Shown here: in pieces, positions 1 through 64,000 of the stretch | Numbering within the stretch: the stretch's first letter is position 1 | Layout of the letters: each line of letters starts with the position of its first letter | Source of the DNA: Acidobacteriota bacterium | GTDB lineage: Bacteria; Acidobacteriota; Thermoanaerobaculia; Gp7-AA8 | Assembly (NCBI GenBank): GCA_021781455.1 | Contig: JAJXWV010000050.1 | Coordinates: 1-64,000 of the forward strand | Length of the DNA stretch: 64,000 bases | Direction: 5' to 3' | The notes under the pieces: generated by a model | What the model was told of the DNA's origin: nothing | The model's database searches: none | The model's input: the letters and a program-made list of their open reading frames with translations, nothing else | Position numbers and translations under genes: made by a program

Positions 1-493
1 CATGCTGTGGTGGATTGACATACAGCCCGATCACGTCGGTGGCCTTGGTTTCAAAATCGGGATCGTCCGACGCCATGTACCGCGCGATACGGTGCGGCTT
101 CAGATTCGCGCGCCTCCACGCCGTGGCAATGACCGAGTGGCTCACGCCCAGCTTCTTGGCGAGCTTCCTCGTGGTCCAGTGCGTTGATCCGTCGGTCGGC
201 TTTCGCGAGGTCCACTTCAGGATGCGCGCCTCCATTGCGGGGGTCAAAATCGACCGTTTCCGCCCTTGGTGACGACCGTAGAGACCAGCCAGGCCGTCGT
301 CCTCGAATCGCTGTTTCCACTTGCTGATGTAGCTGCGGTTACAACCGAGTCTCCCAACGATCGACGAATACGGCTCGCCATCAGCAAGCAACAGAATCAG
401 TCTCGCTCGTCGGACATCGTCGGCGCGCAGGTTTCGACTGCGTGCTCTTGCTTCGAGTTCTTCACGATCGGAAAAGCGCAGCTCAAGACTCAT
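1..493 (-). CDS. IS630-family transposase, N-terminal part (cut by window edge)
   Basis: Reading leftwards from the ATG at 491-493 gives 164 codons that are still open at base 1. Residues 1-60 form a helix-turn-helix (RRARLILLLADG, then a second helix ending in SYISKWKQRFEDDG). They are followed by the homeodomain-like second HTH and the linker typical of IS630 transposases. The segment ends in DVIGLYVNPP, which in this family directly precedes the first catalytic Asp of the DDE triad, so the catalytic half lies outside the window. Upstream, about 543-552 (CTAGTCCCTA) could be part of a terminal repeat, and IS630 elements insert at TA. The other end is not visible, so intactness is unknown. 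Confidence 0.8.
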   Translation of the reverse strand, partial: MSLELRFSDREELEARARSRNLRADDVRRARLILLLADGEPYSSIVGRLGCNRSYISKWKQRFEDDGLAGLYGRHQGRKRSILTPAMEARILKWTSRKPTDGSTHWTTRKLAKKLGVSHSVIATAWRRANLKPHRIARYMASDDPDFETKATDVIGLYVNPPQH

Positions 494-659
494 GAAACCG
501 AGAACAGCTTAGCGCTGGTCCCAATTCCACGAATACACTCCACTAGTCCCTACCTTTAGGCAGACGCACGCTAACTTGGCTACGATTGCGCGTCGCGGGC
601 CGCGCCGGCGAGGCGCAGTTCCGTTAGCCGGCACGACGCTCGCTGCGGTAAATGTGCCC

Positions 660-878
660 ATGGGCAACCTTCTTCAACGGGCACTCGCCGAGGCCGCCAA
701 GCTCCCCGGGCCTGACCAGGAGGCGATCGGCGCATGGTTGCTGGCCGAAATTGAATCCGAACGGCGCTGGGATGCGCTGTTTTCGCATCCGGCGGCAGTG
801 ATCGAGCGCATGGCCGACGAAGCGCTTCGAGAGCACGCGGAAGGCCACACGTCCGAACTCGACCCAGACGCGTTGTGA
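660..878 (+). CDS. Small antitoxin-like protein of a RelE-type toxin-antitoxin pair
   Basis: A 72-residue acidic helical protein: MGNLLQRALAEAAKLPGPDQ, then a WLLAEIESERRW motif and a C-terminal LDPDAL. This pattern (an N-terminal helix, 'LPxxEQ', 'E.ERRWD', a tail ending in DPD) is familiar from small antitoxins placed immediately before RelE/ParE-like toxins. The ATG at 660 is preferred to an upstream in-frame start at 576 because homologous proteins begin with this short helix. The next reading frame starts at the overlapping GTG (875), a translational-coupling layout usual for such pairs. That toxin frame is broken, so this is probably an orphan antitoxin. No DNA-binding domain is evident. 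Confidence 0.55.
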   Translation: MGNLLQRALAEAAKLPGPDQEAIGAWLLAEIESERRWDALFSHPAAVIERMADEALREHAEGHTSELDPDAL

Positions 879-1135
879 AGTCCCACATTTCGGAGCTTCC
901 GGAAGCACTTAGCCGGGCTTCCGTCCGACATTCGCGAGCAAGCGCGGAGCAGACGTATGATTCCGCGGCGAGCGCGCGAGCCACACGGGGTTGGACGCCG
1001 GCCACAGACCGGCGAGCCACAGTTTCTGTGCACCTTCCAATTGGACACGCGCTCTCACGACCGATCCGTTTCTGGGACGCCTTGTGCGTCAGGGGCTCAG
1101 GCCGATCCTCGATCGGTCCCATGCCTTCATCCTGA
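875..1135 (+). pseudogene. Degraded RelE-like toxin partner of the 660-878 antitoxin
   Basis: Translation from the GTG at 875 begins MKSHIS, like many RelE-like toxins. A change of frame is then needed after about 892 to continue with FRKHLAGLPSDIREQAR, which is the conserved first helix of that toxin family. Beyond about 960 no single frame keeps the family pattern, although a fragment resembling the C-terminal 'IGSHA' signature (DRSHAFILMGD) lies near 1115-1140 in yet another frame. Several indels therefore separate recognisable pieces, and a functional toxin is unlikely. The 4-base overlap with the antitoxin supports the identification. Confidence 0.5.
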
Positions 1136-1288
1136 TGGGTGACTGGCGCGGATCTTCTCCTCCGACGCCGCTCGACCGAGACGCCGGGATTGCTGACTCA
1201 TCGCTCTGCACATGACCATCAACAACAGCCGCTAAACGCGGCAGGGATTTTCCCGCCCATATTGACAGCGCCTGCTCATGGGTGGCCC

Positions 1289-1680
1289 CATCAGCTTGGC
1301 CAGTGGAGACCTGGCCCCATCCGCTTGGTGGAGACCTGGCCCCATCAGCTTGCCATCAGCTTGGCCAAGTGGAGACCTGGCCCCATCAGCTTGTGGCCCC
1401 ATCAGCTTGGCCAGTGGAGACCTGGCCCCATCAGCTTGGTGGAGACCTGGCCCCATCAGCTACATCCATCAGCTATCAGCTAAGTGGAGACCTGGCCCCA
1501 TCAAGCCTGGCCCCATCAGCCAAGTGGAGACCTGGCCCCATCAGCTTGTGGCCCCATCAGCCAAGTGGAGACCTGGCCCCATCAGCCTGGCCAGTGGAGA
1601 CCTGGCCCCATCAGCTTGGCCCATCAAGCCTGGCCCCATCAGCTTGGCCATCAGCTTGGCCCCATCAGCTTGGAGATCAG
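1289..1680. repeat. Local array of GAGACCTGGCCCC repeat units
   Basis: At least nine copies of the core GAGACCTGGCCCC occur between about 1303 and 1610. Each is followed by CATCAGC and usually by TTGG(CCA) or TTGTGG, giving unit lengths of roughly 25-45 bases. Extra partial GGCCCCATCAGC pieces extend to 1680. Unit spacing and linkers vary, so this is not a CRISPR array. The open frames that cross it only translate the repeat. The same core, with other flanks (CATTAGCC or CGCAACGTTA), recurs at 16.9, 18.5-19.6 and 23.0 kb. The rest of 1136-1805 shows no gene. Confidence 0.85.
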
Positions 1681-1805
1681 CCTAAGGCGGCGTCGCGCCG
1701 CGTTGACGGCGCCGGACCTCTCACGCCTGACTGTGACGACTTTTGCTGCCGCGGTCGGGCGCTCCTGCGATTCTCAAGCGAAACAGACGCAACAAAGGAG
1801 CGTGG

Positions 1806-2642
1806 ATGACGACAAGAAAGATCTTCTTCCTGGCGATTTCTCTCCTCTTCGTGTTTTCCGCCGCTGCGGAGCAGAAAGATTATGCGGGCTGCAAAGACCC
1901 CGCGCTCTTCCCGAACCGCATGCCTGGCTACTTCATTCAGAAGTGTGAGCATCAGGATTTCGGCTTCTACGAGTTCTACACGGTGAAACCTCCGAAGAAG
2001 CGGGTGGAGGGCGAGGTCAACGTCGTTTACTACCGCGTTTTCGACAAGCAACCGGAACGCTCCGGTTTGGAGGTCGTCCGGAATTACGAGAACGCGATGA
2101 AGAAGATCGGCGCGTCGATCCAGGGCAAAGACCCGCACCAGACCTGGTGGGTCAACGGCATCGCCACGATCGACGGCAAGCCGGTGTGGGTACAGGCGGA
2201 GAAGGGCAACGGCTTCTACACCGTCCGCACCGTGAAGGTGCAGGAGATGGAGCAGACCATCGTCGCCGACGCCGCGGCATTCTCGAAGGACCTGAAGTCG
2301 GCCGGGCACGTCGCCGTGGGCGGGATCTACTTCGACACCGCAAGCGCAACGCTGAAGCCCGAATCGGCTGCAGCGATCCAGGAGATCGCAAAGATGCTGA
2401 AGTCGGAGCCGGGCCTGAAGGTGTACATCGTCGGCCACACCGACACAGTGGGCAACGTCGACTCGAACCTGAAGCTCTCGCGCGATCGCGCGGAGTCGGT
2501 GATTCAGGCCCTCGTCACGAAGCACGGCATCCAGGCTGCGCGCCTGCGGTCGTTCGGCAACGGCCCGTTCGCCCCGGTCGCCTCGAACGCCAACGAGGAC
2601 GGCCGCGCGCTGAACCGCCGCGTCGAACTCGTTCTGCAATAA
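1806..2642 (+). CDS. Exported protein with C-terminal OmpA/MotB peptidoglycan-binding domain
   Basis: 278 residues starting at the ATG at 1806, with AGGAG five bases upstream. Residues 1-21 are a signal peptide (hydrophobic core FFLAISLLFVFSAAAE). Residues about 25-165 form an unassigned domain. The C-terminal ~110 residues are an OmpA domain: the GGIYFDTASATLKPES strand-turn, then KVYIVGHTDTVG, LSRDRAESV and NRRVELVL at the very end. OmpA domains bind the peptide stem of peptidoglycan non-covalently, so the protein probably sits in the periplasm tethered to the wall. A strong hairpin follows the stop codon. No operon partner. Confidence 0.85.
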   Translation: MTTRKIFFLAISLLFVFSAAAEQKDYAGCKDPALFPNRMPGYFIQKCEHQDFGFYEFYTVKPPKKRVEGEVNVVYYRVFDKQPERSGLEVVRNYENAMKKIGASIQGKDPHQTWWVNGIATIDGKPVWVQAEKGNGFYTVRTVKVQEMEQTIVADAAAFSKDLKSAGHVAVGGIYFDTASATLKPESAAAIQEIAKMLKSEPGLKVYIVGHTDTVGNVDSNLKLSRDRAESVIQALVTKHGIQAARLRSFGNGPFAPVASNANEDGRALNRRVELVLQ

Positions 2643-2649
2643 ACGAAAG

Positions 2650-2673
2650 CGGCGGCCGGTAACGGCCGCCGCT
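2650..2673 (+). terminator. Hairpin terminator after the OmpA-domain gene
   Basis: A perfect 10-bp stem (GCGGCGGCCG / CGGCCGCCGC) with a GTAA loop starts 8 bases after the stop codon. There is no long T run after it, so termination efficiency is uncertain. Confidence 0.65.
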
Positions 2674-2970
2674 CCACCGCTGTCGGTTCGATCCCGATCA
2701 GCTCCACCGACTCGCAGAAATCAGAAAACAGGCGTAGCGCCTGCAGCGGGCAGACACCCTCTTCCGCCGCTCCAAGGATGGAGCGCCCTTCTCCGATACT
2801 CACCTGAACCCACCGAAAGTCCTCGGGAGCCAGGAATGGGAGTCGTGAAGGTATTGCGAGCGCCCAACTAGTGCTTGCAGCGGACGTTGCTCGCTTCGTT
2901 GCCACGTCGCAACTGCGTTACCATAGCGCGTCGCGGACCAGCCCGCTGGGCGCGGGTCCGTCAGCCGCCC
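2674..2970. other. Gap without a convincing gene; possible reverse-strand remnant
   Basis: On the minus strand, bases about 2700-2850 read as a protein-like stretch (FLAPEDFRWVQVSIGEG, then LRLFSDFCESVELIG). It has no clear start and its frame runs into the OmpA gene, so it may be the tail of a lost gene. Bases 2936-2964 hold a G+C-rich inverted repeat (GGACC...GGTCC). Confidence 0.3.
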
Positions 2971-3141
2971 ATGATGAGTTGCTCGCTCGCAGTGCTTGCC
3001 ATCCTGGCCGTCATAGGGCCTTGCGCCGCCGGCGCGGAAGCGGTGAGATCCTGTCTCTCGCAAGCCCGCTTCGTGCCGGCTCGACTGAACGGCAAAGCCG
3101 TGCCCGTGTACTTCTCGCTGGTGATACGGCCTGCGGCCTAA
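2971..3141 (+). pseudogene. Signal peptide joined to the last part of a TonB C-terminal domain (probable deletion remnant)
   Basis: A 56-residue frame starting at the ATG at 2971. Residues 1-21 look like a signal peptide (SLAVLAILAVIGPCAAG). They are followed at once by AVRSCLSQARFVPARLNGK and a hydrophobic strand, the pattern of the final strand-helix of a TonB/energy-transducer C-terminal domain ('RFvPArlNGkPV'). A functional TonB protein needs a membrane anchor, a Pro-rich linker and a full ~80-residue domain, so most of the gene is missing. It could instead be a tiny secreted protein. It ends 22 bases before the DUF1801 gene. Confidence 0.4.
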
Positions 3142-3163
3142 CAAAACGAACGGAAGAAACATC

Positions 3164-3559
3164 ATGAGGAAGAGCGGGCCGCAGGGAGGAAAGTCTCCGT
3201 CCCGGATGATCGACGAGAGGATCAAGGAGCTGGACGACTGGCGGGGCAGAATGCTCTCCCGACTCCGTACATTGATCAAGCAAGCTGACCCCGAGGTGGT
3301 CGAGGAGTGGAAGTGGAGGGTCCCGGTGTGGTCTCACGACGGACTGATCTGCACCGGCGAGACGTACAAGAGCGTCGTGAAGATGACCTTTCCCAGGGGG
3401 GCCGCCCTCGAGGACCCATCAGGCCTCTTCAACTCCAGCCTCGATGGCAACACCAGGCGTGCCATCGACTTCCACGAGGGCGAGAAGATTGACGAGAAGG
3501 CCTTGAAGGCTCTCATTCGCGCGGCCGTGACGCTGAACGCGTCCCGCGCCCATGGCTGA
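3164..3559 (+). CDS. DUF1801 (YdhG-like) domain protein
   Basis: 131 residues. An N-terminal helix (DERIKELDDWRGRMLSRLRTLI) is followed by the family core EEWKWRVPVWSHDGLIC, VVKMTFPRGA, LEDPSGLFNSSLDG and a C-terminal helix KALKALIRAAV. This is the alpha/beta fold of DUF1801; B. subtilis YdhG has been described as an iron chaperone, but most members are uncharacterised. It is cytosolic, with no signal peptide. The ATG at 3164 follows a weak purine-rich region. It precedes the muropeptide-recycling pair by about 30 bases, so it may share their transcript. Confidence 0.8.
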   Translation: MRKSGPQGGKSPSRMIDERIKELDDWRGRMLSRLRTLIKQADPEVVEEWKWRVPVWSHDGLICTGETYKSVVKMTFPRGAALEDPSGLFNSSLDGNTRRAIDFHEGEKIDEKALKALIRAAVTLNASRAHG

Positions 3560-3591
3560 TCGAGCGGAACAGGAATGCGAGACCAGAACAG

Positions 3592-4320
3592 ATGAAGCAA
3601 GGGACACAACAGCAGTTGGTGGAGCGGCGCGAGCGGGGAACGATCTGCCACGCCAGCTCGCTCTACGGCGCCTCACTCGAGGGAATCCCGCTCACCGCCT
3701 GGCTTCCCGAGGACGGGAGCGCGGACATCCTTGTCCTCGCTTCGATCCACGGGGACGAGGCAGAGACGACCGTGGTCGTGTCGGAAGCGCTCCGATGTAT
3801 CCCCCGCGGCGATCTGCGGAGTGCGGTGATTCTCTGCGGCAATCCCGACGGGATGCTGCGGGGCACACGCGGCAACGCCAGAGGCGTCGATCTGAACCGC
3901 AATTTTCCGACGTCGAACTGGAGCGCCGATCCGCTCTGCTACAAGAGCCGGGCAAACGATGCGCGCGACATCGCCCTGAGTCCGGGCGCCGAACCGGCGT
4001 CGGAACCGGAAACGAAAGCGCTGGTCGCGCTCGTCGCGCGGTTGAAGCCGCGCGCCATCGTCACCCTCCATGCGGCGCTCGCCTGCATCGACGACGCCGG
4101 CCCGTCGCCCCTCGGCCGGCAGCTCGCCGCCCGCAGCGAGCTCCCGCTCCTCACCGAGATCGGCTACCCGACGCCGGGGTCGATGGGCACGTGGGCGGGC
4201 GAACGCGGCCTGGATCTCGTGACGTGGGAAGTCGAGGCGGCCTCGCTCTATGACCTCAAGGATCATCACGTGCCGATCCTGATCGACCTCATGACCGGCC
4301 GGTTCGATCTCGAGGGATAG
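3592..4320 (+). CDS. mpaA: Murein peptide amidase A-like zinc carboxypeptidase (M14)
   Basis: 242 residues. The M14 zinc site is visible: HGDEAE (His and Glu ligands) near residue 54, GVDLNRNFP near 100, the third His in TLHAALACIDDAGP near 160, and a Glu in WEVEAAS near 220 as likely general base. The 'LNRNFP' and 'HxxLACIDD' signatures match MpaA, the cytoplasmic enzyme that cuts the gamma-D-Glu-diaminopimelate bond of murein tripeptide. No signal peptide, consistent with that location. The next gene, a Glu/Asp racemase-family protein, starts two bases after its stop, so the two are co-transcribed and probably act in sequence on recycled muropeptides. Confidence 0.8.
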   Translation: MKQGTQQQLVERRERGTICHASSLYGASLEGIPLTAWLPEDGSADILVLASIHGDEAETTVVVSEALRCIPRGDLRSAVILCGNPDGMLRGTRGNARGVDLNRNFPTSNWSADPLCYKSRANDARDIALSPGAEPASEPETKALVALVARLKPRAIVTLHAALACIDDAGPSPLGRQLAARSELPLLTEIGYPTPGSMGTWAGERGLDLVTWEVEAASLYDLKDHHVPILIDLMTGRFDLEG

Positions 4321-4322
4321 CG

Positions 4323-5204
4323 ATGCACATCCTCATCACCGATTCGGGAGTGGGCGGTCTCTCGGTGGTCGCGTACGCCGAGCGCTTCGTGCGCACCCGC
4401 GGGTTCACCGAGCCGGTCAGGTTGACGTTCGCCAACGCCGCTCCTGAAAACGACTACGGCTACAACTCGATGCCGTCGAAGGAAGCGAAGCTCGAGACAT
4501 TCGACCGGTTCCTCCGGAACGTCACCGAACGCTTTGCCCCCGACTCGATCTATGTCGCCTGCAACACGCTCTCGGTGCTGCTGCCCGAGACTCCGTACTT
4601 CGCCAACGCGGCCATCCCCGTCAAAGGGATCGTCGAGTGCGGCTCCGAGCTTCTCGTCAGGGAGCTCGAAGCGGATTCGCGGAGCGTGGCGATGATCTTC
4701 GGGACGCAGACGACCATCGACGCCGGCACGTATCCTCGAATGCTCAGGCAGCGGGGAATCGAGCCGTCGCGGATCATCAGCCAGGCCTGTCCGCGGCTCG
4801 CCGACACGATCTCCGAAGACCGTGAGGGAGCGCGAACGGCCTCCGAGATCCGCCGATGGGTCGGTGCGGCGATCGAGAAGCTCGAAAGCGCGGACGCACC
4901 CGTCATCGCCTATCTCGCCTGCACGCATTACGGCTACCGGCAGGAGCTCTTTTCGGCCGCGTTCGGCGAGGCAGGAATCCGAGCGAAGGTGGTCGACCCC
5001 AACGAGCGAGCCGTCGACGATCTGTTCGGAGCGCGATTCGGCCGTCGCGGCGAGGGTGTCAGGCGGGACGTCGCGGTGGAGTTCGTGACGCGATATGTGA
5101 TTCCGGAAACGACGATCGAGGCGCTCACGTTCTTTCTGAGCGAGATCTCACCACGGACCGTCGCCGCGATGCAGAACTTCGTGCAGATTCCCGATCTGTT
5201 CTGA
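4323..5204 (+). CDS. Glutamate racemase-family protein
   Basis: 293 residues with both catalytic-cysteine motifs of the Asp/Glu racemase superfamily: ACNTLS near residue 80 and ACTHYGY near 200. The N-terminal DSGVGGLSV matches MurI, which has DSGVGGLTV. It is somewhat longer than MurI (about 265) and diverges between the motifs, so it may not be the housekeeping MurI. Directly coupled to mpaA (stop at 4318-4320, start at 4323). I infer conversion of D-Glu released from muropeptides, or supply of D-Glu for wall synthesis. The C-terminal 60 residues extend past the usual fold and are unassigned. Confidence 0.75.
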   Translation: MHILITDSGVGGLSVVAYAERFVRTRGFTEPVRLTFANAAPENDYGYNSMPSKEAKLETFDRFLRNVTERFAPDSIYVACNTLSVLLPETPYFANAAIPVKGIVECGSELLVRELEADSRSVAMIFGTQTTIDAGTYPRMLRQRGIEPSRIISQACPRLADTISEDREGARTASEIRRWVGAAIEKLESADAPVIAYLACTHYGYRQELFSAAFGEAGIRAKVVDPNERAVDDLFGARFGRRGEGVRRDVAVEFVTRYVIPETTIEALTFFLSEISPRTVAAMQNFVQIPDLF

Positions 5205-5224
5205 GCGTAGCGGGGCGTTTGTCC

Positions 5225-5500
5225 TCACGTCAGCCTGTGGAGGAGGTCGCGAAGCTGGTCGACGAGTGGCGGGAGGTCATCGGTCGCAACCGCCCACACC
5301 ACATCGCGTTGGATTGCGAAATATCCGTGCGCGAGCTGGTTTCGAAACGCCACGACCTTTCTGTACGAGGTTAACGGCGCGACGAATTCGGGTCATGCTG
5401 CCGCAAGTTGGCGAAGGGCCTCGCCGATGATTTCGAACTGGCGCTCGACCGCTGAGTGGAGCAGCTCGTCGCTGTCGTAGTCGGCGAGGGCGGGCAGGAG
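5225..5500 (-). pseudogene. HepT-like (DUF86) toxin remnant
   Basis: The minus strand reads a truncated N-terminus (YDSDELLHSAVERQFEIIGE), then ALRQLAAA, an in-frame TGA at about 5393-5395, then PEFVAPLTSYRKVVAFRN, QLAHGYFAIQRDVVWA and LVDQLRDLLHRL before the stop at 5225-5227. 'FRNxLxHGYF' contains the RX4-6H-like motif of HepT-type HEPN toxins. The first helix of the family is absent, and the frame begins where the SNF2 gene ends. No MntA-like antitoxin is nearby. This is therefore a dead fragment with both an N-terminal truncation and an internal stop. Confidence 0.6.
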
Positions 5501-5501
5501 A

Positions 5502-8500
5502 TCAGGACAGCAGAAGCTCGAGGTCCTCGGCCGTCAGGTTACGCAGGATGCTGTTCTCCTCGGAGATGATCGCATCGGCCAGAGCGCGCTTGCTCTGCTG
5601 AAGGAGGAGGATCTTTTCCTCGATCGTTTCGCGCGCGACCAGCCGGTACGCGAAGACGTTTCGGGTCTGGCCGATGCGGTGCGCGCGGTCGATCGCCTGC
5701 GCCTCGACCGCAGGGTTCCACCACGGGTCGAGGAGGTACACGTACTCCGCCGCGGTGAGGTTCAGGCCGAGTCCGCCGGCCTTGAGGCTGACGAGAAACA
5801 CAGGCACGCTCGTTTCTTCCTGAAAGCGGCGGACCTGTTCGGAGCGGTCGCGGCTCTTGCCGTCGAGATAGGCGTAGACCATGCCGCGCTGCTCCATCTC
5901 CCGCCGGACGATCGCCAGCATCGACGTGAACTGAGAGAAGACCAGCACCTTGTGCCGCTCGGCGATCAGCACGGGAAGCCGCTCGAACAACACGTCGATC
6001 TTCGCGGACGACTCGCCGGCTCGTTTGCTGTCGACGAGAGCCGGATGGCAGGCCGCCTGGCGCATCCGCAGCAGCGCTTCGAGCACGTGGATCTTCGACT
6101 TCTGCAGCCCTTTCTCGGCAATCCGGCCCAGGAGCGAAGCGCGGTAGTAGTCGCGAAGCTCGTTGTAGAGCTTGCGCTGCGCCGGTTCGAGATCGCAGTA
6201 GATCGTCTGCTCCGTGCGTTCGGGCAGCTCGGTCGCGACCTGCGCCTTCGTCCGCCGGAGGATGAACGGCCGGACCGCGTGCGCGAGCAGGGCTCGCTGT
6301 TCCTTCGCTTCCGGCGTATTCGCCCCTGCGCCGCGCAGCAGCTTCATCATGCGGCTCGACTTTCCGCGCAGCATCCCGGGGTTCAGGAACTCGAACAGGC
6401 TCCCGAGCTCGCCGAGGTGGTTCTCGATCGGCGTTCCACTGAGGGCGAGCCGGTGGCGCGCCTTGAGCAGCGTCGCCGCTTTCGCGGACTGGCTCGATGC
6501 GTTCTTGATCGCCTGCGACTCGTCGAGCACGACGTAGTCGAACTCCACCCCGCTCAGAAGCTCGATTTCCCTTCGCAGCAGCGCATACGTCGTGATGATC
6601 ACGTCGTACTCGCTGAAATGATCGGAGGCGCGCAGGCGGTCGGGAGTGGAGTGGTCCAGGAGGCGCAGCTTCGGGGTGAAGCGCTCGGCTTCGTTCTTCC
6701 AGTTGAAGACCACCGACCGCGGCGCAACGACCAGCGACGGGCGCTTCTCCTTTCCGGTGCGCCGCTGCTCGAGGAGCGCGAGCACCTGCACGGTCTTGCC
6801 GAGGCCCATGTCGTCCGCAAGACAACCGCCGAAGCCGAGCTCGCGCAAGAATGCGAACCAGCCGACGCCCTCGCTCTGGTAAGGCCGCAGCGTCCCCCGG
6901 AAGGACTTCGGCGGCTTTTCCGGAACGACTTTCACCTCCAGCAGCTTCCGCCGTGCCTTTTCGAACACGCTGTCGAGCGACACGCGAGGCCGGGTCGCCA
7001 GCAGCGCGTCGAGGAGCAGCACCTGGTTCTTGCGGAAGCGGACCCCGTCGCTGCGTTCCTCCGACGCCACCGCGAGGAAGGGTTCGAGCTCGTCTTTCCA
7101 CTCCGGCCGGATCAGGCCGATCCTGCCATCGCCGAGCTTCAGGTGGGTTGCGCCGCTCTTCAACGCGGCCAGAAGTCGCGGCAGCGTGATGCGTTCCGAG
7201 CCGAACGTGACCCCGGCGTTGAGGTCGAACCAGTCGATGCCACTGTTGATGGAGAGCTCCAGCTCGCTGCCGGCCGCGTAGCTGCCCTCCTCGCCTTCGA
7301 CCTCCCAACCGGCGTCGACGAGCGTGGGAAGCGCGGCCGCCAGCTGGCCGCCGTTCCCCGTGACCGTTTCCGACCAGCGCCCGAAGCGCGCACCCCACAG
7401 GACGTCCAGCAACCGTTGCTCCTCGGCGGAATCGCGGAGGTAAATCGTCCGGGTGTTCTCGTCGTACACGCTCCGAGTCCGCACCAGAGCGTTGACCGCG
7501 TGGCCCTCGTACGCGAACTCGGGCGTTCCGATCACGTCGTTGCCCCAGTTGCCCTTTCGAAAGCGGATCGTCCCACGCGGCTTCACCTTACGCTCGTGCC
7601 ACTGCAGGGCGGGAGGGAAGTCGATTCGGACGGCGCTCGCGGTCGTCGACAGCGATCGAATGAAGTCGTCGATCTCCGATCGCGGGATCGCGACGCCCTC
7701 GTCCTCGATCAGCCGAGCCCACCTCGCTGCGTCGGCGTTGGCAATTCGCGCGATCCTGCCGCGGAAGAAGACGAAATCCGGCGAGAATCCGAGCGCCTCG
7801 GACAGCGGAATGAATTCATCGCCACGGCGCAGCGCCGTCACGAGCACGTACTCCTCGTCGCGCTCTTCGGCCTTCACCGTCAGGACGAACGGATCGCCCG
7901 CATCGAAGGCGACGTGATCCTCGTACAGTCCCTTGCCGACCCGCATCAGGATGCGGCCGGTTGCCACGACCTTTGGAATGATGAACTGCGCGAGCGGCGA
8001 TCGGACGGCCAGCCGGGATTCGCGCGAATACGAGCCGAGGAGCGATGCGAGAATCTCGCGGTCGACAGGATCGGCCACATGGGCGATGTCGCCGGCAACG
8101 AGCATGAGGGCCTGCGGCTTGCCGATCTCGCCGTTCTTCTTCAGCGGCCGCTTGGTCGCCTCGAGCACGACCGCATCGCCGCCCATCGACGGATCGATGA
8201 CCCAGGTGATCTCGGGGACGGCTGTGGCTGCGCGCGGCTCGTCCGAGCTCCACGACTGGATGCGGGCGAGCTGTCCGCGCCACTGGCTCGGTGGCTTGGG
8301 AGGCTCGCGCTTCCTGAACCCAGGAAAGCTGGCGACACGGCCGCCACCTCGATCCGATGTCCGGTCGCCGGTCCTGAGATGCGAGAGGCGGGATTCGATT
8401 TCGCGGATCTCGAGCTGATCCGCATCCTCCCCTTCCTCAGCATCGTCTTCGGAGTCGTCGATTTCGACGTCCAGCGCGTCGGGGTCGTCCTCATAGAGCA

Positions 8501-8795
8501 CGTCGGCGCGGCCGCTGAACGCAACACCCGCCCGTTGACACTCGATCAACACCGCCCAGACGTGTTTGCAGATGACTTCGCCCTCGAAGTACGGGCAGTC
8601 GCACAGGCAATACACCGTTGCGTCGGCATAACGCAGGTGGACGCTGTACTCGCGGCTGCCGGAGACCGTGGCGAGAACCGAGTCTTTCGCCCGGTGCGCC
8701 AGTTCGACGCGGCCGCTGGCAGCGTACCCGGCCCCGCGCTGGCGGACCCTGGAGTCGACGAACTTCTGAAGGAGGTGAAGATCGAGCGGAAACAC
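5502..8795 (-). CDS. SWIM zinc-finger SNF2-family helicase
   Basis: About 1097 residues from a proposed GTG at 8793-8795. A SWIM zinc finger (CDCPYFEG...CKHVW) lies near residues 50-75, followed by an acidic linker and a ~400-residue bacterial SNF2-associated region. The SNF2 ATPase follows: LADDMGLGKT (Walker A) near 660, DESQAIKN (motif II) near 760 and SGTPIENHLGEL. The helicase C lobe carries DPWWNP and DRAHRIGQ near 1030. It should be an ATP-driven DNA translocase or remodeller; its role is not known. The frame stays open to 8909, but 8864-8959 is an interspersed repeat found again at 60.15 kb, so the upstream ATG is unlikely. A TACAAT (minus strand, 8811-8816) sits 15 bases before the GTG. 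Confidence 0.85.
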   Translation of the reverse strand: MFPLDLHLLQKFVDSRVRQRGAGYAASGRVELAHRAKDSVLATVSGSREYSVHLRYADATVYCLCDCPYFEGEVICKHVWAVLIECQRAGVAFSGRADVLYEDDPDALDVEIDDSEDDAEEGEDADQLEIREIESRLSHLRTGDRTSDRGGGRVASFPGFRKREPPKPPSQWRGQLARIQSWSSDEPRAATAVPEITWVIDPSMGGDAVVLEATKRPLKKNGEIGKPQALMLVAGDIAHVADPVDREILASLLGSYSRESRLAVRSPLAQFIIPKVVATGRILMRVGKGLYEDHVAFDAGDPFVLTVKAEERDEEYVLVTALRRGDEFIPLSEALGFSPDFVFFRGRIARIANADAARWARLIEDEGVAIPRSEIDDFIRSLSTTASAVRIDFPPALQWHERKVKPRGTIRFRKGNWGNDVIGTPEFAYEGHAVNALVRTRSVYDENTRTIYLRDSAEEQRLLDVLWGARFGRWSETVTGNGGQLAAALPTLVDAGWEVEGEEGSYAAGSELELSINSGIDWFDLNAGVTFGSERITLPRLLAALKSGATHLKLGDGRIGLIRPEWKDELEPFLAVASEERSDGVRFRKNQVLLLDALLATRPRVSLDSVFEKARRKLLEVKVVPEKPPKSFRGTLRPYQSEGVGWFAFLRELGFGGCLADDMGLGKTVQVLALLEQRRTGKEKRPSLVVAPRSVVFNWKNEAERFTPKLRLLDHSTPDRLRASDHFSEYDVIITTYALLRREIELLSGVEFDYVVLDESQAIKNASSQSAKAATLLKARHRLALSGTPIENHLGELGSLFEFLNPGMLRGKSSRMMKLLRGAGANTPEAKEQRALLAHAVRPFILRRTKAQVATELPERTEQTIYCDLEPAQRKLYNELRDYYRASLLGRIAEKGLQKSKIHVLEALLRMRQAACHPALVDSKRAGESSAKIDVLFERLPVLIAERHKVLVFSQFTSMLAIVRREMEQRGMVYAYLDGKSRDRSEQVRRFQEETSVPVFLVSLKAGGLGLNLTAAEYVYLLDPWWNPAVEAQAIDRAHRIGQTRNVFAYRLVARETIEEKILLLQQSKRALADAIISEENSILRNLTAEDLELLLS

Positions 8796-8863
8796 GGACG
8801 AGTGCAGATGATTGTAGCGGAACCGTGAACCATCAGTTTTCGCAGAGGCTGTGCAGAAATCGA

Positions 8864-8959
8864 GATTGCGAAGTTTTCGCGAGCAATCGCGACCCCACTC
8901 CCCTTTCATCTCCTCGCCCCGTGCGGATCAATTCTGCGAGATTGCTCGCCGGGGAGCTC
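8864..8959. repeat. Interspersed repeat, copy 1 (copy 2 at 60154-60246)
   Basis: About 95 bases sharing blocks ATTGCGAAGTTTTC, GAGCAATCGCGACCCCACTC, CTCGCCCCGTGCGGATCA and CGGGGAGC with 60154-60246 in the same orientation. Neither copy lies inside a supported gene. Confidence 0.75.
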
Positions 8960-9239
8960 ATCGCGCGCGTTTGGGGAAGGCCTGTCCGGGGCACATCCGA
9001 ATCGCCATCAGTCCTTCCCCTTCGATCCGAAAAGCGACCGCTGCTTTGGTTTTTCAGCCCGTGCTTTGTCGGTCGTCTTGACTCGTTCGGCCGGTGCGCG
9101 ATCCGTCACGACGTCGGCTTGCGGGGGCGATGCCGCAGTCGCGTCTTGGGTCCGCCGAGGACGGACTGGCGGTCTGCGAATCTCTGTGTCCTCTGTGCTC
9201 TCTGTGGTGAATAGACACGGGCGATCACGCTGCTTTGCC
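8960..9239. other. Gap between SNF2 and amidohydrolase genes; ends with a common interspersed repeat
   Basis: No gene was recognised. Bases 9181-9210 are the TCTCTGTGTCCTCTGTGCTC-type element, whose relatives occur at 59979-60010 (inverted) and 60341-60365. Such 'CTCTGTGGTGAA' sequences recur in many bacterial genomes. The remainder is featureless GC-rich sequence. Confidence 0.5.
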
Positions 9240-10658
9240 TCACCGCAATCCGACCGTCCCGTTCGCGGCTTCGACGAGCTTCGCGGGGTCGTAGCCGATG
9301 CCGTTTTTGAAGACGACGGCGACGTTCTCGATGTCCCTGATGTTCGTCGACGGATCGCCTTTCACCACGTCCAGGTCGGCGGCCTTACCGGTGGCGATCA
9401 ACCCGATGTCCGATGCCTCGCCGAGAAACGTGGCGCCGTTGAGCGTCGCCACGCGGATCGCTTCGAGCGGCGTGAACCCGGCTTCCACGAGCAGCTCGAC
9501 TTCGCGCTGGTCGCCGTAGCCGGGAATCACGCCGCCGTAGCCGGTCGGATCAAGCCCGGCCAGCAGAAGACCGCCGGCTTTCGCGAAGTCGTGCTCGAAG
9601 GCCATCTCCTTCGCAAAGAGGTTCGGCCACAGCGAATTCTTCGCGGCCGCGGTCCGCTCGCGCGTCGCCAGGTACTCCTTCCGCGCTTCCGGCAGCATGG
9701 CCGCGAGCACGCGCGGATCGGCCGGCGCGCGGCCGGGCACGAACGTCTCGAACACCGGAAGCGTCGAGGTGACGGCGACGTGCTTCTCGACGAGGTGGCG
9801 GATCAGCGACTGGATCTCGGGGCCTTTCTCGTCGAGCTTGGCGAGCGCCTCACGCGCGGGGGCGACCGCCGGGCAGTTGTCCGGCTGCTTTCCGGGCGTG
9901 AATTCGGTGTCCACGACGAGGCCGTGCTCGAGGTCGTCGATGCCGAGGTCCGCCGCCTCCGTGAAGCCGACACTGCAGAGGTGGCCCGTCACCTTGAGGC
10001 CGTGTGAATGTGCGGTGTCGATGGCCGCCTTCAGATCGGCCCGCGTGATGTACATGTACGCCTTGAACGAGGTCGCCCCTTCGAAGATCCAGTATTCGAC
10101 GGTCTTTCGCGCGTCGTCGGGCCCGGTGAGCTGGTGCATCTGCAGCGCGAACGTGCCGGGGCCCTCGAGGTACGGACCGGTGATGTGCATCTTCGGGCCG
10201 GCGGCCTTGCCGGAGTCGATGGCGTGCTTGATCTCGAGGTCCGCGTACGGCTCGACGCTCCCGGTGGTGCGGATGCTCGTCACGCCGCCGGCGAGGTAGA
10301 GCTTCGGAAAGCTCGACGCGTGCTCGGGGTACATCCCCTCTTTCGCGGCCGGATTCACCCGCGGAGCGGGGTAGTACATGTGGTCGTGCATCCCGACCAG
10401 CCCGGGCAGAACGGAGTGGCCTGTCAAATCCACGACCTGCGCGCCTTCGGGCACGGGTGCGCCGATGGATTCGATCCTGCCGTTGCGGATGACGACCGTC
10501 TGATCGGCCTTCGCCGGCGCGCCGGTGCCGTCGATGACGCGCACGTGCGTCAGCGCGATCACGGGCTCGGCGTAGCGGATGAACGGCGCGACGCCTTTGG
10601 AAGGCTGCGCCAGGAGGGACGATGCACAAAGGACGAGAGCCGCGGCGAGTTTTCGCAT
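9240..10658 (-). CDS. Exported metal-dependent amidohydrolase (imidazolonepropionase-like)
   Basis: 472 residues from the ATG at 10656-10658, chosen because MRKLAAALVLCASSLLAQ is a clear signal peptide; a frame extension to 10715 would hide it. An N-terminal beta-sandwich strand pattern (VRVIDGTGAPAKADQTVVI, RNGRIESIGAPVPEG) and VDLTGHSVLPGLVGMHDH supply the HxH metal pair. Later come a conserved His in KVTGHLCSVG, DDLEHGLVVD, LAGLDPTGYGG (Asp) and the closing ATGKAADLDVVKGDP. This is the subtype-I amidohydrolase fold of secreted imidazolonepropionase-like or prolidase-like enzymes. Substrate unknown. Monocistronic. Confidence 0.85.
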   Translation of the reverse strand: MRKLAAALVLCASSLLAQPSKGVAPFIRYAEPVIALTHVRVIDGTGAPAKADQTVVIRNGRIESIGAPVPEGAQVVDLTGHSVLPGLVGMHDHMYYPAPRVNPAAKEGMYPEHASSFPKLYLAGGVTSIRTTGSVEPYADLEIKHAIDSGKAAGPKMHITGPYLEGPGTFALQMHQLTGPDDARKTVEYWIFEGATSFKAYMYITRADLKAAIDTAHSHGLKVTGHLCSVGFTEAADLGIDDLEHGLVVDTEFTPGKQPDNCPAVAPAREALAKLDEKGPEIQSLIRHLVEKHVAVTSTLPVFETFVPGRAPADPRVLAAMLPEARKEYLATRERTAAAKNSLWPNLFAKEMAFEHDFAKAGGLLLAGLDPTGYGGVIPGYGDQREVELLVEAGFTPLEAIRVATLNGATFLGEASDIGLIATGKAADLDVVKGDPSTNIRDIENVAVVFKNGIGYDPAKLVEAANGTVGLR

Positions 10659-10711
10659 CGCGCGAGGATAGCGGAACGGCCGAGCGACTGGCGAGCAGGC
10701 AGGGACGCCGG

Positions 10712-10800
10712 TCACCGGGTCACCAGGTCACCAGGTCACCAGGTCCTCCACCCGGCAACTCGGTGACCCGGTGACTCGGTGACCTCAGGACTCAGGACTC
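10712..10800. repeat. Short palindromic repeats (GGTCACCAG / CTCAGGACTCAG)
   Basis: Tandem GGTCACCAG units are followed by the near-inverse GGTGACCCGGTGACTCGGTGA and then CAGGACTCAGGACTCAG, overlapping the 3' end of the RES gene. The same CTCAGGACT words recur at 58.05-58.17 and 59.54-59.57 kb, and a sister form at 62.6-62.77 kb. Confidence 0.7.
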
Positions 10801-11477
10801 AGCGAGACCGACGGCTTCGGCCGGCCGCGCCAGCGGAACAGGTACGTTTTTCCTTTCCGCACGTTCATGACGAGCGCCGGCCGAAAAGCGGCGAGACAGG
10901 TGCCGCTCTGGCGGCGCACGCTCGGATAGACGATCCCGAGCGAGCCTGCTTCGAGCAGCTGTTCCGCGAGGGCCTGCGAAGCGACATAGCTGTCCGGCGC
11001 GAGGACGGCGGCGAAGTGCTTGTCTCCGCGCAGGTCGTGGAGCCCTGCGCTGAAGTCGGCGAGGTAATCATCGTACGTCGCCTCTTCCTCGTCTTTCCAG
11101 TCGACCTCCGCGAGCTCGATCCACCTGTGGAACGCGACCTCGGCCTGCGCGGTCTCCATCTCGAACGCGGCATACCAGGCGCCGCGCTCGGGCCCGTTGA
11201 AGCGGCTGCCGAGAGGGTGCGGGTGACAGAAGGCTGCATTGACGATCCGGAAGTACGGGACGGCGAACACCAGCTCGGGGATGCCGATGCCGGGCAGGAG
11301 ATTGTTCTCCGCGAGCAGGCGGTCGTTCGTGGCGAGGTCGAGGTCGAAGAGATCCTGGAGATCGGCGTCGTTGCCGGCGATCTCGGCGAGAACGCTGTCA
11401 CCGTTGTCGCTGTACCTGGAGGGGACGAGGCGGTGCGTGTCGTTCCGGCGGACGAGCCGCACCGGCGGCAGCGTCAC
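10785..11477 (-). CDS. RES-domain toxin
   Basis: 230 residues. The RES signature is readable: an Arg in LVRRNDTHRLVPSRY, then GSRFNGPERGAWYAAFEMETAQAEVAFHR (start of the R-E-S core, around residues 85-115) and a Ser in GIVYPSVRRQSGTCLAAFRP. RES toxins degrade NAD+. The start ATG overlaps the last four bases of the upstream antitoxin gene, the standard RES-Xre order (antitoxin first). The C-terminus runs into a short-repeat region, so the last dozen residues (LSPES) may be repeat-derived. The motifs look intact, so this toxin may be functional. Confidence 0.85.
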   Translation of the reverse strand: MTLPPVRLVRRNDTHRLVPSRYSDNGDSVLAEIAGNDADLQDLFDLDLATNDRLLAENNLLPGIGIPELVFAVPYFRIVNAAFCHPHPLGSRFNGPERGAWYAAFEMETAQAEVAFHRWIELAEVDWKDEEEATYDDYLADFSAGLHDLRGDKHFAAVLAPDSYVASQALAEQLLEAGSLGIVYPSVRRQSGTCLAAFRPALVMNVRKGKTYLFRWRGRPKPSVSLSPES

Positions 11478-11911
11478 AACCCGCCCCGGCGTGCATCGAG
11501 CAACCGCCGAACGGCCTGCATCGCCGGCAGACCGCCTTTCAACATGCAGGCGAGCGGGGTCTGTCCGCCGAAGATGCGGTTGCTGTTAGGCAGCCGGACC
11601 CAGGCATCGGCGAGCTTCCTCGAGTAGAGGATGTTGAGCGCTTTGAAGATGCCGATGAGATAGGAGATGCGCAGCAGCCGGTCGGTGTCGAGCACGCGAT
11701 CGGGGTCTTTCTTCAACTCGTAGTACGGCCCGTTCGAGATGCCGCCCAGGAGCACCTTGGCGTCTTCGTCGCGGATGCTCCAGCGAGCGACGAGGTTGAA
11801 GAAGGCGCGCACGGCCGACGGACTCAGCCGCTCCCGCTCGGCTTTCGACGTCAGGTCGATCAGCGGCGATGGCTCATACCGCGTCGTGGGATAGCCTGCG
11901 TGCACCGCCAT
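11474..11911 (-). CDS. Xre/MbcA/ParS-type antitoxin of the RES toxin
   Basis: 145 residues. The N-terminal half has the Xre-like helical segment (AVRAFFNLVARWSIRDEDAK, VLLGGISNGPYYELKKDP). The C-terminal half is the MbcA/ParS toxin-binding domain, including RLLRISYLIGIFKALNILY and WVRLPNSNRIFGGQTPLACM. The 'N..FGG..PL..M' motif is diagnostic. It binds and blocks the RES active site and usually represses its own promoter. GGAGG (plus-strand CCTCC at 11917-11921) gives a good ribosome site for the ATG at 11911. The toxin start overlaps its stop by four bases. Confidence 0.85.
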   Translation of the reverse strand: MAVHAGYPTTRYEPSPLIDLTSKAERERLSPSAVRAFFNLVARWSIRDEDAKVLLGGISNGPYYELKKDPDRVLDTDRLLRISYLIGIFKALNILYSRKLADAWVRLPNSNRIFGGQTPLACMLKGGLPAMQAVRRLLDARRGGL

Positions 11912-11916
11912 TGAAT

Positions 11917-11953
11917 CCTCCGTTTCAGGATAATATACTCTCCGTATCCGGAG
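11917..11953 (-). promoter_or_regulatory. Promoter/operator of the RES-Xre operon
   Basis: Read on the minus strand, a CTCCG-N4-CGGAG inverted repeat (11940-11953) precedes an AT-rich TATATT/TATTAT -10-like box (about 11930-11937) and the GGAGG ribosome site. The AT-rich box is unusual in this GC-rich context. The inverted repeat is placed where an autorepressing antitoxin would block transcription. Inferred, not tested. Confidence 0.5.
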
Positions 11954-12236
11954 ACTGCAAAGACGCTGCCGCGGCGGCCGGTTCGGTCATCGGAGAGCGG
12001 GGCTCCAGACCCGCACGCCGGCCGCGGTCCCCGCTGAAAAGCCTGCGCACCGCAGCGGCATCCAGGTCGCGCTTGTCCGCTCGAAACACTCTTCAGTCGC
12101 CGACCCGGCCCCAATTCACCAGGCCGTCGCACTATTGGACCGTGAGGTTTCGGCGTGCCTGAGGATCGTTAATGCCCCAGTCGGTCAGCAGCCGTTCTCC
12201 GCCGTCCGTCGCCTCACGACTTTGTCTCATTGGGGG
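11954..12236. other. Gap without a recognised gene
   Basis: About 280 bases between the RES-Xre promoter and the end of the next minus-strand gene. A GACCCGGCCCCAATTCACC word at about 12102-12120 is reminiscent of the GAGACCTGGCCCC repeat family. Nothing else is recognisable. Confidence 0.4.
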
Positions 12237-13037
12237 CTAGCCGGCGATCTTGATGAAAAACCAGAGGAATGCGGCGATGCCAACGAGCGTGAGGAGGACG
12301 CCGAGGATGATGCGCAGGAGGCTCGAGGCGAAGAGCACGGTGGGAGCCGGAATGGCCGCACGCTCGGCGTCGCCGACGGGTGTGCTCTGCAGCGTCTGCT
12401 CGAGAGCGATGAGCGCATCGAGGTCGAGTCGCGGATCGGCCGCAGCCTCGGCGCCTCCGCGGAAGAAGCGGCCGAGGATCAGAAGCGAGCTTTCCGGGCC
12501 GCGATAAGTGCCGAACTCGAAACGTACCCGGCGCGCGTCGTGCGGCGCAATCGAGACGCTGTAGCCGACCGTCGGCTCATCGAACGTCGATGCCAGCCGC
12601 TCGGTGAGGCCGGACGCGAGCGCGCGCTCGAGGGCCTCGGGCTCGTCGCTCGTCAGGCGGATCCGCCGGAGGCGCTCCGGAGAATCGACGTGTTTTCCGT
12701 AAGGCGTCTCGAAGAAGCCGCGCATCTCGTGCCGCGCGGCGAAGCGCAGCACAGGAGCGTCCGTGGCCACGAAGGCGATCCGACCGTACGTGCCGCGGTT
12801 GAACCGCCTTCCGTAGAGACCGAACGTGTGGCCTCGATAGGATCCGGTCGCGGATCCCGCTTTCGACCAGAGGCCGGTGGGCGAACCGCCGCTGATCTGT
12901 CTGACCAGCGCCGCGAAGGCCGCTGCCTGACGCTGGGACTGGTATCGGATGTACAGCACGAAAGCCGCGACGATCGCGGCCGCCAGTATGAATGGGCCGA
13001 TCGCGGCCAGCTGATCGGAGGCGAGGATTCTGGTCAT
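12237..13037 (-). CDS. Membrane protein of unknown function, two transmembrane segments
   Basis: 266 residues, family not recognised. One transmembrane helix near the N-terminus (AAIGPFILAAAIVAAFVLYI) and one at the C-terminus (LLRIILGVLLTLVGIAAFLW) flank a ~200-residue soluble domain. The soluble part contains TGSYRGHTFGLYGRRF and a strand-rich DUF3137-like pattern of polar beta strands; I cannot place it with certainty. Both termini are likely cytoplasmic or both periplasmic. Monocistronic, with a GCGTTAGGC word just upstream. The hydrophobic segments and normal codon use make it a credible gene. Confidence 0.6.
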   Translation of the reverse strand: MTRILASDQLAAIGPFILAAAIVAAFVLYIRYQSQRQAAAFAALVRQISGGSPTGLWSKAGSATGSYRGHTFGLYGRRFNRGTYGRIAFVATDAPVLRFAARHEMRGFFETPYGKHVDSPERLRRIRLTSDEPEALERALASGLTERLASTFDEPTVGYSVSIAPHDARRVRFEFGTYRGPESSLLILGRFFRGGAEAAADPRLDLDALIALEQTLQSTPVGDAERAAIPAPTVLFASSLLRIILGVLLTLVGIAAFLWFFIKIAG

Positions 13038-13164
13038 CTTCGGTGTTCAGCATACGCGTTAGGCGGTCCTTTGCGCGGGGAAAACCGGCAAAACGGCTGA
13101 TCGATTCAGGATTGGGTGACGGGGGGGCAGTATTTTCACGCCATCGCCTCCGCGGATCGCAGAC

Positions 13165-13202
13165 CCGGCACCATTCCTTGAATCCGGCACCATTCCTTGA
13201 AT
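13165..13202. repeat. 19-bp tandem duplication
   Basis: CCGGCACCATTCCTTGAAT occurs twice head to tail (13165-13183 and 13184-13202), upstream of the HicB gene. Possibly a slippage product of a short interspersed repeat. Confidence 0.8.
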
Positions 13203-13316
13203 CGTAGAGAAGCCGATGGCCTCTTTCGGGCAGACTATGCACAGCTCGGACAGTTCTCGCACAGTCTTCGCGTCTCAGAGAAGGGTTTCGCGCGATCAGC
13301 TGTTAACAGGAAAGCT

Positions 13317-13526
13317 ATGAGCGAGTACACCGCAATCGTGCAGAAGTCGGGTGACTGGTGGATCGGCTGGATCGAGGAAGTGCCCGGCGTGAACTGCCAG
13401 GAGGCCACGCGCGAGGAACTCCTCGACACCTTGCGGGTCACGCTGCATGAGGCGCTCGAGTCCAACCGCGCCGACGCCCGATCGGCTGCGGCCGATCATT
13501 TCGAGGAAATCCGCATCGCCGTATGA
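13317..13526 (+). CDS. HicB-like antitoxin
   Basis: 69 residues from the ATG at 13317: MSEYTAIVQKSGDWWIGWIE, then EVPGVNCQEATREELLDTLR and ALESNRADAR. This is the partly degraded RNase-H-like fold of HicB antitoxins ('YTaivek..dWWiGwveElPGv..QG.T.eEl...L'). It neutralises the HicA mRNA interferase. The downstream HicA frame begins at the ATG overlapping its stop codon (ATGA), the usual arrangement. There is no separate C-terminal DNA-binding domain. Since the HicA frame is broken, it may be an orphan. Confidence 0.8.
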   Translation: MSEYTAIVQKSGDWWIGWIEEVPGVNCQEATREELLDTLRVTLHEALESNRADARSAAADHFEEIRIAV

Positions 13527-13712
13527 AGCGGCGCGCATTTGAGCGCTGGCTTGGATCGCACGGCTGCGAGCTCGATCGGGAGGGAAGCCGTCACTCGTGG
13601 TTCTCGATCGCTCAACCGCCGCTCCGCCGTGCCACGCCATCCGGAGATTCACAACGATCTCGTGCGTAAGATCTGCCGTGACCTCGGCATCGTCGCGCCG
13701 GAGCACACCTGA
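13523..13712 (+). pseudogene. HicA toxin with a frameshift
   Basis: The first frame reads MKRRAFERWLGSHGCELDRE, then GSRHSWF, the HicA dsRBD-like N-terminus including the catalytic His in 'GSRHSWF'. After about 13610 the family continues in the next frame (from 13614): NRRSAVPRHPEIHNDLVRK, then ICRDLGI and a stop at 13710-13712. Joining the two frames restores a complete ~62-residue HicA, so a single one-base indel inactivates the gene in this sequence. A sequencing or assembly error is possible. The unframeshifted product would end at a TAA near 13670. Confidence 0.75.
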
Positions 13713-13945
13713 ATCGGCACACCATCCCGCCGCTGGCCGCGATTCTCCCTCTCGTGAGCCGGCGCTCCGCATCACGCTCCGTCGCCGAACTCCCTCAGCC
13801 CGGCTTCACCGTGTCACGTCATCCGGGATCGATCCTCACATCGGCGCTGCCGCGCCCGTGAAACTTTAGCGGCCTCAAAGTCCAATCGGCGGATGGGGCC
13901 GGGAACCCATCCTTCCAACAAACCCTGACAAAGGAAGGTCAGACG

Positions 13946-15310
13946 ATGCGTCGTACCCTCGCGTTGCTCGCGCTCTGTCTCTCGTTCGTCCTCTCTCCCG
14001 TCGCCATTGCTGCCAACAGCGGCGGAGCCCAGATCGGCATCAACGTCCTCCTGAACACGGCGGCCACTCCGTCGATCCTCGACGACCTCGGGACCCGCGG
14101 CCGCGTCCGCGACGTGATCTACGAATTGAATGCGCTGACGATGCAGATCGCCGCGGCGGACCTGCCGGCGATCCAGGCATTGCCGTATGTCGCCTCCGCG
14201 AGTCCGGACGCCACGCGAACCGGCGCGCCGGTCGACACGGTCGCGGCGACCGATTTCTCCGCCGGCCTGAGCACGTGGGATCTCGACGCAATCAACGTCA
14301 CGGACTACGGCTTCAACCGAGCGGTCTCCTTCGACGGGACGGGCGTGTACGTCGCCGTTCTCGACACCGGCCTCGTCGACTCGTGGCGCCAGTACTTCCC
14401 GCAGGAGCGGATCGCAGAGCAGTACGCCCGCTCGTTCAGCGGTGGCGGCGGCGATACCGGAACCGTCTCCTCGCAGCCGAACAAGTGGGAGCACGACCAG
14501 GATTCGCACGGCACACACGTCACGAGCACGATTCTCGGGTACGCGTATCCGGGGGGAGTCAACATCAACGGCGTTGCGCCGAATGCGACGGTCATCCCGG
14601 TGAAGGTCCTCAACCAGAACGGCTCCGGATGGTCTTCGGTGATCGCGCGCGGAATCGTCTATGTCGGCGACCTGAAAGCCGGCGAGCTCGCCGGATCCCC
14701 GGTCGTCATCAACATGAGCCTCGGCGGCTCGCGGCTCGATCCGCTGGAGAAAGCCGCCATCGACTACGCGATCGACAAGGGAGTCATCATCGTCGCGTCC
14801 GCCGGTAACAGCGGAGCAGCCGGAATGGGATATCCGGGAGCGTACGCGCCGGTGATCTCGGTCGCCGCTTCGGGTTGGACGGGAGAATGGACGAAGCCCG
14901 GTTGGTGGTACTCCAACGTCGCCGATCCAACCGACCCCGCCTCCTTCTACATCGCCGAATTCTCGAGCCGTCAGCGCGCCGGGCAGGACCTCGATGTCGC
15001 AGCTCCCGGCACGTGGATCGTCGGCCCGTATCAGGTCAACAGCGGACAGACGTCGTGGTACTACCTCGGCGGCACGAGCATGGCCAGCCCGCACGTTGCC
15101 GGCGTCGTCGCGCTCATGGCGCAAGCGCATCCTAAGCTGACCGCGGCTGATGCCGAGAGCATTCTCGAAAAGACTGCAATTCCGCTCGGCGCAGGCTGCC
15201 GCAATGTGACGGGTTCAAACGGCTCCGTCGCGGAGATCTGCTGGGGCGCCAATGCCACCGGCGCCGGTCTCGTGGACGCGCAGCAGGCCATCGCGGCCGC
15301 GCTGCAGTAG
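13946..15310 (+). CDS. Secreted subtilisin-family (S8) serine protease
   Basis: 454 residues. The signal peptide (RRTLALLALCLSFVLSPVAIA) is followed by an inhibitor-like propeptide (about 25-90) and the S8 catalytic domain: VAVLDTGLVD (Asp near 138), DSHGTHVTS (His near 188) and GGTSMASPHVAG (Ser near 378). The oxyanion Asn is probably in ASAGNSGAAG near 293. The C-terminus ends at the normal end of the domain, with two cysteines (CRNVTG...EICWG) that could form a disulfide. It acts outside the cytoplasm. The ATG at 13946 follows AAGGAAGG. A strong terminator hairpin follows, so it is monocistronic. Confidence 0.92.
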   Translation: MRRTLALLALCLSFVLSPVAIAANSGGAQIGINVLLNTAATPSILDDLGTRGRVRDVIYELNALTMQIAAADLPAIQALPYVASASPDATRTGAPVDTVAATDFSAGLSTWDLDAINVTDYGFNRAVSFDGTGVYVAVLDTGLVDSWRQYFPQERIAEQYARSFSGGGGDTGTVSSQPNKWEHDQDSHGTHVTSTILGYAYPGGVNINGVAPNATVIPVKVLNQNGSGWSSVIARGIVYVGDLKAGELAGSPVVINMSLGGSRLDPLEKAAIDYAIDKGVIIVASAGNSGAAGMGYPGAYAPVISVAASGWTGEWTKPGWWYSNVADPTDPASFYIAEFSSRQRAGQDLDVAAPGTWIVGPYQVNSGQTSWYYLGGTSMASPHVAGVVALMAQAHPKLTAADAESILEKTAIPLGAGCRNVTGSNGSVAEICWGANATGAGLVDAQQAIAAALQ

Positions 15311-15331
15311 ACCTTTCCACCTGACACTCTC

Positions 15332-15367
15332 AGCCCTTCTCCCTCGCCACGGCGGGGGAGAAGGGCT
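15332..15367 (+). terminator. Hairpin terminator after the S8 protease gene
   Basis: A 12-bp perfect stem AGCCCTTCTCCC / GGGAGAAGGGCT with a 12-base loop lies 21 bases after the stop codon. There is no obvious U tract; it could serve both strands. No gene was recognised between here and 15520. Confidence 0.7.
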
Positions 15368-15519
15368 TCGCCGGCCGCGATGCGCGAGGCTTATTGCATG
15401 GTGATGGTCTGCTCGACCGTCATGTTCAGTGAGGAAGCGGGTTGCCTTCGCTCCTCCTTCGTCCGAACACCCGGCTCGCACGAGTTGTGCTGCTCGAGAT
15501 GCGGCCTCGGAGCTCGCTC

Positions 15520-16719
15520 TCACAACCGCATGATCTCGTCGGGGAGGTCTGTCAGCCGCTCGCCGCCGGCCGGCGTGACGACCCAGCTGTTCTCGATGCC
15601 GACAGCGCCGACGCCAGGGAGGACGAACTTCGGCTCGACGGCGAGGACCTGGCCGGCAATGAGCGGAGTCTCGAACCCGGGAGCCAGCACCGGCCACTCG
15701 TCGAGCTCCAGCCCGACGCCGTGCCCGATGAAGCGCACCTGCGCGCCGGGCGGCCCCATGAATTGCGCGCTCAGTCCGGCACGATCCGCGATCGCACAGG
15801 CGCGATTCCAGAGATCGACCGGAACGCTGCCCGGCCGAAGATCGCGCACGACCTCCTGCTGGATCTCGAGCGCGACCCGGAACGCAGATTCGGCGGCTGC
15901 TGGGAGATCGCCGAGGACGGCCATGCGGGTCATGTCGGTTCCGTAGCCATCCTTCATGGCGGTGTAGTCGATGAGGATCGGCGAATTGCGGAGGATCGCA
16001 TCGGTCGACGATCCGATCGGCGACGACGCCGAGAGGCCGCGGCCCGTCAGAGGACCGTCGAAGTAGCTCGGCTTCGTGGCTGACGCCCCGGCCAGCGCGA
16101 TGCCCATGAAGAATTCCTGGTTGAATCCGCGCACGCGCGGGCTGCCTTCGTTGCCTGCGCGCTTCAGGCGGACCTCGATCTCCGCCGCGAGATCGAGCTC
16201 GCGCATCCCTTCGGAGAGAAATCCGGGAACCGCCCGGAACACGTCGCAGAGCATGCGTGCGGTGGCCCGCATGCGGTCGAGCTCCCACGGCGACTTGACG
16301 CTTCGCTGTTCGAGAAGAGCCGGCGTGACGTTGACGAATTCCACCCCCGGAAGCGCGCGGCTCCAGTATTGAAGAAGTGCTGCCGGTGCGACGTCGAACG
16401 TGAATCCGGCCCTGCGGACGCGGCCGATGATCCCGGCCAGCTCTTTCGTCGGCGGAAAGGGACGCACCGTCGCGCCCACACACTCCGCCGCTGCGCGCTC
16501 GACGCTCTTGCGCACGAGGAGCAGCGGCTCCGCCGACAGAGGTACCCACAGCGTCCCGTTCTGACGAGTCCCACAGAAGTAGAAAACGTCGGTGGCGGAG
16601 ACCAGCAGCGCGCCGTCGAGTCCCAGGGCGTCAAGCTTGTTGCGGAACTCGTCGAGCCGTCGTGCGCATTCGTCGTTGAGCGTCAAGGCTTCACCTCGAG
16701 GGAAGACTCTACCTTCCAT
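15520..16719 (-). CDS. M24 family metallopeptidase (Xaa-Pro dipeptidase/aminopeptidase type)
   Basis: 399 residues. The N-terminal creatinase-like domain (RRLDEFRNKLDALGLDGALL, TDVFYFCGTRQNG) spans about 15-150. The C-terminal pita-bread domain has the five metal ligands in order: Asp in ILIDYTAMKDGYGTD, Asp in TDMTRM, His in FIGHGVGLELDEWP, Glu in VLAVEPKFV and Glu in VGIENSWVV. It removes N-terminal residues before proline or cleaves X-Pro dipeptides in the cytosol. It is convergent with the protease gene. The annotated start lies at the boundary with a repeat mosaic, so a start nearer LTLNDECARR is possible. Confidence 0.85.
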   Translation of the reverse strand: MEGRVFPRGEALTLNDECARRLDEFRNKLDALGLDGALLVSATDVFYFCGTRQNGTLWVPLSAEPLLLVRKSVERAAAECVGATVRPFPPTKELAGIIGRVRRAGFTFDVAPAALLQYWSRALPGVEFVNVTPALLEQRSVKSPWELDRMRATARMLCDVFRAVPGFLSEGMRELDLAAEIEVRLKRAGNEGSPRVRGFNQEFFMGIALAGASATKPSYFDGPLTGRGLSASSPIGSSTDAILRNSPILIDYTAMKDGYGTDMTRMAVLGDLPAAAESAFRVALEIQQEVVRDLRPGSVPVDLWNRACAIADRAGLSAQFMGPPGAQVRFIGHGVGLELDEWPVLAPGFETPLIAGQVLAVEPKFVLPGVGAVGIENSWVVTPAGGERLTDLPDEIMRL

Positions 16720-16730
16720 GGTGCCAGACA

Positions 16731-16793
16731 GTGTCTGGCCGATTGTGACCTCGCGTACGAGCCAGCCATTGAGCCGGAAGCCTTTCCGCCGGA
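16731..16793 (+). pseudogene. Fossil copy of part of the Cys-rich secreted protein gene (17179-17628)
   Basis: 63 bases nearly identical to 17460-17522, reading CLADCDLAYEPAIEPEAFPP instead of CLADCDLAYELAIEPEVFPP. Only the middle of the gene is present. It is evidence of duplication or rearrangement around this locus. Confidence 0.7.
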
Positions 16794-16800
16794 CGCCTCT

Positions 16801-16999
16801 CGAGGACTTCTTCGCCTGTCCCCGATCGTTTCGCGCAGAAACTTCAGCAGCGCGCGCTCCTCGACGGAGAGGCCCACGGAGACAGGAGACCTGGCCCCAT
16901 TAGCCCTCCGTCGCGATCACCTTCTGAATGACCTTACACGGCAGACCATCGAAGCGCCGGCGGTTGTAGCGGTCGGCGACGTGATTCCGCCGGAATCCT
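16801..16999. repeat. ~200-bp direct repeat, left copy (right copy 18423-18621)
   Basis: Matches 18423-18621 at about 90% by eye, same orientation, 1622 bases apart, flanking the two secreted-protein genes. It contains one GAGACCTGGCCCC repeat core near 16886. On the minus strand it carries a gene-end fragment (DRYNRRRFDGL, CKVIQKVIATEG, stop) and SVEERALLKFLRETIGDRRR. The remainder of 16720-17178 holds no gene. Confidence 0.8.
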
Positions 17000-17178
17000 G
17001 CGCGGCTACCGTTACGCGCAGCGCTGTAACGCACAACTTCTTCATCCGGTGCGCGTCTCGCGCTCACACCCACTCGTACTCCGCATCACATATATAAAGG
17101 TGGAATGCCGTTAGGGTGTTGATCCGTCAGAGATACTCGGTCGCGGACTCCATAGCAAACAATCAGAAGGAGAGGTTC

Positions 17179-17628
17179 ATGAGGAAGTTGATCCTCAGTG
17201 GAATACCGCTGTTGCTTGCGCTCCTCGCACTACCTGCGCAGGCTGAGTGTTACTATACGGTTATCGACAGAGTAGTCATCGAATATACCGATGGCTCTGG
17301 GAACGTGCTCGGCACTGACGTTAGGTACTTCTTTGGCTGGTCTTGCTACGCCAGCGACGGTACTCCTTACGACATCCCTGATTCAGGCGCTAACGGTGGT
17401 GGCGGGGGATCAGGCGATCCTAGCGTCTCAACACCAAGTGTAGGGTGCCAGATCGGAGAGTGTCTGGCCGATTGTGACCTCGCGTACGAGCTAGCCATTG
17501 AGCCGGAAGTCTTTCCGCCGGAGTACTACGGCGGAGCGCAAATCAAACCGTGCGGTATTGTTTGTCAGGAGCTTGCGACGAGCAACCGCAATGCCTGCTA
17601 CGGCGAGTGCGCTAGCGACTGCAATTAG
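17179..17628 (+). CDS. Secreted cysteine-rich small protein of unknown function
   Basis: 149 residues from the ATG at 17179 (AGAAGGAGAGG upstream). Signal peptide: LILSGIPLLLALLALPAQAE. The mature protein starts CYYTVIDRVVIEYTDG, has a Gly-rich linker (GGGGGSGD, near residue 75), then a Cys-rich C-terminus: CQIGECLADCDLAYE ... CGIVCQEL ... ACYGECASDC. About eleven cysteines in 128 mature residues suggest a disulfide-stabilised exported protein. No family recognised. Only 17 bases separate it from the next secreted-protein gene. The pair sits between ~200-bp direct repeats, and a fossil of this gene's middle lies just upstream. Confidence 0.65.
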   Translation: MRKLILSGIPLLLALLALPAQAECYYTVIDRVVIEYTDGSGNVLGTDVRYFFGWSCYASDGTPYDIPDSGANGGGGGSGDPSVSTPSVGCQIGECLADCDLAYELAIEPEVFPPEYYGGAQIKPCGIVCQELATSNRNACYGECASDCN

Positions 17629-17645
17629 AACAAAGGAGAAGAATC

Positions 17646-18320
17646 ATGCACCGTTTCGTGCTCATTCTGCTGTCGATTTCGACACTGGTGCCGCAGGCAT
17701 TTCCGGTCGCGCTACGGACCCACTATGTCGTCGTCCATAAGGACATGACTCCTGCGTACGAAGTCACCAGGATTCACATCTCGAGCGAGGCCGCAACGAA
17801 AAGGACCTTTCTGATCGCGGACGCGAAGGCGCCACTCGTCCGAATCGAAGAGACCTACGACTGGGCAGGGCACAAGCGTGTGACCCAATACACGCTCCTT
17901 CGCGATTCGCATGCGACTGCGAGAATCACAGTTGACATGCCGTACGCGGCAACGACTGAATCGGGCGTCCGCGGCGAGATCAAGAACCGCCCCGAGCTTC
18001 GGTCGGCGACGCGGCCAGTAACCATAGAGGGGCCGGCGGGCAGGGTGCTGCATGCCAATGACAGTGATTGGTATGCAGCAGGTTTCGCCGAAACGAGGCG
18101 GCAGGGAACAAAAGACGCGGTTGGGCCGGATGTGCTCTCGCTGCTCTCCGATCTGCGAGACCTGGCCGGGTTGCCGCCTTTTGCTGACCTGAATACGACG
18201 CTTGGATATGTCTTCGGGCCGGAGTCTTTGGTGTACAAATCGCCGGATTTGATGGTCGCGACGACCAAGCCCGACTGCAGGTTCGACGCGAAATTCGGAA
18301 CGGCTTGCGAGGCGAAATAG
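17646..18320 (+). CDS. Secreted protein of unknown function, partner of the Cys-rich protein
   Basis: 224 residues with signal peptide RFVLILLSISTLVPQAFPVA. The mature region is mostly polar beta-strand pattern (RTHYVVVHKDMTPAYEVTRI; VTQYTLLRDSHATARITVDM). The C-terminal region has two cysteines (DCRFDAKFGTACEAK). Family not recognised. AAAGGAG sits eight bases before the ATG, and the upstream gene ends 17 bases earlier, so the two are an operon. A 10-bp-stem hairpin follows. Lower GC and AT-ending codons compared with neighbours hint at foreign origin (impression only, not computed). Confidence 0.65.
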   Translation: MHRFVLILLSISTLVPQAFPVALRTHYVVVHKDMTPAYEVTRIHISSEAATKRTFLIADAKAPLVRIEETYDWAGHKRVTQYTLLRDSHATARITVDMPYAATTESGVRGEIKNRPELRSATRPVTIEGPAGRVLHANDSDWYAAGFAETRRQGTKDAVGPDVLSLLSDLRDLAGLPPFADLNTTLGYVFGPESLVYKSPDLMVATTKPDCRFDAKFGTACEAK

Positions 18321-18346
18321 ACACCTTTGAGTGAAATGCTGACTGC

Positions 18347-18381
18347 CGTGGATCGGGGGCGTTAGGGGCCGCCGATCCACG
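18347..18381 (+). terminator. Hairpin terminator after the secreted-protein pair
   Basis: CGTGGATCGG / CCGATCCACG, a 10-bp stem with a 15-base loop, 26 bases after the stop at 18320. Confidence 0.65.
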
Positions 18382-18422
18382 CTCCTCCGCACTGACGCGG
18401 TGCATCTCGCGATCAGGCCGCG

Positions 18423-18621
18423 CGAGGACTTCTTCGCCTGTCCGCGATCGTTTCGCGCAGAAACTTCAGCAGCGCGCGCTCCTCGACGGAGAGGCCCACG
18501 AAGGCAGGAGACCTGGCCCCATTAGCCCTCCCTGGCGATCACCTTCTGAATGACCTTACACGCGAGACCTTGGAAGCGCCGGCCGTTGTAGCGGTCGGCG
18601 AGGTGATTCCGCCGGCATCCT
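18423..18621. repeat. ~200-bp direct repeat, right copy (left copy 16801-16999)
   Basis: See the left copy. Here the embedded minus-strand gene end reads DRYNGRRFQGLACKVIQKV, then IAREG and stop, immediately followed by the repeat core at about 18508. This reading is cleaner than the left copy, suggesting a real protein C-terminus was captured. Confidence 0.8.
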
Positions 18622-18960
18622 CCCCCGGAAACTGGAGACCTGGCCCCGCAACCTTCCCGGAAACTGGAGACCCGGCCTGCAACGTTAGGAACTGGAGACC
18701 TGGCCCCGTAACGTTCCGTAATAACGTTCCGTAAAGGTATGGCCCCATAACGTTAATGGGCGAGATGATTCCGCGGGCGTCCTTCCGGAAACTGGAGACC
18801 TGGCCCCGCAACGTTACATGGCCCCGCAACGTTAGCGGAGGCAGGAGACCCGGCCCCATTACCCTTAGCGGAGGCAGGAGACCCGGCCCCATTAGCCGTC
18901 CTCCACGGAGGCAGGAGACCTGGCCCCATTAGCCCTCCTTGATCGAGCCTCAAGGCAGTT
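18500..18960. repeat. Cluster of GAGACCTGGCCCC repeats, block A
   Basis: Eight cores near 18508, 18631, 18664, 18692, 18793, 18842, 18873 and 18913, in two flavours. One is GGAGGCAGGAGACCTGGCCCC + ATTAGCCCTCC; the other is GGAAACTGGAGACCTGGCCCC + GCAACGTTA. The first type has CAGG-AGA-CCTG as a small stem-loop with GGAGG/CCTCC outer arms. Several cores read GAGACCCGGCCC. No gene lies in this block. Confidence 0.85.
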
Positions 18961-19280
18961 TCCCGATCTGGGCTTTCGGCAGCATCACCAACAACGATAC
19001 GCAAGAGGTCACCATCGTTGCACCAAACATGAGCAAATGAACGGCGACGCGAAGTGTAGAAGTACTCGCTGTCGCCGTGGAGTTCATCGTTCGCGCAGAT
19101 GCCGAAGCCCAGCTGCACCGAGCGCTCATCCATGTCGCGCTTGCTCCAGTAGAGGAAGTTCGCGGCCTCGTACTCGACATCGCCGCTGCGCGCGCTCCAC
19201 GCCAGGAACGCGAGCAGGTCGGGGATGACGCTGCTCGGGTACCCGTCCCAGTGCCGGTACACGGTGCGACGCGTCCGGCC
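18961..19280 (-). pseudogene. Truncated protein with VYRHWDGYPS motif, both ends replaced by repeats
   Basis: The minus strand reads VYRHWDGYPSSVIPDLLAFL, AANFLYWSKRD, VQLGFGICANDELHGDSEYFY, then continues into translated repeat sequence. Related proteins start with 'MSTR...' about 20 residues before VYRHWDGYP; here that start is replaced by the GGAGGCAGGAGACCTGGCCCC element at 19277. The 3' end also runs into a repeat at about 18945. The fragment therefore looks like a gene eroded from both sides by repeat insertion. Function of the family unknown. Confidence 0.55.
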
Positions 19281-19620
19281 GTTGGAGCGGAGGCAGGAGA
19301 CCTGGCCCCATTAGCCTAATGGTTGGAGCGGAGGCAGGAGACCTGGCCCCATTAGCCCTCCCTGGCGGCCCGAATCCCATCCACCCCGTAGTCACTTCTT
19401 CGTAAGGCCATTGGGGTCAGAGCTTCGGTCGGATGGATCAGGAAGCGCGGAGTGGGGTCAGTAGCGGAGGCAGGAGACCCGGCCCCACGGAGGCACCGGC
19501 ATCCTTCCCCGGAAACTGGAGCCTGGCCCCGCAACGTTATGCATCCTTCCCGGAAACTGGAGACCCGGCCCGCAACGTTAGGAACTGGAGACCTGGCCCC
19601 GTAACGTTCCCCCTGTCTCG
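19260..19620. repeat. Cluster of GAGACCTGGCCCC repeats, block B
   Basis: Six cores near 19286, 19335, 19474, 19515, 19557 and 19585. Bases 19505-19612 repeat the order of 18620-18715 (three GGAAACTGGAG units separated by CGCAACGTTA/CGTAACGTT). Bases 19335-19402 match 23030-23115, including a fragment of the 3' end of the DUF4412 gene. Nothing coding. Confidence 0.85.
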
Positions 19621-19867
19621 AGTTGCTGCGGCGGGAGATGAAGCCTGTGCTGCCGCGGCTGCGCGAGTTCTATCCGTCAGCGTCGCGCTACGCCGCCTCT
19701 CCGCCGTAACGCCAATCCGTTTTCGCCTAACACGCGCGTTTCAGAGATGAAAGGTGGGCAGTGCCCCGCGGTGAGGTTCGATCCGCGACGCGACGCACGG
19801 CGGAGCATGTGTGGCGAAGGCACGAAAAGCGTGTCGACGAGAGGCGGTGCCATCGAAAGTCGAAACA

Positions 19868-20023
19868 CTTGACGAGAGACGCCTGCTCTGAGAGTTCTTC
19901 GCAGAGTCCCCGGGCCGCGAATCGAAGACCCGACCCCATTCTCCCCTTGACGAGAGACGCCTGCTCTGAGAGTTCTTCGCAGAGTCCCCGGGCCGCGAAT
20001 CGAAGACCCGACCCCATTCTCCC
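19868..20023. repeat. 78-bp tandem duplication
   Basis: Two head-to-tail, essentially identical 78-base units (19868-19945, 19946-20023), each ending GAAGACCCGACCCCATTCTC, a relative of the repeat core. The downstream sequence repeats CCATTCTCCCGCC pieces and then a GAGCGAAGCGAAGGGATGA word. The rest of 19621-20110 shows no gene. Confidence 0.85.
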
Positions 20024-20123
20024 GCCCACCATTCTCCCGCCCGCGACCCCATTCTCCCGCCCCGCGGCGCAGAGCCTGCCCTGAGCGAAGCGAAGGGATG
20101 ACGGGGGACAGGAGAAAAATATC

Positions 20124-20146
20124 GGGCGGCCTTTTGAAGGCCGCCC
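20124..20146 (-). terminator. Intrinsic terminator (minus strand) following the rpoC fragment
   Basis: A perfect 10-bp stem GGGCGGCCTT / AAGGCCGCCC with a 3-base loop. On the minus strand it is followed by GATATTTTTCTCC, a U-rich tail. It is directly downstream of the rpoC-like fragment and may be the original rpoC terminator carried along. Confidence 0.8.
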
Positions 20147-20151
20147 GGAGA

Positions 20152-20267
20152 GGCTGCATCTGCGGGCAGATGGTCTCGATGTGCTTGTCGTTGATGGCCA
20201 CCGACTGCGAGCGGTAGACCTCCTGGATCTTGTCGACCAGGTACTTCTGCAGCTCCATACCTACCAT
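20152..20267 (-). pseudogene. Fragment of the RNA polymerase beta' (rpoC) C-terminus
   Basis: The minus strand reads [20 protein letters not shown], then [14 protein letters not shown], which is the strongly conserved C-terminal helix region of RpoC ('LQ.YLV..IQEVYR.QGV.INDKHIE.I.RQM'). The segment starts abruptly and the match ends at QM, where intact RpoC continues for only a few residues. About 115 bases plus a terminator have been copied here, far from any rpoBC operon in the window. It cannot encode a working subunit. Confidence 0.8.
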
Positions 20268-20272
20268 GAGAC

Positions 20273-20288
20273 CCGGCGAACTCGCCGG
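20273..20288 (-). terminator. Short hairpin after the 20295-22838 gene
   Basis: CCGGCGA / TCGCCGG, a 7-bp stem with a 2-base loop, just after the stop codon (minus strand). No U tract; moderate support. Confidence 0.4.
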
Positions 20289-20294
20289 CGCCTG

Positions 20295-22838
20295 TTAGCG
20301 CACCTGGATGTCCGCGGTGAGGAACTTCATCCAACCCGAGAACGGTCCCAGATACCCACCGAACGCGCTCTTTGTTGACGACCCTGCGACATTCATGACG
20401 AGGCTGTACGTGTGAGCAGGGGCCGCCTGAAAGTCGAACGTGTACCGCCACGTGCAGTCAGTAAGATCGAGGCCGCCGAAGTTCTCTCGGCAGCCGGAAA
20501 TCGGATGTGCATCGCTCTTCATCGACACAAACGTGCCAGCCGTGTCGTCATGCAGTCGAGGAAAAGCGTCCGGGGCCCAGTAGTCTCCCGAGAAGCCGTA
20601 CTCAACCACGACTGCGAGCGTGAGGTCCTGAGGATAAGGCCCAGCGTACGTGAACGGTACTGCGTAGCCGATGGAGGCGTCTCCGGTACAGCTGTTGATG
20701 AAGTACTTCACGCCACACGGCGGATCGTAAACCTCCTCATCGACGTGTACCGTGTTTGGTGCGTCTAACGTGGAGCAGTGGTTCACGGCTTGCGGCTGTG
20801 AGGACGGCCCACAGGGGCGGAGCATCGCAGTTGCGGTCGGCCGGAAGACGACCGTCACGGACCCAAACAGCGTCCCCGTTGACGACGGCGTGTACCCCTC
20901 GTCGAAAACGGCCGCCGCAACGGTTTCGGGTGCGGGAATGAAACTGAGGAAATGTCCTGCAGGAGGGAACACCTGATACGTCCCGGCGGCGGTGATTGGC
21001 AGAATGACGTGAGTGATTTTCCAGTTCCGGGTCACGTTGAGCTGGACGGGCGGTGGTGACCAGTCGTCGTACGCCTTCTGCCCGGCGACGGTCCTCCAAT
21101 CCTGGGCGACCCAGTTCTTATGACGATCGCCCTGAGCTGCCTTCCACATCACATCGCCTACGTTGAGGCTCGGGTTCGCTACGATCCGCACGCGCAAGCC
21201 GGCCGGTTCTTTCTCCGGGTATGGCGTGTTCTCCATGACGAAGAAGTCGCCCCGGGCGAGGAGCGGCTGGAGATTGCTCGGCAGCTCGACACCTACCTCG
21301 GAAGACGTGGGGTAGGTGAGTTTTGCGACAGCGACGTTCTCCACCGCCATCCGGAAGCGCTGAATCTCTTTCTCGATGTATGGAGCGAAGACTTTCTTGC
21401 TCCAGTCGTTTGCCGTCTGTGGAGCGGGGAATTGAGCTGCACTGCTCGGATCCTTCCCCAACTGCGTGTACGCGTTGAGGACGAGTGTCGCGCACTTGAT
21501 CTGCATGCCGAGGAGTCTGTTGAAGTACGCCTCCATGGCGAGGTAACGGTCGACGGCGTCGTAATACGGAGGCGAGGACGTGAGCACGACCTTATCGCCG
21601 AAATGGTCGAGCAGCCCCGGTTTGTCGGTCGGATCAATCGCGGTGTAGAGCTTGTTGAAATTTTCGACGAATGCCCATTGGCCGAGAACATTCTTGGCGA
21701 ATTCCGTCTTCGTTTCCATCGAGACGGTGTTGTTGCCTTTGGCCTGCGCCTCGAACCAGGCGAGCGATTCGTTCGGCGTCTCTTGCTCGTAATGCGTCAG
21801 CAGCGCCGCGTTGACGGGGTCGACGGAGGTCGATTCTCCGATCGCCTGAAGAACCTCGTCTTCGGAAAGGTTGATCTTGTTCAACGTCTGGCCGAGCAGG
21901 TTCAGCATCACGGTTTGCGTCGCCTTGATGTTGTCCAGCTGATCGACGAGCCCAGCGACATCGGTCTTCTGGTCCGGCCCGTAGCCCATCTGGGCCAGGA
22001 ACGCAGCGGTGGCCTGCTCGGCTGCACCTTTTGCGGCCGCCCGGACCACGCTGCCCCAAAACCCGCCGCCACCTCCGTGGAGCATCCCGGGAGCAAGCTC
22101 GACCGAGGCGGCTCCGTCCGCATAGACCCAGTAGCCGTGTGTCGGGACGAAGGAATCCTGATCTCCGACCACTTCATATCCGTTCGCGCCGAACGAGTAG
22201 ACGAGCGGGCCAATCGCCTGGTTCGCGACGGCATCGTTGAAGGGCATCTTCAACTGATGGACCCAGGCATACTGTCGCGAGCGTATGAGCTCGATGTCGT
22301 ATGGGACGCCAACGAGGTTCCAGCCGTTCTTCAGCTCGACAGAGACGGTGGTCAGCTGGTTCGTCGCACCGCTGACCATCGCGACGGTCGGCACCGGCAC
22401 GTACAACCAGCAGGCGTGGCCCAGTGGGAGATCCTGATCGAACCCGTCGACGAACTGCTGGGTCGCAGCGTTCCAGGTGAACACGCGTGAGCCGGGCGGC
22501 AGTTCGGGGAAGATGTCCGCCAGTTTCTCAGAGCGCGCCCGCAGTGGCAGCGACACCAGGGACAAGCCTGCGGAGAGCGACAAGATCATGGTGTCGTCGC
22601 CGGGATTTGGCGGAAGAGCGACCGGTACTGCCGGGAGTGCATCGGCGCGGAGGCGAAGCGATGGTTCCGCCCGCGGCATTGGCGGCAGCGGTGGCATCGC
22701 CGGCGAGAACTGCCGGTGCACACGCCCTGGAATGGAAGATAGATGATCTAATGGCGCCATCTGCGCCGTGCACGGAGAGCTCGTTAGAGAAAGAACGAGA
22801 ACAGCGAGAGGTATTCGGATGAGGAGTCCGCATCTCAT
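20295..22838 (-). CDS. Large secreted protein of unknown function
   Basis: About 847 residues from the ATG at 22836-22838, chosen because RCGLLIRIPLAVLVLSLTSS and PCTAQ then form a signal peptide. Residues about 80-260 contain two 'NGWNLVGVPYDI / GLSLVSLPLRA' units, resembling the beta-sandwich 'GWNLVGLP' segments of surface proteins, interrupted by HACWLYVPVP and HGYWVYADGA. A Gly-rich GGGGGFWG near 265 leads to a helical region (DQLDNIKATQTVMLNLLGQT, LNKINLSEDE). The C-terminal 250 residues are beta-rich with paired cysteines. Not matched to a named family. Monocistronic, located between repeat clusters. Confidence 0.65.
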   Translation of the reverse strand: MRCGLLIRIPLAVLVLSLTSSPCTAQMAPLDHLSSIPGRVHRQFSPAMPPLPPMPRAEPSLRLRADALPAVPVALPPNPGDDTMILSLSAGLSLVSLPLRARSEKLADIFPELPPGSRVFTWNAATQQFVDGFDQDLPLGHACWLYVPVPTVAMVSGATNQLTTVSVELKNGWNLVGVPYDIELIRSRQYAWVHQLKMPFNDAVANQAIGPLVYSFGANGYEVVGDQDSFVPTHGYWVYADGAASVELAPGMLHGGGGGFWGSVVRAAAKGAAEQATAAFLAQMGYGPDQKTDVAGLVDQLDNIKATQTVMLNLLGQTLNKINLSEDEVLQAIGESTSVDPVNAALLTHYEQETPNESLAWFEAQAKGNNTVSMETKTEFAKNVLGQWAFVENFNKLYTAIDPTDKPGLLDHFGDKVVLTSSPPYYDAVDRYLAMEAYFNRLLGMQIKCATLVLNAYTQLGKDPSSAAQFPAPQTANDWSKKVFAPYIEKEIQRFRMAVENVAVAKLTYPTSSEVGVELPSNLQPLLARGDFFVMENTPYPEKEPAGLRVRIVANPSLNVGDVMWKAAQGDRHKNWVAQDWRTVAGQKAYDDWSPPPVQLNVTRNWKITHVILPITAAGTYQVFPPAGHFLSFIPAPETVAAAVFDEGYTPSSTGTLFGSVTVVFRPTATAMLRPCGPSSQPQAVNHCSTLDAPNTVHVDEEVYDPPCGVKYFINSCTGDASIGYAVPFTYAGPYPQDLTLAVVVEYGFSGDYWAPDAFPRLHDDTAGTFVSMKSDAHPISGCRENFGGLDLTDCTWRYTFDFQAAPAHTYSLVMNVAGSSTKSAFGGYLGPFSGWMKFLTADIQVR

Positions 22839-23029
22839 GAAGCACCACCTTTTCCCGGCGACGCTTATATCATGTCCCAACACACCGTGCCGCGACCTAA
22901 CTCGCCACGTGACGTGATAGGGCTTGGCATACGTGCGAACCCGGCGAAGAATTGTGCATCCATCGGCCTAACATGACGACTCGGGATGAGAACTCGGCGT
23001 CAGGTGTTCGGCCGGACCAGTAGCGGAGG

Positions 23030-23105
23030 CAGGAGACCTGGCCCCATTAGCCGGGCCCCATTAGCCCTCCCTGGCGGCCCTCCATGAATCCCATCCGCCC
23101 CGTAG
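23030..23105. repeat. Single GAGACCTGGCCCC repeat next to the DUF4412 gene end
   Basis: One GGAGGCAGGAGACCTGGCCCC core is followed by a doubled GGGCCCCATTAGCC and CTCCCTGGCGGCCC, then sequence up to the stop codon of the next gene. The block 23030-23115 matches 19335-19402, so the copy at 19.4 kb carried the last codons of this gene with it. Bases 22839-23029 show no gene. Confidence 0.75.
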
Positions 23106-23891
23106 TCACTTCTTCGGAACGAGCTTGTATCCAGCGGGCGGAGCAAAAAGGGAGTCATCGAGCGGCGTGGTGTCGACCGACTCGACCACGCTCGTCATCG
23201 ACATCCCTCCCATCCGCGCCATCATCGAGGCCATAGGACCTTCGCCGGTGATCGAGATCGTCATCTCCGTCTCATAAGGAATCCCGCCGGTGGAGGCGAG
23301 CAGCCGGTACATCTCGGCCATCGCTTTGGCCTGGCCGGGGGAACCTTTGGCGGCGCGGGGATCGCTGAAGATCCATCCTTTTTCGCCAGCTCCCTTGTAG
23401 AAGGCCATGTAGTCCTTCGTCCCCGGAGCGCCTTTCACGATCCACATCGGGCCTTTCAGATTCACGGTCATGCTCATGCCGGTCTCGCCGCCGATTCTGG
23501 TCGGCATCGAGATTTCGAGGTCATAGCCGTTCGCCGTCTTGCCCGCGACCTCTTTCTTCTGCCCCGTGGGCTTGACCGAAGCCTTCATTTCGCCGGCTTC
23601 GACATTCTTCGCCAACTCCTCGGAAAATGCCTTCATGTCCCACACGTCGGCGCTCTTCCTCTTCGCGTCGAGGATGTACATCTTCTGGTTCTCGACGTCG
23701 AAGATCGTGGTGACGACGTTGCCACGCGCCTCGGCTTCCGACCGCATTTTCATGCCCTTGATGTACGTCGTACTCGTCCCCGAAGCGGCCATGCCCATCC
23801 CCTTGCCGCTCGTGGTCTGTTTGATCATGACGTCCGCGAACGTCGGAACTGCCAGGGCAAGCGTCACTGCCACAACAATCACAGGTCTCAT
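23106..23891 (-). CDS. Exported DUF4412-like protein
   Basis: 261 residues. Signal peptide RPVIVVAVTLALAVPTFAD, then the DUF4412 pattern: VMIKQTTSGKGMG, TTYIKGMKMRSEAE, TTIFDVENQKMYILD AKRK, a middle region with PTGQKKEVAGKTANGYDLEI, and a Met-rich C-terminus (GPMASMMARMGGMSMTSVVE) ending FAPPAGYKLVPKK. Members are periplasmic beta-rich proteins of unknown role, resembling lipoprotein-carrier folds. Methionine clusters could bind soft metals, but that is speculation. Monocistronic. Confidence 0.8.
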   Translation of the reverse strand: MRPVIVVAVTLALAVPTFADVMIKQTTSGKGMGMAASGTSTTYIKGMKMRSEAEARGNVVTTIFDVENQKMYILDAKRKSADVWDMKAFSEELAKNVEAGEMKASVKPTGQKKEVAGKTANGYDLEISMPTRIGGETGMSMTVNLKGPMWIVKGAPGTKDYMAFYKGAGEKGWIFSDPRAAKGSPGQAKAMAEMYRLLASTGGIPYETEMTISITGEGPMASMMARMGGMSMTSVVESVDTTPLDDSLFAPPAGYKLVPKK

Positions 23892-24177
23892 GGATCGAGC
23901 TCCTTGGGTCCCGGATTGTAGGAGCGGAGCTCGATTGTCGGTATGCGCGCGATCACAGAGCGCCCCGATCCACCGCTTCCGAGATGAGCACCGCGCGCCT
24001 TGCCTTGGCGAGATTGAGAATTCTCTTCGCCGGGCGAGGGTCAGGTTTTCGGTCCGCGGTCGACGCTCAGCATCATCGCTGACCCTACTCGTGCTTCCCC
24101 TGCTCGTGCTTCCGGCGATGACGGGACTCGGTTTTCATTTGCTTTTCCGGCGGCGCGATTTCTAAGCTGAGCGAACG

Positions 24178-24492
24178 ATGAAGAAAGCACTGGCATTCGT
24201 CGCCGGAGTCTTCGCTGCGATCGCGCTCGTAATCTGGGTGGCCTCATGGTTCCGCGACGATCAGGCCGTTGCCACCTCGGCCGAACGACCGTGGCCGGGA
24301 GGGCTCGGAACGCTCGATTCCGTTGGTACGCTGGAAAGGTCGTCTCGCTCACAGGCTGCTCCGCAAAACGCCATGGAAACTACCACTGTTCCCGGATTCG
24401 TTTGCCGGCTACGAGGATTGCGAGCGAAAAGCAGCAGGATCAGTCTGGCGTTTTCGCGCCGGCGGGACCCCGTCGCGGCAGATGCACACTGA
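24178..24492 (+). CDS. Small membrane-anchored protein, possibly frameshifted
   Basis: 104 residues: [20 protein letters not shown] is a transmembrane or signal-anchor segment, followed by [20 protein letters not shown]. The first 50 residues look genuine. The rest ([20 protein letters not shown] onward) has weak protein character, and another frame becomes more protein-like ([14 protein letters not shown]) around 24400, so a frameshift is possible. Its 3' end overlaps the convergent histidine-kinase gene. No family recognised. The stretch 23892-24177 upstream shows nothing else. Confidence 0.35.
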
Positions 24493-25615
24493 AAACCGTG
24501 CCTTCGGATTCCGATGAAGCGGCCGCGATCGTGCCACCGTGCGCGGTCACGATTGCCCGCGAAATGAACAGCCCGAGGCCCACTCCCTGGCGTGCGCCGC
24601 TCGACCGGGCCCTCGTCGCTCCACGGACGAACGGGTCGAAGAGTGTCGGAAGCGCGGATTCAGGAATTTGCGGGCCCCGATTTGTGACCGTCAAGACCAC
24701 TCCCGAGCCCGAATTGTTGGCAGCGAGTGCGATTGCTCCGGTGTCGTCACCATGCTCCAGCGCATTGCCGATGATGTTCGACAGCACCTGCCGAAGCCGC
24801 GGTGCGTCCCACTCGCCGCGCAGATCTCCGTCCGAAGCGAAATGGAATGTCCGCTGCGGATTTGCGGCCTGGAACTCGTCGAGGACATCGCGACAGACCC
24901 CGGCGAGGTCCGCAGGAGCGACCGAAAGAGGAATGCCGCCGCCGAGCCGTGTCCGCGTGAAATCGAGCAGATCGTGAATCATGGTGGTCATCGTGCGGCC
25001 GAAGACCTTCATCCGCGAAGCAATCTGCGCGTTTTCCTGGTCCAGTTGCCCGAAGCGCTCCAACACCTCGCCGGAGAGCAGGAGCGCATTCAGTGGTGCG
25101 CGCAGATCGTGGCCCAGCGTCGCGATAAACAGCTCGCGTGATTCATCGACACGAGTCGTATAACTCCGAACCGCTTCGGCCAGCGATTGGTCGATCGACT
25201 CGTTGAAGCGGGTCAGGTCCGCGAGGTCTTGCGCGTTAGCATGGTCGACGGCCTGCCGCCAATGGTGCAGCACGCTCGCACGCAGGGCCCGATACTCAGA
25301 CACGACTTCGAGGAGGTTGAAGCCCGATCCGAGTCTCCCCAGGGCGTGTAACTCGGAGGCCTCGTCGAGGCGGTCGCTCTCCGCTCCTCCACCTCCGAGA
25401 CCTTTGGACTTGTCAGACTGCTCCCGGAGACTTTGAGCGGACACCATGTCGCGTGCGGTGACCCGGAGGATGCTCTCCGCGTGATCTCGAAGCTCGACCA
25501 CGCTCATCGCCGAACCGGGCGAAAGGGCGCGTGCAAACGATTCCCACTCGCCGAGAATCGGCTCAATATTGGCGACTATGAAATCCGCTAACCGCATGTG
25601 GCCGGCCTCATTCAT
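24440..25615 (-). CDS. Sensor histidine kinase with RsbRD-like N-terminal domain
   Basis: 391 residues. The N-terminal ~150 residues ([39 protein letters not shown]) match the RsbT co-antagonist RsbRD N-terminal helical domain. The HisKA H-box is [12 protein letters not shown], with the phosphorylated His near 170. The ATPase domain has an N-box ([19 protein letters not shown]), [16 protein letters not shown] and [18 protein letters not shown]. No transmembrane segments, so it is a cytosolic kinase, probably working with a response regulator encoded elsewhere. An alternative start is MRLADFIV six codons in. Confidence 0.85.
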
Positions 25616-25831
25616 GACATGAGAATAGTCGCCCTCTCGGACTACGCTGGTGCGTTAGGGGAGCTAATGCTAGCTTACTCGGCCTCGAGGGGGAGAAAGC
25701 GTTTACGCAGATCCAGCGCAGGGGAAAACCGAACGTCACTGCGAGGCTGACGACGATCGCGGTCGAGACACCGGCGTACGGCGCGCTCACACCAGGCAGC
25801 TCAGTGGACCTCCTCGTCATGTGTGAAAGTG

Positions 25832-25866
25832 TTGCCATATGTTGATAAGTGGGTACACTACAACAC
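25832..25866 (+). promoter_or_regulatory. Promoter of the AbiE operon, apparently leaderless
   Basis: TTGCCA (25832-25837) and TACACT (25854-25859) are spaced 16 bases apart. Transcription would start about seven bases on, essentially at the ATG at 25867, and no Shine-Dalgarno lies between, so a leaderless mRNA is likely. The remaining gap 25616-25831 has no convincing gene. Confidence 0.5.
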
Positions 25867-26466
25867 ATGGCGACCAAGCCAGCGCAGAAACGGGCGCTCG
25901 CGCGAGCGAAGAAACAGCCGATCGTCGCGGCGCGCAACATGGCGGTCCATAGCCAGGCCCTGACGCGCCTCGTCCGCGAAGGCGCGCTGGAGCGGGTCGC
26001 CCGCGGGACCTATCGGGTGGCCGACACGCCCGTGAGCGAGCATCACGCGTTCGCCGTCGTCGCAGCGGTCGCACCGCGTTCGGTGATCTGTCTTCTGTCC
26101 GCGCTTACGTTTCACGGTGTCGGCACGCAACTTCCGTTCGAGGTGTGGGTGGCCATCGAGCGAGGCACTCGTCCGCCGGCGCTCCGGAATCCGCCTCTGC
26201 GCGTCGTGCGGATGAGTGGCGAGTCGTTCAAGGCCGGCATCGAGACTCACGTCATCGATGGCCGCAAGGTCCGCGTCTACAGTGTGGCCAAGACGATCGC
26301 AGATCTGTTCAAGTTTCGGAATCGGATCGGTGTCGACGTCGCGATCGAGGCCCTGCGCGATGCCTGGCAGCGCCGGCTCGTGACGGTCGACGAGATCGAT
26401 CGTCACGCGCGCATTTGTCGCGTGGATCGCGTGATGCGGCCGTACCTGGAGGCGCTCCTCGCGTGA
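25867..26466 (+). CDS. abiEi: AbiEi-type antitoxin (type IV toxin-antitoxin)
   Basis: 199 residues from MATKPAQKRA. An N-terminal winged helix (VHSQALTRLVREGALERVAR, GTYRVAD) is followed by the AbiEi core: HHAFAVVAAVAPRSVICLLS, ALTFHGVGTQLPFEVWVAIE, SVAKTIADLFKFRNRIGVDV and the final ALRDAWQRRLVTVDEIDR. AbiEi represses its operon and counteracts AbiEii without direct contact, a system known for phage abortive infection. The toxin GTG (26463) overlaps its stop. Complete and plausibly functional. Confidence 0.88.
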   Translation: MATKPAQKRALARAKKQPIVAARNMAVHSQALTRLVREGALERVARGTYRVADTPVSEHHAFAVVAAVAPRSVICLLSALTFHGVGTQLPFEVWVAIERGTRPPALRNPPLRVVRMSGESFKAGIETHVIDGRKVRVYSVAKTIADLFKFRNRIGVDVAIEALRDAWQRRLVTVDEIDRHARICRVDRVMRPYLEALLA

Positions 26467-27365
26467 CGGTCGTTTCTCCGCTCGCGCAGTCGGTGCAGAC
26501 GCGACTCGTACGCGCGGCGAAGGATCTCCACGTCGATCCGAACCTGATCTTCTCCCGCTATGCGGCGGAGCGGCTGCTTCACCGTCTCGCGCAATCGCGT
26601 CACGCCGACCGCTTCGTGCTGAAAGGGGCGATGCTGCTGGTGGTCTGGCTCGGCGACATCATCCGTCCGACGCGCGATGTCGACCTCCTCGGATTCGGCG
26701 ACCTCGACGACGCGGCGGTCGCCGACATCTTCAGAGAGATCGCGACGACCGATGTCGAGCCAGACGGAGTCGTGTTCGATGCGACGTCCGTCTCAGTTGC
26801 GCCGATTCGAGAAGAAGACGCGTACGGGGGCCGTCGCGTCATCCTGTTGGGCCATCTTGGTTCCGCTCGGCTTCGCGTTCAGATCGACATCGGCATCGGT
26901 GACGCGGTGTTCCCCGATCCTGAATGGATCGAGTACCCATCCCTCCTCGATCTGCCGAGGCCGAAGGTGAAGGCGTATCGACCCGAGACGGCAATCGCCG
27001 AAAAGCTGCACGCGATGGTGACTCTTGGATCGAAGAACAGCCGGATGCGTGACTTCTTCGACATCCGCGCGCTCGCACGCGCAGAGCCGTTCGATGGCGA
27101 GCGCCTCGCGCGCGCCGTCCGCACGACGTTCGATCGGCGCAGGGGGCGCATCCCGAAAGAGCCACTTGCGCTAACGCCTGCATTCGCCGAGGTGGATGGA
27201 AAGCGTCATCAGTGGAACGCGTTTCTCCGCAAGAACGGTCTGCCTCACGAGGAGTTTGACGCTGTCATCCGCGAGATCGCAAGCTTTCTGCTTCCCGTCC
27301 TCTGCTCGATCACGGCTTCCGTGCCCTTCGACAAAGTGTGGGTCCCGCGTGGGCCGTGGTCGTGA
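26463..27365 (+). CDS. abiEii: AbiEii-type nucleotidyltransferase toxin
   Basis: 300 residues from the GTG overlapping the antitoxin stop. The nucleotidyltransferase motif is present: VLKGAMLLVVWLGD (near 53) and TRDVDLLGFGD (near 72), then RLRVQIDIGIGDAV, YRPETAIAEKLHAMVTLG, NSRMRDFFDIRALA and a C-terminal helical part. These are the motifs I-IV of AbiEii/DUF1814 toxins, which modify tRNA or other acceptors using NTPs. The C-terminal segment is slightly unusual (CSITASVPFDKVWVPRGPWS) and may be a read-on past a degraded end. Otherwise intact. Confidence 0.87.
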   Translation: MTVVSPLAQSVQTRLVRAAKDLHVDPNLIFSRYAAERLLHRLAQSRHADRFVLKGAMLLVVWLGDIIRPTRDVDLLGFGDLDDAAVADIFREIATTDVEPDGVVFDATSVSVAPIREEDAYGGRRVILLGHLGSARLRVQIDIGIGDAVFPDPEWIEYPSLLDLPRPKVKAYRPETAIAEKLHAMVTLGSKNSRMRDFFDIRALARAEPFDGERLARAVRTTFDRRRGRIPKEPLALTPAFAEVDGKRHQWNAFLRKNGLPHEEFDAVIREIASFLLPVLCSITASVPFDKVWVPRGPWS

Positions 27366-27566
27366 GCGACGGCGTGCGGAGCTTTGGGAAAGCGTTTCGG
27401 GAGGAAGCTTCGTGACTCGCTGCGCGTGGGAACGGCGGCGTCTACGCTGCGATTGACGCCCAAACTCCGGCGTGAAGAATCCTGCGGAAATCCTGCGCGG
27501 TGGGGCGTTTTGGTCGGGTCGGAGCGCGCTGGACGGGGTTGGACTAAAGACGGCCCATAAAACGAG
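27366..27566. other. Gap without a recognised gene left of the attachment site
   Basis: 200 bases between the AbiEii stop and the displaced tRNA terminator. No start-stop pair or motif could be supported. Confidence 0.4.
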
Positions 27567-27590
27567 AAACCCACTGTTTCCAGTGGGTTT
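27567..27590 (-). terminator. Hairpin next to the partial tRNA-fMet copy (likely the original tRNA terminator)
   Basis: A perfect 10-bp stem AAACCCACTG / CAGTGGGTTT with a 4-base loop. On the minus strand it is followed by CTCGTTTTATGG. It lies just past the 3' end of the truncated tRNA copy, where a tRNA-fMet terminator would sit on an uninterrupted chromosome. Confidence 0.7.
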
Positions 27591-27603
27591 CGTTGGATTC
27601 GAT

Positions 27604-27649
<46 letters not shown>

Positions 27650-28173
27650 GGAAGACAGTTTTACGGACGGATTGTCCCCACATCGCTTGCAAAAAATCTC
27701 TTTGAAATAGTGCGAGTTTGTTGCCGTCTATGACGATTACCCCAAAGTCGTCGGCCTCGTCTTCGGCTTCCACGAAAAGAACTTCGCCTCGGGCTTCAAG
27801 ACGGGGATGACGGAGCTCGAAAAAATCGAAGTTGCGCGCTCGCCTGCTGCGCGTCCTCGAGGAATCCGACGCGATCATCCGGCGGATTCTGAAACATCTG
27901 TGGATTGCGAACTGGCTCGCGCCGCTCGTCCGTCACGCCGTCCCCTCGCCTGATGAACGTCTCCATCCCACCAGTAGCCTCGCACCCGCCATGGGTCGAC
28001 GCGGGCTCGGCTGCGTCGCCTTCCTTGTCACTCGCAAAAATTAACCGCACGTCAAATCCGTGACGCGCAGGGGCCCTCCGACTCGTGGGCGAAGCGTCAA
28101 TCGATCAATGTGGCGTGTACTGCTCACCATCGTGACTGAGATCACTAGTTTATGTAAAGAGGGACGCCCCATC
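27650..28173. other. Gene-remnant region inside the left island boundary (repeat A)
   Basis: No intact gene. Bases 27686-27842 hold a word GCTTGCAAAAAATCTCTTTG and a plus-strand fragment VYDDYPKVVGLVFGFHEKNF, then ASGFKTGMTELEKIEVARS. Degenerate relatives of these pieces recur at 30883-31146, on the other side of the GGDEF-EAL gene. The source protein is not recognised. Confidence 0.6.
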
Positions 28174-30837
28174 ATGGTTGTACTGGGTCATTTCCCCTCC
28201 GCCTCTTCCCAACTGCAACGTCCGCGAACGGACAAAATTGTTCATAAGCGACCGAACGTGACGACACCACGCGAGCAACAAACCGTCAGCCTTACGCACC
28301 CTTCAGCCGAAACCCACAATTCAGGTCCGGCAGAGGAGATGCTGCGGCATCACGAACTGCCTCCCGAGCATTGTCCCGAGCTGGTCGTGTTCATCGATCG
28401 CGACATGAGGATCGCCGACGCGAACGTGGCCGCCGCCGAGGCCTATGGCTACAGCCGCGAAGAGATCAAGGGACTGCCCATCGACCGGATCTGCGACACG
28501 AATCTGATTCCGTCTCCTGAGCCGCAGGAGTATGACGCGCCAAAGCCGGTCATGCTCGAGACCCAGCACCGCACCAGGAGCGGCGCCACGTTTCCCGTCG
28601 AGGCAAGCCTGTTCTCATCGGACGTCGGAGGGCGCCGGGTGACGATCATGCTGGGGCGCGACATCCGGCCGCGGGATCGCAGACTGCGCTCCGAACAACT
28701 GCTGCACGAGATCGACCGCCGAATCCTTCGCTCCGAACCGCTCGACGCGGTCCTCGCGTTTGCTTGCGACGAACTCGCTAGGGTGTACGAGCTGCCGCTC
28801 GTTCAGTTCAGCCTCCGCGGCGACAACGGGCAGGTGGAAATCCGCGAATGGGCGGGCAGCGGCTCCGAATTCCTCGAAAACATCGAAGTACGCTACGATG
28901 ACAGTCCCGCGGGTCAGGGACCGACCGGCTCGGCGATTCGAACCGGCGAGGTGCAGGTTCGTGATCTCGTCAGCGACCCGGGGTTCGACCGATGGCGCGT
29001 GCGCGCGGTTGAGTGCGGATTTCGCCGGGCGATCGCCATCCCCGTCGCCGCTCACGAAGAGATCCTCGGCGCGCTGACGTTGTTCATGAAGACGGAGCGG
29101 GCACTCGACGTCGAGACTCTGAACGCGTTGATCACGCTCACTGACCAGATCGCGATGTCGGTCGTCGCAGCGCGCAGAAACGAACTGCTCAACCTTCAGA
29201 GTGTGGCGCTGAAGTCCGCCGCCAACGCAGTCCTCGTGACCGACGCTTCGGGCATCATTCAGTGGGTCAATCCTGCGTTCTGCCGCCTAACGGGGTTTCC
29301 GGCGGAAGAGGCCATCGGCCAGAAGCCCTCGATCATGAAGTCGGGTAATCACGCCGACGCGTTCTACCGGCAGATGTGGCAGACGCTCACGGACGGGTTT
29401 CCCTGGGCCGGCGAGATCTACAACCGGCGCAAGGATGGGACTTTGTATCTCGAGGAGCAGACGATCACGCCGGTCAGAGGACATGACGGCCGGATCACGC
29501 ACTTCGTGGCAATCAAACAGGACATCACCGCCAGAAAAGCCCAGGAAGAGCAGATCCGTCATCTGGCGATGCACGATCCGCTGACGAACCTCCCGAACCG
29601 CCGGGCTCTGGACGCCGCCATGCGGCGCGCCGGCCGGGGAGGCGAGGGTGCCGCGCTGATCCTCGACCTCGACAACTTCAAGCTGGTCAACGACACGCTC
29701 GGACATATCGCGGGCGACCAACTGCTCGCCGAGGTTGGCACGGTCCTCCACGAAAACCTTCGGCCAGGCGACTTCCTGGCCCGATTCGGTGGCGATGAAT
29801 TCGCGGTTCTCCTGCGGGATGCCGACCACGGCCAGAGCCTCGAGATCGCAGAGCGCCTGCGGATGGCGATCAACGCCCACCGGTTTCGGTACGACGGAGT
29901 GCAGTTTGACGTCGCGAGCAGCATCGGCATGGCGCCGATCGTTGAAGGTGCCGATGCCGCGACGATCCTCGTGCGCGCCGATTCCGCGCTGTACGCAGCG
30001 AAGGCTCGCGGGAAAAACCGCACCGTGGCGTGGCCGTTCGGAGAAGAGGAAGGCCAGAAGCTTGTTGCAGCCAAACGTTGGGCTTCACGGATCAAGGATG
30101 CGCTGCGCGAGGATCGCCTGGTTCTGCACTATCAGCCGGTCGTCAATATCAACACCGGAAAGGCCACCCATTACGAAGCACTTCTCCGCCTCTGCGATGG
30201 GGACGGCCCCCCCATCCCCGCTTCCGAATTCATCTCGTCAGCCGAGCGATTCGGACTCATGCCCCAGATCGACCGCTGGGTTCTCGAACGGGTTCTGAAG
30301 GTGCTTGCCGGACCTGGGCGCGCGCGAATCTTCATCAATATCTCCGGGGCTAGTCTCTGTGACGAGTCGCTGCTCGACTTCATCGTCGAGAGGGTGCGAG
30401 CCGCCGCGCTCCCGCCCGGCCGTCTGGCATTCGAGATCACGGAATCCGCGGCCGTGACCGACCTGCTGCGCGCCCAGGAATGGGTAGCCAAGCTGAAGGA
30501 GCTCGGCTGCCTGTTCGCGCTCGATGATTTCGGCATCGGTTTTTCCTCGTTCTCCTATCTGCGTTCGCTGTCGGCCGACTACGTGAAGATCGACCGTTCA
30601 TTCGTCGCCGATCTCGATACGAATCCGACGAACCGCGCGCTCGTGAGAGCCGTCAAGTCCGTGGCAAACACTCTCGGCAAGGAGGTCATCGCCGAGGGAG
30701 TCGAGACCGGCCGTCTCGAAAACGCCTTGCGCGAGCTCGGCGTGGAACTGGCGCAGGGCTACCTCTGGGGACAAGCGCAGAGCGCGCCTCCGGAAGACGA
30801 AAAATTCTTTCCCGCCACTGCTGACAGCAACGCGTGA
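28174..30837 (+). CDS. PAS-GAF-PAS-GGDEF-EAL cyclic-di-GMP signalling protein
   Basis: About 887 residues if started at MVVLGHFPSA (28174, after AGAGGGA); the frame stays open to 28060 and the start is uncertain. PAS 1 (VVFIDRDMRIADANVAAAEA) is followed by a GAF domain (about 175-330, ILRSEPLDAVLAFACDELAR to MSVVAARR) and PAS 2 plus PAC (NAVLVTDASGIIQWVNPAFC; FVAIKQDITARKAQ). GGDEF follows with an intact RFGGDEFAVL, then EAL with YEALLRL and ALDDFGIGFSSFSYL, so both cyclase and phosphodiesterase sites look usable. No membrane segment: cytosolic sensor. It is the first intact gene in the putative island, flanked by repeated gene remnants. Confidence 0.88.
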   Translation: MVVLGHFPSASSQLQRPRTDKIVHKRPNVTTPREQQTVSLTHPSAETHNSGPAEEMLRHHELPPEHCPELVVFIDRDMRIADANVAAAEAYGYSREEIKGLPIDRICDTNLIPSPEPQEYDAPKPVMLETQHRTRSGATFPVEASLFSSDVGGRRVTIMLGRDIRPRDRRLRSEQLLHEIDRRILRSEPLDAVLAFACDELARVYELPLVQFSLRGDNGQVEIREWAGSGSEFLENIEVRYDDSPAGQGPTGSAIRTGEVQVRDLVSDPGFDRWRVRAVECGFRRAIAIPVAAHEEILGALTLFMKTERALDVETLNALITLTDQIAMSVVAARRNELLNLQSVALKSAANAVLVTDASGIIQWVNPAFCRLTGFPAEEAIGQKPSIMKSGNHADAFYRQMWQTLTDGFPWAGEIYNRRKDGTLYLEEQTITPVRGHDGRITHFVAIKQDITARKAQEEQIRHLAMHDPLTNLPNRRALDAAMRRAGRGGEGAALILDLDNFKLVNDTLGHIAGDQLLAEVGTVLHENLRPGDFLARFGGDEFAVLLRDADHGQSLEIAERLRMAINAHRFRYDGVQFDVASSIGMAPIVEGADAATILVRADSALYAAKARGKNRTVAWPFGEEEGQKLVAAKRWASRIKDALREDRLVLHYQPVVNINTGKATHYEALLRLCDGDGPPIPASEFISSAERFGLMPQIDRWVLERVLKVLAGPGRARIFINISGASLCDESLLDFIVERVRAAALPPGRLAFEITESAAVTDLLRAQEWVAKLKELGCLFALDDFGIGFSSFSYLRSLSADYVKIDRSFVADLDTNPTNRALVRAVKSVANTLGKEVIAEGVETGRLENALRELGVELAQGYLWGQAQSAPPEDEKFFPATADSNA

Positions 30838-31671
30838 ATCAGCCAGGCCCTGATGCCCGGATCAGCATCGGGTTTGTCGCAGTCTTACGACTTCCCGCAA
30901 AGTCGACGGCTTGGTGCTCGGGTTGCACGAGAAGAACTTCGCCTCGGGCTTGGAGAGGGGATGACTGCTCGCTACTTCGTGACCTTCCCGCATCGCTTGC
31001 AAAAAATCTCTTTGGAAGAGTGCGAACGTCGAACGATGCGGAATCGCACGCAGGCTGGAGAAGGAGAACTTCGCCTCGGGATTCAAGACAGCAATGACGG
31101 CGCTGGAGAAGGTCGAAGTGGTTCGGTCGCGGTCGGACGAATCGCAGCCGTAGCCGCTGATCGACGGCGCGCCTCATCGGCTCGTGTCGTGGCACGCCAT
31201 GTCAGGTTGCGCTTCATTGAGAGTGCTTCAAGAGATCCGGCCAGCGGCTTTGAGACTTCCGCCCCGTGTTCTTGGTCACGAGCTGCTGAATCTGCAGCGT
31301 GTGGCGCTCGATTCCGCTGCCAACGCGGTGCTCATCACTGACGGAGATGGCAAGAGACGGGCGATTGACGCGTCCCGCATCCAGATCGCGTCAATGCTGC
31401 ACTTGCGCTTTTGGGATTTGAGCCCACGCCTGTTCGACGCGAGCGGAGTTCTCGGCGTACCCGGCGTTGCCCGGATCGAGTGCTACCGCCGTGCGCATGT
31501 ACGACCGGGCTGCGGTGATGTCGCGGCGAGGTGTTGAGTCGCGGCGCCAGGAGGCCTTCACCTCGGTAACGAGTGTCACGCATCAGCATGTGATTGATCG
31601 CACAGGACCTGGCTCGTATTTGCCGATCATCCGCCCGACCGCTGCAGCGATCCGACAGCAGAAAGGCAGAA
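30838..31671. other. Gene-remnant region: repeat B/C, orphan PAS fragment, TPR-like fragment
   Basis: Bases 30883-31146 carry degenerate copies of the 27.7-kb fragment (LHEKNFASG; FASGFKTAMTALEKVEVVRS, then RSDESQP and stop) and the GCTTGCAAAAAATCTCTTTG word. Bases about 31270-31350 encode ELLNLQRVALDSAANAVLIT DGDGK, a near copy of PAS 2 of the preceding gene (residue pattern ELLNLQSVALKSAANAVLVT). On the minus strand, 31391-31560 reads RSYMRTAVALDPGNAGYAEN SARVEQAWAQIPK, a TPR-like tail. None is a complete gene. Confidence 0.6.
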
Positions 31672-32445
31672 ATGATCGCCATAAATCGACCATTCCACTC
31701 TCGAATCGGGCTCATCGTCGCCGTCGCAGCGTGCGTGCTGACGGCAGCGATCGTCGTCGAAGAAGGCGCCGCGCAGTCGGTGGCAGCGGCCGCGAAGAAG
31801 CGTCGCGCCGAATCGACGTCGCAGGCGCGCCCGCAGGAGTTCAGCGGCAAAGTCGTCGAGACCATGGATGGCGGCGGATACACCTACGTCAGGATCCGGA
31901 CAGCGAGCGGCGAGACCTGGGCGGCGATTCCTCAGACGCCGGTCCCCGTCGGATCGACGCTCGCCCTGCATCCGCAGCTGACGCTCGAGAAGTTCGAGTC
32001 GAAGGCACTGAAGCGGACGTTCGACCGCATCCTCTTCGCGACAGTGATCACCTCAGCGGATCCCCATCCCTCGGTTAGGGGAACTGCCGACGCCGCTTCC
32101 CACATGTCGGTCGCGGAGGCGAAAGTCACCCGCGTGGAGAAGGCCAAGAACGGGCGGACGGTGGCTGAGCTCTGGTCCTCGCGGAAGGAACTGCAAGGCT
32201 CTGTCGTCATTGTGCGAGGGAAGGTCGTCAAGTCGACGCAGCAGGTGATGGGCCGCAACTGGATTCATCTGCGCGACGGCTCCGGGTCGCGAGCCGATGG
32301 GACTGACGACATCACCGTGACGACGTCGGAAGCCATTCCGGCCGGCGGCATCGTCACCGTTCGCGGCACGCTTCGCGTCGAACAGGACTTTGGCAGTGGC
32401 TACCGTTATGCGGTCCTCGTCGAAGACGCCACGCTGATCCCGTGA
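31672..32445 (+). CDS. Exported OB-fold protein, NrfJ-like
   Basis: 257 residues from MIAINRPFHS (AGAAAGGCAG upstream). A signal peptide or anchor (IGLIVAVAACVLTAAIVVEE) is followed by a strand pattern typical of the NrfJ-related OB domain: FSGKVVETMDGGGYTYVRIR, GETWAAIPQTPVPVGSTLAL, and a second OB unit ELQGSVVIVRGKVVKSTQQV, NWIHLRDGSG, then DDITVTTSE. In other bacteria such proteins are encoded beside nitrite-reductase or multihaem cytochrome operons. Here it precedes a 21-haem cytochrome gene by 237 bases. Role inferred as periplasmic accessory; no catalytic residues. Confidence 0.7.
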   Translation: MIAINRPFHSRIGLIVAVAACVLTAAIVVEEGAAQSVAAAAKKRRAESTSQARPQEFSGKVVETMDGGGYTYVRIRTASGETWAAIPQTPVPVGSTLALHPQLTLEKFESKALKRTFDRILFATVITSADPHPSVRGTADAASHMSVAEAKVTRVEKAKNGRTVAELWSSRKELQGSVVIVRGKVVKSTQQVMGRNWIHLRDGSGSRADGTDDITVTTSEAIPAGGIVTVRGTLRVEQDFGSGYRYAVLVEDATLIP

Positions 32446-32682
32446 AGGGCGCAGGTTGCGAAGCACCGCCCAAGGTTGCAACGCTTTGGTCCGACCCGTT
32501 TGTGGCGGTGATCCGAGTGCAACCAGCCGTCAAGCAGGGCCCATCGCACGCTTTTTCGCGATCCACTCGGCACGAACAAAACACACGTGGTGGCCGCAGG
32601 GTGTCCTGGGTGACCGATGTCACGGGTTCGCCTATCCCCTCCCCCCGCATCATGGAGAGGTCCAGACGGAGCGCCCAAAATC

Positions 32683-34416
32683 GTGAACAAAACCAGCCAG
32701 ATCTTCGCCCTTGCGGTGTTTCTCCTCACCACATTGGGGGATGTCTCAGCGAAGGACCATCCCTCGCTCGTCGATCCCGCCACGGCGAAGTGTGCGATCT
32801 GTCACGAGGCCGTGCTGGCGAAGGCGGTCAAACACCCGGCAGCGCTCGATGGTGGTTGCACGAGTTGTCATGAGTTCACGAAGGCGGACGGAAAGACGAC
32901 GGTCAAACTGGCTGCCGATGAGCCTCAGCTTTGCGTGACGTGCCACGATGCGATGGGCAAAGCGGCAGCCGGAACTCTGGCGGCCCCGCATGCTCCGGTC
33001 ACCAGCGCCTGCACGAGCTGCCATGACCCGCACTCGGCCGACAAGCCACATGTATTAAAGGATGCTCCACCGGCGCTCTGCCTCACCTGCCATGAAGCGC
33101 TCGCCCTCGACAAGAGCCATAAGCGGTCGGTGAGCAATTCGCAGTGCCTCGACTGCCATGCTCCCCACGGCTCCGAGAACAAGGGGATGCTCACCGCGGC
33201 GAAGCAGCATCCGCCGTTCGCCGAACGGAGCTGCGACTCCTGCCATCGGCAGGGAACGATCGCACGTGCCAAGCCGAAGAACAATGTCTGCTTCGCCTGC
33301 CACGACGAGAAAACCTTTCAGGCAAAGTTCGTCCACTCCGCGGTCAAGCGGGGACAGTGCACCGGTTGTCATGACCCGCACCTGTCCGACCGGCCCAAGT
33401 TCGTCCGCGCGGCCGGGCCCGCGCTCTGCACCGGATGTCACGCCGAGATCAAGACGAAGATCAGTCTGGCGAACGGCCATCCTCCTGCGAGAGATGACTG
33501 CACCACCTGCCATGATCCGCACAAGAGCGCGAATCCCAACCAACTGATCGACGTCGTCCCCGCGCTCTGCCTCACCTGCCATGACGCGACTGACAAGAAG
33601 CTGCTCGGGAAGCATCTCGACGCCGACCTGAGCAAAGCAGACTGCGTGTCCTGCCATGATCCGCACGGATCGGCGGAAAAGTCGCTGCTGGTCTCCGGCT
33701 CGATCCATCCACCCTTTGCCGAGCGAGCCTGCAACTCGTGCCACAAAGATCAATCAGCGGCGAAGTTCGTCGGTGCGACGAAGACGCAGGTATGCGTTGC
33801 CTGCCACAGCGATGTCGAAGAGACCGCGGCGAAGGCGAAGGTGCATCACCCTGCGCTCGACGCAGCCGAATGCACCGACTGTCACACGCCGCACGCTTCA
33901 CAGCAGGACCGGCTGATCAAGTTCCCAGCCGGCGGCGAATGCACAGGCTGTCACGCCGACAAGGTCCCGGAGGCAGGGGAGTTCGCGCACGGAGCCATTC
34001 CGTTCCTCGGCTGCCGCGCGTGTCACGAGCCGCACGGCGGCGAGCGGCCGAACCTCCTCCGCGCCGAGGGCGACAAGCTCTGCCTCGGTTGCCACGAAGA
34101 GAGTACGCGGAAGACGGACGACAAGAAGAACGTCGTCCTCCTCGACCATTTCAGGCTGACGGGCGACAAGGCAGCCGAGGCGCTGCGGATGTCGGCGGTG
34201 AAAGTCGCCGGCGATCACGTCGTCGACCATCCTCTGACCGGCCACCGCGCAACCGGAAAACCGACCGAGGCTGAGCTGAAGCAGGTCAGCACGACCTTCA
34301 CCGGCGAGCTCGGATGCCTCTCCTGCCACGATCCGCACAAAGGGCGCTCGAAAAATCACTTCAAGGGCAACGCGGTCGCCGCTGCCGATCTCTGCCTCCA
34401 ATGCCACAAGAAATGA
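32683..34416 (+). CDS. 21-haem c-type cytochrome (paired CxxCH repeats)
   Basis: 577 residues from a GTG at 32683 (GGAG upstream), which gives the signal peptide NKTSQIFALAVFLLTTLGDV; the frame is open to 32617. Twenty-one CxxCH motifs are spread from CAICH to the C-terminal CLQCH, many as CxxCHDPH or CxxCHTPH, the paired-CxxCH arrangement of cytochrome c3-like and c7-like domains, with extra histidines as distal ligands. Periplasmic or surface electron carrier. It opens a unit with the propeller gene that begins six bases after its stop. Haem attachment would be by the ResB/CcsA genes at 51.3-54 kb. Confidence 0.93.
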   Translation: MNKTSQIFALAVFLLTTLGDVSAKDHPSLVDPATAKCAICHEAVLAKAVKHPAALDGGCTSCHEFTKADGKTTVKLAADEPQLCVTCHDAMGKAAAGTLAAPHAPVTSACTSCHDPHSADKPHVLKDAPPALCLTCHEALALDKSHKRSVSNSQCLDCHAPHGSENKGMLTAAKQHPPFAERSCDSCHRQGTIARAKPKNNVCFACHDEKTFQAKFVHSAVKRGQCTGCHDPHLSDRPKFVRAAGPALCTGCHAEIKTKISLANGHPPARDDCTTCHDPHKSANPNQLIDVVPALCLTCHDATDKKLLGKHLDADLSKADCVSCHDPHGSAEKSLLVSGSIHPPFAERACNSCHKDQSAAKFVGATKTQVCVACHSDVEETAAKAKVHHPALDAAECTDCHTPHASQQDRLIKFPAGGECTGCHADKVPEAGEFAHGAIPFLGCRACHEPHGGERPNLLRAEGDKLCLGCHEESTRKTDDKKNVVLLDHFRLTGDKAAEALRMSAVKVAGDHVVDHPLTGHRATGKPTEAELKQVSTTFTGELGCLSCHDPHKGRSKNHFKGNAVAAADLCLQCHKK

Positions 34417-34421
34417 CGCCC

Positions 34422-35477
34422 ATGAACCGCTCAACGAAGATCCTTTTCGTCGCTGCAGTCGCACTCGCGCTTGTCGTACCAGCCGGAGAGTTGTCGGCTC
34501 AAAAACCTGCTGCCAACGCTGCCGATTCCTACGCTAAGTACGTCTGGCCGGCACCGCCCGACAAGCCACGGATCCGACTGACGGCGATCCTGAAGGGCCG
34601 GCCCGACGTCGAGGCCGTCTCGAATTTTTCGCGCCTGCTGCTGGGTGCCTCGCCTCAGGGACAGTACGACTGGCTCCAGAGGCCCTTTGCCGTGAAGTTC
34701 GACCGGAAGGGGCGGCTGCTCGTCACGGACACGGCTCTCGGGGCGCTGATCCGCTTCGACCGCAAGGGGCGGAAGATGGACGTCTTCGGGACGAACGGGG
34801 CGATGCGTTTGAAGGCGCCGCTCGGCCTGACAATCGGACCCGATGACACGATTTACGTCGCGGACGCGGGCTTGCAGAAGGTCGTGGCGTTCGATGCCGA
34901 TGGCAACGTGAAAACGGCGTTCGGGCGCCAGGGCGATCTCACGAATCCGACGGGCGTGGCGATCTCCCCGGACGGAGCGACGCTGTACGTTGCCGACTCC
35001 AAGGCACAGCGCATCGCGATCTTCGATGTGAAATCCGCCGCTCTCGTGAAGACCTTCGGCCAGCGCGGAGAAAAGGAAGGGGAGTTCAACTTCCCGACGT
35101 CGGTGACGTTCAGCCGGCAAGGTGAGCTGCTCGTCGTCGACCAGATCAATGCGCGGATCGAGGTGTTCTCAGCAACCGGGGAATACCTCGATACGTTCGG
35201 GCAAACGGGGGTTGGTTTCGGCAACTTCGTCCGTCCGAAGGATGTCGCGCTCGACGACGACGGGCTGATCTACGTGACCGACGCGGCATTCGGCAACGTC
35301 CAGATCTTCACGCAGGACCTGACGCTGCTGACCTTCGTCGGCGAGAACGGCACGGGACCGGGGCAGTTTCAGATCGCTTCGGGCGTCGCAACGCACGGCG
35401 ATGAATTCGCCGTCGTCGATCAGCTCGGCAAACGAGTCCAGGTATTCCGTTTCATCGTTCCCAGGGGCGAGCGGTGA
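34422..35477 (+). CDS. Secreted NHL-repeat beta-propeller protein (module 1)
   Basis: 351 residues from MNRSTKILFV. Signal peptide ILFVAAVALALVVPAGELSA. Five to six NHL blades follow: RPFAVKFDRKGRLLVTDTAL, APLGLTIGPDDTIYVADAGL, NPTGVAISPDGATLYVADSK, FPTSVTFSRQGELLVVDQIN, RPKDVALDDDGLIYVTDAAF and the closing VQVFRFIV. NHL propellers are usually protein-protein platforms with no catalytic site. Five bases separate it from the 21-haem gene, so the two are co-translated. Paralogues appear at 38245 and inside 41365-44610, each beside cytochromes. Confidence 0.88.
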   Translation: MNRSTKILFVAAVALALVVPAGELSAQKPAANAADSYAKYVWPAPPDKPRIRLTAILKGRPDVEAVSNFSRLLLGASPQGQYDWLQRPFAVKFDRKGRLLVTDTALGALIRFDRKGRKMDVFGTNGAMRLKAPLGLTIGPDDTIYVADAGLQKVVAFDADGNVKTAFGRQGDLTNPTGVAISPDGATLYVADSKAQRIAIFDVKSAALVKTFGQRGEKEGEFNFPTSVTFSRQGELLVVDQINARIEVFSATGEYLDTFGQTGVGFGNFVRPKDVALDDDGLIYVTDAAFGNVQIFTQDLTLLTFVGENGTGPGQFQIASGVATHGDEFAVVDQLGKRVQVFRFIVPRGER

Positions 35478-35692
35478 TGAGCATCGAAAAACGAGAAAGG
35501 AGGGGTGCACACGAACCACAGACGAAGAGGAAGGCGGGAAGGGGAAGGCGAGCCGCGGCACCGAACGCGTTCAGGAGCCTTGGCGGTACTGACGCTTCAC
35601 GCGTGCAAGCCAGCTCACCTTCCCACCGTCCGAACGGGTTGTCAGCCCACTTTATTCACCAGCCGCAAATGAACAAGCCAATTGGAGGGCAA

Positions 35693-36388
35693 ATGAAGAA
35701 GTTACTCGTTCTTACAGTGATGATGATGATGCTGCTGACGACGGCCGCTTTCGGCCTGAGCGTCGTCGGCTCCAAGCACGATCTCCGGATCACCGGCGGC
35801 GGGACGCCGACGGCGGGTATCAGCGAGGTCTGCGTCGTCTGCCATACGCCTCACCAGGCCAGCACCTCGGCCGGGCAGACGCCTCTTTGGAACAAGGGTC
35901 TTTCGGGGCAGGCAACGTATAGCGTGTACAGCAGTCCGACGCTGAACGCCGTGCCGACTGAGCTCGGCGGTGCGACGCTTGGCACAGCGCAGGTCTCGAA
36001 TCTCTGCCTCTCGTGCCACGACGGCACCGTGTCGGTTCTCAGCATGGCGAATCTGCCGAACAGCGGAGGCACCAACACCGCGACGACGGTCGCCGGCCAC
36101 ATTCTTGCTTCGGGCCAGATCGATCCCGCCAGCACCGCGAACATCGGCACATCTCTCACCAACGACCACCCGATCAACTTCACCTATGACGCGACCCTTG
36201 CCTCAGCAGATGGAGGCCTAGTGACTCCGGCCTCCGCGGCGTACGTCGATGCGGGGAAAAAGGTTCCCCTGTTCACTGGGACGGTGCAGTGTGCCTCCTG
36301 CCATGACGTTCACGACAACGTGAACCCGCCGTTCCTAGTCATGGCCAACACGGCCAGCGCTCTCTGCACAACCTGCCACGTGAAGTAA
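35693..36388 (+). CDS. Small tetrahaem cytochrome c (paralogue 1)
   Basis: 231 residues from the ATG at 35693 (TTGGAGGG upstream). Signal peptide KLLVLTVMMMMLLTTAAFG. Four CxxCH: EVCVVCHTPH near 48, LCLSCHDGTV near 104, QCASCHDVH near 200 and LCTTCHVK at the end, plus conserved HDLR near the N-terminus and DHPINF between. This layout (H..R...EVCxxCHxPH / LCLSCHDGT / HP / QCxxCHDxH / CxxCH) is shared with the protein at 39216. Size and four haems recall tetrahaem proteins that polymerise into extracellular filaments, but homology was not tested. An 11-bp hairpin separates it from the porin gene. Confidence 0.9.
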   Translation: MKKLLVLTVMMMMLLTTAAFGLSVVGSKHDLRITGGGTPTAGISEVCVVCHTPHQASTSAGQTPLWNKGLSGQATYSVYSSPTLNAVPTELGGATLGTAQVSNLCLSCHDGTVSVLSMANLPNSGGTNTATTVAGHILASGQIDPASTANIGTSLTNDHPINFTYDATLASADGGLVTPASAAYVDAGKKVPLFTGTVQCASCHDVHDNVNPPFLVMANTASALCTTCHVK

Positions 36389-36397
36389 GCCTCACGA

Positions 36398-36426
36398 CGC
36401 GGCGGGAGTCTCGTGCTCCCGCCGCG
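36398..36426 (+). terminator. Hairpin between tetrahaem cytochrome and porin genes
   Basis: A perfect 11-bp stem CGCGGCGGGAG / CTCCCGCCGCG with a 7-base loop and no U run. It is placed 10 bases after the tetrahaem stop and about 55 before the porin start. It may stabilise the upstream message or partly terminate, lowering porin expression relative to the cytochrome. Confidence 0.65.
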
Positions 36427-36481
36427 GTCATCCGGGTGGCTCGCGCTGCGCGCGGGCCAGCCGCATGACGAGGTCGTCAGA

Positions 36482-38248
36482 ATGATGTCCCGGATCGCCG
36501 CCGTTTTGCTCCTGATGAGCTGCGCGCCCATTGCACTTGCTCAGCAGTACGGGCAATGGTCATGGGAGGGAAGCGTCGCGGCAACCCAGCGGAAGTACAC
36601 GGAGGCGACCAGGACCGCGCGCCAGACGATCGCCGACCAGCGCGACATCAATCTGTCCCTGGCGATTCACGGGTTTCTCCTGCACCCTGCTCTCGGCAGT
36701 TTTCGCCTTGGCGTCGACTCGACGGCGAGTCGTGACGCGAGTGGACTCGGCTTGAAAACGAACCGGCTGGGCTACCGCGGCGACGTGAACATCCTTCCGC
36801 AGAGCCTCTTCCCCGTTCGCCTTTACGCGGCACGGCAGCACTATGCCTACGCGATGAACATCGACGACCCTTACCTCCTATACTCGGCTCCCGATTCTTC
36901 ATCGAGCCATGGCGGGGCATTGCGTGTTCGCGGCGGGCCTCTGAGCGGCCTCATCGCCGCTTCCGACCGGACGACGATCTCCTTCCTCGGGGGACAGCAA
37001 TCGCAGACGATCGCCGGCGATCACCTCGACTGGTCCCGCGCCTCCAGCGCACTCCAGCAGCACTACCGGCTCGAGAGGCAGAACCGCGACTACGGCGCCG
37101 GCGCGCGCCTCAATGACTTGATGCTCAATGCCGACGAGCACGCATCCTTCCCACGATGGCGGTGGGATATGACCGCGGTGGCGCTGCAGCGGTCGTTCGG
37201 ACCGGCCCAGGGCTCGCGGACGGATCTGGTGCGCATCCAGAATCATCTGGCCTCCGTGCCGCGCAACGGTCACGTCTGGGATTTGTCACTCGAATCGGGC
37301 TACAGCGGAAGCGATCGCGATGGTGTGGTGCAGACGCATGACCTCACCGGCCGTTACCTTCACGATCCCGTCGCGGGATGGCAGATCGTCCCGTTCGCCG
37401 GGTACGGGGTTCAGCTCTCCGACGGTACGACCGTGACGACTCCGCGGGTGGGGCTGAGCGCGAACTGGTCGGCCACTCGTCGCGGCGTCGACCTGTCGGC
37501 CAACTCCGCGGCGAGTGGGATGCTGCTGCAGTCGATCGGCAAGGAAGCCTCGATCAACCAGACGCAGATTTCGTGGTCTCTCGGAGGCTCTGCCGCGCAG
37601 GGGTCGCTGGAGTCGCTGCGGAAAGATTTGCTGGTGTCGGTTTCCCGGAATCAGCTTCGCTCCGCCGGAGAGACGTTCTCGCAGGTCCCCGTGCTCGGAT
37701 TCGGGCTGGCGGGGGCCGGTACCGAGGATGTGCAGCAGGCACGGCTCACCGTCCAGCGCCGGTTGCAAGACTCGCTTCTCTTGACGGCCTACTCCGACGC
37801 GTCGTCGCGGCGGTCTTCGCTGTCGATCGCGTCGACTGGGTACACCGCGACCAGCCTGACGAATACCGTGCAGCTCACAGCACGGAACATCGGCATCCTT
37901 CTGAACGAAGGAAGCGCGATGGTTCGCAGCACAACGACTCAGCGGATCCGTTTTCTCAGCGGCTCCGCGGCCTGGCGTCCGCTGCCCCTGGTCTCGATGA
38001 ATGTTCTCTATCGCAAAGACCGGCGGCAGACGATGTACGAGCCCGATCTCGACGGGCAACGGCTCGAGGTTGGGGCGACGATTCGGATCGGGGCGTTTTA
38101 CCTCACCCCCCGGATCTTCCGGGTGCGCGAGCGCCTGAGAAGCGGCGACGAGCGCGCCAGCAACGGTTTCACGATGAGCATCACGCGTCAGTTCGGCGGC
38201 TGGCTGCCGGTCGTCAGCGGGTATCAGCGCCGGGGAGTCGTGAAATGA
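36482..38248 (+). CDS. Outer-membrane beta-barrel protein (porin-cytochrome conduit type)
   Basis: 588 residues from MMSRIAAVLL. Signal peptide SRIAAVLLLMSCAPIALAQQ. The rest alternates amphipathic strands with polar turns, ends of strands marked by Arg/Tyr pairs, and finishes near a barrel-type C-terminal strand (GFTMSITRQFGGWLPVVSGY). No cysteine-haem motifs. Size and context, between tetrahaem, propeller and octahaem genes with overlapping frames, fit the MtrB/PioB/OmbB role: a barrel sheathing a cytochrome across the outer membrane. Family assignment is by pattern only. The downstream propeller gene overlaps its stop (ATGA). Confidence 0.75.
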   Translation: MMSRIAAVLLLMSCAPIALAQQYGQWSWEGSVAATQRKYTEATRTARQTIADQRDINLSLAIHGFLLHPALGSFRLGVDSTASRDASGLGLKTNRLGYRGDVNILPQSLFPVRLYAARQHYAYAMNIDDPYLLYSAPDSSSSHGGALRVRGGPLSGLIAASDRTTISFLGGQQSQTIAGDHLDWSRASSALQQHYRLERQNRDYGAGARLNDLMLNADEHASFPRWRWDMTAVALQRSFGPAQGSRTDLVRIQNHLASVPRNGHVWDLSLESGYSGSDRDGVVQTHDLTGRYLHDPVAGWQIVPFAGYGVQLSDGTTVTTPRVGLSANWSATRRGVDLSANSAASGMLLQSIGKEASINQTQISWSLGGSAAQGSLESLRKDLLVSVSRNQLRSAGETFSQVPVLGFGLAGAGTEDVQQARLTVQRRLQDSLLLTAYSDASSRRSSLSIASTGYTATSLTNTVQLTARNIGILLNEGSAMVRSTTTQRIRFLSGSAAWRPLPLVSMNVLYRKDRRQTMYEPDLDGQRLEVGATIRIGAFYLTPRIFRVRERLRSGDERASNGFTMSITRQFGGWLPVVSGYQRRGVVK

Positions 38249-39219
38249 AGCGACGCCGCTGTCTCGCGATCGCGGTGATCTGGGCCGCGACGCTGGGGCC
38301 GGCGGGCCTTGCCGCCGCGGAGCGGCCGGGGTGGACGGCGCGCGGGGCGCGCATCGAGCTGGAGAGAGTGATCTCGACCAGGCACGATCTCGCCACGCGG
38401 CGAGACGCCGTGATCGCGTGGCTCATGGGAAAAGAAGACGAGCCACTGTTCCGGAGGCCATACGGCGTTGCCTGGGACGGTTCCGATCTCCTGGTTGCCG
38501 ACCCCGCCGCACATCGGGTTACGCGCGTTGCGGGAACGACGATCCGCAGCTCGCGGGAAGGAGCCGTGGAGGATCCGGTGGGCGTCGCCGTGTGCAACGC
38601 CGGTATTTTCGTGACGGATGCGCGAGCGGGTGCAGTCGCGGTGCTGAACCACAATCTCCAGCGCACGCGATGGCTGGCGTCGAATCTATCGCGCCCGACC
38701 GGGATCGCGTGCAGCGGCGACGACATTTTCGTCGTCGAGACGGCGGCGCATCGGGTGCTCGTGATGGACAGCCGGGGCGCGGTGAAACGGATCATCGGGG
38801 GGCGCGGAGAAGGAGCGGGCGAGTTCAATTACCCGACTTCGATCGCCGTTGCAGGCCAGTTCCTCTTCGTGGGTGACACGTTGAACTTCCGCGTGCAGCG
38901 GATTGATCTCCTCACGGGAGCGCAGGTGATTGCGTTCGGCACTAACGGTGATGCCGCGGGAAACATGCCGCGGATCAAAGGCATCGCTGTCGACGCGCAG
39001 CACCACATCTGGATCACGGACGCGCATCTCGATCAGATCGCGATCTACACGGCGGAGGGCGAGTTCCTCGTGGCGATCGGGCGAACCGGCTTCGCGCCGG
39101 GCGAGTTGTCGTTCCCGGCCGGCATCGCGTTCGCGGAGGACGGGCGGATTGCCGTTGCCGATTCGTTGAACGGCCGCGTCCAGATATTCCGCCTTCTCGG
39201 CGCGGGAGGCATGGAGTGA
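38245..39219 (+). CDS. Secreted NHL-repeat beta-propeller protein (module 2)
   Basis: 324 residues; the ATG overlaps the porin stop by four bases. Signal peptide CLAIAVIWAATLGPAGLAAA. NHL-type blades: RPYGVAWDGSDLLVADPAAH, DPVGVAVCNAGIFVTDARAG, RPTGIACSGDDIFVVETAAH, YPTSIAVAGQFLFVGDTLNF, RIKGIAVDAQHHIWITDAHL and FPAGIAFAEDGRIAVADSLN, closing with VQIFRLL. Same fold class as the 34422 gene, but clearly diverged. The next cytochrome gene starts inside its last codon (GTG at 39216). The tight porin-propeller-cytochrome coupling suggests one assembly. Confidence 0.88.
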   Translation: MKRRRCLAIAVIWAATLGPAGLAAAERPGWTARGARIELERVISTRHDLATRRDAVIAWLMGKEDEPLFRRPYGVAWDGSDLLVADPAAHRVTRVAGTTIRSSREGAVEDPVGVAVCNAGIFVTDARAGAVAVLNHNLQRTRWLASNLSRPTGIACSGDDIFVVETAAHRVLVMDSRGAVKRIIGGRGEGAGEFNYPTSIAVAGQFLFVGDTLNFRVQRIDLLTGAQVIAFGTNGDAAGNMPRIKGIAVDAQHHIWITDAHLDQIAIYTAEGEFLVAIGRTGFAPGELSFPAGIAFAEDGRIAVADSLNGRVQIFRLLGAGGME

Positions 39220-39884
39220 AAGCGCCCGCCATTCTTCTGATTGCACTGCCGTTGCTCGCCACGTCCGCTGCAGCGCAGCAGGGGAACGTTCGCGCGACGA
39301 TGCACAATCTTTCGGTCAGCGGGACAGGACAGATCAAGTCGTCGACCGAGACTGAGGTCTGCAAGTTCTGTCACATCCCGCACAGCGCAATCGTGCCGCA
39401 GCCGCTCTGGGGTCACGCCCTGTCGAGCGTGAAGCAGTACCAGGTACCGCAGGTGCGATCGAAAGGGACACGGATCCTGGCGCCACAACCCGATGGCAGC
39501 TCGCGGCTTTGCCTTTCGTGCCACGACGGGACCGTCGCCCTCGCGGATGTCGGCCGTTCCCCGAGGAAGCCCTCGATGTCGGGGCCGACCCATCTCGCTC
39601 CCACTCAGCAAGGATTCATCGGCATCGACCTGTCCGGCAGCCACCCCGTGTCGATCCGGATGCCCGACGGCAGCGACCAGCAGAGCGCGGACGACATGGG
39701 ACTCAAGTCACTCGCGGTGGTCCAGGCCGATCGGCAGGTCCGGCTCGACGAGAGCGGAAAAATTCAGTGCACGACCTGCCACGATCCGCATTCGGACCAG
39801 TACTACCAGCCCGGCCGAGCTGCGCATTTTGCGGTGAAGCCGTCGACAACGGAGATCTGCGTCACATGTCACGAAGTCCGCTGA
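39216..39884 (+). CDS. Small tetrahaem cytochrome c (paralogue 2)
   Basis: 222 residues from a GTG overlapping the propeller stop. Signal peptide APAILLIALPLLATSAAAQ. Four CxxCH: EVCKFCHIPH, LCLSCHDGTVALAD, QCTTCHDPH and ICVTCHEVR at the C-terminus, with HNLSVSG near the N-terminus and SHPVSIRMPDG between haems 2 and 3. The same order and spacing as the 35693 protein mark them as paralogues. It overlaps the next cytochrome gene by 19 bases. It could be the partner that sits within the porin, or the first subunit of a chain. Confidence 0.9.
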   Translation: MKAPAILLIALPLLATSAAAQQGNVRATMHNLSVSGTGQIKSSTETEVCKFCHIPHSAIVPQPLWGHALSSVKQYQVPQVRSKGTRILAPQPDGSSRLCLSCHDGTVALADVGRSPRKPSMSGPTHLAPTQQGFIGIDLSGSHPVSIRMPDGSDQQSADDMGLKSLAVVQADRQVRLDESGKIQCTTCHDPHSDQYYQPGRAAHFAVKPSTTEICVTCHEVR

Positions 39885-41020
39885 TCAGACTGATCGCTCT
39901 CGGCGGAATCGTCGCCGCGGCGAGTCTCACAGCCGGTACGAAGCTGAATCCGCACCTCGACGAGACCATGGTTCGGCGTGGCTGCCCGGCGTGTCACACC
40001 GGCCACGGCGTCTCGCAGTCTCCCATGCTCTCCAAAGCGCAAAAAGAGACCTGTCTGGCCTGCCACAATGATTCTTTCGGAGTCGATCAGCAGGTGGCCG
40101 CCTCCGCGCTTGCCGCCGACGCGCGGCCGCCGTTGCTCGGGTCGACCTTGTCGAAGATCTCAGTCCACCCGCTCAGCGCGGAGGCGAATTCGAGTGATCA
40201 GAATGCAGTCGTGTGCACATCGTGCCATTCGCCGCATCGAAGCATGCCGGCAGGACGCGGTGTGGCCGGCGCGAAGAACCGATCGCCGAAGGACCCTGCG
40301 AGTTTCGAGTACCAATTGTGCGAGAGCTGCCACGGTGGCGTCCCCGGATCTCCGAACCGGACGGATGTCGCGCGGCTTGTCGACTCCACGAACCGCTCCT
40401 ATCACCCGCTCGAGGCCCCCGCAACAGAGCGCTCGCCGTCTGTGGCATCGAGCCTCTCCGGTCGCGAGATCAATTGTGTCGACTGCCATGGCAACGACGA
40501 CGCGGGCGGCCCCCGCGGTCCGCACGGCTCGAACGTCGCTCCATTGCTGCGGAACAACTACCGCGTCACCGATGGCGCGGCCGAGTCGCAGAGCGCCTTC
40601 GCCCTCTGCTACAAATGCCATGATCGGACTACACTCCTCGACAAGTCGGCATTCCCGGAGCATCGCGAGCACATCGTCGACGAGAAGACGTCGTGCGCGA
40701 CCTGCCATGACGCACATGGTTCGGTCAACAACCGATCGCTGATCGGGTTTGGAGATCCGTCGCGACCGAGTCCGGTCTTGCCGTCGTCGAGCACGGGGCG
40801 GCTGGCATTCGTCTCCAGCGGACCGGGAAGCGGTGCCTGCTACCTGAATTGTCACGGCGTCGAGCACGGCCCGGCGAATTACGGGGCCGCGAAAATCCAG
40901 CAAACCATCCGGTCGGCGGTCCCGCTGGCTCCCGCTGACCTGCTTCCCCCACGCGGCCGGCCGGTCCACGGGCCGGGCCCGATCGATCCCCGGCGGCCGC
41001 GGCAGATCGACTTCCCATGA
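39866..41020 (+). CDS. Octahaem c-type cytochrome with one CX3CH site
   Basis: 384 residues from the ATG at 39866, inside the end of the previous gene. Signal peptide LIRLIALGGIVAAASLTAGT. Seven CxxCH (CPACHTGH, CLACH, CTSCHSPH, CESCH, CVDCH, CYKCH, CATCHDAH) plus ACYLNCHGVEH, a CX3CH that can bind haem in some multihaem proteins. The C-terminal ~45 residues are Pro-rich and haem-free. It ends the porin-propeller-cytochrome unit. Probable periplasmic-side or surface partner of the porin; which side cannot be read from sequence. Confidence 0.9.
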   Translation: MSRSPLIRLIALGGIVAAASLTAGTKLNPHLDETMVRRGCPACHTGHGVSQSPMLSKAQKETCLACHNDSFGVDQQVAASALAADARPPLLGSTLSKISVHPLSAEANSSDQNAVVCTSCHSPHRSMPAGRGVAGAKNRSPKDPASFEYQLCESCHGGVPGSPNRTDVARLVDSTNRSYHPLEAPATERSPSVASSLSGREINCVDCHGNDDAGGPRGPHGSNVAPLLRNNYRVTDGAAESQSAFALCYKCHDRTTLLDKSAFPEHREHIVDEKTSCATCHDAHGSVNNRSLIGFGDPSRPSPVLPSSSTGRLAFVSSGPGSGACYLNCHGVEHGPANYGAAKIQQTIRSAVPLAPADLLPPRGRPVHGPGPIDPRRPRQIDFP

Positions 41021-41364
41021 GCCGGATCATGGCGCTGATCGCGAGTCGTAACCGCCGGGCGAACCAGAATGTGACGCAGATCACGTTTGAAGCGCCGAAT
41101 GAAGCGATTTCTGACGCGTCCTACACGCTTCCGCCGATCGGTCTATACCAAAAGCAAGAGGAATCCAGCGCGTTTCGTATGTCGAAATGCCGATGGGGAA
41201 CTCAAAGAAATTCTAAGGACTTAAGGCATTCGCGGAGGTTTCGCTGCGAATGCTCGGAAGTCGATCATCCAGAGTCGTGCAGCACATCACAGAGGGGTGT
41301 TGTGGCACACCCGATCATGCACCCGGAGAAACGCTGCGGCCGTACTGGCGCAGCCCTGCAGCCA
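41021..41364. other. Gap between the porin unit and the giant-protein unit
   Basis: 344 bases. A frame stays open across it, but its content does not look protein-like and it lacks a ribosome site. Probably holds the promoter of the 41365-54 kb unit; no clear -35/-10 or hairpin could be defended. Confidence 0.4.
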
Positions 41365-44300
41365 ATGCGCAAGACGCCTTTCGTTTTCCTGCTCCTCGTC
41401 CTGCTGATCGCAGCCCTCCCGCTGCTGGCGAATACGGCTCCGATCGTCGATTCCTTCGTCGCCACGCCGGCCGTTCCGGCGCCCGGCCAGACAGTCGCGC
41501 TGAAAATTACAGCACACGATCCGGACTGCGTCGTTTCTCCCTGCACGTCCGGTTGCGGGCTGACCATACGCAGCGATCTGCTCTCCTGGAGCGACAACAC
41601 CGGGCGCACCGGTGCCTTCCAGGGATCCACACCGGCGCCTTCGGGATCGCCGTGGAGCGCCACGGTCACCTGGATTGCCCCGTCCACCGAAGGAAACTAC
41701 CAGGTGACGGCGCAGATCGCCGACTCCGGGACCTGGATGTGTGGCAACCGGATGACGGCGACCGCCGTTCTCAACATCAACGTGTCGAATTCGCGTCCGC
41801 CGGTGATCGACTCGATCTCTGCCTCACCGACCGCGGTGCCGGTCGGTGGACAAGTCGCGGTCACGGTCGCTGCCCACGACGATCTCGGGCGGCAGTTGTC
41901 CTACGCCTTCTCGGCGGATGCCGGAACGATCGCCCCGGCGACGCCCGCGTCCTCGACCGCGACGTGGACGGCACCCCAGATCGCCGGCAACTTCACCATC
42001 CGTTGTGCGGTGACGGCCGCCGGCGGCGCCACCGTCTCCACGCAGACCTCCGTCGCCGTGCAGATCGGAACCTATCTGCGAACCGCGGCGCCGGCCGGCC
42101 TTCATCTGACCCGCGCGGCCGGACTCCCCGATACCCGGATCGCCGCGGTCGACGGGACCTCGGGCGCGCTGATCGTGATGACGTCCGACGGCCAGCTCGT
42201 CTGGCGGGTCAATGGTCTTTCCGCGCCGGTCGGAGTCGCGGTTGCCGGCAGCGAGATCTTCGTTGTCGAACGCGGCGCTTCGCGCGTGTCCGTATGGAGC
42301 ACCACCGGATCGAAGCTGCGCGCCTTCGCGCTCTCCGCGGTCATGCCCAACGGCGTGGCCGCAGGACCGAATCCGGGCGAGCTGTCGATCACCGACACCG
42401 CTTCGGCGCTGATCAACGTCGTCTCGACGATCGATGGCCGGAGGCTGCGGAGCGTGGGCAACGGGAAGCTCCTCGCCCCGAGCGGAGTGGCCACGGCGAA
42501 CGGAAAAACGGCGGTCGCCGATACGGGCCTGAACCGCATCTTCGTCTTCGATTCTGCCGGAGCTCTCACCGGAACTTATGGCGATGACGTTCTGCTGGTC
42601 CGGCCGCAGGGACTTGCCTGGGACGCCGCCAGTCATCGCTTCATCGTGGCGGACAGCTTTTCAGCCGAGATCTCCATCATCGGTGAGGAGGGGGTCGTTC
42701 GCGGCTCGCTGGCCGGCTTCGGCTCAGCCCCCGGACAACTCGTCAATCCGATCGACGTCGCGCTGATCCCGGGAGGACTGATCGCTGTCACGACTGCGTC
42801 GGGAGCGGTCCCGATGTACCAGCTGCTCAACACTCTCGGTCCGCTCGCACCCGCCACCGGCGTGCAGGCTGCGGACCGTCCCGGCGACGAGGGAGGGGCG
42901 ATCGCCGTTTCCTGGACGATTTCCCCGGACGATCCCGCTCGCGTGATCGCGTACCGCATCGAGCGGTCGCAGGCGGGCGCACCGTTCGTTGCCGTCGGCA
43001 GAACCGATGCCGGGACATCGTCATTCGTCGATGCGACGACCACCGACGGCATCTGCTACACCTATCACGTCGTCGCCACCGACGGAACCGTCGAGGCGAC
43101 GAGCACCGACACGCCCTGCGCGGTCTCGCGCGACGATCTTCCTCCGCCGGTTCCGGCAAGCGCGGCGGCGAATCCGGTCAGCCCGTGGGTGATCGGGGTC
43201 AGCTGGGCGGCCGTGGCCGCACCCGATCTCGCAGGCTACGCCGTCGACGTCACGAATGCGGCCGGAGCGCTCGTCAAGAGCGTCACCGTCGCCCCGACGT
43301 CCACGACAGTCAACGTCGACGGCCTGACTCCCGACACGCCTTACACACTCGGCGTGCGGGCATTCGACTTCGCGAAGAACTCGTCGCTGCCGCGCAGCAC
43401 TGCCGCATCGACGTATCCGGACATCCCGCCGCCGGTGCCGTCGGCTGTCACGGCCACCGACCTCGTCACGGGAGGAAACGTCAAGATCGCCTGGACGACG
43501 GCCACTTCCCGCGTTCCAGTGACGAAGTACCACATCGCTGCCACCCCGGCGACTGCGGGATGGCCATCGGCATCGCTCGACACCGACGCTTCGCCGGGGA
43601 CGCTGGGCGGACTGGTCAACAAGCTCGCTTACGGCATCACGGTGACGTCGTTCACTCCATGGGGACGGGCGAGCGATCCTTCCACTTCGGTCAGCGTCAC
43701 TCCGACCGCGCCGGTGCGCGACCTCCCGGTCGTCGCGGCCGTGGGATGGGACGGTACGACCGGCATGCAGGACACGGCGGGCCTGACCGTCCAGGCCGAC
43801 CTCGAAGGTGAGGCGCGTATCCTGAAGTTCGAATACAGGACGTCTAACGCGCAGCTGCAGCTGCTCCTCGACGGCGGCAACGCCGGGCCGTTACTGTCCG
43901 ACACTGCCGGCTCGTGGAAAGAGGCGTCGCTGGCAATCGATCTCGACAAGAAGAACCCGGCCTCCACGCACCTCCTCGAGTTCCGCAATACCCGCTTCCC
44001 CGATCCGCTGGCGCAACTCGCGGTTCGCAACATGGATCTGGTGCCGCTCGTGCCGAAGAACCTCCAGCTCGAGCCGTTCAACTCGGTCCTCGACCTCGTT
44101 TGGGTCCCGCGCACGAAGCGCGCCGACGTGGCCGCCGAGCTGACGCGGACGAGCGTCGACAAGAAGACCGCACCCGTCGCGGTTCCGTGCCCGCATCCCA
44201 CGCTCGGGCGCTGCCGTGACCCGTTCCACGACAACGTCGAGAATTTCTCGTACACCCTGACCATGGTCTCGCCGGCCGGCTGGCGGAGCGATTCGCTCGG

Positions 44301-44610
44301 AGCCAATGGCCACGCCAAGTACGACGACCTCCCGCCGGCGGTGACCGACCTCTGGATCGATCCCGCCAAGGACGCCGGCGGCGCGCCCGCGTGGCAGCTG
44401 TCGTGGACTCCGATCTCGACCGCTCCCGCGCAGAACACGGCGCCTGTCGCCATCGCTCTCTACCGCGTGTATCGCGTCGAATTCGGGCAGTCGACGCCGG
44501 TCGCCGAGACCTCGGCGCCGCCGCTGATGATCCCGACCGCCGCCTATGACCCGGCGAAACAGACGCTGCTGGTGCGCAGCGTGGACGCCCAGGGGAAGGA
44601 GTCGCGATGA
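41365..44610 (+). CDS. Large secreted Ig-like/NHL-propeller/fibronectin-III protein (module 3)
   Basis: 1081 residues from MRKTPFVFLL, which gives the signal peptide KTPFVFLLLVLLIAALPLLA; the in-frame extension to 41017 lacks one. Two Ig-like domains (APIVDSFVATPAVPAPGQTV; PPVIDSISASPTAVPVGGQV) are followed by an NHL-like propeller (about 230-490, PVGVAVAGSEIFVVERGASR, VRPQGLAWDAASHRFIVADS). Two to three fibronectin III domains follow (AYRIERSQAGAPFVAVGRTD; PPPVPASAAANPVSPWVIGV). No haem motif. It is a surface scaffold by inference. Its stop overlaps the start of the pentahaem gene (ATGA), so the propeller-then-cytochrome order is kept. Confidence 0.85.
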   Translation: MRKTPFVFLLLVLLIAALPLLANTAPIVDSFVATPAVPAPGQTVALKITAHDPDCVVSPCTSGCGLTIRSDLLSWSDNTGRTGAFQGSTPAPSGSPWSATVTWIAPSTEGNYQVTAQIADSGTWMCGNRMTATAVLNINVSNSRPPVIDSISASPTAVPVGGQVAVTVAAHDDLGRQLSYAFSADAGTIAPATPASSTATWTAPQIAGNFTIRCAVTAAGGATVSTQTSVAVQIGTYLRTAAPAGLHLTRAAGLPDTRIAAVDGTSGALIVMTSDGQLVWRVNGLSAPVGVAVAGSEIFVVERGASRVSVWSTTGSKLRAFALSAVMPNGVAAGPNPGELSITDTASALINVVSTIDGRRLRSVGNGKLLAPSGVATANGKTAVADTGLNRIFVFDSAGALTGTYGDDVLLVRPQGLAWDAASHRFIVADSFSAEISIIGEEGVVRGSLAGFGSAPGQLVNPIDVALIPGGLIAVTTASGAVPMYQLLNTLGPLAPATGVQAADRPGDEGGAIAVSWTISPDDPARVIAYRIERSQAGAPFVAVGRTDAGTSSFVDATTTDGICYTYHVVATDGTVEATSTDTPCAVSRDDLPPPVPASAAANPVSPWVIGVSWAAVAAPDLAGYAVDVTNAAGALVKSVTVAPTSTTVNVDGLTPDTPYTLGVRAFDFAKNSSLPRSTAASTYPDIPPPVPSAVTATDLVTGGNVKIAWTTATSRVPVTKYHIAATPATAGWPSASLDTDASPGTLGGLVNKLAYGITVTSFTPWGRASDPSTSVSVTPTAPVRDLPVVAAVGWDGTTGMQDTAGLTVQADLEGEARILKFEYRTSNAQLQLLLDGGNAGPLLSDTAGSWKEASLAIDLDKKNPASTHLLEFRNTRFPDPLAQLAVRNMDLVPLVPKNLQLEPFNSVLDLVWVPRTKRADVAAELTRTSVDKKTAPVAVPCPHPTLGRCRDPFHDNVENFSYTLTMVSPAGWRSDSLGANGHAKYDDLPPAVTDLWIDPAKDAGGAPAWQLSWTPISTAPAQNTAPVAIALYRVYRVEFGQSTPVAETSAPPLMIPTAAYDPAKQTLLVRSVDAQGKESR

Positions 44611-45692
44611 CGAAGATGCGAGCTTTCGTGACCGCTGCCGCGGCGGCGGCAATCATCGCCGCCATCCCTCTGCTCCGTGCCAGCGACGAGCCTCACAGCA
44701 ACGCCTTCAACGTTCAGTGCTCGTCCTGCCATGCGCTCCACAAGGCGGCCGGCCAGAACCTGACGAGCCAGATCAGCAACGAAAGCCTCTGCGGCTCCTG
44801 CCACAATCTGGCCGGCGTTGCGGCGCGTTTCCCGCTGGAGCATTTTTTTAAAGGCGATCCTGCGAACAACCTCGGCTCGTCCCATGCCTGGAACGTTCCG
44901 GCGACGAATGCGAATGCCGGTGCGGCCGCGCCTAACAACACACAGATGGCAGTCCGCGCAAATCCGACCATCATCTGTTCGACGTGCCATGACCAGCACT
45001 CGAACGGCGCTTCCGGCGTCGCCGCACAAACGGCCGGCTCGCAGTTCGCAGCGCCGGCCGTCCGGATCGCTGGATCGGGCACGGGCACCGTCACATACAC
45101 GGCCACCGCCGACGCTTCGGCGCGCGGCTATCTGATCGACATCGTGGAGGTCGCCGGCGCCACCGGCACCGCGAAGTTCCGCCTGTCGAATGATGGCGGC
45201 GTTTCCTGGTTCGGCTACTCCGCCGGAGCGTGGGTTGCCTACGCGACGGGCAATGCGGTTCTAACCGCGGCGAGCGTCACCTTGAACGACAGTACGAAAG
45301 TCGTCGCTGCCTTCAGCGGCAACTATGTCATCGGAGACCGGATCCGCTTTTATGTCGGATACCCGTTCCTGCGCGCTCCGCTCGACAGCGGCGACAACGC
45401 GACCGGCACGAAGTTCTGCCGCGACTGCCACCGCGCATGGGCGATGGATTACGCCGCCGTGCGCACCTACGACGGAACGATGAGGAGTCATCCGGTCGGC
45501 CAGGCGCTCAACGCGAACGGCGCCGGATACGACCGCGCCATTCCCCTTGACGGCAACGGTGTCGTACAGGGCGGTGCCGGCGACGGCAATCCAACGAACG
45601 ACCTGAAGCTCGCCGGAACGACGGTCCAGTGCCTGACCTGCCACGGGGTGCATCACGCCGATGGCAACACCCTGACTCCGGACAATCCGTAA
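44607..45692 (+). CDS. Pentahaem cytochrome c with an inserted beta domain
   Basis: 361 residues. Signal peptide AFVTAAAAAAIIAAIPLLRA. Haem motifs: QCSSCHALH, LCGSCHNL and ICSTCHDQH in the first 135 residues; FCRDCHRA and QCLTCHGVHH near 275-350. Between haems 3 and 4 lies a ~110-residue beta-rich, haem-free insert (GTGTVTYTATADASARGYLI; FRLSNDGGVSWFGYSAGAWV). A similar insert-like segment occurs in the next protein (residues about 1490-1560). The insert could bind a polysaccharide or partner. ATG overlaps the previous stop; 19 bases to the next gene. Confidence 0.9.
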   Translation: MTKMRAFVTAAAAAAIIAAIPLLRASDEPHSNAFNVQCSSCHALHKAAGQNLTSQISNESLCGSCHNLAGVAARFPLEHFFKGDPANNLGSSHAWNVPATNANAGAAAPNNTQMAVRANPTIICSTCHDQHSNGASGVAAQTAGSQFAAPAVRIAGSGTGTVTYTATADASARGYLIDIVEVAGATGTAKFRLSNDGGVSWFGYSAGAWVAYATGNAVLTAASVTLNDSTKVVAAFSGNYVIGDRIRFYVGYPFLRAPLDSGDNATGTKFCRDCHRAWAMDYAAVRTYDGTMRSHPVGQALNANGAGYDRAIPLDGNGVVQGGAGDGNPTNDLKLAGTTVQCLTCHGVHHADGNTLTPDNP

Positions 45693-45711
45693 GGCCGAGG
45701 AGCCAACTTCG

Positions 45712-48700
45712 ATGTTCGAGAACGATCGGCAGAACCTTTCTTCCCGCTACACACGTGCTCGCAACGTGCTGCTGGTGATTGGCGCCGCTGCAGGGCTGGC
45801 GTCGATGATGATGCATGCGTTTGCCGCGCCGGTCAGGGACGGACAAATTATCTACAGTATCAATAACGCCACTCCTCAGGCGCGCACGTACACGGCGGCA
45901 ACGAACGTCTTTGGTGCGCAGGGACCGACGGTTGCCGGCGGCACGCCATCGTTCACGGTGATGCACTCGGCGCCGACGCGAAACGAGCAGATCGCCGGCT
46001 ATGTCACCACCGGCGGCCAGCTGTACATCCTTCGTTACAACGGAGCTGCATGGTCGAACGAGTGGAACGTCGCCGTCGGCGGCAACGGGGTGAGCGGCCG
46101 GCGTTTCGACATCGCGTACGAAAGCACGACCGGGCGGGCGATGGTCGTGTATTCGAGGAATGTGACCGGAACGGACGAACTGGCCTACAGGATCTGGAAC
46201 GGCTCCACATGGACGGCTGCCGTCAACATCAATCCGGCGCGCATCCAGGACGTCGCGACGTGGGTGAAGCTCCTGCCACGCGCCGGCACCAACGAGATCG
46301 CGCTGACGGTTTGCGACACCGGGTCGACCACAACCAACACCGCCAACCTCACCACGATGATCTGGAGCGGGACGGCCTGGGGCAACGAGCCGGGAGCCGC
46401 TCACGCGACGAACCTGTACAACACGACCGGCCAGCTGGTCCAGAACGATCTGTTCGACCAGGCCTGGGAGTCGACCACCGGTGACCTGATGGTCGTCTGG
46501 ACCCAGGGCACGCCGCAGCAGTACTGGCACGCCTGGACACGATCCACGGCCACGTGGGGGACAGCGACCTCGTTCGGAACCGGCTATTCCGCTCCCTTGC
46601 AGATGTCCCTGGCATCGGATCCGAGCTCCGACGGCGTGGTGCTGATTTTCAACCGAAACGGATCAGCGAATGTGTATGCCACGGTCTGGACCGGCGCGGC
46701 CTGGTCCGGCGTGTCGAATCGTGGAGGGAATGGCATCACTACGGCGAACAACAAGAAGCACGTCACGGCCGAGTGGCTCGCCACGGGGGGGACGTCGTAT
46801 CCGGTCGTCCTGTGGGCAGCCAGCACCGCGGGGAGGGTCGGCTACTGCTCCGCCACGGTTACCGGCACCACCGTCAGTTGGAACACGGCAGCCACGCAGG
46901 ACTTCACCGGCACCTTCGGCAACTGGGCCTGGATGGACTCGGTCGTCGACCCAACCTCCGGCGACACGCTGATGCTGACCTTCTCCGACACCAACAACGA
47001 CCTCTGGGCGCGGAGGCTCGTGCTCACCGCCGGACCGACGCTGACCTGGACCGCGGACTCGAGCGGCGCTCTCAGCACGACGCTCACGAACAACACCACA
47101 CAGAACTTCTGCTTCGACTACGACCGCCTGGCGCCGGCCACGACCATCGCCACGGGCACCGACCCGGCGAACAGCGCGATTTGCCCCCCGGGCGGCACGC
47201 CCGCGGCGTTGGACGCTGACTCTTTCACTCTCCAGACGAACACTTTGACCGACAGCATCAGCGCGGTCACGGTCTCCTTGGGCACGAATACCTGGCCCGG
47301 CGTCTCCAGCGTTCAGATCACGAACGACGCCGGAACGACCACCTACGGCAGCGCCACGCCGGCGGGCGATAGCGTCACGGTCAACCTGACCACCGCGATC
47401 GTCGCCAACACGACGGCCACGCAGTATCACGTCCGCGTCGTCCCCTTCTCCGCGACCGCCATGCCCGCTCCGCCGGGAGCCACGTACGCGGTCAATGCGT
47501 ACGTCACGGGATTTACGAGTGGCTTCGCGCAGACCGGGGCCGACACGGCTGGAACGACCATCACCATCGACAACGCCTCACCGGCCGATGCCGCCTGGGG
47601 TACGAACTCGGCGGGCGACAACAAAGTCTCTCTCGCCTGGACCAATCCGGCCGCCGATTTCGCCGCGGTCGTCGTCCTGCGAAGCACGACCAACCCCGTC
47701 CCCGACCGGCCGGCCGAAGGCGTCGCGTACACCGCGCCGGCGACGATCGGCACGAGCACCATCGTCTACTCGGGCAACCTCCAGGCGTTTACCGACTCGA
47801 CCGTCACGAACGGAACGGCTTACTACTACAAGATCTTTGCGCGCGACGCCTGCGCGAATTACTCCGGCGGTGTTCAGACGGGGCCTCTGACTCCTTCGGC
47901 TCCGATTGCCGCCCTCACCGTAGGCGCGGCAACCGGGGTGGTCGACTCATGCAGCCAGATCACGGTGACCGCGGCCTTCAACGGCGACACCGGTACATCG
48001 AACAGTTCCACCACCTTCGAACGGGCCACGGCCATCGGCGGCCCGTTCACCGCCGTCTGCTCAGGCGTCACCGGCCCGACTCCGCGCTCATGCACGTTCC
48101 CGGCCCTCACAGCGAATACGCCGTACTATTTCCGGGTCACCTTCACCGACCCCGACGGGGTGACGGGGCAGAACCCGCAGATCGTCGGGTCGTACACGAC
48201 GCCGGTCTGTCCGGCCGCGTCACCGACGGCAGCCGGAACCGCGACGGCGCAGGTGAGCTCCTGCAACCAGATCACGGTCATCGCACCGTTCACCGGCGAC
48301 GGCAACGCGAACGGCTCGGTCAAGGTCGAATACAACACGTCCAACGCCTGGCCTGGCACCGTGTCATGTGCAGCGGTCAGCGACCCTTCCCCGCGGCAGT
48401 GTCTCGTGACGGGGCTGGCGGCATCGACGGCCTACTACGTCCGAGTCACGTATTCCGATCCGGATACGGTCACCGGAACCAACCCGCAGGTCGTGGGGCC
48501 GCTGACGACCGCCGCGTGCGGTGCCGACAAGGTACCTCCGATGGTCCTGTTCCTCGCACCGGCGCGGAACGCCGTGATCGGCGGGACGGACCGGGCCAAG
48601 GTTCAGGTCTGGGACGCCGGAGGTCTCGCAGCGACCAACCCGGTTCAATGGGCCCTCGACGGAGCCGTCCTGTCGGCGACGGGCGTGACGCAGAACGCGA

Positions 48701-51288
48701 ATTACTCCTGCGGTACCGGCTGCCGGGTCTATGAATTCGACGTTGCGACAAGTGCTCTGACCAACGGTGCCCATTCGCTCACGGTTCAGGCGACGGATTC
48801 AGCCGGCAACGTCGGGGGGCAGTCCGTTGCCATCGTGGTGAACACCAGTGGCACTACGGCGAAGGGTGGAGGCACGCTGCTGAGGCGGACCTACGGCTCG
48901 CAGCTCTGCATCGACTGCCATGCGCTCGCCACGCATTCGAGCCAGATGACTTCGAGCAAGTACGGCAACTGGTCGATCGACTGCCTGACCTGCCATACGC
49001 CGCACAATACGCAGAACATCGAGCTGGTACGCCGCCAGATTCGCACCCCGAACAGTGGTGTGAACACCATCGACTTCCGCCTGACCGACGTCGCTGGCGG
49101 AGGCGAGCCGCAGTACTCGCACCTCGGCGACGCTTCCGGCACCAACTACACCGACGGCATCTGCGAGACCTGCCACACCAAGACCAATCACTACCGCAAC
49201 GACACCTCGGGCGGCGATCACACACACAACTCGACGACCCGTTGCATCGGCTGCCATCAGCACCAGAAGGGTTTTGCCGCGTCGGAGAGCGTCGGCGGCT
49301 ACTCGTGCTCGACCTGCCATCCGGCGATCTGGAACGGCATGAACGGCAGTGTGGCGAAGACGACCAGGCACACTCTCGGCAATGTCGTGGGAACCAACGA
49401 CTCGTTCACGGACACCACGCTCGCCTGGGGCAATCCGCTGAACGCCACCGCCGCGGCGTCGCGGTCCTGCGTGAACATGTGCCATCAGGACCACGTTCAC
49501 AACAACCCCGGAGGTGCGACGCACAACTACAACGTCCACCAGGACGGATCGACACAAGCCTCGCGCAGCGTCACGCGCGATGCCGCTGGCAACATCACCG
49601 GTGGTACACCGAACCAGACCGACTTCAACGCTTCGCTGGCAAACGGCGGGATGTGTCTCTCTTGCCACACGAACCCGGTCGATGCGGCGCATCCGGCGTT
49701 GGTGCAGGCCAACTACACCGCCTCGGCGCACAACTACACCAACGCTGGTAGCTTCGGCGCGTGGCAGTACATCCTCCACGACGGCTCGGCCTTCGACCGC
49801 AACTGCATCAAGTGCCATTGGGACTCGAGCGACGGTACGACGCCGGCCATCTCGTCGGCCAGCGCGATCGGCGCCGTGCACAGCAACGCCAACGCGTCGC
49901 TCCTGATGGGCACGACCAACCCGGCCGGAGCGCCGGCGAACCTGATCTGCTATCGCTGCCACGGAGGCGGGACCACCGGCGCCGACTACTCGTCGAAGGC
50001 GGTCTTTCAGGATGGGGTCAAGACGTACGCGCACCCGATGAACGCCGACACGGTTCACAACTCCACGACCGAGTTCACCAACGCCGCGTGGGGCAACACG
50101 CTCGGCGTGACCGGCCGCCACGCGAACTGCCAGGACTGCCACGAGCCGCATGTCGCCCAGAAGGCGGTCAAGCAGGGAACCGCGAGCGCCGCCACCACCA
50201 CGACGCTGACCGACTCCTCGATGAACGGCCGCTGGACCGCCAGCCAGTGGGTCGGCTCGCTTCTCTACGTGCCGTCCCTCGCCGCCGGCCAGAACACTCG
50301 CAGCATCACGGCGAGCACCGCGGCCGGCGCTCTCACCGTCGCCGCGTGGACCACTGCGCCGGCAGTCGGAGCGGCCTACTACATTCTCGACAACAAGGCG
50401 GACGGAGCGCTCACGGGCGCCTGGGGGGCACAGCTCTCGAGCAATCCAGCGCTGTGGACCGCACCGGCGGGTACCAACTTCACCAAGCAGACGCTCGGTG
50501 CCGGCAGCGGGCTCCAGGCCACGCTCTGCTTCAAGTGCCACAGCAGCTATTACTGGGGAACCGGAACCGTGCCCAACGGTCTCTCGCCGAATGGAACCGC
50601 CACCACGCCGGTCGAGACCGACGTGGCGATGGAGTTCAATCCTGCGAACCGGTCAGGCCATCCGGTGCTGGCATCGCTGAACAACTACACCGGCAACACG
50701 GCGCCGAAGGCTCTCACTGCGGCGCAGCTCAGCGCGCCCTGGAACGTCAACCGCGGCACGCAGACGATGTCGTGTTCCGACTGCCACAACACAGACGCCG
50801 CGTCGCCCGCCGCGCAAGGGCCGCACGGATCGGCCGTCAAGTTCATGCTGACCGGAACGAACAAGTACTGGCCGGAGAACGCCTCAGGCGCCGCGTACAC
50901 GCTCGGCAACAAGCCGGCCAACAACACGTTCCTGGCCGGCCTGTTCTGCCTCAACTGCCATCCGATGTTCACTGGGACGACGACCAACTACTCCACGGCA
51001 GACTGGGCGGGGAACAACGTCCACTACGAACACTCGGGCGTGCAGCTCAGCGGCGTGTATTGCTATCAGTGCCACATCATCATCCCGCATGGCGGGAAGG
51101 TGTCGCGCCTGATCGCCACGAACACGGGCGGCCTGCCCGCTCGGTACGCCTATTCGAACAACGTCTCGAACGTGTCGGTCACGCAGTTCATGAAGGCGGC
51201 GGGACCCGGTTCCTACCAGACAGGGAACTGCGCCGCTTCCTGTGACACCAGCACCCACGGAACCGTCACCACACCGGAGACCTGGTGA
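45712..51288 (+). CDS. Giant surface cytochrome: beta-rich N-terminal half, 13 CxxCH plus one CX3CH
   Basis: 1858 residues (GAGGAGCC upstream of the ATG). An N-terminal hydrophobic stretch (VLLVIGAAAGLASMMMHAFA) serves as signal peptide. Residues about 40-500 form repeated beta-strand units with Trp (WSNEWNVAVGGNGVSGRRFD type). Fibronectin III-like domains follow (about 620-950), then an Ig-like segment (PPMVLFLAPARNAVIGGTDR). The haem region is residues about 1065-1800: CIDCH, CLTCH, CETCH, CIGCH, CSTCH, CVNMCH (CX3CH), CLSCH, CIKCH, CYRCH, CQDCH, CFKCH, CSDCH, CLNCH and CYQCH. An adhesive or scaffold head fused to a wire-like domain. The resB start overlaps its stop. Confidence 0.9.
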   Translation: MFENDRQNLSSRYTRARNVLLVIGAAAGLASMMMHAFAAPVRDGQIIYSINNATPQARTYTAATNVFGAQGPTVAGGTPSFTVMHSAPTRNEQIAGYVTTGGQLYILRYNGAAWSNEWNVAVGGNGVSGRRFDIAYESTTGRAMVVYSRNVTGTDELAYRIWNGSTWTAAVNINPARIQDVATWVKLLPRAGTNEIALTVCDTGSTTTNTANLTTMIWSGTAWGNEPGAAHATNLYNTTGQLVQNDLFDQAWESTTGDLMVVWTQGTPQQYWHAWTRSTATWGTATSFGTGYSAPLQMSLASDPSSDGVVLIFNRNGSANVYATVWTGAAWSGVSNRGGNGITTANNKKHVTAEWLATGGTSYPVVLWAASTAGRVGYCSATVTGTTVSWNTAATQDFTGTFGNWAWMDSVVDPTSGDTLMLTFSDTNNDLWARRLVLTAGPTLTWTADSSGALSTTLTNNTTQNFCFDYDRLAPATTIATGTDPANSAICPPGGTPAALDADSFTLQTNTLTDSISAVTVSLGTNTWPGVSSVQITNDAGTTTYGSATPAGDSVTVNLTTAIVANTTATQYHVRVVPFSATAMPAPPGATYAVNAYVTGFTSGFAQTGADTAGTTITIDNASPADAAWGTNSAGDNKVSLAWTNPAADFAAVVVLRSTTNPVPDRPAEGVAYTAPATIGTSTIVYSGNLQAFTDSTVTNGTAYYYKIFARDACANYSGGVQTGPLTPSAPIAALTVGAATGVVDSCSQITVTAAFNGDTGTSNSSTTFERATAIGGPFTAVCSGVTGPTPRSCTFPALTANTPYYFRVTFTDPDGVTGQNPQIVGSYTTPVCPAASPTAAGTATAQVSSCNQITVIAPFTGDGNANGSVKVEYNTSNAWPGTVSCAAVSDPSPRQCLVTGLAASTAYYVRVTYSDPDTVTGTNPQVVGPLTTAACGADKVPPMVLFLAPARNAVIGGTDRAKVQVWDAGGLAATNPVQWALDGAVLSATGVTQNANYSCGTGCRVYEFDVATSALTNGAHSLTVQATDSAGNVGGQSVAIVVNTSGTTAKGGGTLLRRTYGSQLCIDCHALATHSSQMTSSKYGNWSIDCLTCHTPHNTQNIELVRRQIRTPNSGVNTIDFRLTDVAGGGEPQYSHLGDASGTNYTDGICETCHTKTNHYRNDTSGGDHTHNSTTRCIGCHQHQKGFAASESVGGYSCSTCHPAIWNGMNGSVAKTTRHTLGNVVGTNDSFTDTTLAWGNPLNATAAASRSCVNMCHQDHVHNNPGGATHNYNVHQDGSTQASRSVTRDAAGNITGGTPNQTDFNASLANGGMCLSCHTNPVDAAHPALVQANYTASAHNYTNAGSFGAWQYILHDGSAFDRNCIKCHWDSSDGTTPAISSASAIGAVHSNANASLLMGTTNPAGAPANLICYRCHGGGTTGADYSSKAVFQDGVKTYAHPMNADTVHNSTTEFTNAAWGNTLGVTGRHANCQDCHEPHVAQKAVKQGTASAATTTTLTDSSMNGRWTASQWVGSLLYVPSLAAGQNTRSITASTAAGALTVAAWTTAPAVGAAYYILDNKADGALTGAWGAQLSSNPALWTAPAGTNFTKQTLGAGSGLQATLCFKCHSSYYWGTGTVPNGLSPNGTATTPVETDVAMEFNPANRSGHPVLASLNNYTGNTAPKALTAAQLSAPWNVNRGTQTMSCSDCHNTDAASPAAQGPHGSAVKFMLTGTNKYWPENASGAAYTLGNKPANNTFLAGLFCLNCHPMFTGTTTNYSTADWAGNNVHYEHSGVQLSGVYCYQCHIIIPHGGKVSRLIATNTGGLPARYAYSNNVSNVSVTQFMKAAGPGSYQTGNCAASCDTSTHGTVTTPETW

Positions 51289-52571
51289 GAATCTCTCTGT
51301 CGAGCCTGCGGAGGTTCCTGCGCTCTCCGCGGCTGATCGTCGCGGAGATCGCCGGGATCACTCTCGGCGGGCTCGTGATGGCGATCATGCCGCAGGAGGG
51401 TGGCGTGCGGGCCGGATTCTCCGGCGGCCTGGTCTCGGCGCTCGCGCTCGACCGCGTCGCCCGCTCTCCGTGGTTCGTTGGTTTCGTGCTTTTCTCGATC
51501 GCCTCCCTGTGCGTGGTCCTCATCGACCAGACGAAGCGCGCCTGGCTCCTGTCGAGGCGCCGTCCGGTTCCGGCGGCCGCCGCAGCGGCACCGTACCGCC
51601 GCGAAGCGATTCTCCACGCCGCCGCCCCTGATGTGCCGGGCTCGGAATACCGCGTCCGCGGGTCTCTCGGCCATTGGGGCTCGCCGTTGTTTCACGCCGG
51701 CGTTCTCGTGGTGATCGTCGCCGGCCTTCTTCGGCTGCTCTTCGGCGCGGACGCCGCCGTCGACCTCATCGTCGGCGAGACTCTCGACTCGCGGAGCGGC
51801 TACGACCTCCAGCGTCCCGGGCTCCTCGGGAGCCCGTTCGCGTTCCCGCAGGATTTTCGTCTCGATGACCTCCGCGTTGAGCGCTATCCGTCGGGAGAGA
51901 TGAAGTCGGTGGAAGGCGTGGTTTCGGTCGGCGAAGGATCGCGCGCCGCCCGGCGTGTGATCGCGATCAACAGTCCCACGCGCGTCGGCGTCCACACGCT
52001 CTACATCACGTCGCTCGGCGGGTCCGCCGTTCTTCTGGAGATTACCGGCGCCAGCGCAACCGAGCGCCGCGCGATTCTTCTGCGCGAAGCAGCCGGCGGC
52101 AGCGAAGGCAGCATCTGGCTCGCCGACCGTACGCAACTGCGCGTGAGCTCCGACGCTGGCGGGCTCGGTCGCGTTCCCGCCCGCGTCGAAGTCCGCGCTG
52201 CGCGCGACGGAGCGCTCTTCGCCATCGCCCAGCTCGCACCGGGCGAGTCGATGACGCTTCGGGGCGGCCGCCGGATCTCCGTCGCCGGAGTCGTCCCCTG
52301 GGTGCAAATCTCGGGTCAGAGAGACCTCTCGACGCCGGTCGTCTACTTCGGATTTCTCATGGCCTGCCTTGGCGGCCTCCTCATGGTGGCGGTGATCCCG
52401 GTCGAGACCGTGGTCACTCGCGAGAAAGTCACCGCAGGAATCCGGCTCACCGTCGTCATGCGGCCGCGGAAATTCGTGCCGCTGTTCGCCCCAGCGTTCG
52501 AGGATCTTTGGCGCCGCAGCTGCGCGGGACTCGATCCCGTGGAGCTGGAGTACCGCGATGAATGCGCTTAG
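51285..52571 (+). CDS. resB: ResB-like cytochrome c maturation protein (system II)
   Basis: 428 residues from a GTG overlapping the giant cytochrome stop. Four hydrophobic segments (LIVAEIAGITLGGLVMAIMP; FVGFVLFSIASLCVVLIDQT; FHAGVLVVIVAGLLRLLFGA; FGFLMACLGGLLMVAVIPVE) surround a large periplasmic domain (about 185-350), the ResB/Ccs1 topology. A conserved HWGSPLFHAGVLVV carries a likely haem-pathway His. With CcsA it transports haem and attaches it to apocytochromes in the periplasm. Its fusion to this operon by overlapping frames suggests a maturation system dedicated to the neighbouring cytochromes. Confidence 0.85.
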   Translation: MRISLSSLRRFLRSPRLIVAEIAGITLGGLVMAIMPQEGGVRAGFSGGLVSALALDRVARSPWFVGFVLFSIASLCVVLIDQTKRAWLLSRRRPVPAAAAAAPYRREAILHAAAPDVPGSEYRVRGSLGHWGSPLFHAGVLVVIVAGLLRLLFGADAAVDLIVGETLDSRSGYDLQRPGLLGSPFAFPQDFRLDDLRVERYPSGEMKSVEGVVSVGEGSRAARRVIAINSPTRVGVHTLYITSLGGSAVLLEITGASATERRAILLREAAGGSEGSIWLADRTQLRVSSDAGGLGRVPARVEVRAARDGALFAIAQLAPGESMTLRGGRRISVAGVVPWVQISGQRDLSTPVVYFGFLMACLGGLLMVAVIPVETVVTREKVTAGIRLTVVMRPRKFVPLFAPAFEDLWRRSCAGLDPVELEYRDECA

Positions 52572-53136
52572 GTTCCTTCGGTCCCGCGCTGCTCTGTTTC
52601 TTGCGTTCGCCCTCGTGCTGGCGGCCACCGCGTGCCGCGATCTCTCCGACGACCGTGCCGAGGCGCTCGTGAAACGCTACGACGAAAAACTCATCGAGGC
52701 CTACCGCCTCGGAGACGAACGAATCGTCGACGGCCTCGTGGGCGACGAGGAAGGAAAGAAGCTCACCGGACTGATCGGCGTGAAGACGGACATGGGGATC
52801 AACCTCGATTCAGTCCTGACGCAGTTCCGCGTCACCGGCATCGCCCGTCCGCGGAACGGGAACGTCGAGGTCCTGACCGAAGAGCGCTGGCACTACCGCG
52901 ACCGTCGCATTGGAAGCGGCGAGACGGTCGGACAGGAGTCGGACGACCACTACTTCATGCGCTACACCCTCACGCGCAAGAACGATTCGTGGGCGGTGGC
53001 GCGCGTGGCGTTTGAACAGCCGCCAACGATTGGGCGAACGACGGCACTCGTCCAGGCGTCTCCAAAGGTTTTTCACGGGTCGCTGGCGCCTCCGCGCGAG
53101 CCGGCGCCGGCGCCCGGCAAAAGGAAGACACCATGA
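52558..53136 (+). CDS. Lipoprotein encoded between resB and ccsA
   Basis: 192 residues. The N-terminal hydrophobic stretch (ALFLAFALVLAATAC) ends in a lipobox (AATAC), so the mature protein is anchored by Cys near residue 25. The soluble part (ALVKRYDEKLIEAYRLGDER, GLIGVKTDMGINLDSVLTQF, EVLTEERWHYRDRRIGSGET) resembles the IMS/ARC6-like fold used as a protein-interaction domain; the assignment is tentative. The C-terminus is Pro-rich. It overlaps resB by 14 bases and ccsA by four. Possibly an assembly factor presenting apocytochromes to ResB/CcsA. Confidence 0.75.
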   Translation: MNALRFLRSRAALFLAFALVLAATACRDLSDDRAEALVKRYDEKLIEAYRLGDERIVDGLVGDEEGKKLTGLIGVKTDMGINLDSVLTQFRVTGIARPRNGNVEVLTEERWHYRDRRIGSGETVGQESDDHYFMRYTLTRKNDSWAVARVAFEQPPTIGRTTALVQASPKVFHGSLAPPREPAPAPGKRKTP

Positions 53137-53960
53137 CTGAATTCGGCACCGAGGTCGTGCTGCACTGGACGGCCGTCGGCATCTACATCGCCGCGGCGGT
53201 TCTCTTCGGGAACGCGGTGATCTTTGATCATCCGCATCGCACCCGCTTGGCCATCGTGCTCACTGCGGCGGGCCTTCTGCCTCACGGTGCGGCGATCATC
53301 CTTCGATGGCTGGAAGTCGGCCATGGCCCGTACATGCTCAAGTACGAGGTCCTCTCTTCGAACACCTGGATCGCCATCGCCATGCTGGTGATCTTTCTGC
53401 TGCGGCGGCCGGACTGGAGTGTGCTCGCGCTGGTGGTGGTGCCGGTCTCGATCCTCATGATTGCGATGGGGCTGTTCTCCAATCCGCAGATGCGCGAGCT
53501 GCCGCCGGCGCTTCGGTCGATGTGGCTCGTCTTCCACATCTCGTTCGCGAAGGTGTCGGGTGCGGCGTTTCTGCTGTCCGTGGCCAGCGGAGTGGTCCTC
53601 CTTCTCAAAGAGCGGCCGCGCCACTGGCCGTGGCTCGACAGGATTCCGGACGAGGCCGCGCTCGATGCTTACATCGTTCGATTCGTCGGGTTCGGATTTC
53701 TGTTCTGGACCATCACCGTGGCGGCAGGTGCCATCTGGGCGAACGAATCGTGGGGACGTTACTGGGGATGGGATGTCATCGAGACCTGGTCGTTGATCAC
53801 CTGGCTCGTGTACGGGACGTTCCTGCACGTGCGGCTGTTCTTCAAGCTGAAGCCGAAGGCGACCGCGTGGTGGGCGATCGGCTGCATGGCCGTCTTCGTG
53901 CTGACGATCCTCATCCTTCCCTTTCTCATGCCCTCGCTCCACTCGACCTATTTTCAGTGA
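53133..53960 (+). CDS. ccsA: CcsA/ResC-like haem handling protein (system II)
   Basis: 275 residues with about eight hydrophobic helices. The WWD signature is present (ANESWGRYWGWDVIETWSLI, near 207). Conserved His residues occur in LLPHGAAII, FHISFAKVSGAAFL and the C-terminal FLHVRLFF. CcsA and ResB form the system II haem lyase that delivers haem to CxxCH sites. Overlap with the lipoprotein gene (ATGA) completes a resB-lipoprotein-ccsA trio. No CcsX/ResA thioredoxin or CcdA is seen, so reduction of the cysteines must rely on other loci. Confidence 0.88.
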   Translation: MTEFGTEVVLHWTAVGIYIAAAVLFGNAVIFDHPHRTRLAIVLTAAGLLPHGAAIILRWLEVGHGPYMLKYEVLSSNTWIAIAMLVIFLLRRPDWSVLALVVVPVSILMIAMGLFSNPQMRELPPALRSMWLVFHISFAKVSGAAFLLSVASGVVLLLKERPRHWPWLDRIPDEAALDAYIVRFVGFGFLFWTITVAAGAIWANESWGRYWGWDVIETWSLITWLVYGTFLHVRLFFKLKPKATAWWAIGCMAVFVLTILILPFLMPSLHSTYFQ

Positions 53961-54032
53961 AGCATTGCTTGTTCCGAGAGCCCGACATGGAAAACCGCCA
54001 AAGTGAGATGTGGCTGTCTGCAGGAGTAACCG

Positions 54033-55466
54033 GTGAGTAAGCGCGTCCTTCTCGTGACGCCGCCTTACCACTCAGGCGTCGTCGAGTCGGCGGGCACGTG
54101 GCTGCCGCTCGGGCTCCTTTACGTCGGCGGCGCGCTGCGCCGCGCCGGATACGGCGTCGAGCTGTACGACGCCATGACGAAGTTTCACAACCTCGAACAG
54201 ATCCGCGAGACGCTGCGCGACAGGCGGCCTGACGCGGTCTTCGTCAGCTGCATCACCGCCACCGTGCTCGACGGAATCGAGGTATGCCGCGTGGCCAAAG
54301 AGGAAAACCCGGCCGTTCTGACGGTGCTGGGCAACACGCACCCGTCGTTCATGTGGGAAGAGATTCTCACAGGCAGCGCCTGCGTCGACGCCATCGTCCG
54401 CTTCGAGGGAGAAGAGACGGCCGTGGAGCTTCTGGCGGCATGGCCGAAGCACGAACAGTTGCGGAAGGTGCGCGGCATCGCCTTCCGCCGCGACGGGAAG
54501 CCGTATGCGACGCCGCTGCGTGTGTTCGCACGTGATCTGGATGGGTTCGAGCCGGCATGGGATCTCGTGCCGTGGAGCGAGTATTCGTACCGGGCGCAGC
54601 CGGGCTCGACCCTCGCCGTAGTCTCGTCCTCGCGCGGCTGCCGGCAGCACTGCTCGTTCTGCTCGCAGCGGCTCTTCTGGAGCGAGAGCTGGCGCGCCGT
54701 ATCGCCCGAGTGCTTCGTACGGCAGCTCGAGGGCCTGCGCGACCGCTTTGGTGTCGACGTAGTCATGCTCGCCGACGAGATTCCCTCGCTCGATCGCGCC
54801 CGGTGGGAGCGGATCCTCGACCTGCTCACCACCCGCAGCGTCGGCGTGAACATCCTGCTTGAGACCCGAGTCGACGATATTCTCCGGGACGAGGACATCC
54901 TGCCCCGCTACCGTCAGGCCGGCATCGAGCACATTTACGTCGGTGTCGAGTCGGTCAACCAGGCCACGCTCGATCTGTTCAAGAAGGACCTGAAGATCGA
55001 GCAGTCAAAGCGTGCCATTGAGCTGATCAACAGCCACGACATCATCTCCGAGACGTCATTCGTCATGGGCATGCCGGACGAGACGCCCGAAGAGATGGAG
55101 CGCACGATCGAGCTATCCAAGTACTACGACCCCGACATGGCGTTTTTCCTCGCGATTACGCCGTGGCCCTACGCCGACCTCTATCCGAACGTCAAGGATC
55201 ACATCGTTACCTACGACTACCGCAACTACAACCTCGTCGAGCCAGTCATCAAGCCGCGGGCGATGACCATCGATGAGGTCCGGGCCATGCTCTTCCGCGG
55301 GTTCAAGGATTTTTACACGCACAAGATGCAGCAGATGCGAACCATGCCCCCCTGGAAACGTGAGTTCATGAAACGGCTGATGCATCTGCTGCTTGAGCAC
55401 TCCTATCTACGCGACCAGATGAAGGAGATCGGTCACCCTGCGATATCCGATCAAATCGTCGCGTAA
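54033..55466 (+). CDS. B12-binding-domain radical SAM enzyme
   Basis: 477 residues from a GTG (CAGGAGTAACC upstream). The N-terminal cobalamin-binding-like domain (KRVLLVTPPYHSG, TWLPLGLLYVGGALRRAGYG, ELYDAM) is followed by the radical SAM triad SRGCRQHCSFCSQR near 203. HIYVGVESVNQATLDLFKKD and MGMPDETPEEMERTIEL follow. Class: BchE/MgPME-cyclase or HpnR/HpnP-like. Substrate unknown. It starts 72 bases after ccsA, so it may be co-transcribed; a haem or porphyrin substrate would fit the neighbours but is speculative. The DxHxxG motif of cobalamin binders is not evident. Confidence 0.8.
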   Translation: MSKRVLLVTPPYHSGVVESAGTWLPLGLLYVGGALRRAGYGVELYDAMTKFHNLEQIRETLRDRRPDAVFVSCITATVLDGIEVCRVAKEENPAVLTVLGNTHPSFMWEEILTGSACVDAIVRFEGEETAVELLAAWPKHEQLRKVRGIAFRRDGKPYATPLRVFARDLDGFEPAWDLVPWSEYSYRAQPGSTLAVVSSSRGCRQHCSFCSQRLFWSESWRAVSPECFVRQLEGLRDRFGVDVVMLADEIPSLDRARWERILDLLTTRSVGVNILLETRVDDILRDEDILPRYRQAGIEHIYVGVESVNQATLDLFKKDLKIEQSKRAIELINSHDIISETSFVMGMPDETPEEMERTIELSKYYDPDMAFFLAITPWPYADLYPNVKDHIVTYDYRNYNLVEPVIKPRAMTIDEVRAMLFRGFKDFYTHKMQQMRTMPPWKREFMKRLMHLLLEHSYLRDQMKEIGHPAISDQIVA

Positions 55467-55811
55467 GCCCGATGGACAGCGAGAATGCGCCGGAGAAGCT
55501 GCTCCCCGCTTCGCTGCAACATTCACGGAAGCGGATTGCCGGGGATGCGGGCGGCGGAACTGGCGGATGGAACCGTCGAGGCGAAGTTTCGCTCCTGCTG
55601 CCCGCTCTTCAGGCATGAGGTGAAGGAACTGGCACGGTTGCTCGGCCTAACCGCGTGGTGCAGGATCCAATCCCGACTTGGCGACGAGATCGGTCCTCAT
55701 GACCTTGCATCAAGAGCGCGCGCAAGCGGCGAAATCCCGGTGACGTCCCCGGCTTCATTTTCGATGAGCTCGAAAATGGACGAGCGCTCATCTTCGCCGC
55801 GGCTGCGGGTT
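55467..55811. other. Gene-poor gap with a perfect inverted repeat
   Basis: No credible gene. Bases 55756-55778 are a perfect 9-bp inverted repeat (CATTTTCGA - 5 - TCGAAAATG), unusually AT-rich for the surroundings, and could be an operator. A frame around 55560-55660 contains FRSCCPLFRHEVKELARLLG but lacks a start or family match. Confidence 0.45.
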
Positions 55812-56064
55812 GACTGACCGGAACTTTTGCCGGCGCGCTGGCAGCGCGCAAGATCAACGTCGAGAAGCCCACGTCTGACGCCGTCGGAGAGATCGAGCTC
55901 GAAAACAATGTGCTCGTCATCAGACGCATCCACGTTGCGTACACGGTCTCCGCGCCCGGCGCTTCCCAGGATGTCGTCGAACGCGTTCACGGGATGGTTG
56001 CCCGGTTTATCGATCGATCCATCGAGCGATCGAGATCACGACCGAGTGGCGACGGTCCGACTGA
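55812..56064 (+). pseudogene. OsmC-family protein remnant
   Basis: The plus strand reads GTFAGALAARKINVEKPTSD, GEIELENNVLVIRRIHVAYT and VVERVHGMVARFIDRSIERS in one frame. The expected closing strand (IEITTEWRRSD, stop 56062-56064) appears in another frame, so an indel lies near 56025. In OsmC proteins 'CPVARS' is expected where MVARF is found, so the peroxidatic Cys is lost too. The N-terminal third is not recognisable. A dead gene upstream of the mercury operon. Confidence 0.6.
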
Positions 56065-56104
56065 AATCCCGAAGACGCAATCGGCGCTCGCTCGTTGTAC
56101 TGGT

Positions 56105-56123
56105 GATCCCCCTGGGGGGGATC
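56105..56123 (+). promoter_or_regulatory. Putative CsoR/RcnR-type operator
   Basis: GATCCCCC - T - G-tract - ATC: an inverted repeat with a long G/C tract, 17 bases before merT. CsoR-family repressors recognise such G/C tracts flanked by an inverted repeat, and a CsoR-like gene ends this operon. No MerR-type gene or spaced MerR operator is seen. Confidence 0.5.
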
Positions 56124-56139
56124 TACTGGGAGGGCGACG

Positions 56140-56517
56140 ATGGATCTCGATGACCGACGAAAAGATCGCCTGGCGACGGCCGGGCTTGGGGCGGGACTGG
56201 CGTCCGCGCTGGCCGCGTCGATCTGCTGTATCGGACCGATTGCGGCTGCCATGTTCGGGCTTACGAGCCTCGGCGCGCTGGTTCGCTTCGAGTCGCTTCG
56301 TCCGTGGTTCGCGGCTTCGACGGGCTTCTTCTTGGCGGTCGCGTTTTTTCTCTCCTACCGCCGCCGCCCGAGCGCTGACTGTGTTCCTGGCTCGGTTTGC
56401 GACATCCATGGAGAGGAGCGCGTTCGCCAAGTGAACCGGATCGTGCTGTGGGTCTTCGCGATCGTAATCATCATCGTTCTGTCATTTCCAACGTGGTCCA
56501 ACTGGGTTCTGGGATGA
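56140..56517 (+). CDS. merT: MerT-like mercuric ion transport protein
   Basis: 125 residues, three hydrophobic helices. The first carries the vicinal cysteines (LAASICCIGPIAAAMFG, near 30). The second is FVPWFAASTGFFLAVAFF-like (LRPWFAASTGFFLAVAFFLS), and the third is the C-terminal VLWVFAIVIIIVLSFP. A second Cys pair (DCVPGSVC) lies in the loop before helix 3, as in MerT. It moves Hg(II) from MerP across the inner membrane. GGGAGGG precedes the ATG. No merA is present in the window, so reduction of Hg(II) is not encoded here; the substrate could be another soft metal. Confidence 0.85.
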   Translation: MDLDDRRKDRLATAGLGAGLASALAASICCIGPIAAAMFGLTSLGALVRFESLRPWFAASTGFFLAVAFFLSYRRRPSADCVPGSVCDIHGEERVRQVNRIVLWVFAIVIIIVLSFPTWSNWVLG

Positions 56518-56527
56518 GCAGGCTGTC

Positions 56528-56824
56528 ATGCGAATCACAACCGCGCTGATTGTTCTCGCGCTGTTGATCGCCGCGACTCTGAGCGGTGGCACGACGTCCA
56601 CCGCCGTGCTCCATGTGGAGGGCATGACCTGCGGCGCCTGTGCGACGTCGGTAAAGATCGTCCTGAAGAAGATCGACGGTGTGACCGACGCCACGGTGTC
56701 GTACGCGACCAAACGGGCCGTCGTTCAGTACGATCCGGCGCGCGTAACCGCGGCCAGGCTGGCGGCGGTGATCGAAGCGAAGCTGCCTTACAAGGCGCGG
56801 GTCGTCGAAGGTGAGGGACGATGA
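56528..56824 (+). CDS. merP: MerP-like periplasmic metal-binding protein
   Basis: 98 residues. The signal peptide (ITTALIVLALLIAATLSGG) is followed by one heavy-metal-associated domain with the GMTCGACATSV metal site (CxxC) and the usual strand-helix pattern (VLKKIDGVTDATVSYATKRA, VQYDPARVTAARLAAVI). It binds Hg(II) or Cu(I) in the periplasm and hands it to MerT. Ten bases after merT; the next gene overlaps by four bases. Confidence 0.88.
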   Translation: MRITTALIVLALLIAATLSGGTTSTAVLHVEGMTCGACATSVKIVLKKIDGVTDATVSYATKRAVVQYDPARVTAARLAAVIEAKLPYKARVVEGEGR

Positions 56825-57299
56825 GCGCCTGCTGCGCGAACGAGACCCAGCCGACCGTCGCCTCGTCCGACACTTGCCCGCTCTGCGGAAGCCGGGGCGT
56901 GCGCGTTGAACCGGTCACGCTCAAAGCGCTGCTTGTTTCGGATGCGCTTCGCCGCGGGATTCCGCCAGCACCACCTCGTTTCTGTGCGACGCCGGAGTGC
57001 TCGGTCGTCTACTTCGACTCCGCCGTGGGTGCGACTTTCACCGAAGCCGACGTCTCAGTGCCGGTTTACTCCAAGCAGAAGAGCGCTCCGGACGTACCGG
57101 TCTGTTATTGCTTTGAGATCACTCGGCGGATGGTCCGCGCCGAAGCGGAACGTGGGGGGGGGCGGAACCCGCGTCGCGCGGAATCAATCGCGAAGTGAAG
57201 GCAGGCCACTGCGCCTGTGAGGTGCGCAATCCGAAAGGCTCCTGCTGCCTCGGGGACGTCGTCTCCGAAGAGAAGAGAGCGATGGGAGAGGAAGCATGA
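56821..57299 (+). pseudogene. CopZ-type zinc/[2Fe-2S] metallochaperone with a poly-G frameshift
   Basis: The frame from the ATG at 56821 reads MSACCANETQ, a CPLCG zinc site near 20, CATPECSVVYFDS, CYCFEITRRMV and then stops early at 57198. After a run of nine G (57154-57162), shifting frame restores the family C-terminus: INREVKAGHCACEVRNPKGS, then CCLGDV and EEKRAMGEEA, with a stop at 57297-57299 overlapping the csoR start. The restored protein has all four Cys expected for the [2Fe-2S] site (CYC ... CAC ... CC). So the gene is out of frame by one base in a homopolymer: sequencing error, phase variation or ribosomal slippage. Confidence 0.75.
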
Positions 57300-57601
57300 C
57301 TCGCAGGAAGGCGAAGCAGAGCAGCGAGTACCTGACGCCGGAAGCACAGAAGTCGCTGGCCGATCGTCTCGCGCGAGCGGAAGGGCATCTGCGCAGTGTC
57401 CGGCAGATGGTCGTCGATCATCGCTGTGCCGATGAGATCCTCATCCAGATCGCCGCCGTGAAAGCAGCACTGAATCAAACCGCCGCCGCACTGATCGACA
57501 GCGAGATGCGATCGTGCGTCGACACCTGCATGGGTGGATCGACCCAGGAGCGGCTCGATCGCGTGGCCAAGGCGTTGTCGGCAGTGCTGCGATCTTCGTG
57601 A
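57296..57601 (+). CDS. CsoR/RcnR-family metal-sensing repressor
   Basis: 101 residues, all-helical DUF156 fold: LTPEAQKSLADRLARAEGHL, RSVRQMVVDHRCADEILIQI, AAVKAALNQTAAALI and SCVDTCMGG. Metal ligands in CsoR are Cys-His-Cys; here Cys44 and Cys74 align by eye, but the His position looks like Glu70, so the sensed metal is uncertain. It lacks a DNA-binding wing and binds operators as a tetramer. Start overlaps the shifted-frame stop of the metallochaperone, indicating translational coupling. Likely autoregulates via the G/C-rich operator before merT. Confidence 0.85.
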   Translation: MTRRKAKQSSEYLTPEAQKSLADRLARAEGHLRSVRQMVVDHRCADEILIQIAAVKAALNQTAAALIDSEMRSCVDTCMGGSTQERLDRVAKALSAVLRSS

Positions 57602-57793
57602 AGCCGCCTTTACCGCCGTGCGAGCTTTCATCGCGAGCTGTCGATCCCAGCGGGTTATCGACTCCACATTCCGTAAACTCGGCGAAGTGCCGATCAACCC
57701 CCGCGCGATACAACCACTTCGTTTCTGGATAGGCCACGCAAAGGCGTGCAAATTCGATCCAGAGCGATCAGACCTTAAGAAAACCTAGGGATT

Positions 57794-57811
57794 TGCACAA
57801 ATTCTTGTGCA
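57794..57811. repeat. Inverted repeat next to the right island boundary
   Basis: TGCACAA - 4 - TTGTGCA, a perfect 7-bp inverted repeat just inside the tRNA-proximal end of the putative island. Could be a protein-binding arm site or a hairpin. The stretch 57602-57793 shows no gene. Confidence 0.5.
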
Positions 57812-57818
57812 TCAAAAA

Positions 57819-57836
57819 AGCCCGCTTGCGCGGGCT
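57819..57836 (-). terminator. Intrinsic terminator of tRNA-fMet
   Basis: A perfect 7-bp stem AGCCCGC / GCGGGCT with a 4-base loop, followed on the minus strand by TTTTTTGATG. It lies 29 bases beyond the tRNA 3' end, inside the island side of the junction, so the island appears to supply this terminator. Confidence 0.85.
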
Positions 57837-57862
57837 AATTCGTTGTTGCTCTTGAGTTTAGG

Positions 57863-57941
<79 letters not shown>

Positions 57942-58049
57942 ACATTCGGTGGGACCGCGCGTCGCTCCCGGTTTCTGCGACGGGGGCGCGATTATCCCGG
58001 CCCCGCGGTTCAACGTCAAGGACCCGTGACAACGGCGCGTGGGCGGCGG

Positions 58050-58170
58050 CTATTCCGAGTCCTGAGTCCTGGTAAGTCCTGAGTCCTGAGTCCTGAGTCC
58101 TGAAAAGCATCGGGCATTCGTTATTGATGGTGCAACTCAGGACTCAGCACTCAGCACTCAGGACTGGTCT
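58050..58170. repeat. AGTCCTG repeats in inverted halves
   Basis: Six or so GAGTCCTGA/AGTCCTG units on the left half (58050-58103) face the inverse CAGGACTCAGCACTCAGCAC on the right (58137-58166), around a central unrelated stretch. The transcript could fold into a long imperfect hairpin. Same words at 10.79 and 59.54 kb. The rest of 57942-58317 has no gene. Confidence 0.75.
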
Positions 58171-58206
58171 CGCTGGCACGAATCGTTCTTCGCGATGTGA
58201 TCGAAT

Positions 58207-59535
58207 ATGCGACGGATCACCGGCGGCGACGAGGACGAAGGCTGCGGACGCGCTGCTGCGCGTCCCTACATTGGGCGTCACTTCATTGCGCGTCCCTGCA
58301 GGCGAAAGGCGAGTGCATTGCGTTTGAGAAATCGGATCTCCGTCGTCTGCATCGGCATTGCGTTCGCCGCGATCCGCGCCGGCGCGGCCACCCTTCCCGG
58401 CTTCAGCGTGCAGCAGGTGGCCGTCACCAGCGGTTTCTGCAGCGCGCTCGCTCTCGACTCGCACGGTATCCTCTATTACACGACCACCAGCGGCGACCTT
58501 TTTCGCGTCGACAGTCTCGGCGCCAGCACGAAGGTCGCCCACGTCGCCACGGAGTTCGTCGGCAACTCGGGGCTCCTCGGCATGGCCCTCGCCGACGATG
58601 CCACCGCGGTCGTCCACTACACGACTCCCGGACCGACCGCGGAGGTGATCTCGAAAATCGACCTCGCCAGCGGGAAGGAGCGTGTCCTGGCGCGGATCTG
58701 GGACGATGCCGAGATGGCGGGACGCGCCGTGCCGAGCGAGCACCACGGCGGCACGCCGGCGGTCGGCGACAACGGATCGGTCTGGGTCGGCATCGGCGAC
58801 TTCGGCACGTTTCTCATCGCTTCCCAGCCGCAGTGGGTCGCCGGAAAGATCCTCCGCATCGACCCGAACGGCGATGTCACGCAGATTGCGAGCGGGTTTC
58901 GGAATCCGTTCGGAATCGCCTGGGACCCGGCCGGCGGACGGCTGATCGTGGCCGACAACGGCGACGTCGCCGACGACGAGATCAACGTCGTCACGGCGGC
59001 GGGCGGATTCTACGGCTGGCCTTTCACCATGGGAACGGAGACCCCCTATCCGGGAGCGATTCCGCCGATTTACGTGTTCCCAAAAGTCGTCGCTCCCACC
59101 GGCATGACGCGCCTGAGCGGGCAGAATCCGATTTTGCGCAGCGGCTACCTGTTAGGCGGATTCGTCTCTAAGGCGCTCCACTACATCCCCGACATCGACG
59201 CGCGTCCGCTGCCCGATCCGATCGCGCTGGTCAGCAGGGAGACCGGGCCCATCATCGACGTCGCCGAAGGCCCGGGCGGTGCGATCTTCTTCGCCACGGG
59301 GTCCGCGATCTACCGGCTGAATGTTCCGGCCCGCGGCGATTGCAACGGAGACGGCCTGGTGAACGTCGCAGACCTGGCGGCACTCGACGCCGAGATCGCC
59401 CGCGGCGAGCACTCCGTCTTCACCTCGACCGCCAGCTGGGGATGCGACGTCAATGGAGACGGCGTCATCTCCGCGGCCGATCGCGACGCGCTGCTGGCCA
59501 TGCTTCATCTGCGGACGCGGGCGGTACGAAAGTGA
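58207..59535 (+). CDS. Secreted PQQ-sugar-dehydrogenase-like propeller with dockerin domain
   Basis: 442 residues if started at 58207; a signal peptide (ISVVCIGIAFAAIRAGAATL) begins near codon 43, so a TTG near 58318-58324 is the more likely start. The body is a GSDH/sorbosone-dehydrogenase-like propeller: VPSEHHGGTPAVGDNGSVWV, GKILRIDPNGDV, GFRNPFGIAWDPAGGRLIVA, DNGDVADDEINVV. The C-terminal 60 residues form a type I dockerin with two calcium loops (DCNGDGLVNVADLAALDAEI; CDVNGDGVISAADRDALLAM). Sugar oxidation and dockerin docking are family-based inferences; PQQ ligands not verified. Confidence 0.82.
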   Translation: MRRITGGDEDEGCGRAAARPYIGRHFIARPCRRKASALRLRNRISVVCIGIAFAAIRAGAATLPGFSVQQVAVTSGFCSALALDSHGILYYTTTSGDLFRVDSLGASTKVAHVATEFVGNSGLLGMALADDATAVVHYTTPGPTAEVISKIDLASGKERVLARIWDDAEMAGRAVPSEHHGGTPAVGDNGSVWVGIGDFGTFLIASQPQWVAGKILRIDPNGDVTQIASGFRNPFGIAWDPAGGRLIVADNGDVADDEINVVTAAGGFYGWPFTMGTETPYPGAIPPIYVFPKVVAPTGMTRLSGQNPILRSGYLLGGFVSKALHYIPDIDARPLPDPIALVSRETGPIIDVAEGPGGAIFFATGSAIYRLNVPARGDCNGDGLVNVADLAALDAEIARGEHSVFTSTASWGCDVNGDGVISAADRDALLAMLHLRTRAVRK

Positions 59536-59543
59536 ATTGCGAG

Positions 59544-59572
59544 TCCTGATCCTGAGTGCTGAGTCCTGAGTT
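59544..59572. repeat. Short GAGTCCTGAGT repeat
   Basis: GAGTCCTGATCCTGAGTGCT, then GAGTCCTGAG directly after the dockerin gene, the same family as at 58.05 kb. Followed at 59650-59682 by a CCCTCGCTGACGCTCGGGATG word of a kind scattered in many genomes. Confidence 0.65.
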
Positions 59573-59707
59573 GAGCCGCACTTCCGCTCTTACTCAGCAC
59601 CCACCCACCCGTGCTACGGCTGCATTCGAGCGCCACCCAACCGCCCAGATCCCTCGCTGACGCTCGGGATGACAGGCTCCTCTGGGCAACACGACCGGCG
59701 CGTTGGG

Positions 59708-59902
59708 CTACCGGGATTGCGCCGCTCCGGGGCTGCCGGCGTGCTGATGGGCCGCGGAATTGTCGCCAAGCTGGATCGGCGAGCTGTGCACGGTGGAGTT
59801 GATGTCGATGCTCGAGGGCTGAGTGCCGGCAGTCGCGCAACCGGAAAGCAATGCGGCCAGCGCGGCGGCGAGAAGGAACAGCATCGATCGGCGTGGTGAC
59901 AT
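59708..59902 (-). CDS. Small lipoprotein
   Basis: 64 residues from the ATG at 59900-59902 (AAAGGGG upstream on the minus strand). The signal peptide (SMLFLLAAALAALLSGC) ends in a lipobox (LLSGC), so the mature peptide of about 42 residues is lipid-anchored: CATAGTQPSSIDINSTVHSS, polar and unstructured, His-containing at the end. No family recognised. The frame extends upstream to 60004 but without signal character. Confidence 0.55.
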   Translation of the reverse strand: MSPRRSMLFLLAAALAALLSGCATAGTQPSSIDINSTVHSSPIQLGDNSAAHQHAGSPGAAQSR

Positions 59903-60153
59903 GCGAACCCCTTTCGAATTTGACTGCAGTTGCGTCGCTGTCGACGCTGCAAATCGCTTTCCAGCTGGCTGATCCTCTTTAACCACAGAGAGCACTGAGT
60001 CCACAGAGCAGGCTCGCTGCGCTCGCCCGCAACCGAAGGTGGCCGCCTAGGTCCCCTCGCCCCGGCGCGATGCATCAACCGCTCGGATCGAAGGTCCGCG
60101 GGGCCAGGGGATGCAAGGGGAGTGGGGTACCGAGGATCCCAGGATTTCTCAGG
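59903..60153. other. Gap with interspersed repeat, no gene
   Basis: Contains the inverted 'AACCACAGAGAGCACTGAG' element (59979-60010), matching 9181-9210 in the opposite orientation. No coding signal. Confidence 0.5.
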
Positions 60154-60246
60154 AATTGCGAAGTTTTCTTGAGCAATCGCGACCCCACTCCCCTTCATCC
60201 CCTCGCCCCGTGCGGATCAGTTCCGCGAGCTTGTTCGTCGGGGAGC
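60154..60246. repeat. Interspersed repeat, copy 2 (copy 1 at 8864-8959)
   Basis: Shares long identical blocks with 8864-8959 (see there). Followed by GCACGGGGCGAGGGGACCGT and another CTCTGTGGTGAA word at 60341-60365. The stretch 60247-60559 has no gene; TCCGCAATCCGCAATCCGCAA (minus its last base) at 60395-60415 is a short tandem repeat. Confidence 0.75.
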
Positions 60247-60559
60247 ACGGGGCGAGGGGACCGTCACACTGTCACCTGTGCAAGGAAATCTGCGTACCGC
60301 GCGAAGAATCATCTGCTTAGTAGTACAGAGGCTTCGTTTGAACCTCTGTGGCCTCTGTGGTGAACTGAGGATCCGGATCGGGCTCAGGCATCAATCCGCA
60401 ATCCGCAATCCGCAATCACCGAACTCTTGCTATACTTTCCCCGCGCTGCCGCGTCGTTGCACCTTTTCTTTCAACGGTTTCGCGGCGGCTTCGGGGAACT
60501 CCAGGGGCGTGTGTGATGGCGGGACGGAGAAGAAATCGGCGGACTGAGCCGAAACCCGA

Positions 60560-62584
60560 ATGATGCCGGCGCCAGCCATTCTTCAAGCGATCGGCTTCCA
60601 TCTGGTCGGACCCTTCGCGGTCTCGCTTCTCCTTTTTCAGCTCTACCGGAAATTCCGCTCCGCCTACCTGCTGCAGTGGACGCTCGGCTTCGCCTGCCTG
60701 ACGCTGTTCCACGCCTCCGTCGCGCTGCTCATCGTCGGCCACGAGGAGACGGCCAACAACGGTGCCACGCTGATCGCCGCCTCGGCCGCAGGCGCCGCCG
60801 CTGCGTTCCTGCAGCTCGGCTGGATGGCCTGGGGCACGATCGAGCTCGCCAAGCGCAGGCCGCTGAAGATCCGCGACTCGCAGCGCCTGCTGATCCTCTT
60901 CGCCGTCGCCGGCCTCGTCTCCGGTGCCATTCCCTTCGTCCTGGGCCACGACCCGGCCGTGCACCGTTACTTCTTCCTGGCGCTTCACGCGCTGGCCGCA
61001 TCGATCGTTTTCATCGGCTGCGGCATTGCCATCCGCCGCTATCGCGGAGCGGGGTTCACCGTTCCCGCCATCGCCTTCGGCATCTACGGTCTGGTCCAGC
61101 TGGACGAGTTCGTCCTGATCATGCGCAGCCTCATCGACCGCAGCGCGCCGACGCCGTTGTTCGCCATCGGCGTGTCCGACGCCATCGGCAGCGCGGTGAT
61201 GGCGCTGGCCGCCGTGCTCATCGTCCTCGAGGACCAGCGCGAGGTCGGTGCCGAAGCGACGTCGCAGGTCGAGCACCTCGCCTACTACGACACGCTGACC
61301 GGGCTGCCGAACCGCTCGCTGTTCTCGGACCGCCTCACCGTCGCCATCGCCCACGCCCACCGGCACCGCTACAAGCTGGCCGTCCTCTTCCTCGATCTCG
61401 ACCGCTTCAAGCAGGTCAACGATTCGCTGGGGCACACCGTCGGCGACCGTCTGCTCAAGATCGTCTCCACGCGCATCCGCGGCGCCGTCCGCGAGGAAGA
61501 CACCGTCGCACGCTTCGGCGGTGACGAGTTCACAGTGCTCATCCACATCATCGGAAAGGCCGAGGACGCCGGGAAGATCGCGCAGAAGATCCTCGACGCT
61601 CTCAAGGCATCGATCAGCATCGACGAGCGCGACTTCGTCATCACCAGCAGCGTGGGCATCTCCATCTATCCGAATGACGGCACCGACTGCGAGACGCTCA
61701 TCCGCAACGCGGATACCGCGATGTACCGCGCCAAGGACCTCGGCCGCAACGCCTGCCAGTACTACGCAGCCACCATGAACCACAAGGCTCTGGAGGCGCT
61801 GGAGGTGGAGAACGGCATGCGCCGCGCTCTCATCCAGAACGAGTTCGTGCTGCACTACCAGCCGTTGATCGACATCGGCAGCGGCACGGTCTTCGGCCTG
61901 GAGGCCCTCATCCGCTGGCAGCATCCCGAGCTGGGTCTGTTGCGCCCCGACCGCTTCATTCCCGCCGCCGAGCAGACTGGCCTGATCGTGGCCATCGACC
62001 GGTGGGTTCTTCGAGAGGCATGTGAGCAGGCCAGCGAGTGGCACCACCGCGGCCACAAGGTGGTCATGGCGGTCAACCTCTCCGGCCGGCAGTTCCAGGA
62101 TCCCGAATTGATCGACCAGGTGCGCGATGCGCTCCAGGCCACGGAGCTCAAGCCGCAGTATCTCGAGCTGGAGATCACCGAGGGCTATGCCATGCGCGAC
62201 GTTGAGAAGGCGATTTCGACGCTGCAGCAGCTCAAGGCGCTCGGCGTCCGCATCGCCATCGACGACTTCGGCACCGGATATTCCTGCCTAAGCTATTTGA
62301 AGCACTTCCCGATCGACACGCTGAAACTCGACGGATCGTTCGTCCGCGACCTCGCCAGTCCGGAGGATGCCCAGATCGCTCTCGGCGTGATTGCCCTCGC
62401 TCACAGCCTCAAGTTGAAGGTCATCGCTGAGGGAGTGGAGACAATCAGTCAATTGACGTTCCTTAGGGAGCACGCCTGCGATAGGCTTCAGGGATACCTC
62501 TTCAGCAGGCCGATGCCCCCGGCAAATTTCGATCGCTTCATGAGTCAGAAGGACGTGCTGCGCTATGCGCGGAACGATCACTGA
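60560..62584 (+). CDS. Membrane GGDEF-EAL cyclic-di-GMP protein
   Basis: 674 residues. Seven hydrophobic helices in the first 220 residues (IGFHLVGPFAVSLLLFQLYR; LLILFAVAGLVSGAIPFVLG; LALHALAASIVFIGCGIAIR and others) form a sensor of unknown ligand. GGDEF follows: FLDLDRFKQVNDSLGHTVGD, ARFGGDEFTVL near 318. EAL: GLEALIRWQHPELGLL near 447, ELEITEGYAM, IDDFGTGYSCLSYL, IAEGVET, QGYLFSRPM. Both catalytic sets appear intact. No RxxD inhibitory site is obvious. Regulates surface attachment or motility by setting c-di-GMP level. Short palindromic repeats follow. Confidence 0.9.
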   Translation: MMPAPAILQAIGFHLVGPFAVSLLLFQLYRKFRSAYLLQWTLGFACLTLFHASVALLIVGHEETANNGATLIAASAAGAAAAFLQLGWMAWGTIELAKRRPLKIRDSQRLLILFAVAGLVSGAIPFVLGHDPAVHRYFFLALHALAASIVFIGCGIAIRRYRGAGFTVPAIAFGIYGLVQLDEFVLIMRSLIDRSAPTPLFAIGVSDAIGSAVMALAAVLIVLEDQREVGAEATSQVEHLAYYDTLTGLPNRSLFSDRLTVAIAHAHRHRYKLAVLFLDLDRFKQVNDSLGHTVGDRLLKIVSTRIRGAVREEDTVARFGGDEFTVLIHIIGKAEDAGKIAQKILDALKASISIDERDFVITSSVGISIYPNDGTDCETLIRNADTAMYRAKDLGRNACQYYAATMNHKALEALEVENGMRRALIQNEFVLHYQPLIDIGSGTVFGLEALIRWQHPELGLLRPDRFIPAAEQTGLIVAIDRWVLREACEQASEWHHRGHKVVMAVNLSGRQFQDPELIDQVRDALQATELKPQYLELEITEGYAMRDVEKAISTLQQLKALGVRIAIDDFGTGYSCLSYLKHFPIDTLKLDGSFVRDLASPEDAQIALGVIALAHSLKLKVIAEGVETISQLTFLREHACDRLQGYLFSRPMPPANFDRFMSQKDVLRYARNDH

Positions 62585-62585
62585 G

Positions 62586-62766
62586 AAGTGCTGAGTACTG
62601 AGTGCTGAGTACTGAGTAGTTTTCAGGGCTTATCGCGACGCGGAGGTGGCGTGGAGTCGCAAGTCACGGCCGCAGCGAGAGCTCGACTCAGATCCGGAAC
62701 GGACTCATTACTCAGCACTCAGTACTCAGCACTCAGTACTCAGCACTCAGTACTCAGCACTCAGGA
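62586..62766. repeat. AGTACTGAGTGCTG repeats in inverted halves
   Basis: GTGCTGAGTACTGAG units at 62588-62620 face CTCAGCACTCAGTACTCAG units at 62709-62764, again as an inverted pair around ~90 bases. The right array runs up to six bases before the ATG of the next gene, so it forms its 5' leader. Confidence 0.8.
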
Positions 62767-62767
62767 A

Positions 62768-64000
62768 ATGTTCGACTGTCAGCCATGGACCCTGGTCATC
62801 GCGGCGTCGGGAACCGCCGTCGGGATGTTCTTCGTGTGGCTGCTGCATCGGGAGCGCAAGCGCCACGCTGCGGCGGTCGCAGAGGTGCGGCGGCTGGCGT
62901 TCCACGACGCGCTGACGGACGTCCCGAATCGGCTGTTGTTCATGGACCGCGCCTCCATCGCCTTCGCGCACGCGCGCCGATCGGGGACGAACGTGGCCGT
63001 GCTCTTCCTCGATCTCGACCGCTTCAAGACCGTCAACGACACGTTCGGCCACAACGTCGGTGACGAGGTTCTGCGCGGCATCGCCACGCGCCTTCGCGAT
63101 CACCTGCGCGAAGGCGACACGGTGGCCCGGATCGGCGGCGACGAGTTCGCCCTGCTGATGCCCGGCATCCACAACGCCGACAACCTCGTCAAGATCGCGT
63201 CGAAGCTGAACGAGGTCGTCCGGCTTCCGCTGCGCGTCGGCAACCACGAGATCTTCGTCAGCGCCAGCGTCGGCATGAGCGTCTATCCCGAGGACGGACG
63301 CGATGCCGAATCGCTGCTGCGCAACTCCGACTCCGCGATGTACGTGGCCAAGGAGCGAGGCGGTGACAGCTTCCAGATCTACAGCCCTTCGATGGAGAGA
63401 GACGCGCGGAAGGCGCAGGAACTGGAGACGCGGCTGCGCGTGGCCGTGGCCCGGCAGGAATTCGTGCTCCATTACCAGCCGCGGATCGACATGGAGACCC
63501 GGCGCCTGGTGTCGTTCGAAGCGCTGGTGCGGTGGAACGATCCCGATCGCGGCGTGGTCATGCCGGCCGACTTCATTCACGCCGCCGAGGTCTCTGGACT
63601 CATCGTTCCGATCGGACATTGGGTGTTGCGCACGGCCTGCCGGCAGGCCGCATCGTGGCACAGCGACGGCTGCCGGGACCTGTTCGTCTCGGTCAACCTC
63701 TCGCCTCGGCAGTTCCACCGCCAGGACCTCGTCCCCGCGATCAGGGAGGCGCTGGAAGCGGCCGGACTGGATCCGCAGTACCTCGAGCTGGAGATCGACG
63801 AGAGCTGCGTGATGATGAATGCCGAGGGAAGCATGCCGATCCTGGAGGACCTCAAGGCCATCGGCGTGCGCGTGCTGATCTCGCACTTCGGATCCGGCTA
63901 TTCGTCGCTGAAGTATCTGCGCCGTTTCCCGATCGACGGGCTGAAGCTGGAGCGCTCGTTCATCTCCGGCGATGTCGACGACCGGTCGCTGGCGCGTGCG
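62768..64000 (+). CDS. GGDEF-EAL protein with degenerate EAL metal site (cut by window edge)
   Basis: 411 codons and still open at 64000. One N-terminal transmembrane helix (WTLVIAASGTAVGMFFVWLL), then GGDEF: FLDLDRFKTVNDTFGHNVGD and ARIGGDEFALL near 124, intact. EAL: SFEALVRWNDPDRGVVMPAD near 251, ELEIDESCVM, but the usual DDFG(T)G metal motif is SHFGSG near 372. Loss of both acidic ligands should abolish phosphodiesterase activity, leaving a cyclase or a c-di-GMP-binding sensor. The start ATG is six bases after the repeat array; AGGA is a poor ribosome site. Confidence 0.88.
   Translation, partial: MFDCQPWTLVIAASGTAVGMFFVWLLHRERKRHAAAVAEVRRLAFHDALTDVPNRLLFMDRASIAFAHARRSGTNVAVLFLDLDRFKTVNDTFGHNVGDEVLRGIATRLRDHLREGDTVARIGGDEFALLMPGIHNADNLVKIASKLNEVVRLPLRVGNHEIFVSASVGMSVYPEDGRDAESLLRNSDSAMYVAKERGGDSFQIYSPSMERDARKAQELETRLRVAVARQEFVLHYQPRIDMETRRLVSFEALVRWNDPDRGVVMPADFIHAAEVSGLIVPIGHWVLRTACRQAASWHSDGCRDLFVSVNLSPRQFHRQDLVPAIREALEAAGLDPQYLELEIDESCVMMNAEGSMPILEDLKAIGVRVLISHFGSGYSSLKYLRRFPIDGLKLERSFISGDVDDRSLARA

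Follow-up and report, generated by a model that had tools for sequence, protein, structure and literature searches.

The closest described counterpart of the gene cluster analysed here is the Uet (undecahaem electron transfer) pathway, known from Tenderiales and some Gallionella, which, as later work describes it (PMC10734462), likewise combines a tetrahaem cytochrome, a barrel porin, two NHL proteins and an 11-12-haem cytochrome with doubled CxxCH motifs. The osc (omcS-companion) and oetABI gene sets, as later papers portray them, have a similar assortment of a filament cytochrome, a beta-propeller, an isomerase, a barrel or channel, and large multihaem cytochromes. Other points of reference are the tetrahaem OmcE filament of Geobacter sulfurreducens (PDB 7tfs), the MtrCAB conduit, and the PCC3 set, in which a porin goes with a ~21-haem periplasmic cytochrome (PMC5566968). 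As for haem attachment, four ResB/ResC-type pairs lying beside multihaem genes in Geobacter were proposed in 2009 to be dedicated (PMC2700814). The way in which cytochrome nanowires attach to the outer membrane and take up charge from it is, by one account, still a matter of speculation (PMC12307469).

The window, i.e. the whole stretch of 64,000 nucleotides that was analysed, belongs to the genome of an uncultured acidobacterium of the class Thermoanaerobaculia, and its haem-rich cluster is listed in Table 1. Our recount of the haem motifs is identical to that of the earlier note, with 54 CxxCH in six multihaem cytochromes (21+4+4+7+5+13 in B, D, G, H, J and K) and two CX3CH (CYLNCH in H, CVNMCH in K), both of the latter being kept in homologues. 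All six genes lie on the plus strand; a scan of the window finds no CxxCH in any frame outside 31672-53960, and a single one on the minus strand inside it. Being confined in this way, the motif reaches a density in the cluster far above chance. Pfam assigns Paired_CXXCH to six out of six cytochromes and NHL repeats to C, F and I, which confirms the three propeller proteins proposed earlier, while fn3 is above cut-off in I and just below it in K. The ResB-lipoprotein-CcsA trio is borne out as well, by ResB (L) and CcsA (N) above their Pfam cut-offs and by the lipobox of M.

Table 1. Features of the cluster, with positions in the window.
Feature	Coordinates	Strand	Evidence
A: small secreted OB-fold-like protein	31672..32445	+	weak OB-fold matches
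B: 21-haem periplasmic cytochrome, wire-like	32617..34416	+	Paired_CXXCH E=1.7e-92; 28.5 aa per haem
C: secreted six-bladed NHL propeller	34422..35477	+	NHL E=3.7e-22
D: OmcE-type tetrahaem cytochrome, proposed filament subunit	35693..36388	+	7tfs homology
GC-rich hairpin, 11-bp perfect stem, directly 3' of D	36398..36426	+	folding z -5.3
E: outer-membrane barrel, 28 predicted strands, proposed conduit/export sheath	36482..38248	+	AlphaFold2
F: NHL propeller, plain signal peptide	38245..39219	+	NHL E=9.5e-22
G: second OmcE-type tetrahaem cytochrome, proposed filament base/adaptor	39216..39884	+	7tfs profile E=3.9e-23
H: octahaem, 7 CxxCH + 1 CX3CH, proposed in-barrel wire	39866..41020	+	motifs
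I: FN3 + NHL surface-type protein	41365..44610	+	fn3 2.5e-12, NHL 1.5e-6
J: pentahaem cytochrome	44607..45692	+	Paired_CXXCH
K: 1858 aa; Ig/FN3-like N-terminal part, C-terminal 13 CxxCH + 1 CX3CH	45712..51288	+	
L: ResB (CcsB-type), system II	51285..52571	+	PF05140 E=1.1e-18
M: small lipoprotein between ResB and CcsA	52558..53136	+	lipobox ATAC
N: CcsA, system II synthase, WGRYWGWD motif	53133..53960	+	PF01578 E=2.7e-35

The genes had been called mostly overlapping or near-overlapping, which applies to 7 of the 13 junctions (two more are shorter than 20 bp) and not to the gaps of 171, 215, 93 (between D and E) and about 344 bp; the start of I is uncertain, its frame being open from 41017. Scans detected no sigma-70-like promoters, and terminator-like matches only near background level. 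The cluster had also been taken to begin at 31672. Yet homologues of gene A are found in none of the related cassettes, and this gene is probably a neighbour outside the system rather than a core member. The description as self-contained is only partly right, since neither an inner-membrane quinol oxidase nor a prolyl isomerase (PPIase) gene is found in the window locus.

What the earlier note had missed is that the cluster includes, by homology and haem ligands, members of a filament-forming cytochrome family. D matches the OmcE filament over its full length (E=2.4e-32 with the single sequence, 3.5e-51 with a profile), followed by 9yuq_N, a tetrahaem chain present in 16 copies, and nothing else in the PDB is matched at high significance. 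G matches the same two chains and is a full-length homologue of OmcE as well. In an alignment of 24 D/G-type sequences that took in OmcE and 9yuq, the four CxxCH motifs and the eight ligand histidines (four in CxxCH, four distal) are kept in 24 of 24. Both proteins thus belong, by homology and ligand pattern, to the OmcE-type tetrahaem cytochromes, and D may polymerise into an extracellular filament. The arrangement differs from that of OmcE in having two paralogues per cassette, one of which is fused to the putative conduit cytochrome in other groups. D is also the only core gene regularly trailed by a strong hairpin when cassettes are compared: stems like the one in the window, some with a T tract, follow most D genes, whereas none was found after B, E or G and only one each after C-, F- and H-type genes. 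A hairpin at this place would fit a major subunit produced in larger amounts than the proteins of the downstream genes, an arrangement familiar from other fibre operons.

D and G are part of a seven-gene core (32617-41020) in which a 21-haem cytochrome (B), an NHL protein (C), a tetrahaem cytochrome (D), the barrel (E), a second NHL protein (F), a second tetrahaem cytochrome (G) and the 7+1-haem protein (H) follow each other. A synteny check around barrel homologues, as proposed earlier, indicates that this order is conserved across the class and, in a variant form, across Acidobacteriota; it recurs in related loci as far as the contigs reach, some loci being cut by contig ends. Protein identity to relatives is mostly 40-60% in the core (53-60% for C) and about 25-35% for the barrel, the relatives of B also hold 21 haems, and F carries a lipobox in most relatives. 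A genome of another class encodes the same seven genes (L113); in a tree of five concatenated proteins this locus is nested inside, and the window itself is weakly placed (0.69). Five loci in other acidobacterial groups consist of NHL, D, NHL and a single ORF in which G and H are fused, with the OmcE-like domain at the N-terminus and exactly 11 CxxCH plus one CX3CH, accompanied in most cases by a shorter B-like cytochrome and a divergent barrel. A sixth locus of this group (L112) is more divergent. Several relatives (L021, L031, L033, L038, L114, L115) carry a gene for a PPIC-type isomerase between D and E. The cassette is patchy: of 148 sampled genomes, 11 (host included) encode the barrel, and the host is the only one of 18 sampled genomes of its family to have it. 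Each of the 11 class genomes that encode it also has a full-length D. Among named MAGs, homologues of the barrel come almost entirely from Acidobacteriota, several of them labelled Thermoanaerobaculia, with one record labelled only "bacterium". In a search of a plasmid collection D had no match, and F matched generic propellers only.

Relatives of the downstream genes I, J and K, found mainly in family f6, lie either close to the cassette or on other contigs; in f6 genomes, I-related proteins are encoded close to it. The adjacency of J and K is conserved in relatives, and in two relatives K is 57% identical over the first ~430 residues of its cytochrome part and has the same haem number. In one related locus (L086, 3316-6609) the pentahaem J protein is preceded, in one continuous frame, by a propeller/choice-of-anchor ORF whose tail is IPTL-CTERM-like.

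The outer-membrane barrel put forward in the earlier note is upheld by an AlphaFold2 model of E built from 12 sequences (28 strands, mean pLDDT 84.5), although E matches no sequence family in Pfam, NCBIfam or the PDB. Its best VIA-align match is MtrB (6r2q_B; Z 16.7, rmsd 6.9 over 457 residues), whose lead over pilus ushers in second place (Z 15.3) is modest; absence of a barrel family from the VIA-align list is not counted against that family, and Foldseek lists many barrel types for the same model. The model thus supports a wide barrel with room for a cytochrome; the evidence does not extend to membership of the MtrB family. The candidate occupant, H, has 18 invariant histidines for eight haems, two above need, and the two spare ones could serve neighbours. 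H has a weak similarity to MtrA (6r2q_A, E=3.5e-4) and scores 58.5 bits with the DmsE model (cut-off 192.2); its AlphaFold2 model (10 sequences, pLDDT 38.8) is not usable. B does exceed that cut-off, with 221.4 bits, through its repeated paired motifs, but holds 21 haems and not ten. B also gives the best score with the OmcA/MtrC model (76.5 bits, cut-off 209.3). The locus therefore resembles MtrCAB in the fold of its barrel and in the weak MtrA-like similarity of H, and differs from it in that no MtrB or MtrC family cut-off is reached and H stays far below that of DmsE/MtrA.

The earlier note had concluded that the combination matches no named system. This is not supported, as the composition fits Uet and is near osc/oet, and the ResB/ResC pairs of Geobacter are a precedent for the haem-loading genes. 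In the relatives with an isomerase, the order D-PPIase-barrel fits UetA-B-C, and the haem number of G and H together equals that of UetJ. However, UetJ is a single undecahaem protein, which the window splits into G (four haems) and H (seven plus the CX3CH site); the PPIase (UetB), present in several relatives, is absent from the window; one 21-haem protein stands in place of the three periplasmic trihaem proteins (UetDEG), none of which has a counterpart here; and genes I to N come in addition. In view of the split UetJ and of the lack of the PPIase and the trihaem proteins, we do not file the locus as a Uet member, although it would work like one. From osc/oet it differs in having OmcE-type subunits instead of the hexahaem OmcS (there is no six-haem protein among the cluster cytochromes) and a 21-haem partner in place of 16- and 26-haem ones. 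PCC3, compared by description, has an extracellular ~34-haem cytochrome and a conserved five-helix inner-membrane protein; no counterpart of either is recognised here, ResB and CcsA being the only recognised membrane proteins within 32617-53960. Uet-like composition, resemblance to osc/oet and dedicated ResB/CcsA pairs are thus already known in kind. New are the split "undecahaem" protein, the 21-haem periplasmic partner, the lack of a PPIase gene and a private system II beside system I. No description of an Acidobacteriota version of the cassette was found in the literature searched, which is not proof of absence.

We consider it probable, if well short of certain, that the core genes specify an electron conduit across the outer membrane and, wired to it, an OmcE-type filament. 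This reading is based on MtrB as best fold match of the barrel, the fusion of G and H, the homology and ligands of D and the kept gene order. The isomerase between D and E in relatives, which parallels the chaperones in Uet and osc, the hairpin behind D, the full-length D of every class genome with the barrel, and the MtrC/MtrA family proteins and candidate inner-membrane oxidoreductases that the host encodes elsewhere point the same way. Counting against it are the want of a sequence family for the barrel and the modest lead of MtrB among its fold matches, the PPIase missing from the window locus, the patchy distribution of the cassette and the K homologues that have no system II genes close by. 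The extracellular electron transfer suggested earlier is thereby well supported, by OmcE homology, the MtrB-like barrel and the conserved cassette. Periplasmic carriers would pass electrons into B as a periplasmic wire, from there to H placed inside barrel E, on to G as an OmcE-fold unit sitting on the outward-facing end of H, then finally to D, which would polymerise from G as the extracellular wire. The order of electron flow, the position of H within E and that of G on H are our suggestions, and the flow could run in either direction. C and F, propellers that many relatives make as lipoproteins, might scaffold or cap the complex, and I, J and K could contribute surface adhesin and cytochrome parts. 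Since G and H are one protein in relatives, we read G as a base or adaptor on the conduit cytochrome. A more specific and tentative idea, to which we give rather less than even chances, is that G is the built-in base for wire D, making a conduit-nanowire junction served by its own haem-loading system.

An alternative, which appears unlikely, is that barrel and propellers are mainly a machine for secreting and assembling the wire, with other roles for H and B or an electron supply after assembly. It would account for the PPIase between D and the barrel in several relatives and for pilus ushers as second-best barrel matches, and it has a parallel in osc, where OscD-H are proposed to act in this way and osc genes reportedly take part in the folding, secretion and shaping of OmcS wires; but MtrB is the top fold match, and a pure secretion channel needs no octahaem protein, let alone one fused in relatives to an OmcE fold. 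Less probable still is an extracellular conduit with no filament, D and G being surface tetrahaem reductases. UetA, of the nearest named pathway, is described as an extracellular tetrahaem cytochrome, and what cytochrome filaments do physiologically is under dispute (PMC11077965); against this, the high-significance PDB matches of D are all OmcE-type tetrahaem chains, with all ligands kept. A periplasmic electron store or respiratory complex that transfers nothing to the outside would agree with the high haem number and with window cytochromes whose translations show no lipobox and hence no evident surface anchor, but is made highly improbable by the outer-membrane barrel and the OmcE homology. 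The preferred reading of a conduit wired to a filament extends OmcE-type wires with a conduit to uncultured Acidobacteriota, and the pairing of a filament-type subunit with another protein of its fold, which in relatives is joined to the putative conduit cytochrome, opens the question of anchoring to direct tests. The gene set thus probably builds a haem-protein wire, its outer-membrane plug and an extra haem-loading system, in an arrangement that suggests how such wires attach to the cell.

The system II genes had been regarded as dedicated to the cluster, which is plausible: CcmA, B, C, E and F together with a CcmH/NrfF-like gene lie on another contig, so that a system I coexists with the trio, and L is the sole ResB in the genome. 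N keeps the WWD motif, while its score with TIGR03144 (160.9 bits) is below the cut-off of 187.6. ResB-M-CcsA might load haem for the haem-rich set alongside the general system I, a substrate preference that we propose. The likeness to the Geobacter pairs (PMC2700814) consists in a system II pair accompanying multihaem cytochromes, as with GSU0613-0614 near omcE; the window differs by the lipoprotein between the two and by the system I of its host. In one relative, a CcsBA-like fusion and another CcsA-like protein are encoded after K, whereas the K homologues of L085 and L086 have no system II genes nearby. By gene neighbourhood, the link between K and system II is thus recurrent but not universal. 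That system II serves CX3CH sites as a general rule was rejected, because such sites are also found in homologues whose loci lack system II genes nearby.

Elsewhere in the same genome, an OmcA/MtrC-family decahaem protein (407.7 bits) is encoded with a DmsE/MtrA-family protein (L066, G000:C50:68000-80000, 3595-8841). A 656-aa ORF that follows them and belongs to no family may be the barrel of that set; it has no convincing similarity to E. Two further loci encode a NapC/NirT-type six-haem protein beside an 11-haem/cytochrome-b protein (L067, 7887-11375) and a cytochrome b6 of 1000 aa that carries 11 haems (L068, 1270-4269), all of them candidate quinol oxidoreductases that could feed periplasmic cytochromes.

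Within the window, the cluster is preceded by an AbiEi/AbiEii type IV toxin-antitoxin pair (25849-27362, +) and flanked by GGDEF-EAL cyclic-di-GMP proteins (28060-30834, +, with PAS and GAF, and 60560-62581, +). Directly 3' of CcsA lies a gene for a B12-binding radical SAM protein (54033-55463, +; BchE 412 bits, cut-off 481), which was discarded as a synteny anchor because genomes of the family give matches of 24-30% identity only; further downstream are a MerT-like mercuric transport protein (56140-56514, +) and a sugar dehydrogenase-like protein with a dockerin domain (58282-59532, +). In relatives, reading of the loci reveals a sensor kinase and a sigma-54-type response regulator upstream of the cassette (L021, 4008-6579), and a similar kinase/regulator pair near the I-J-K genes (L086, 287-3277).
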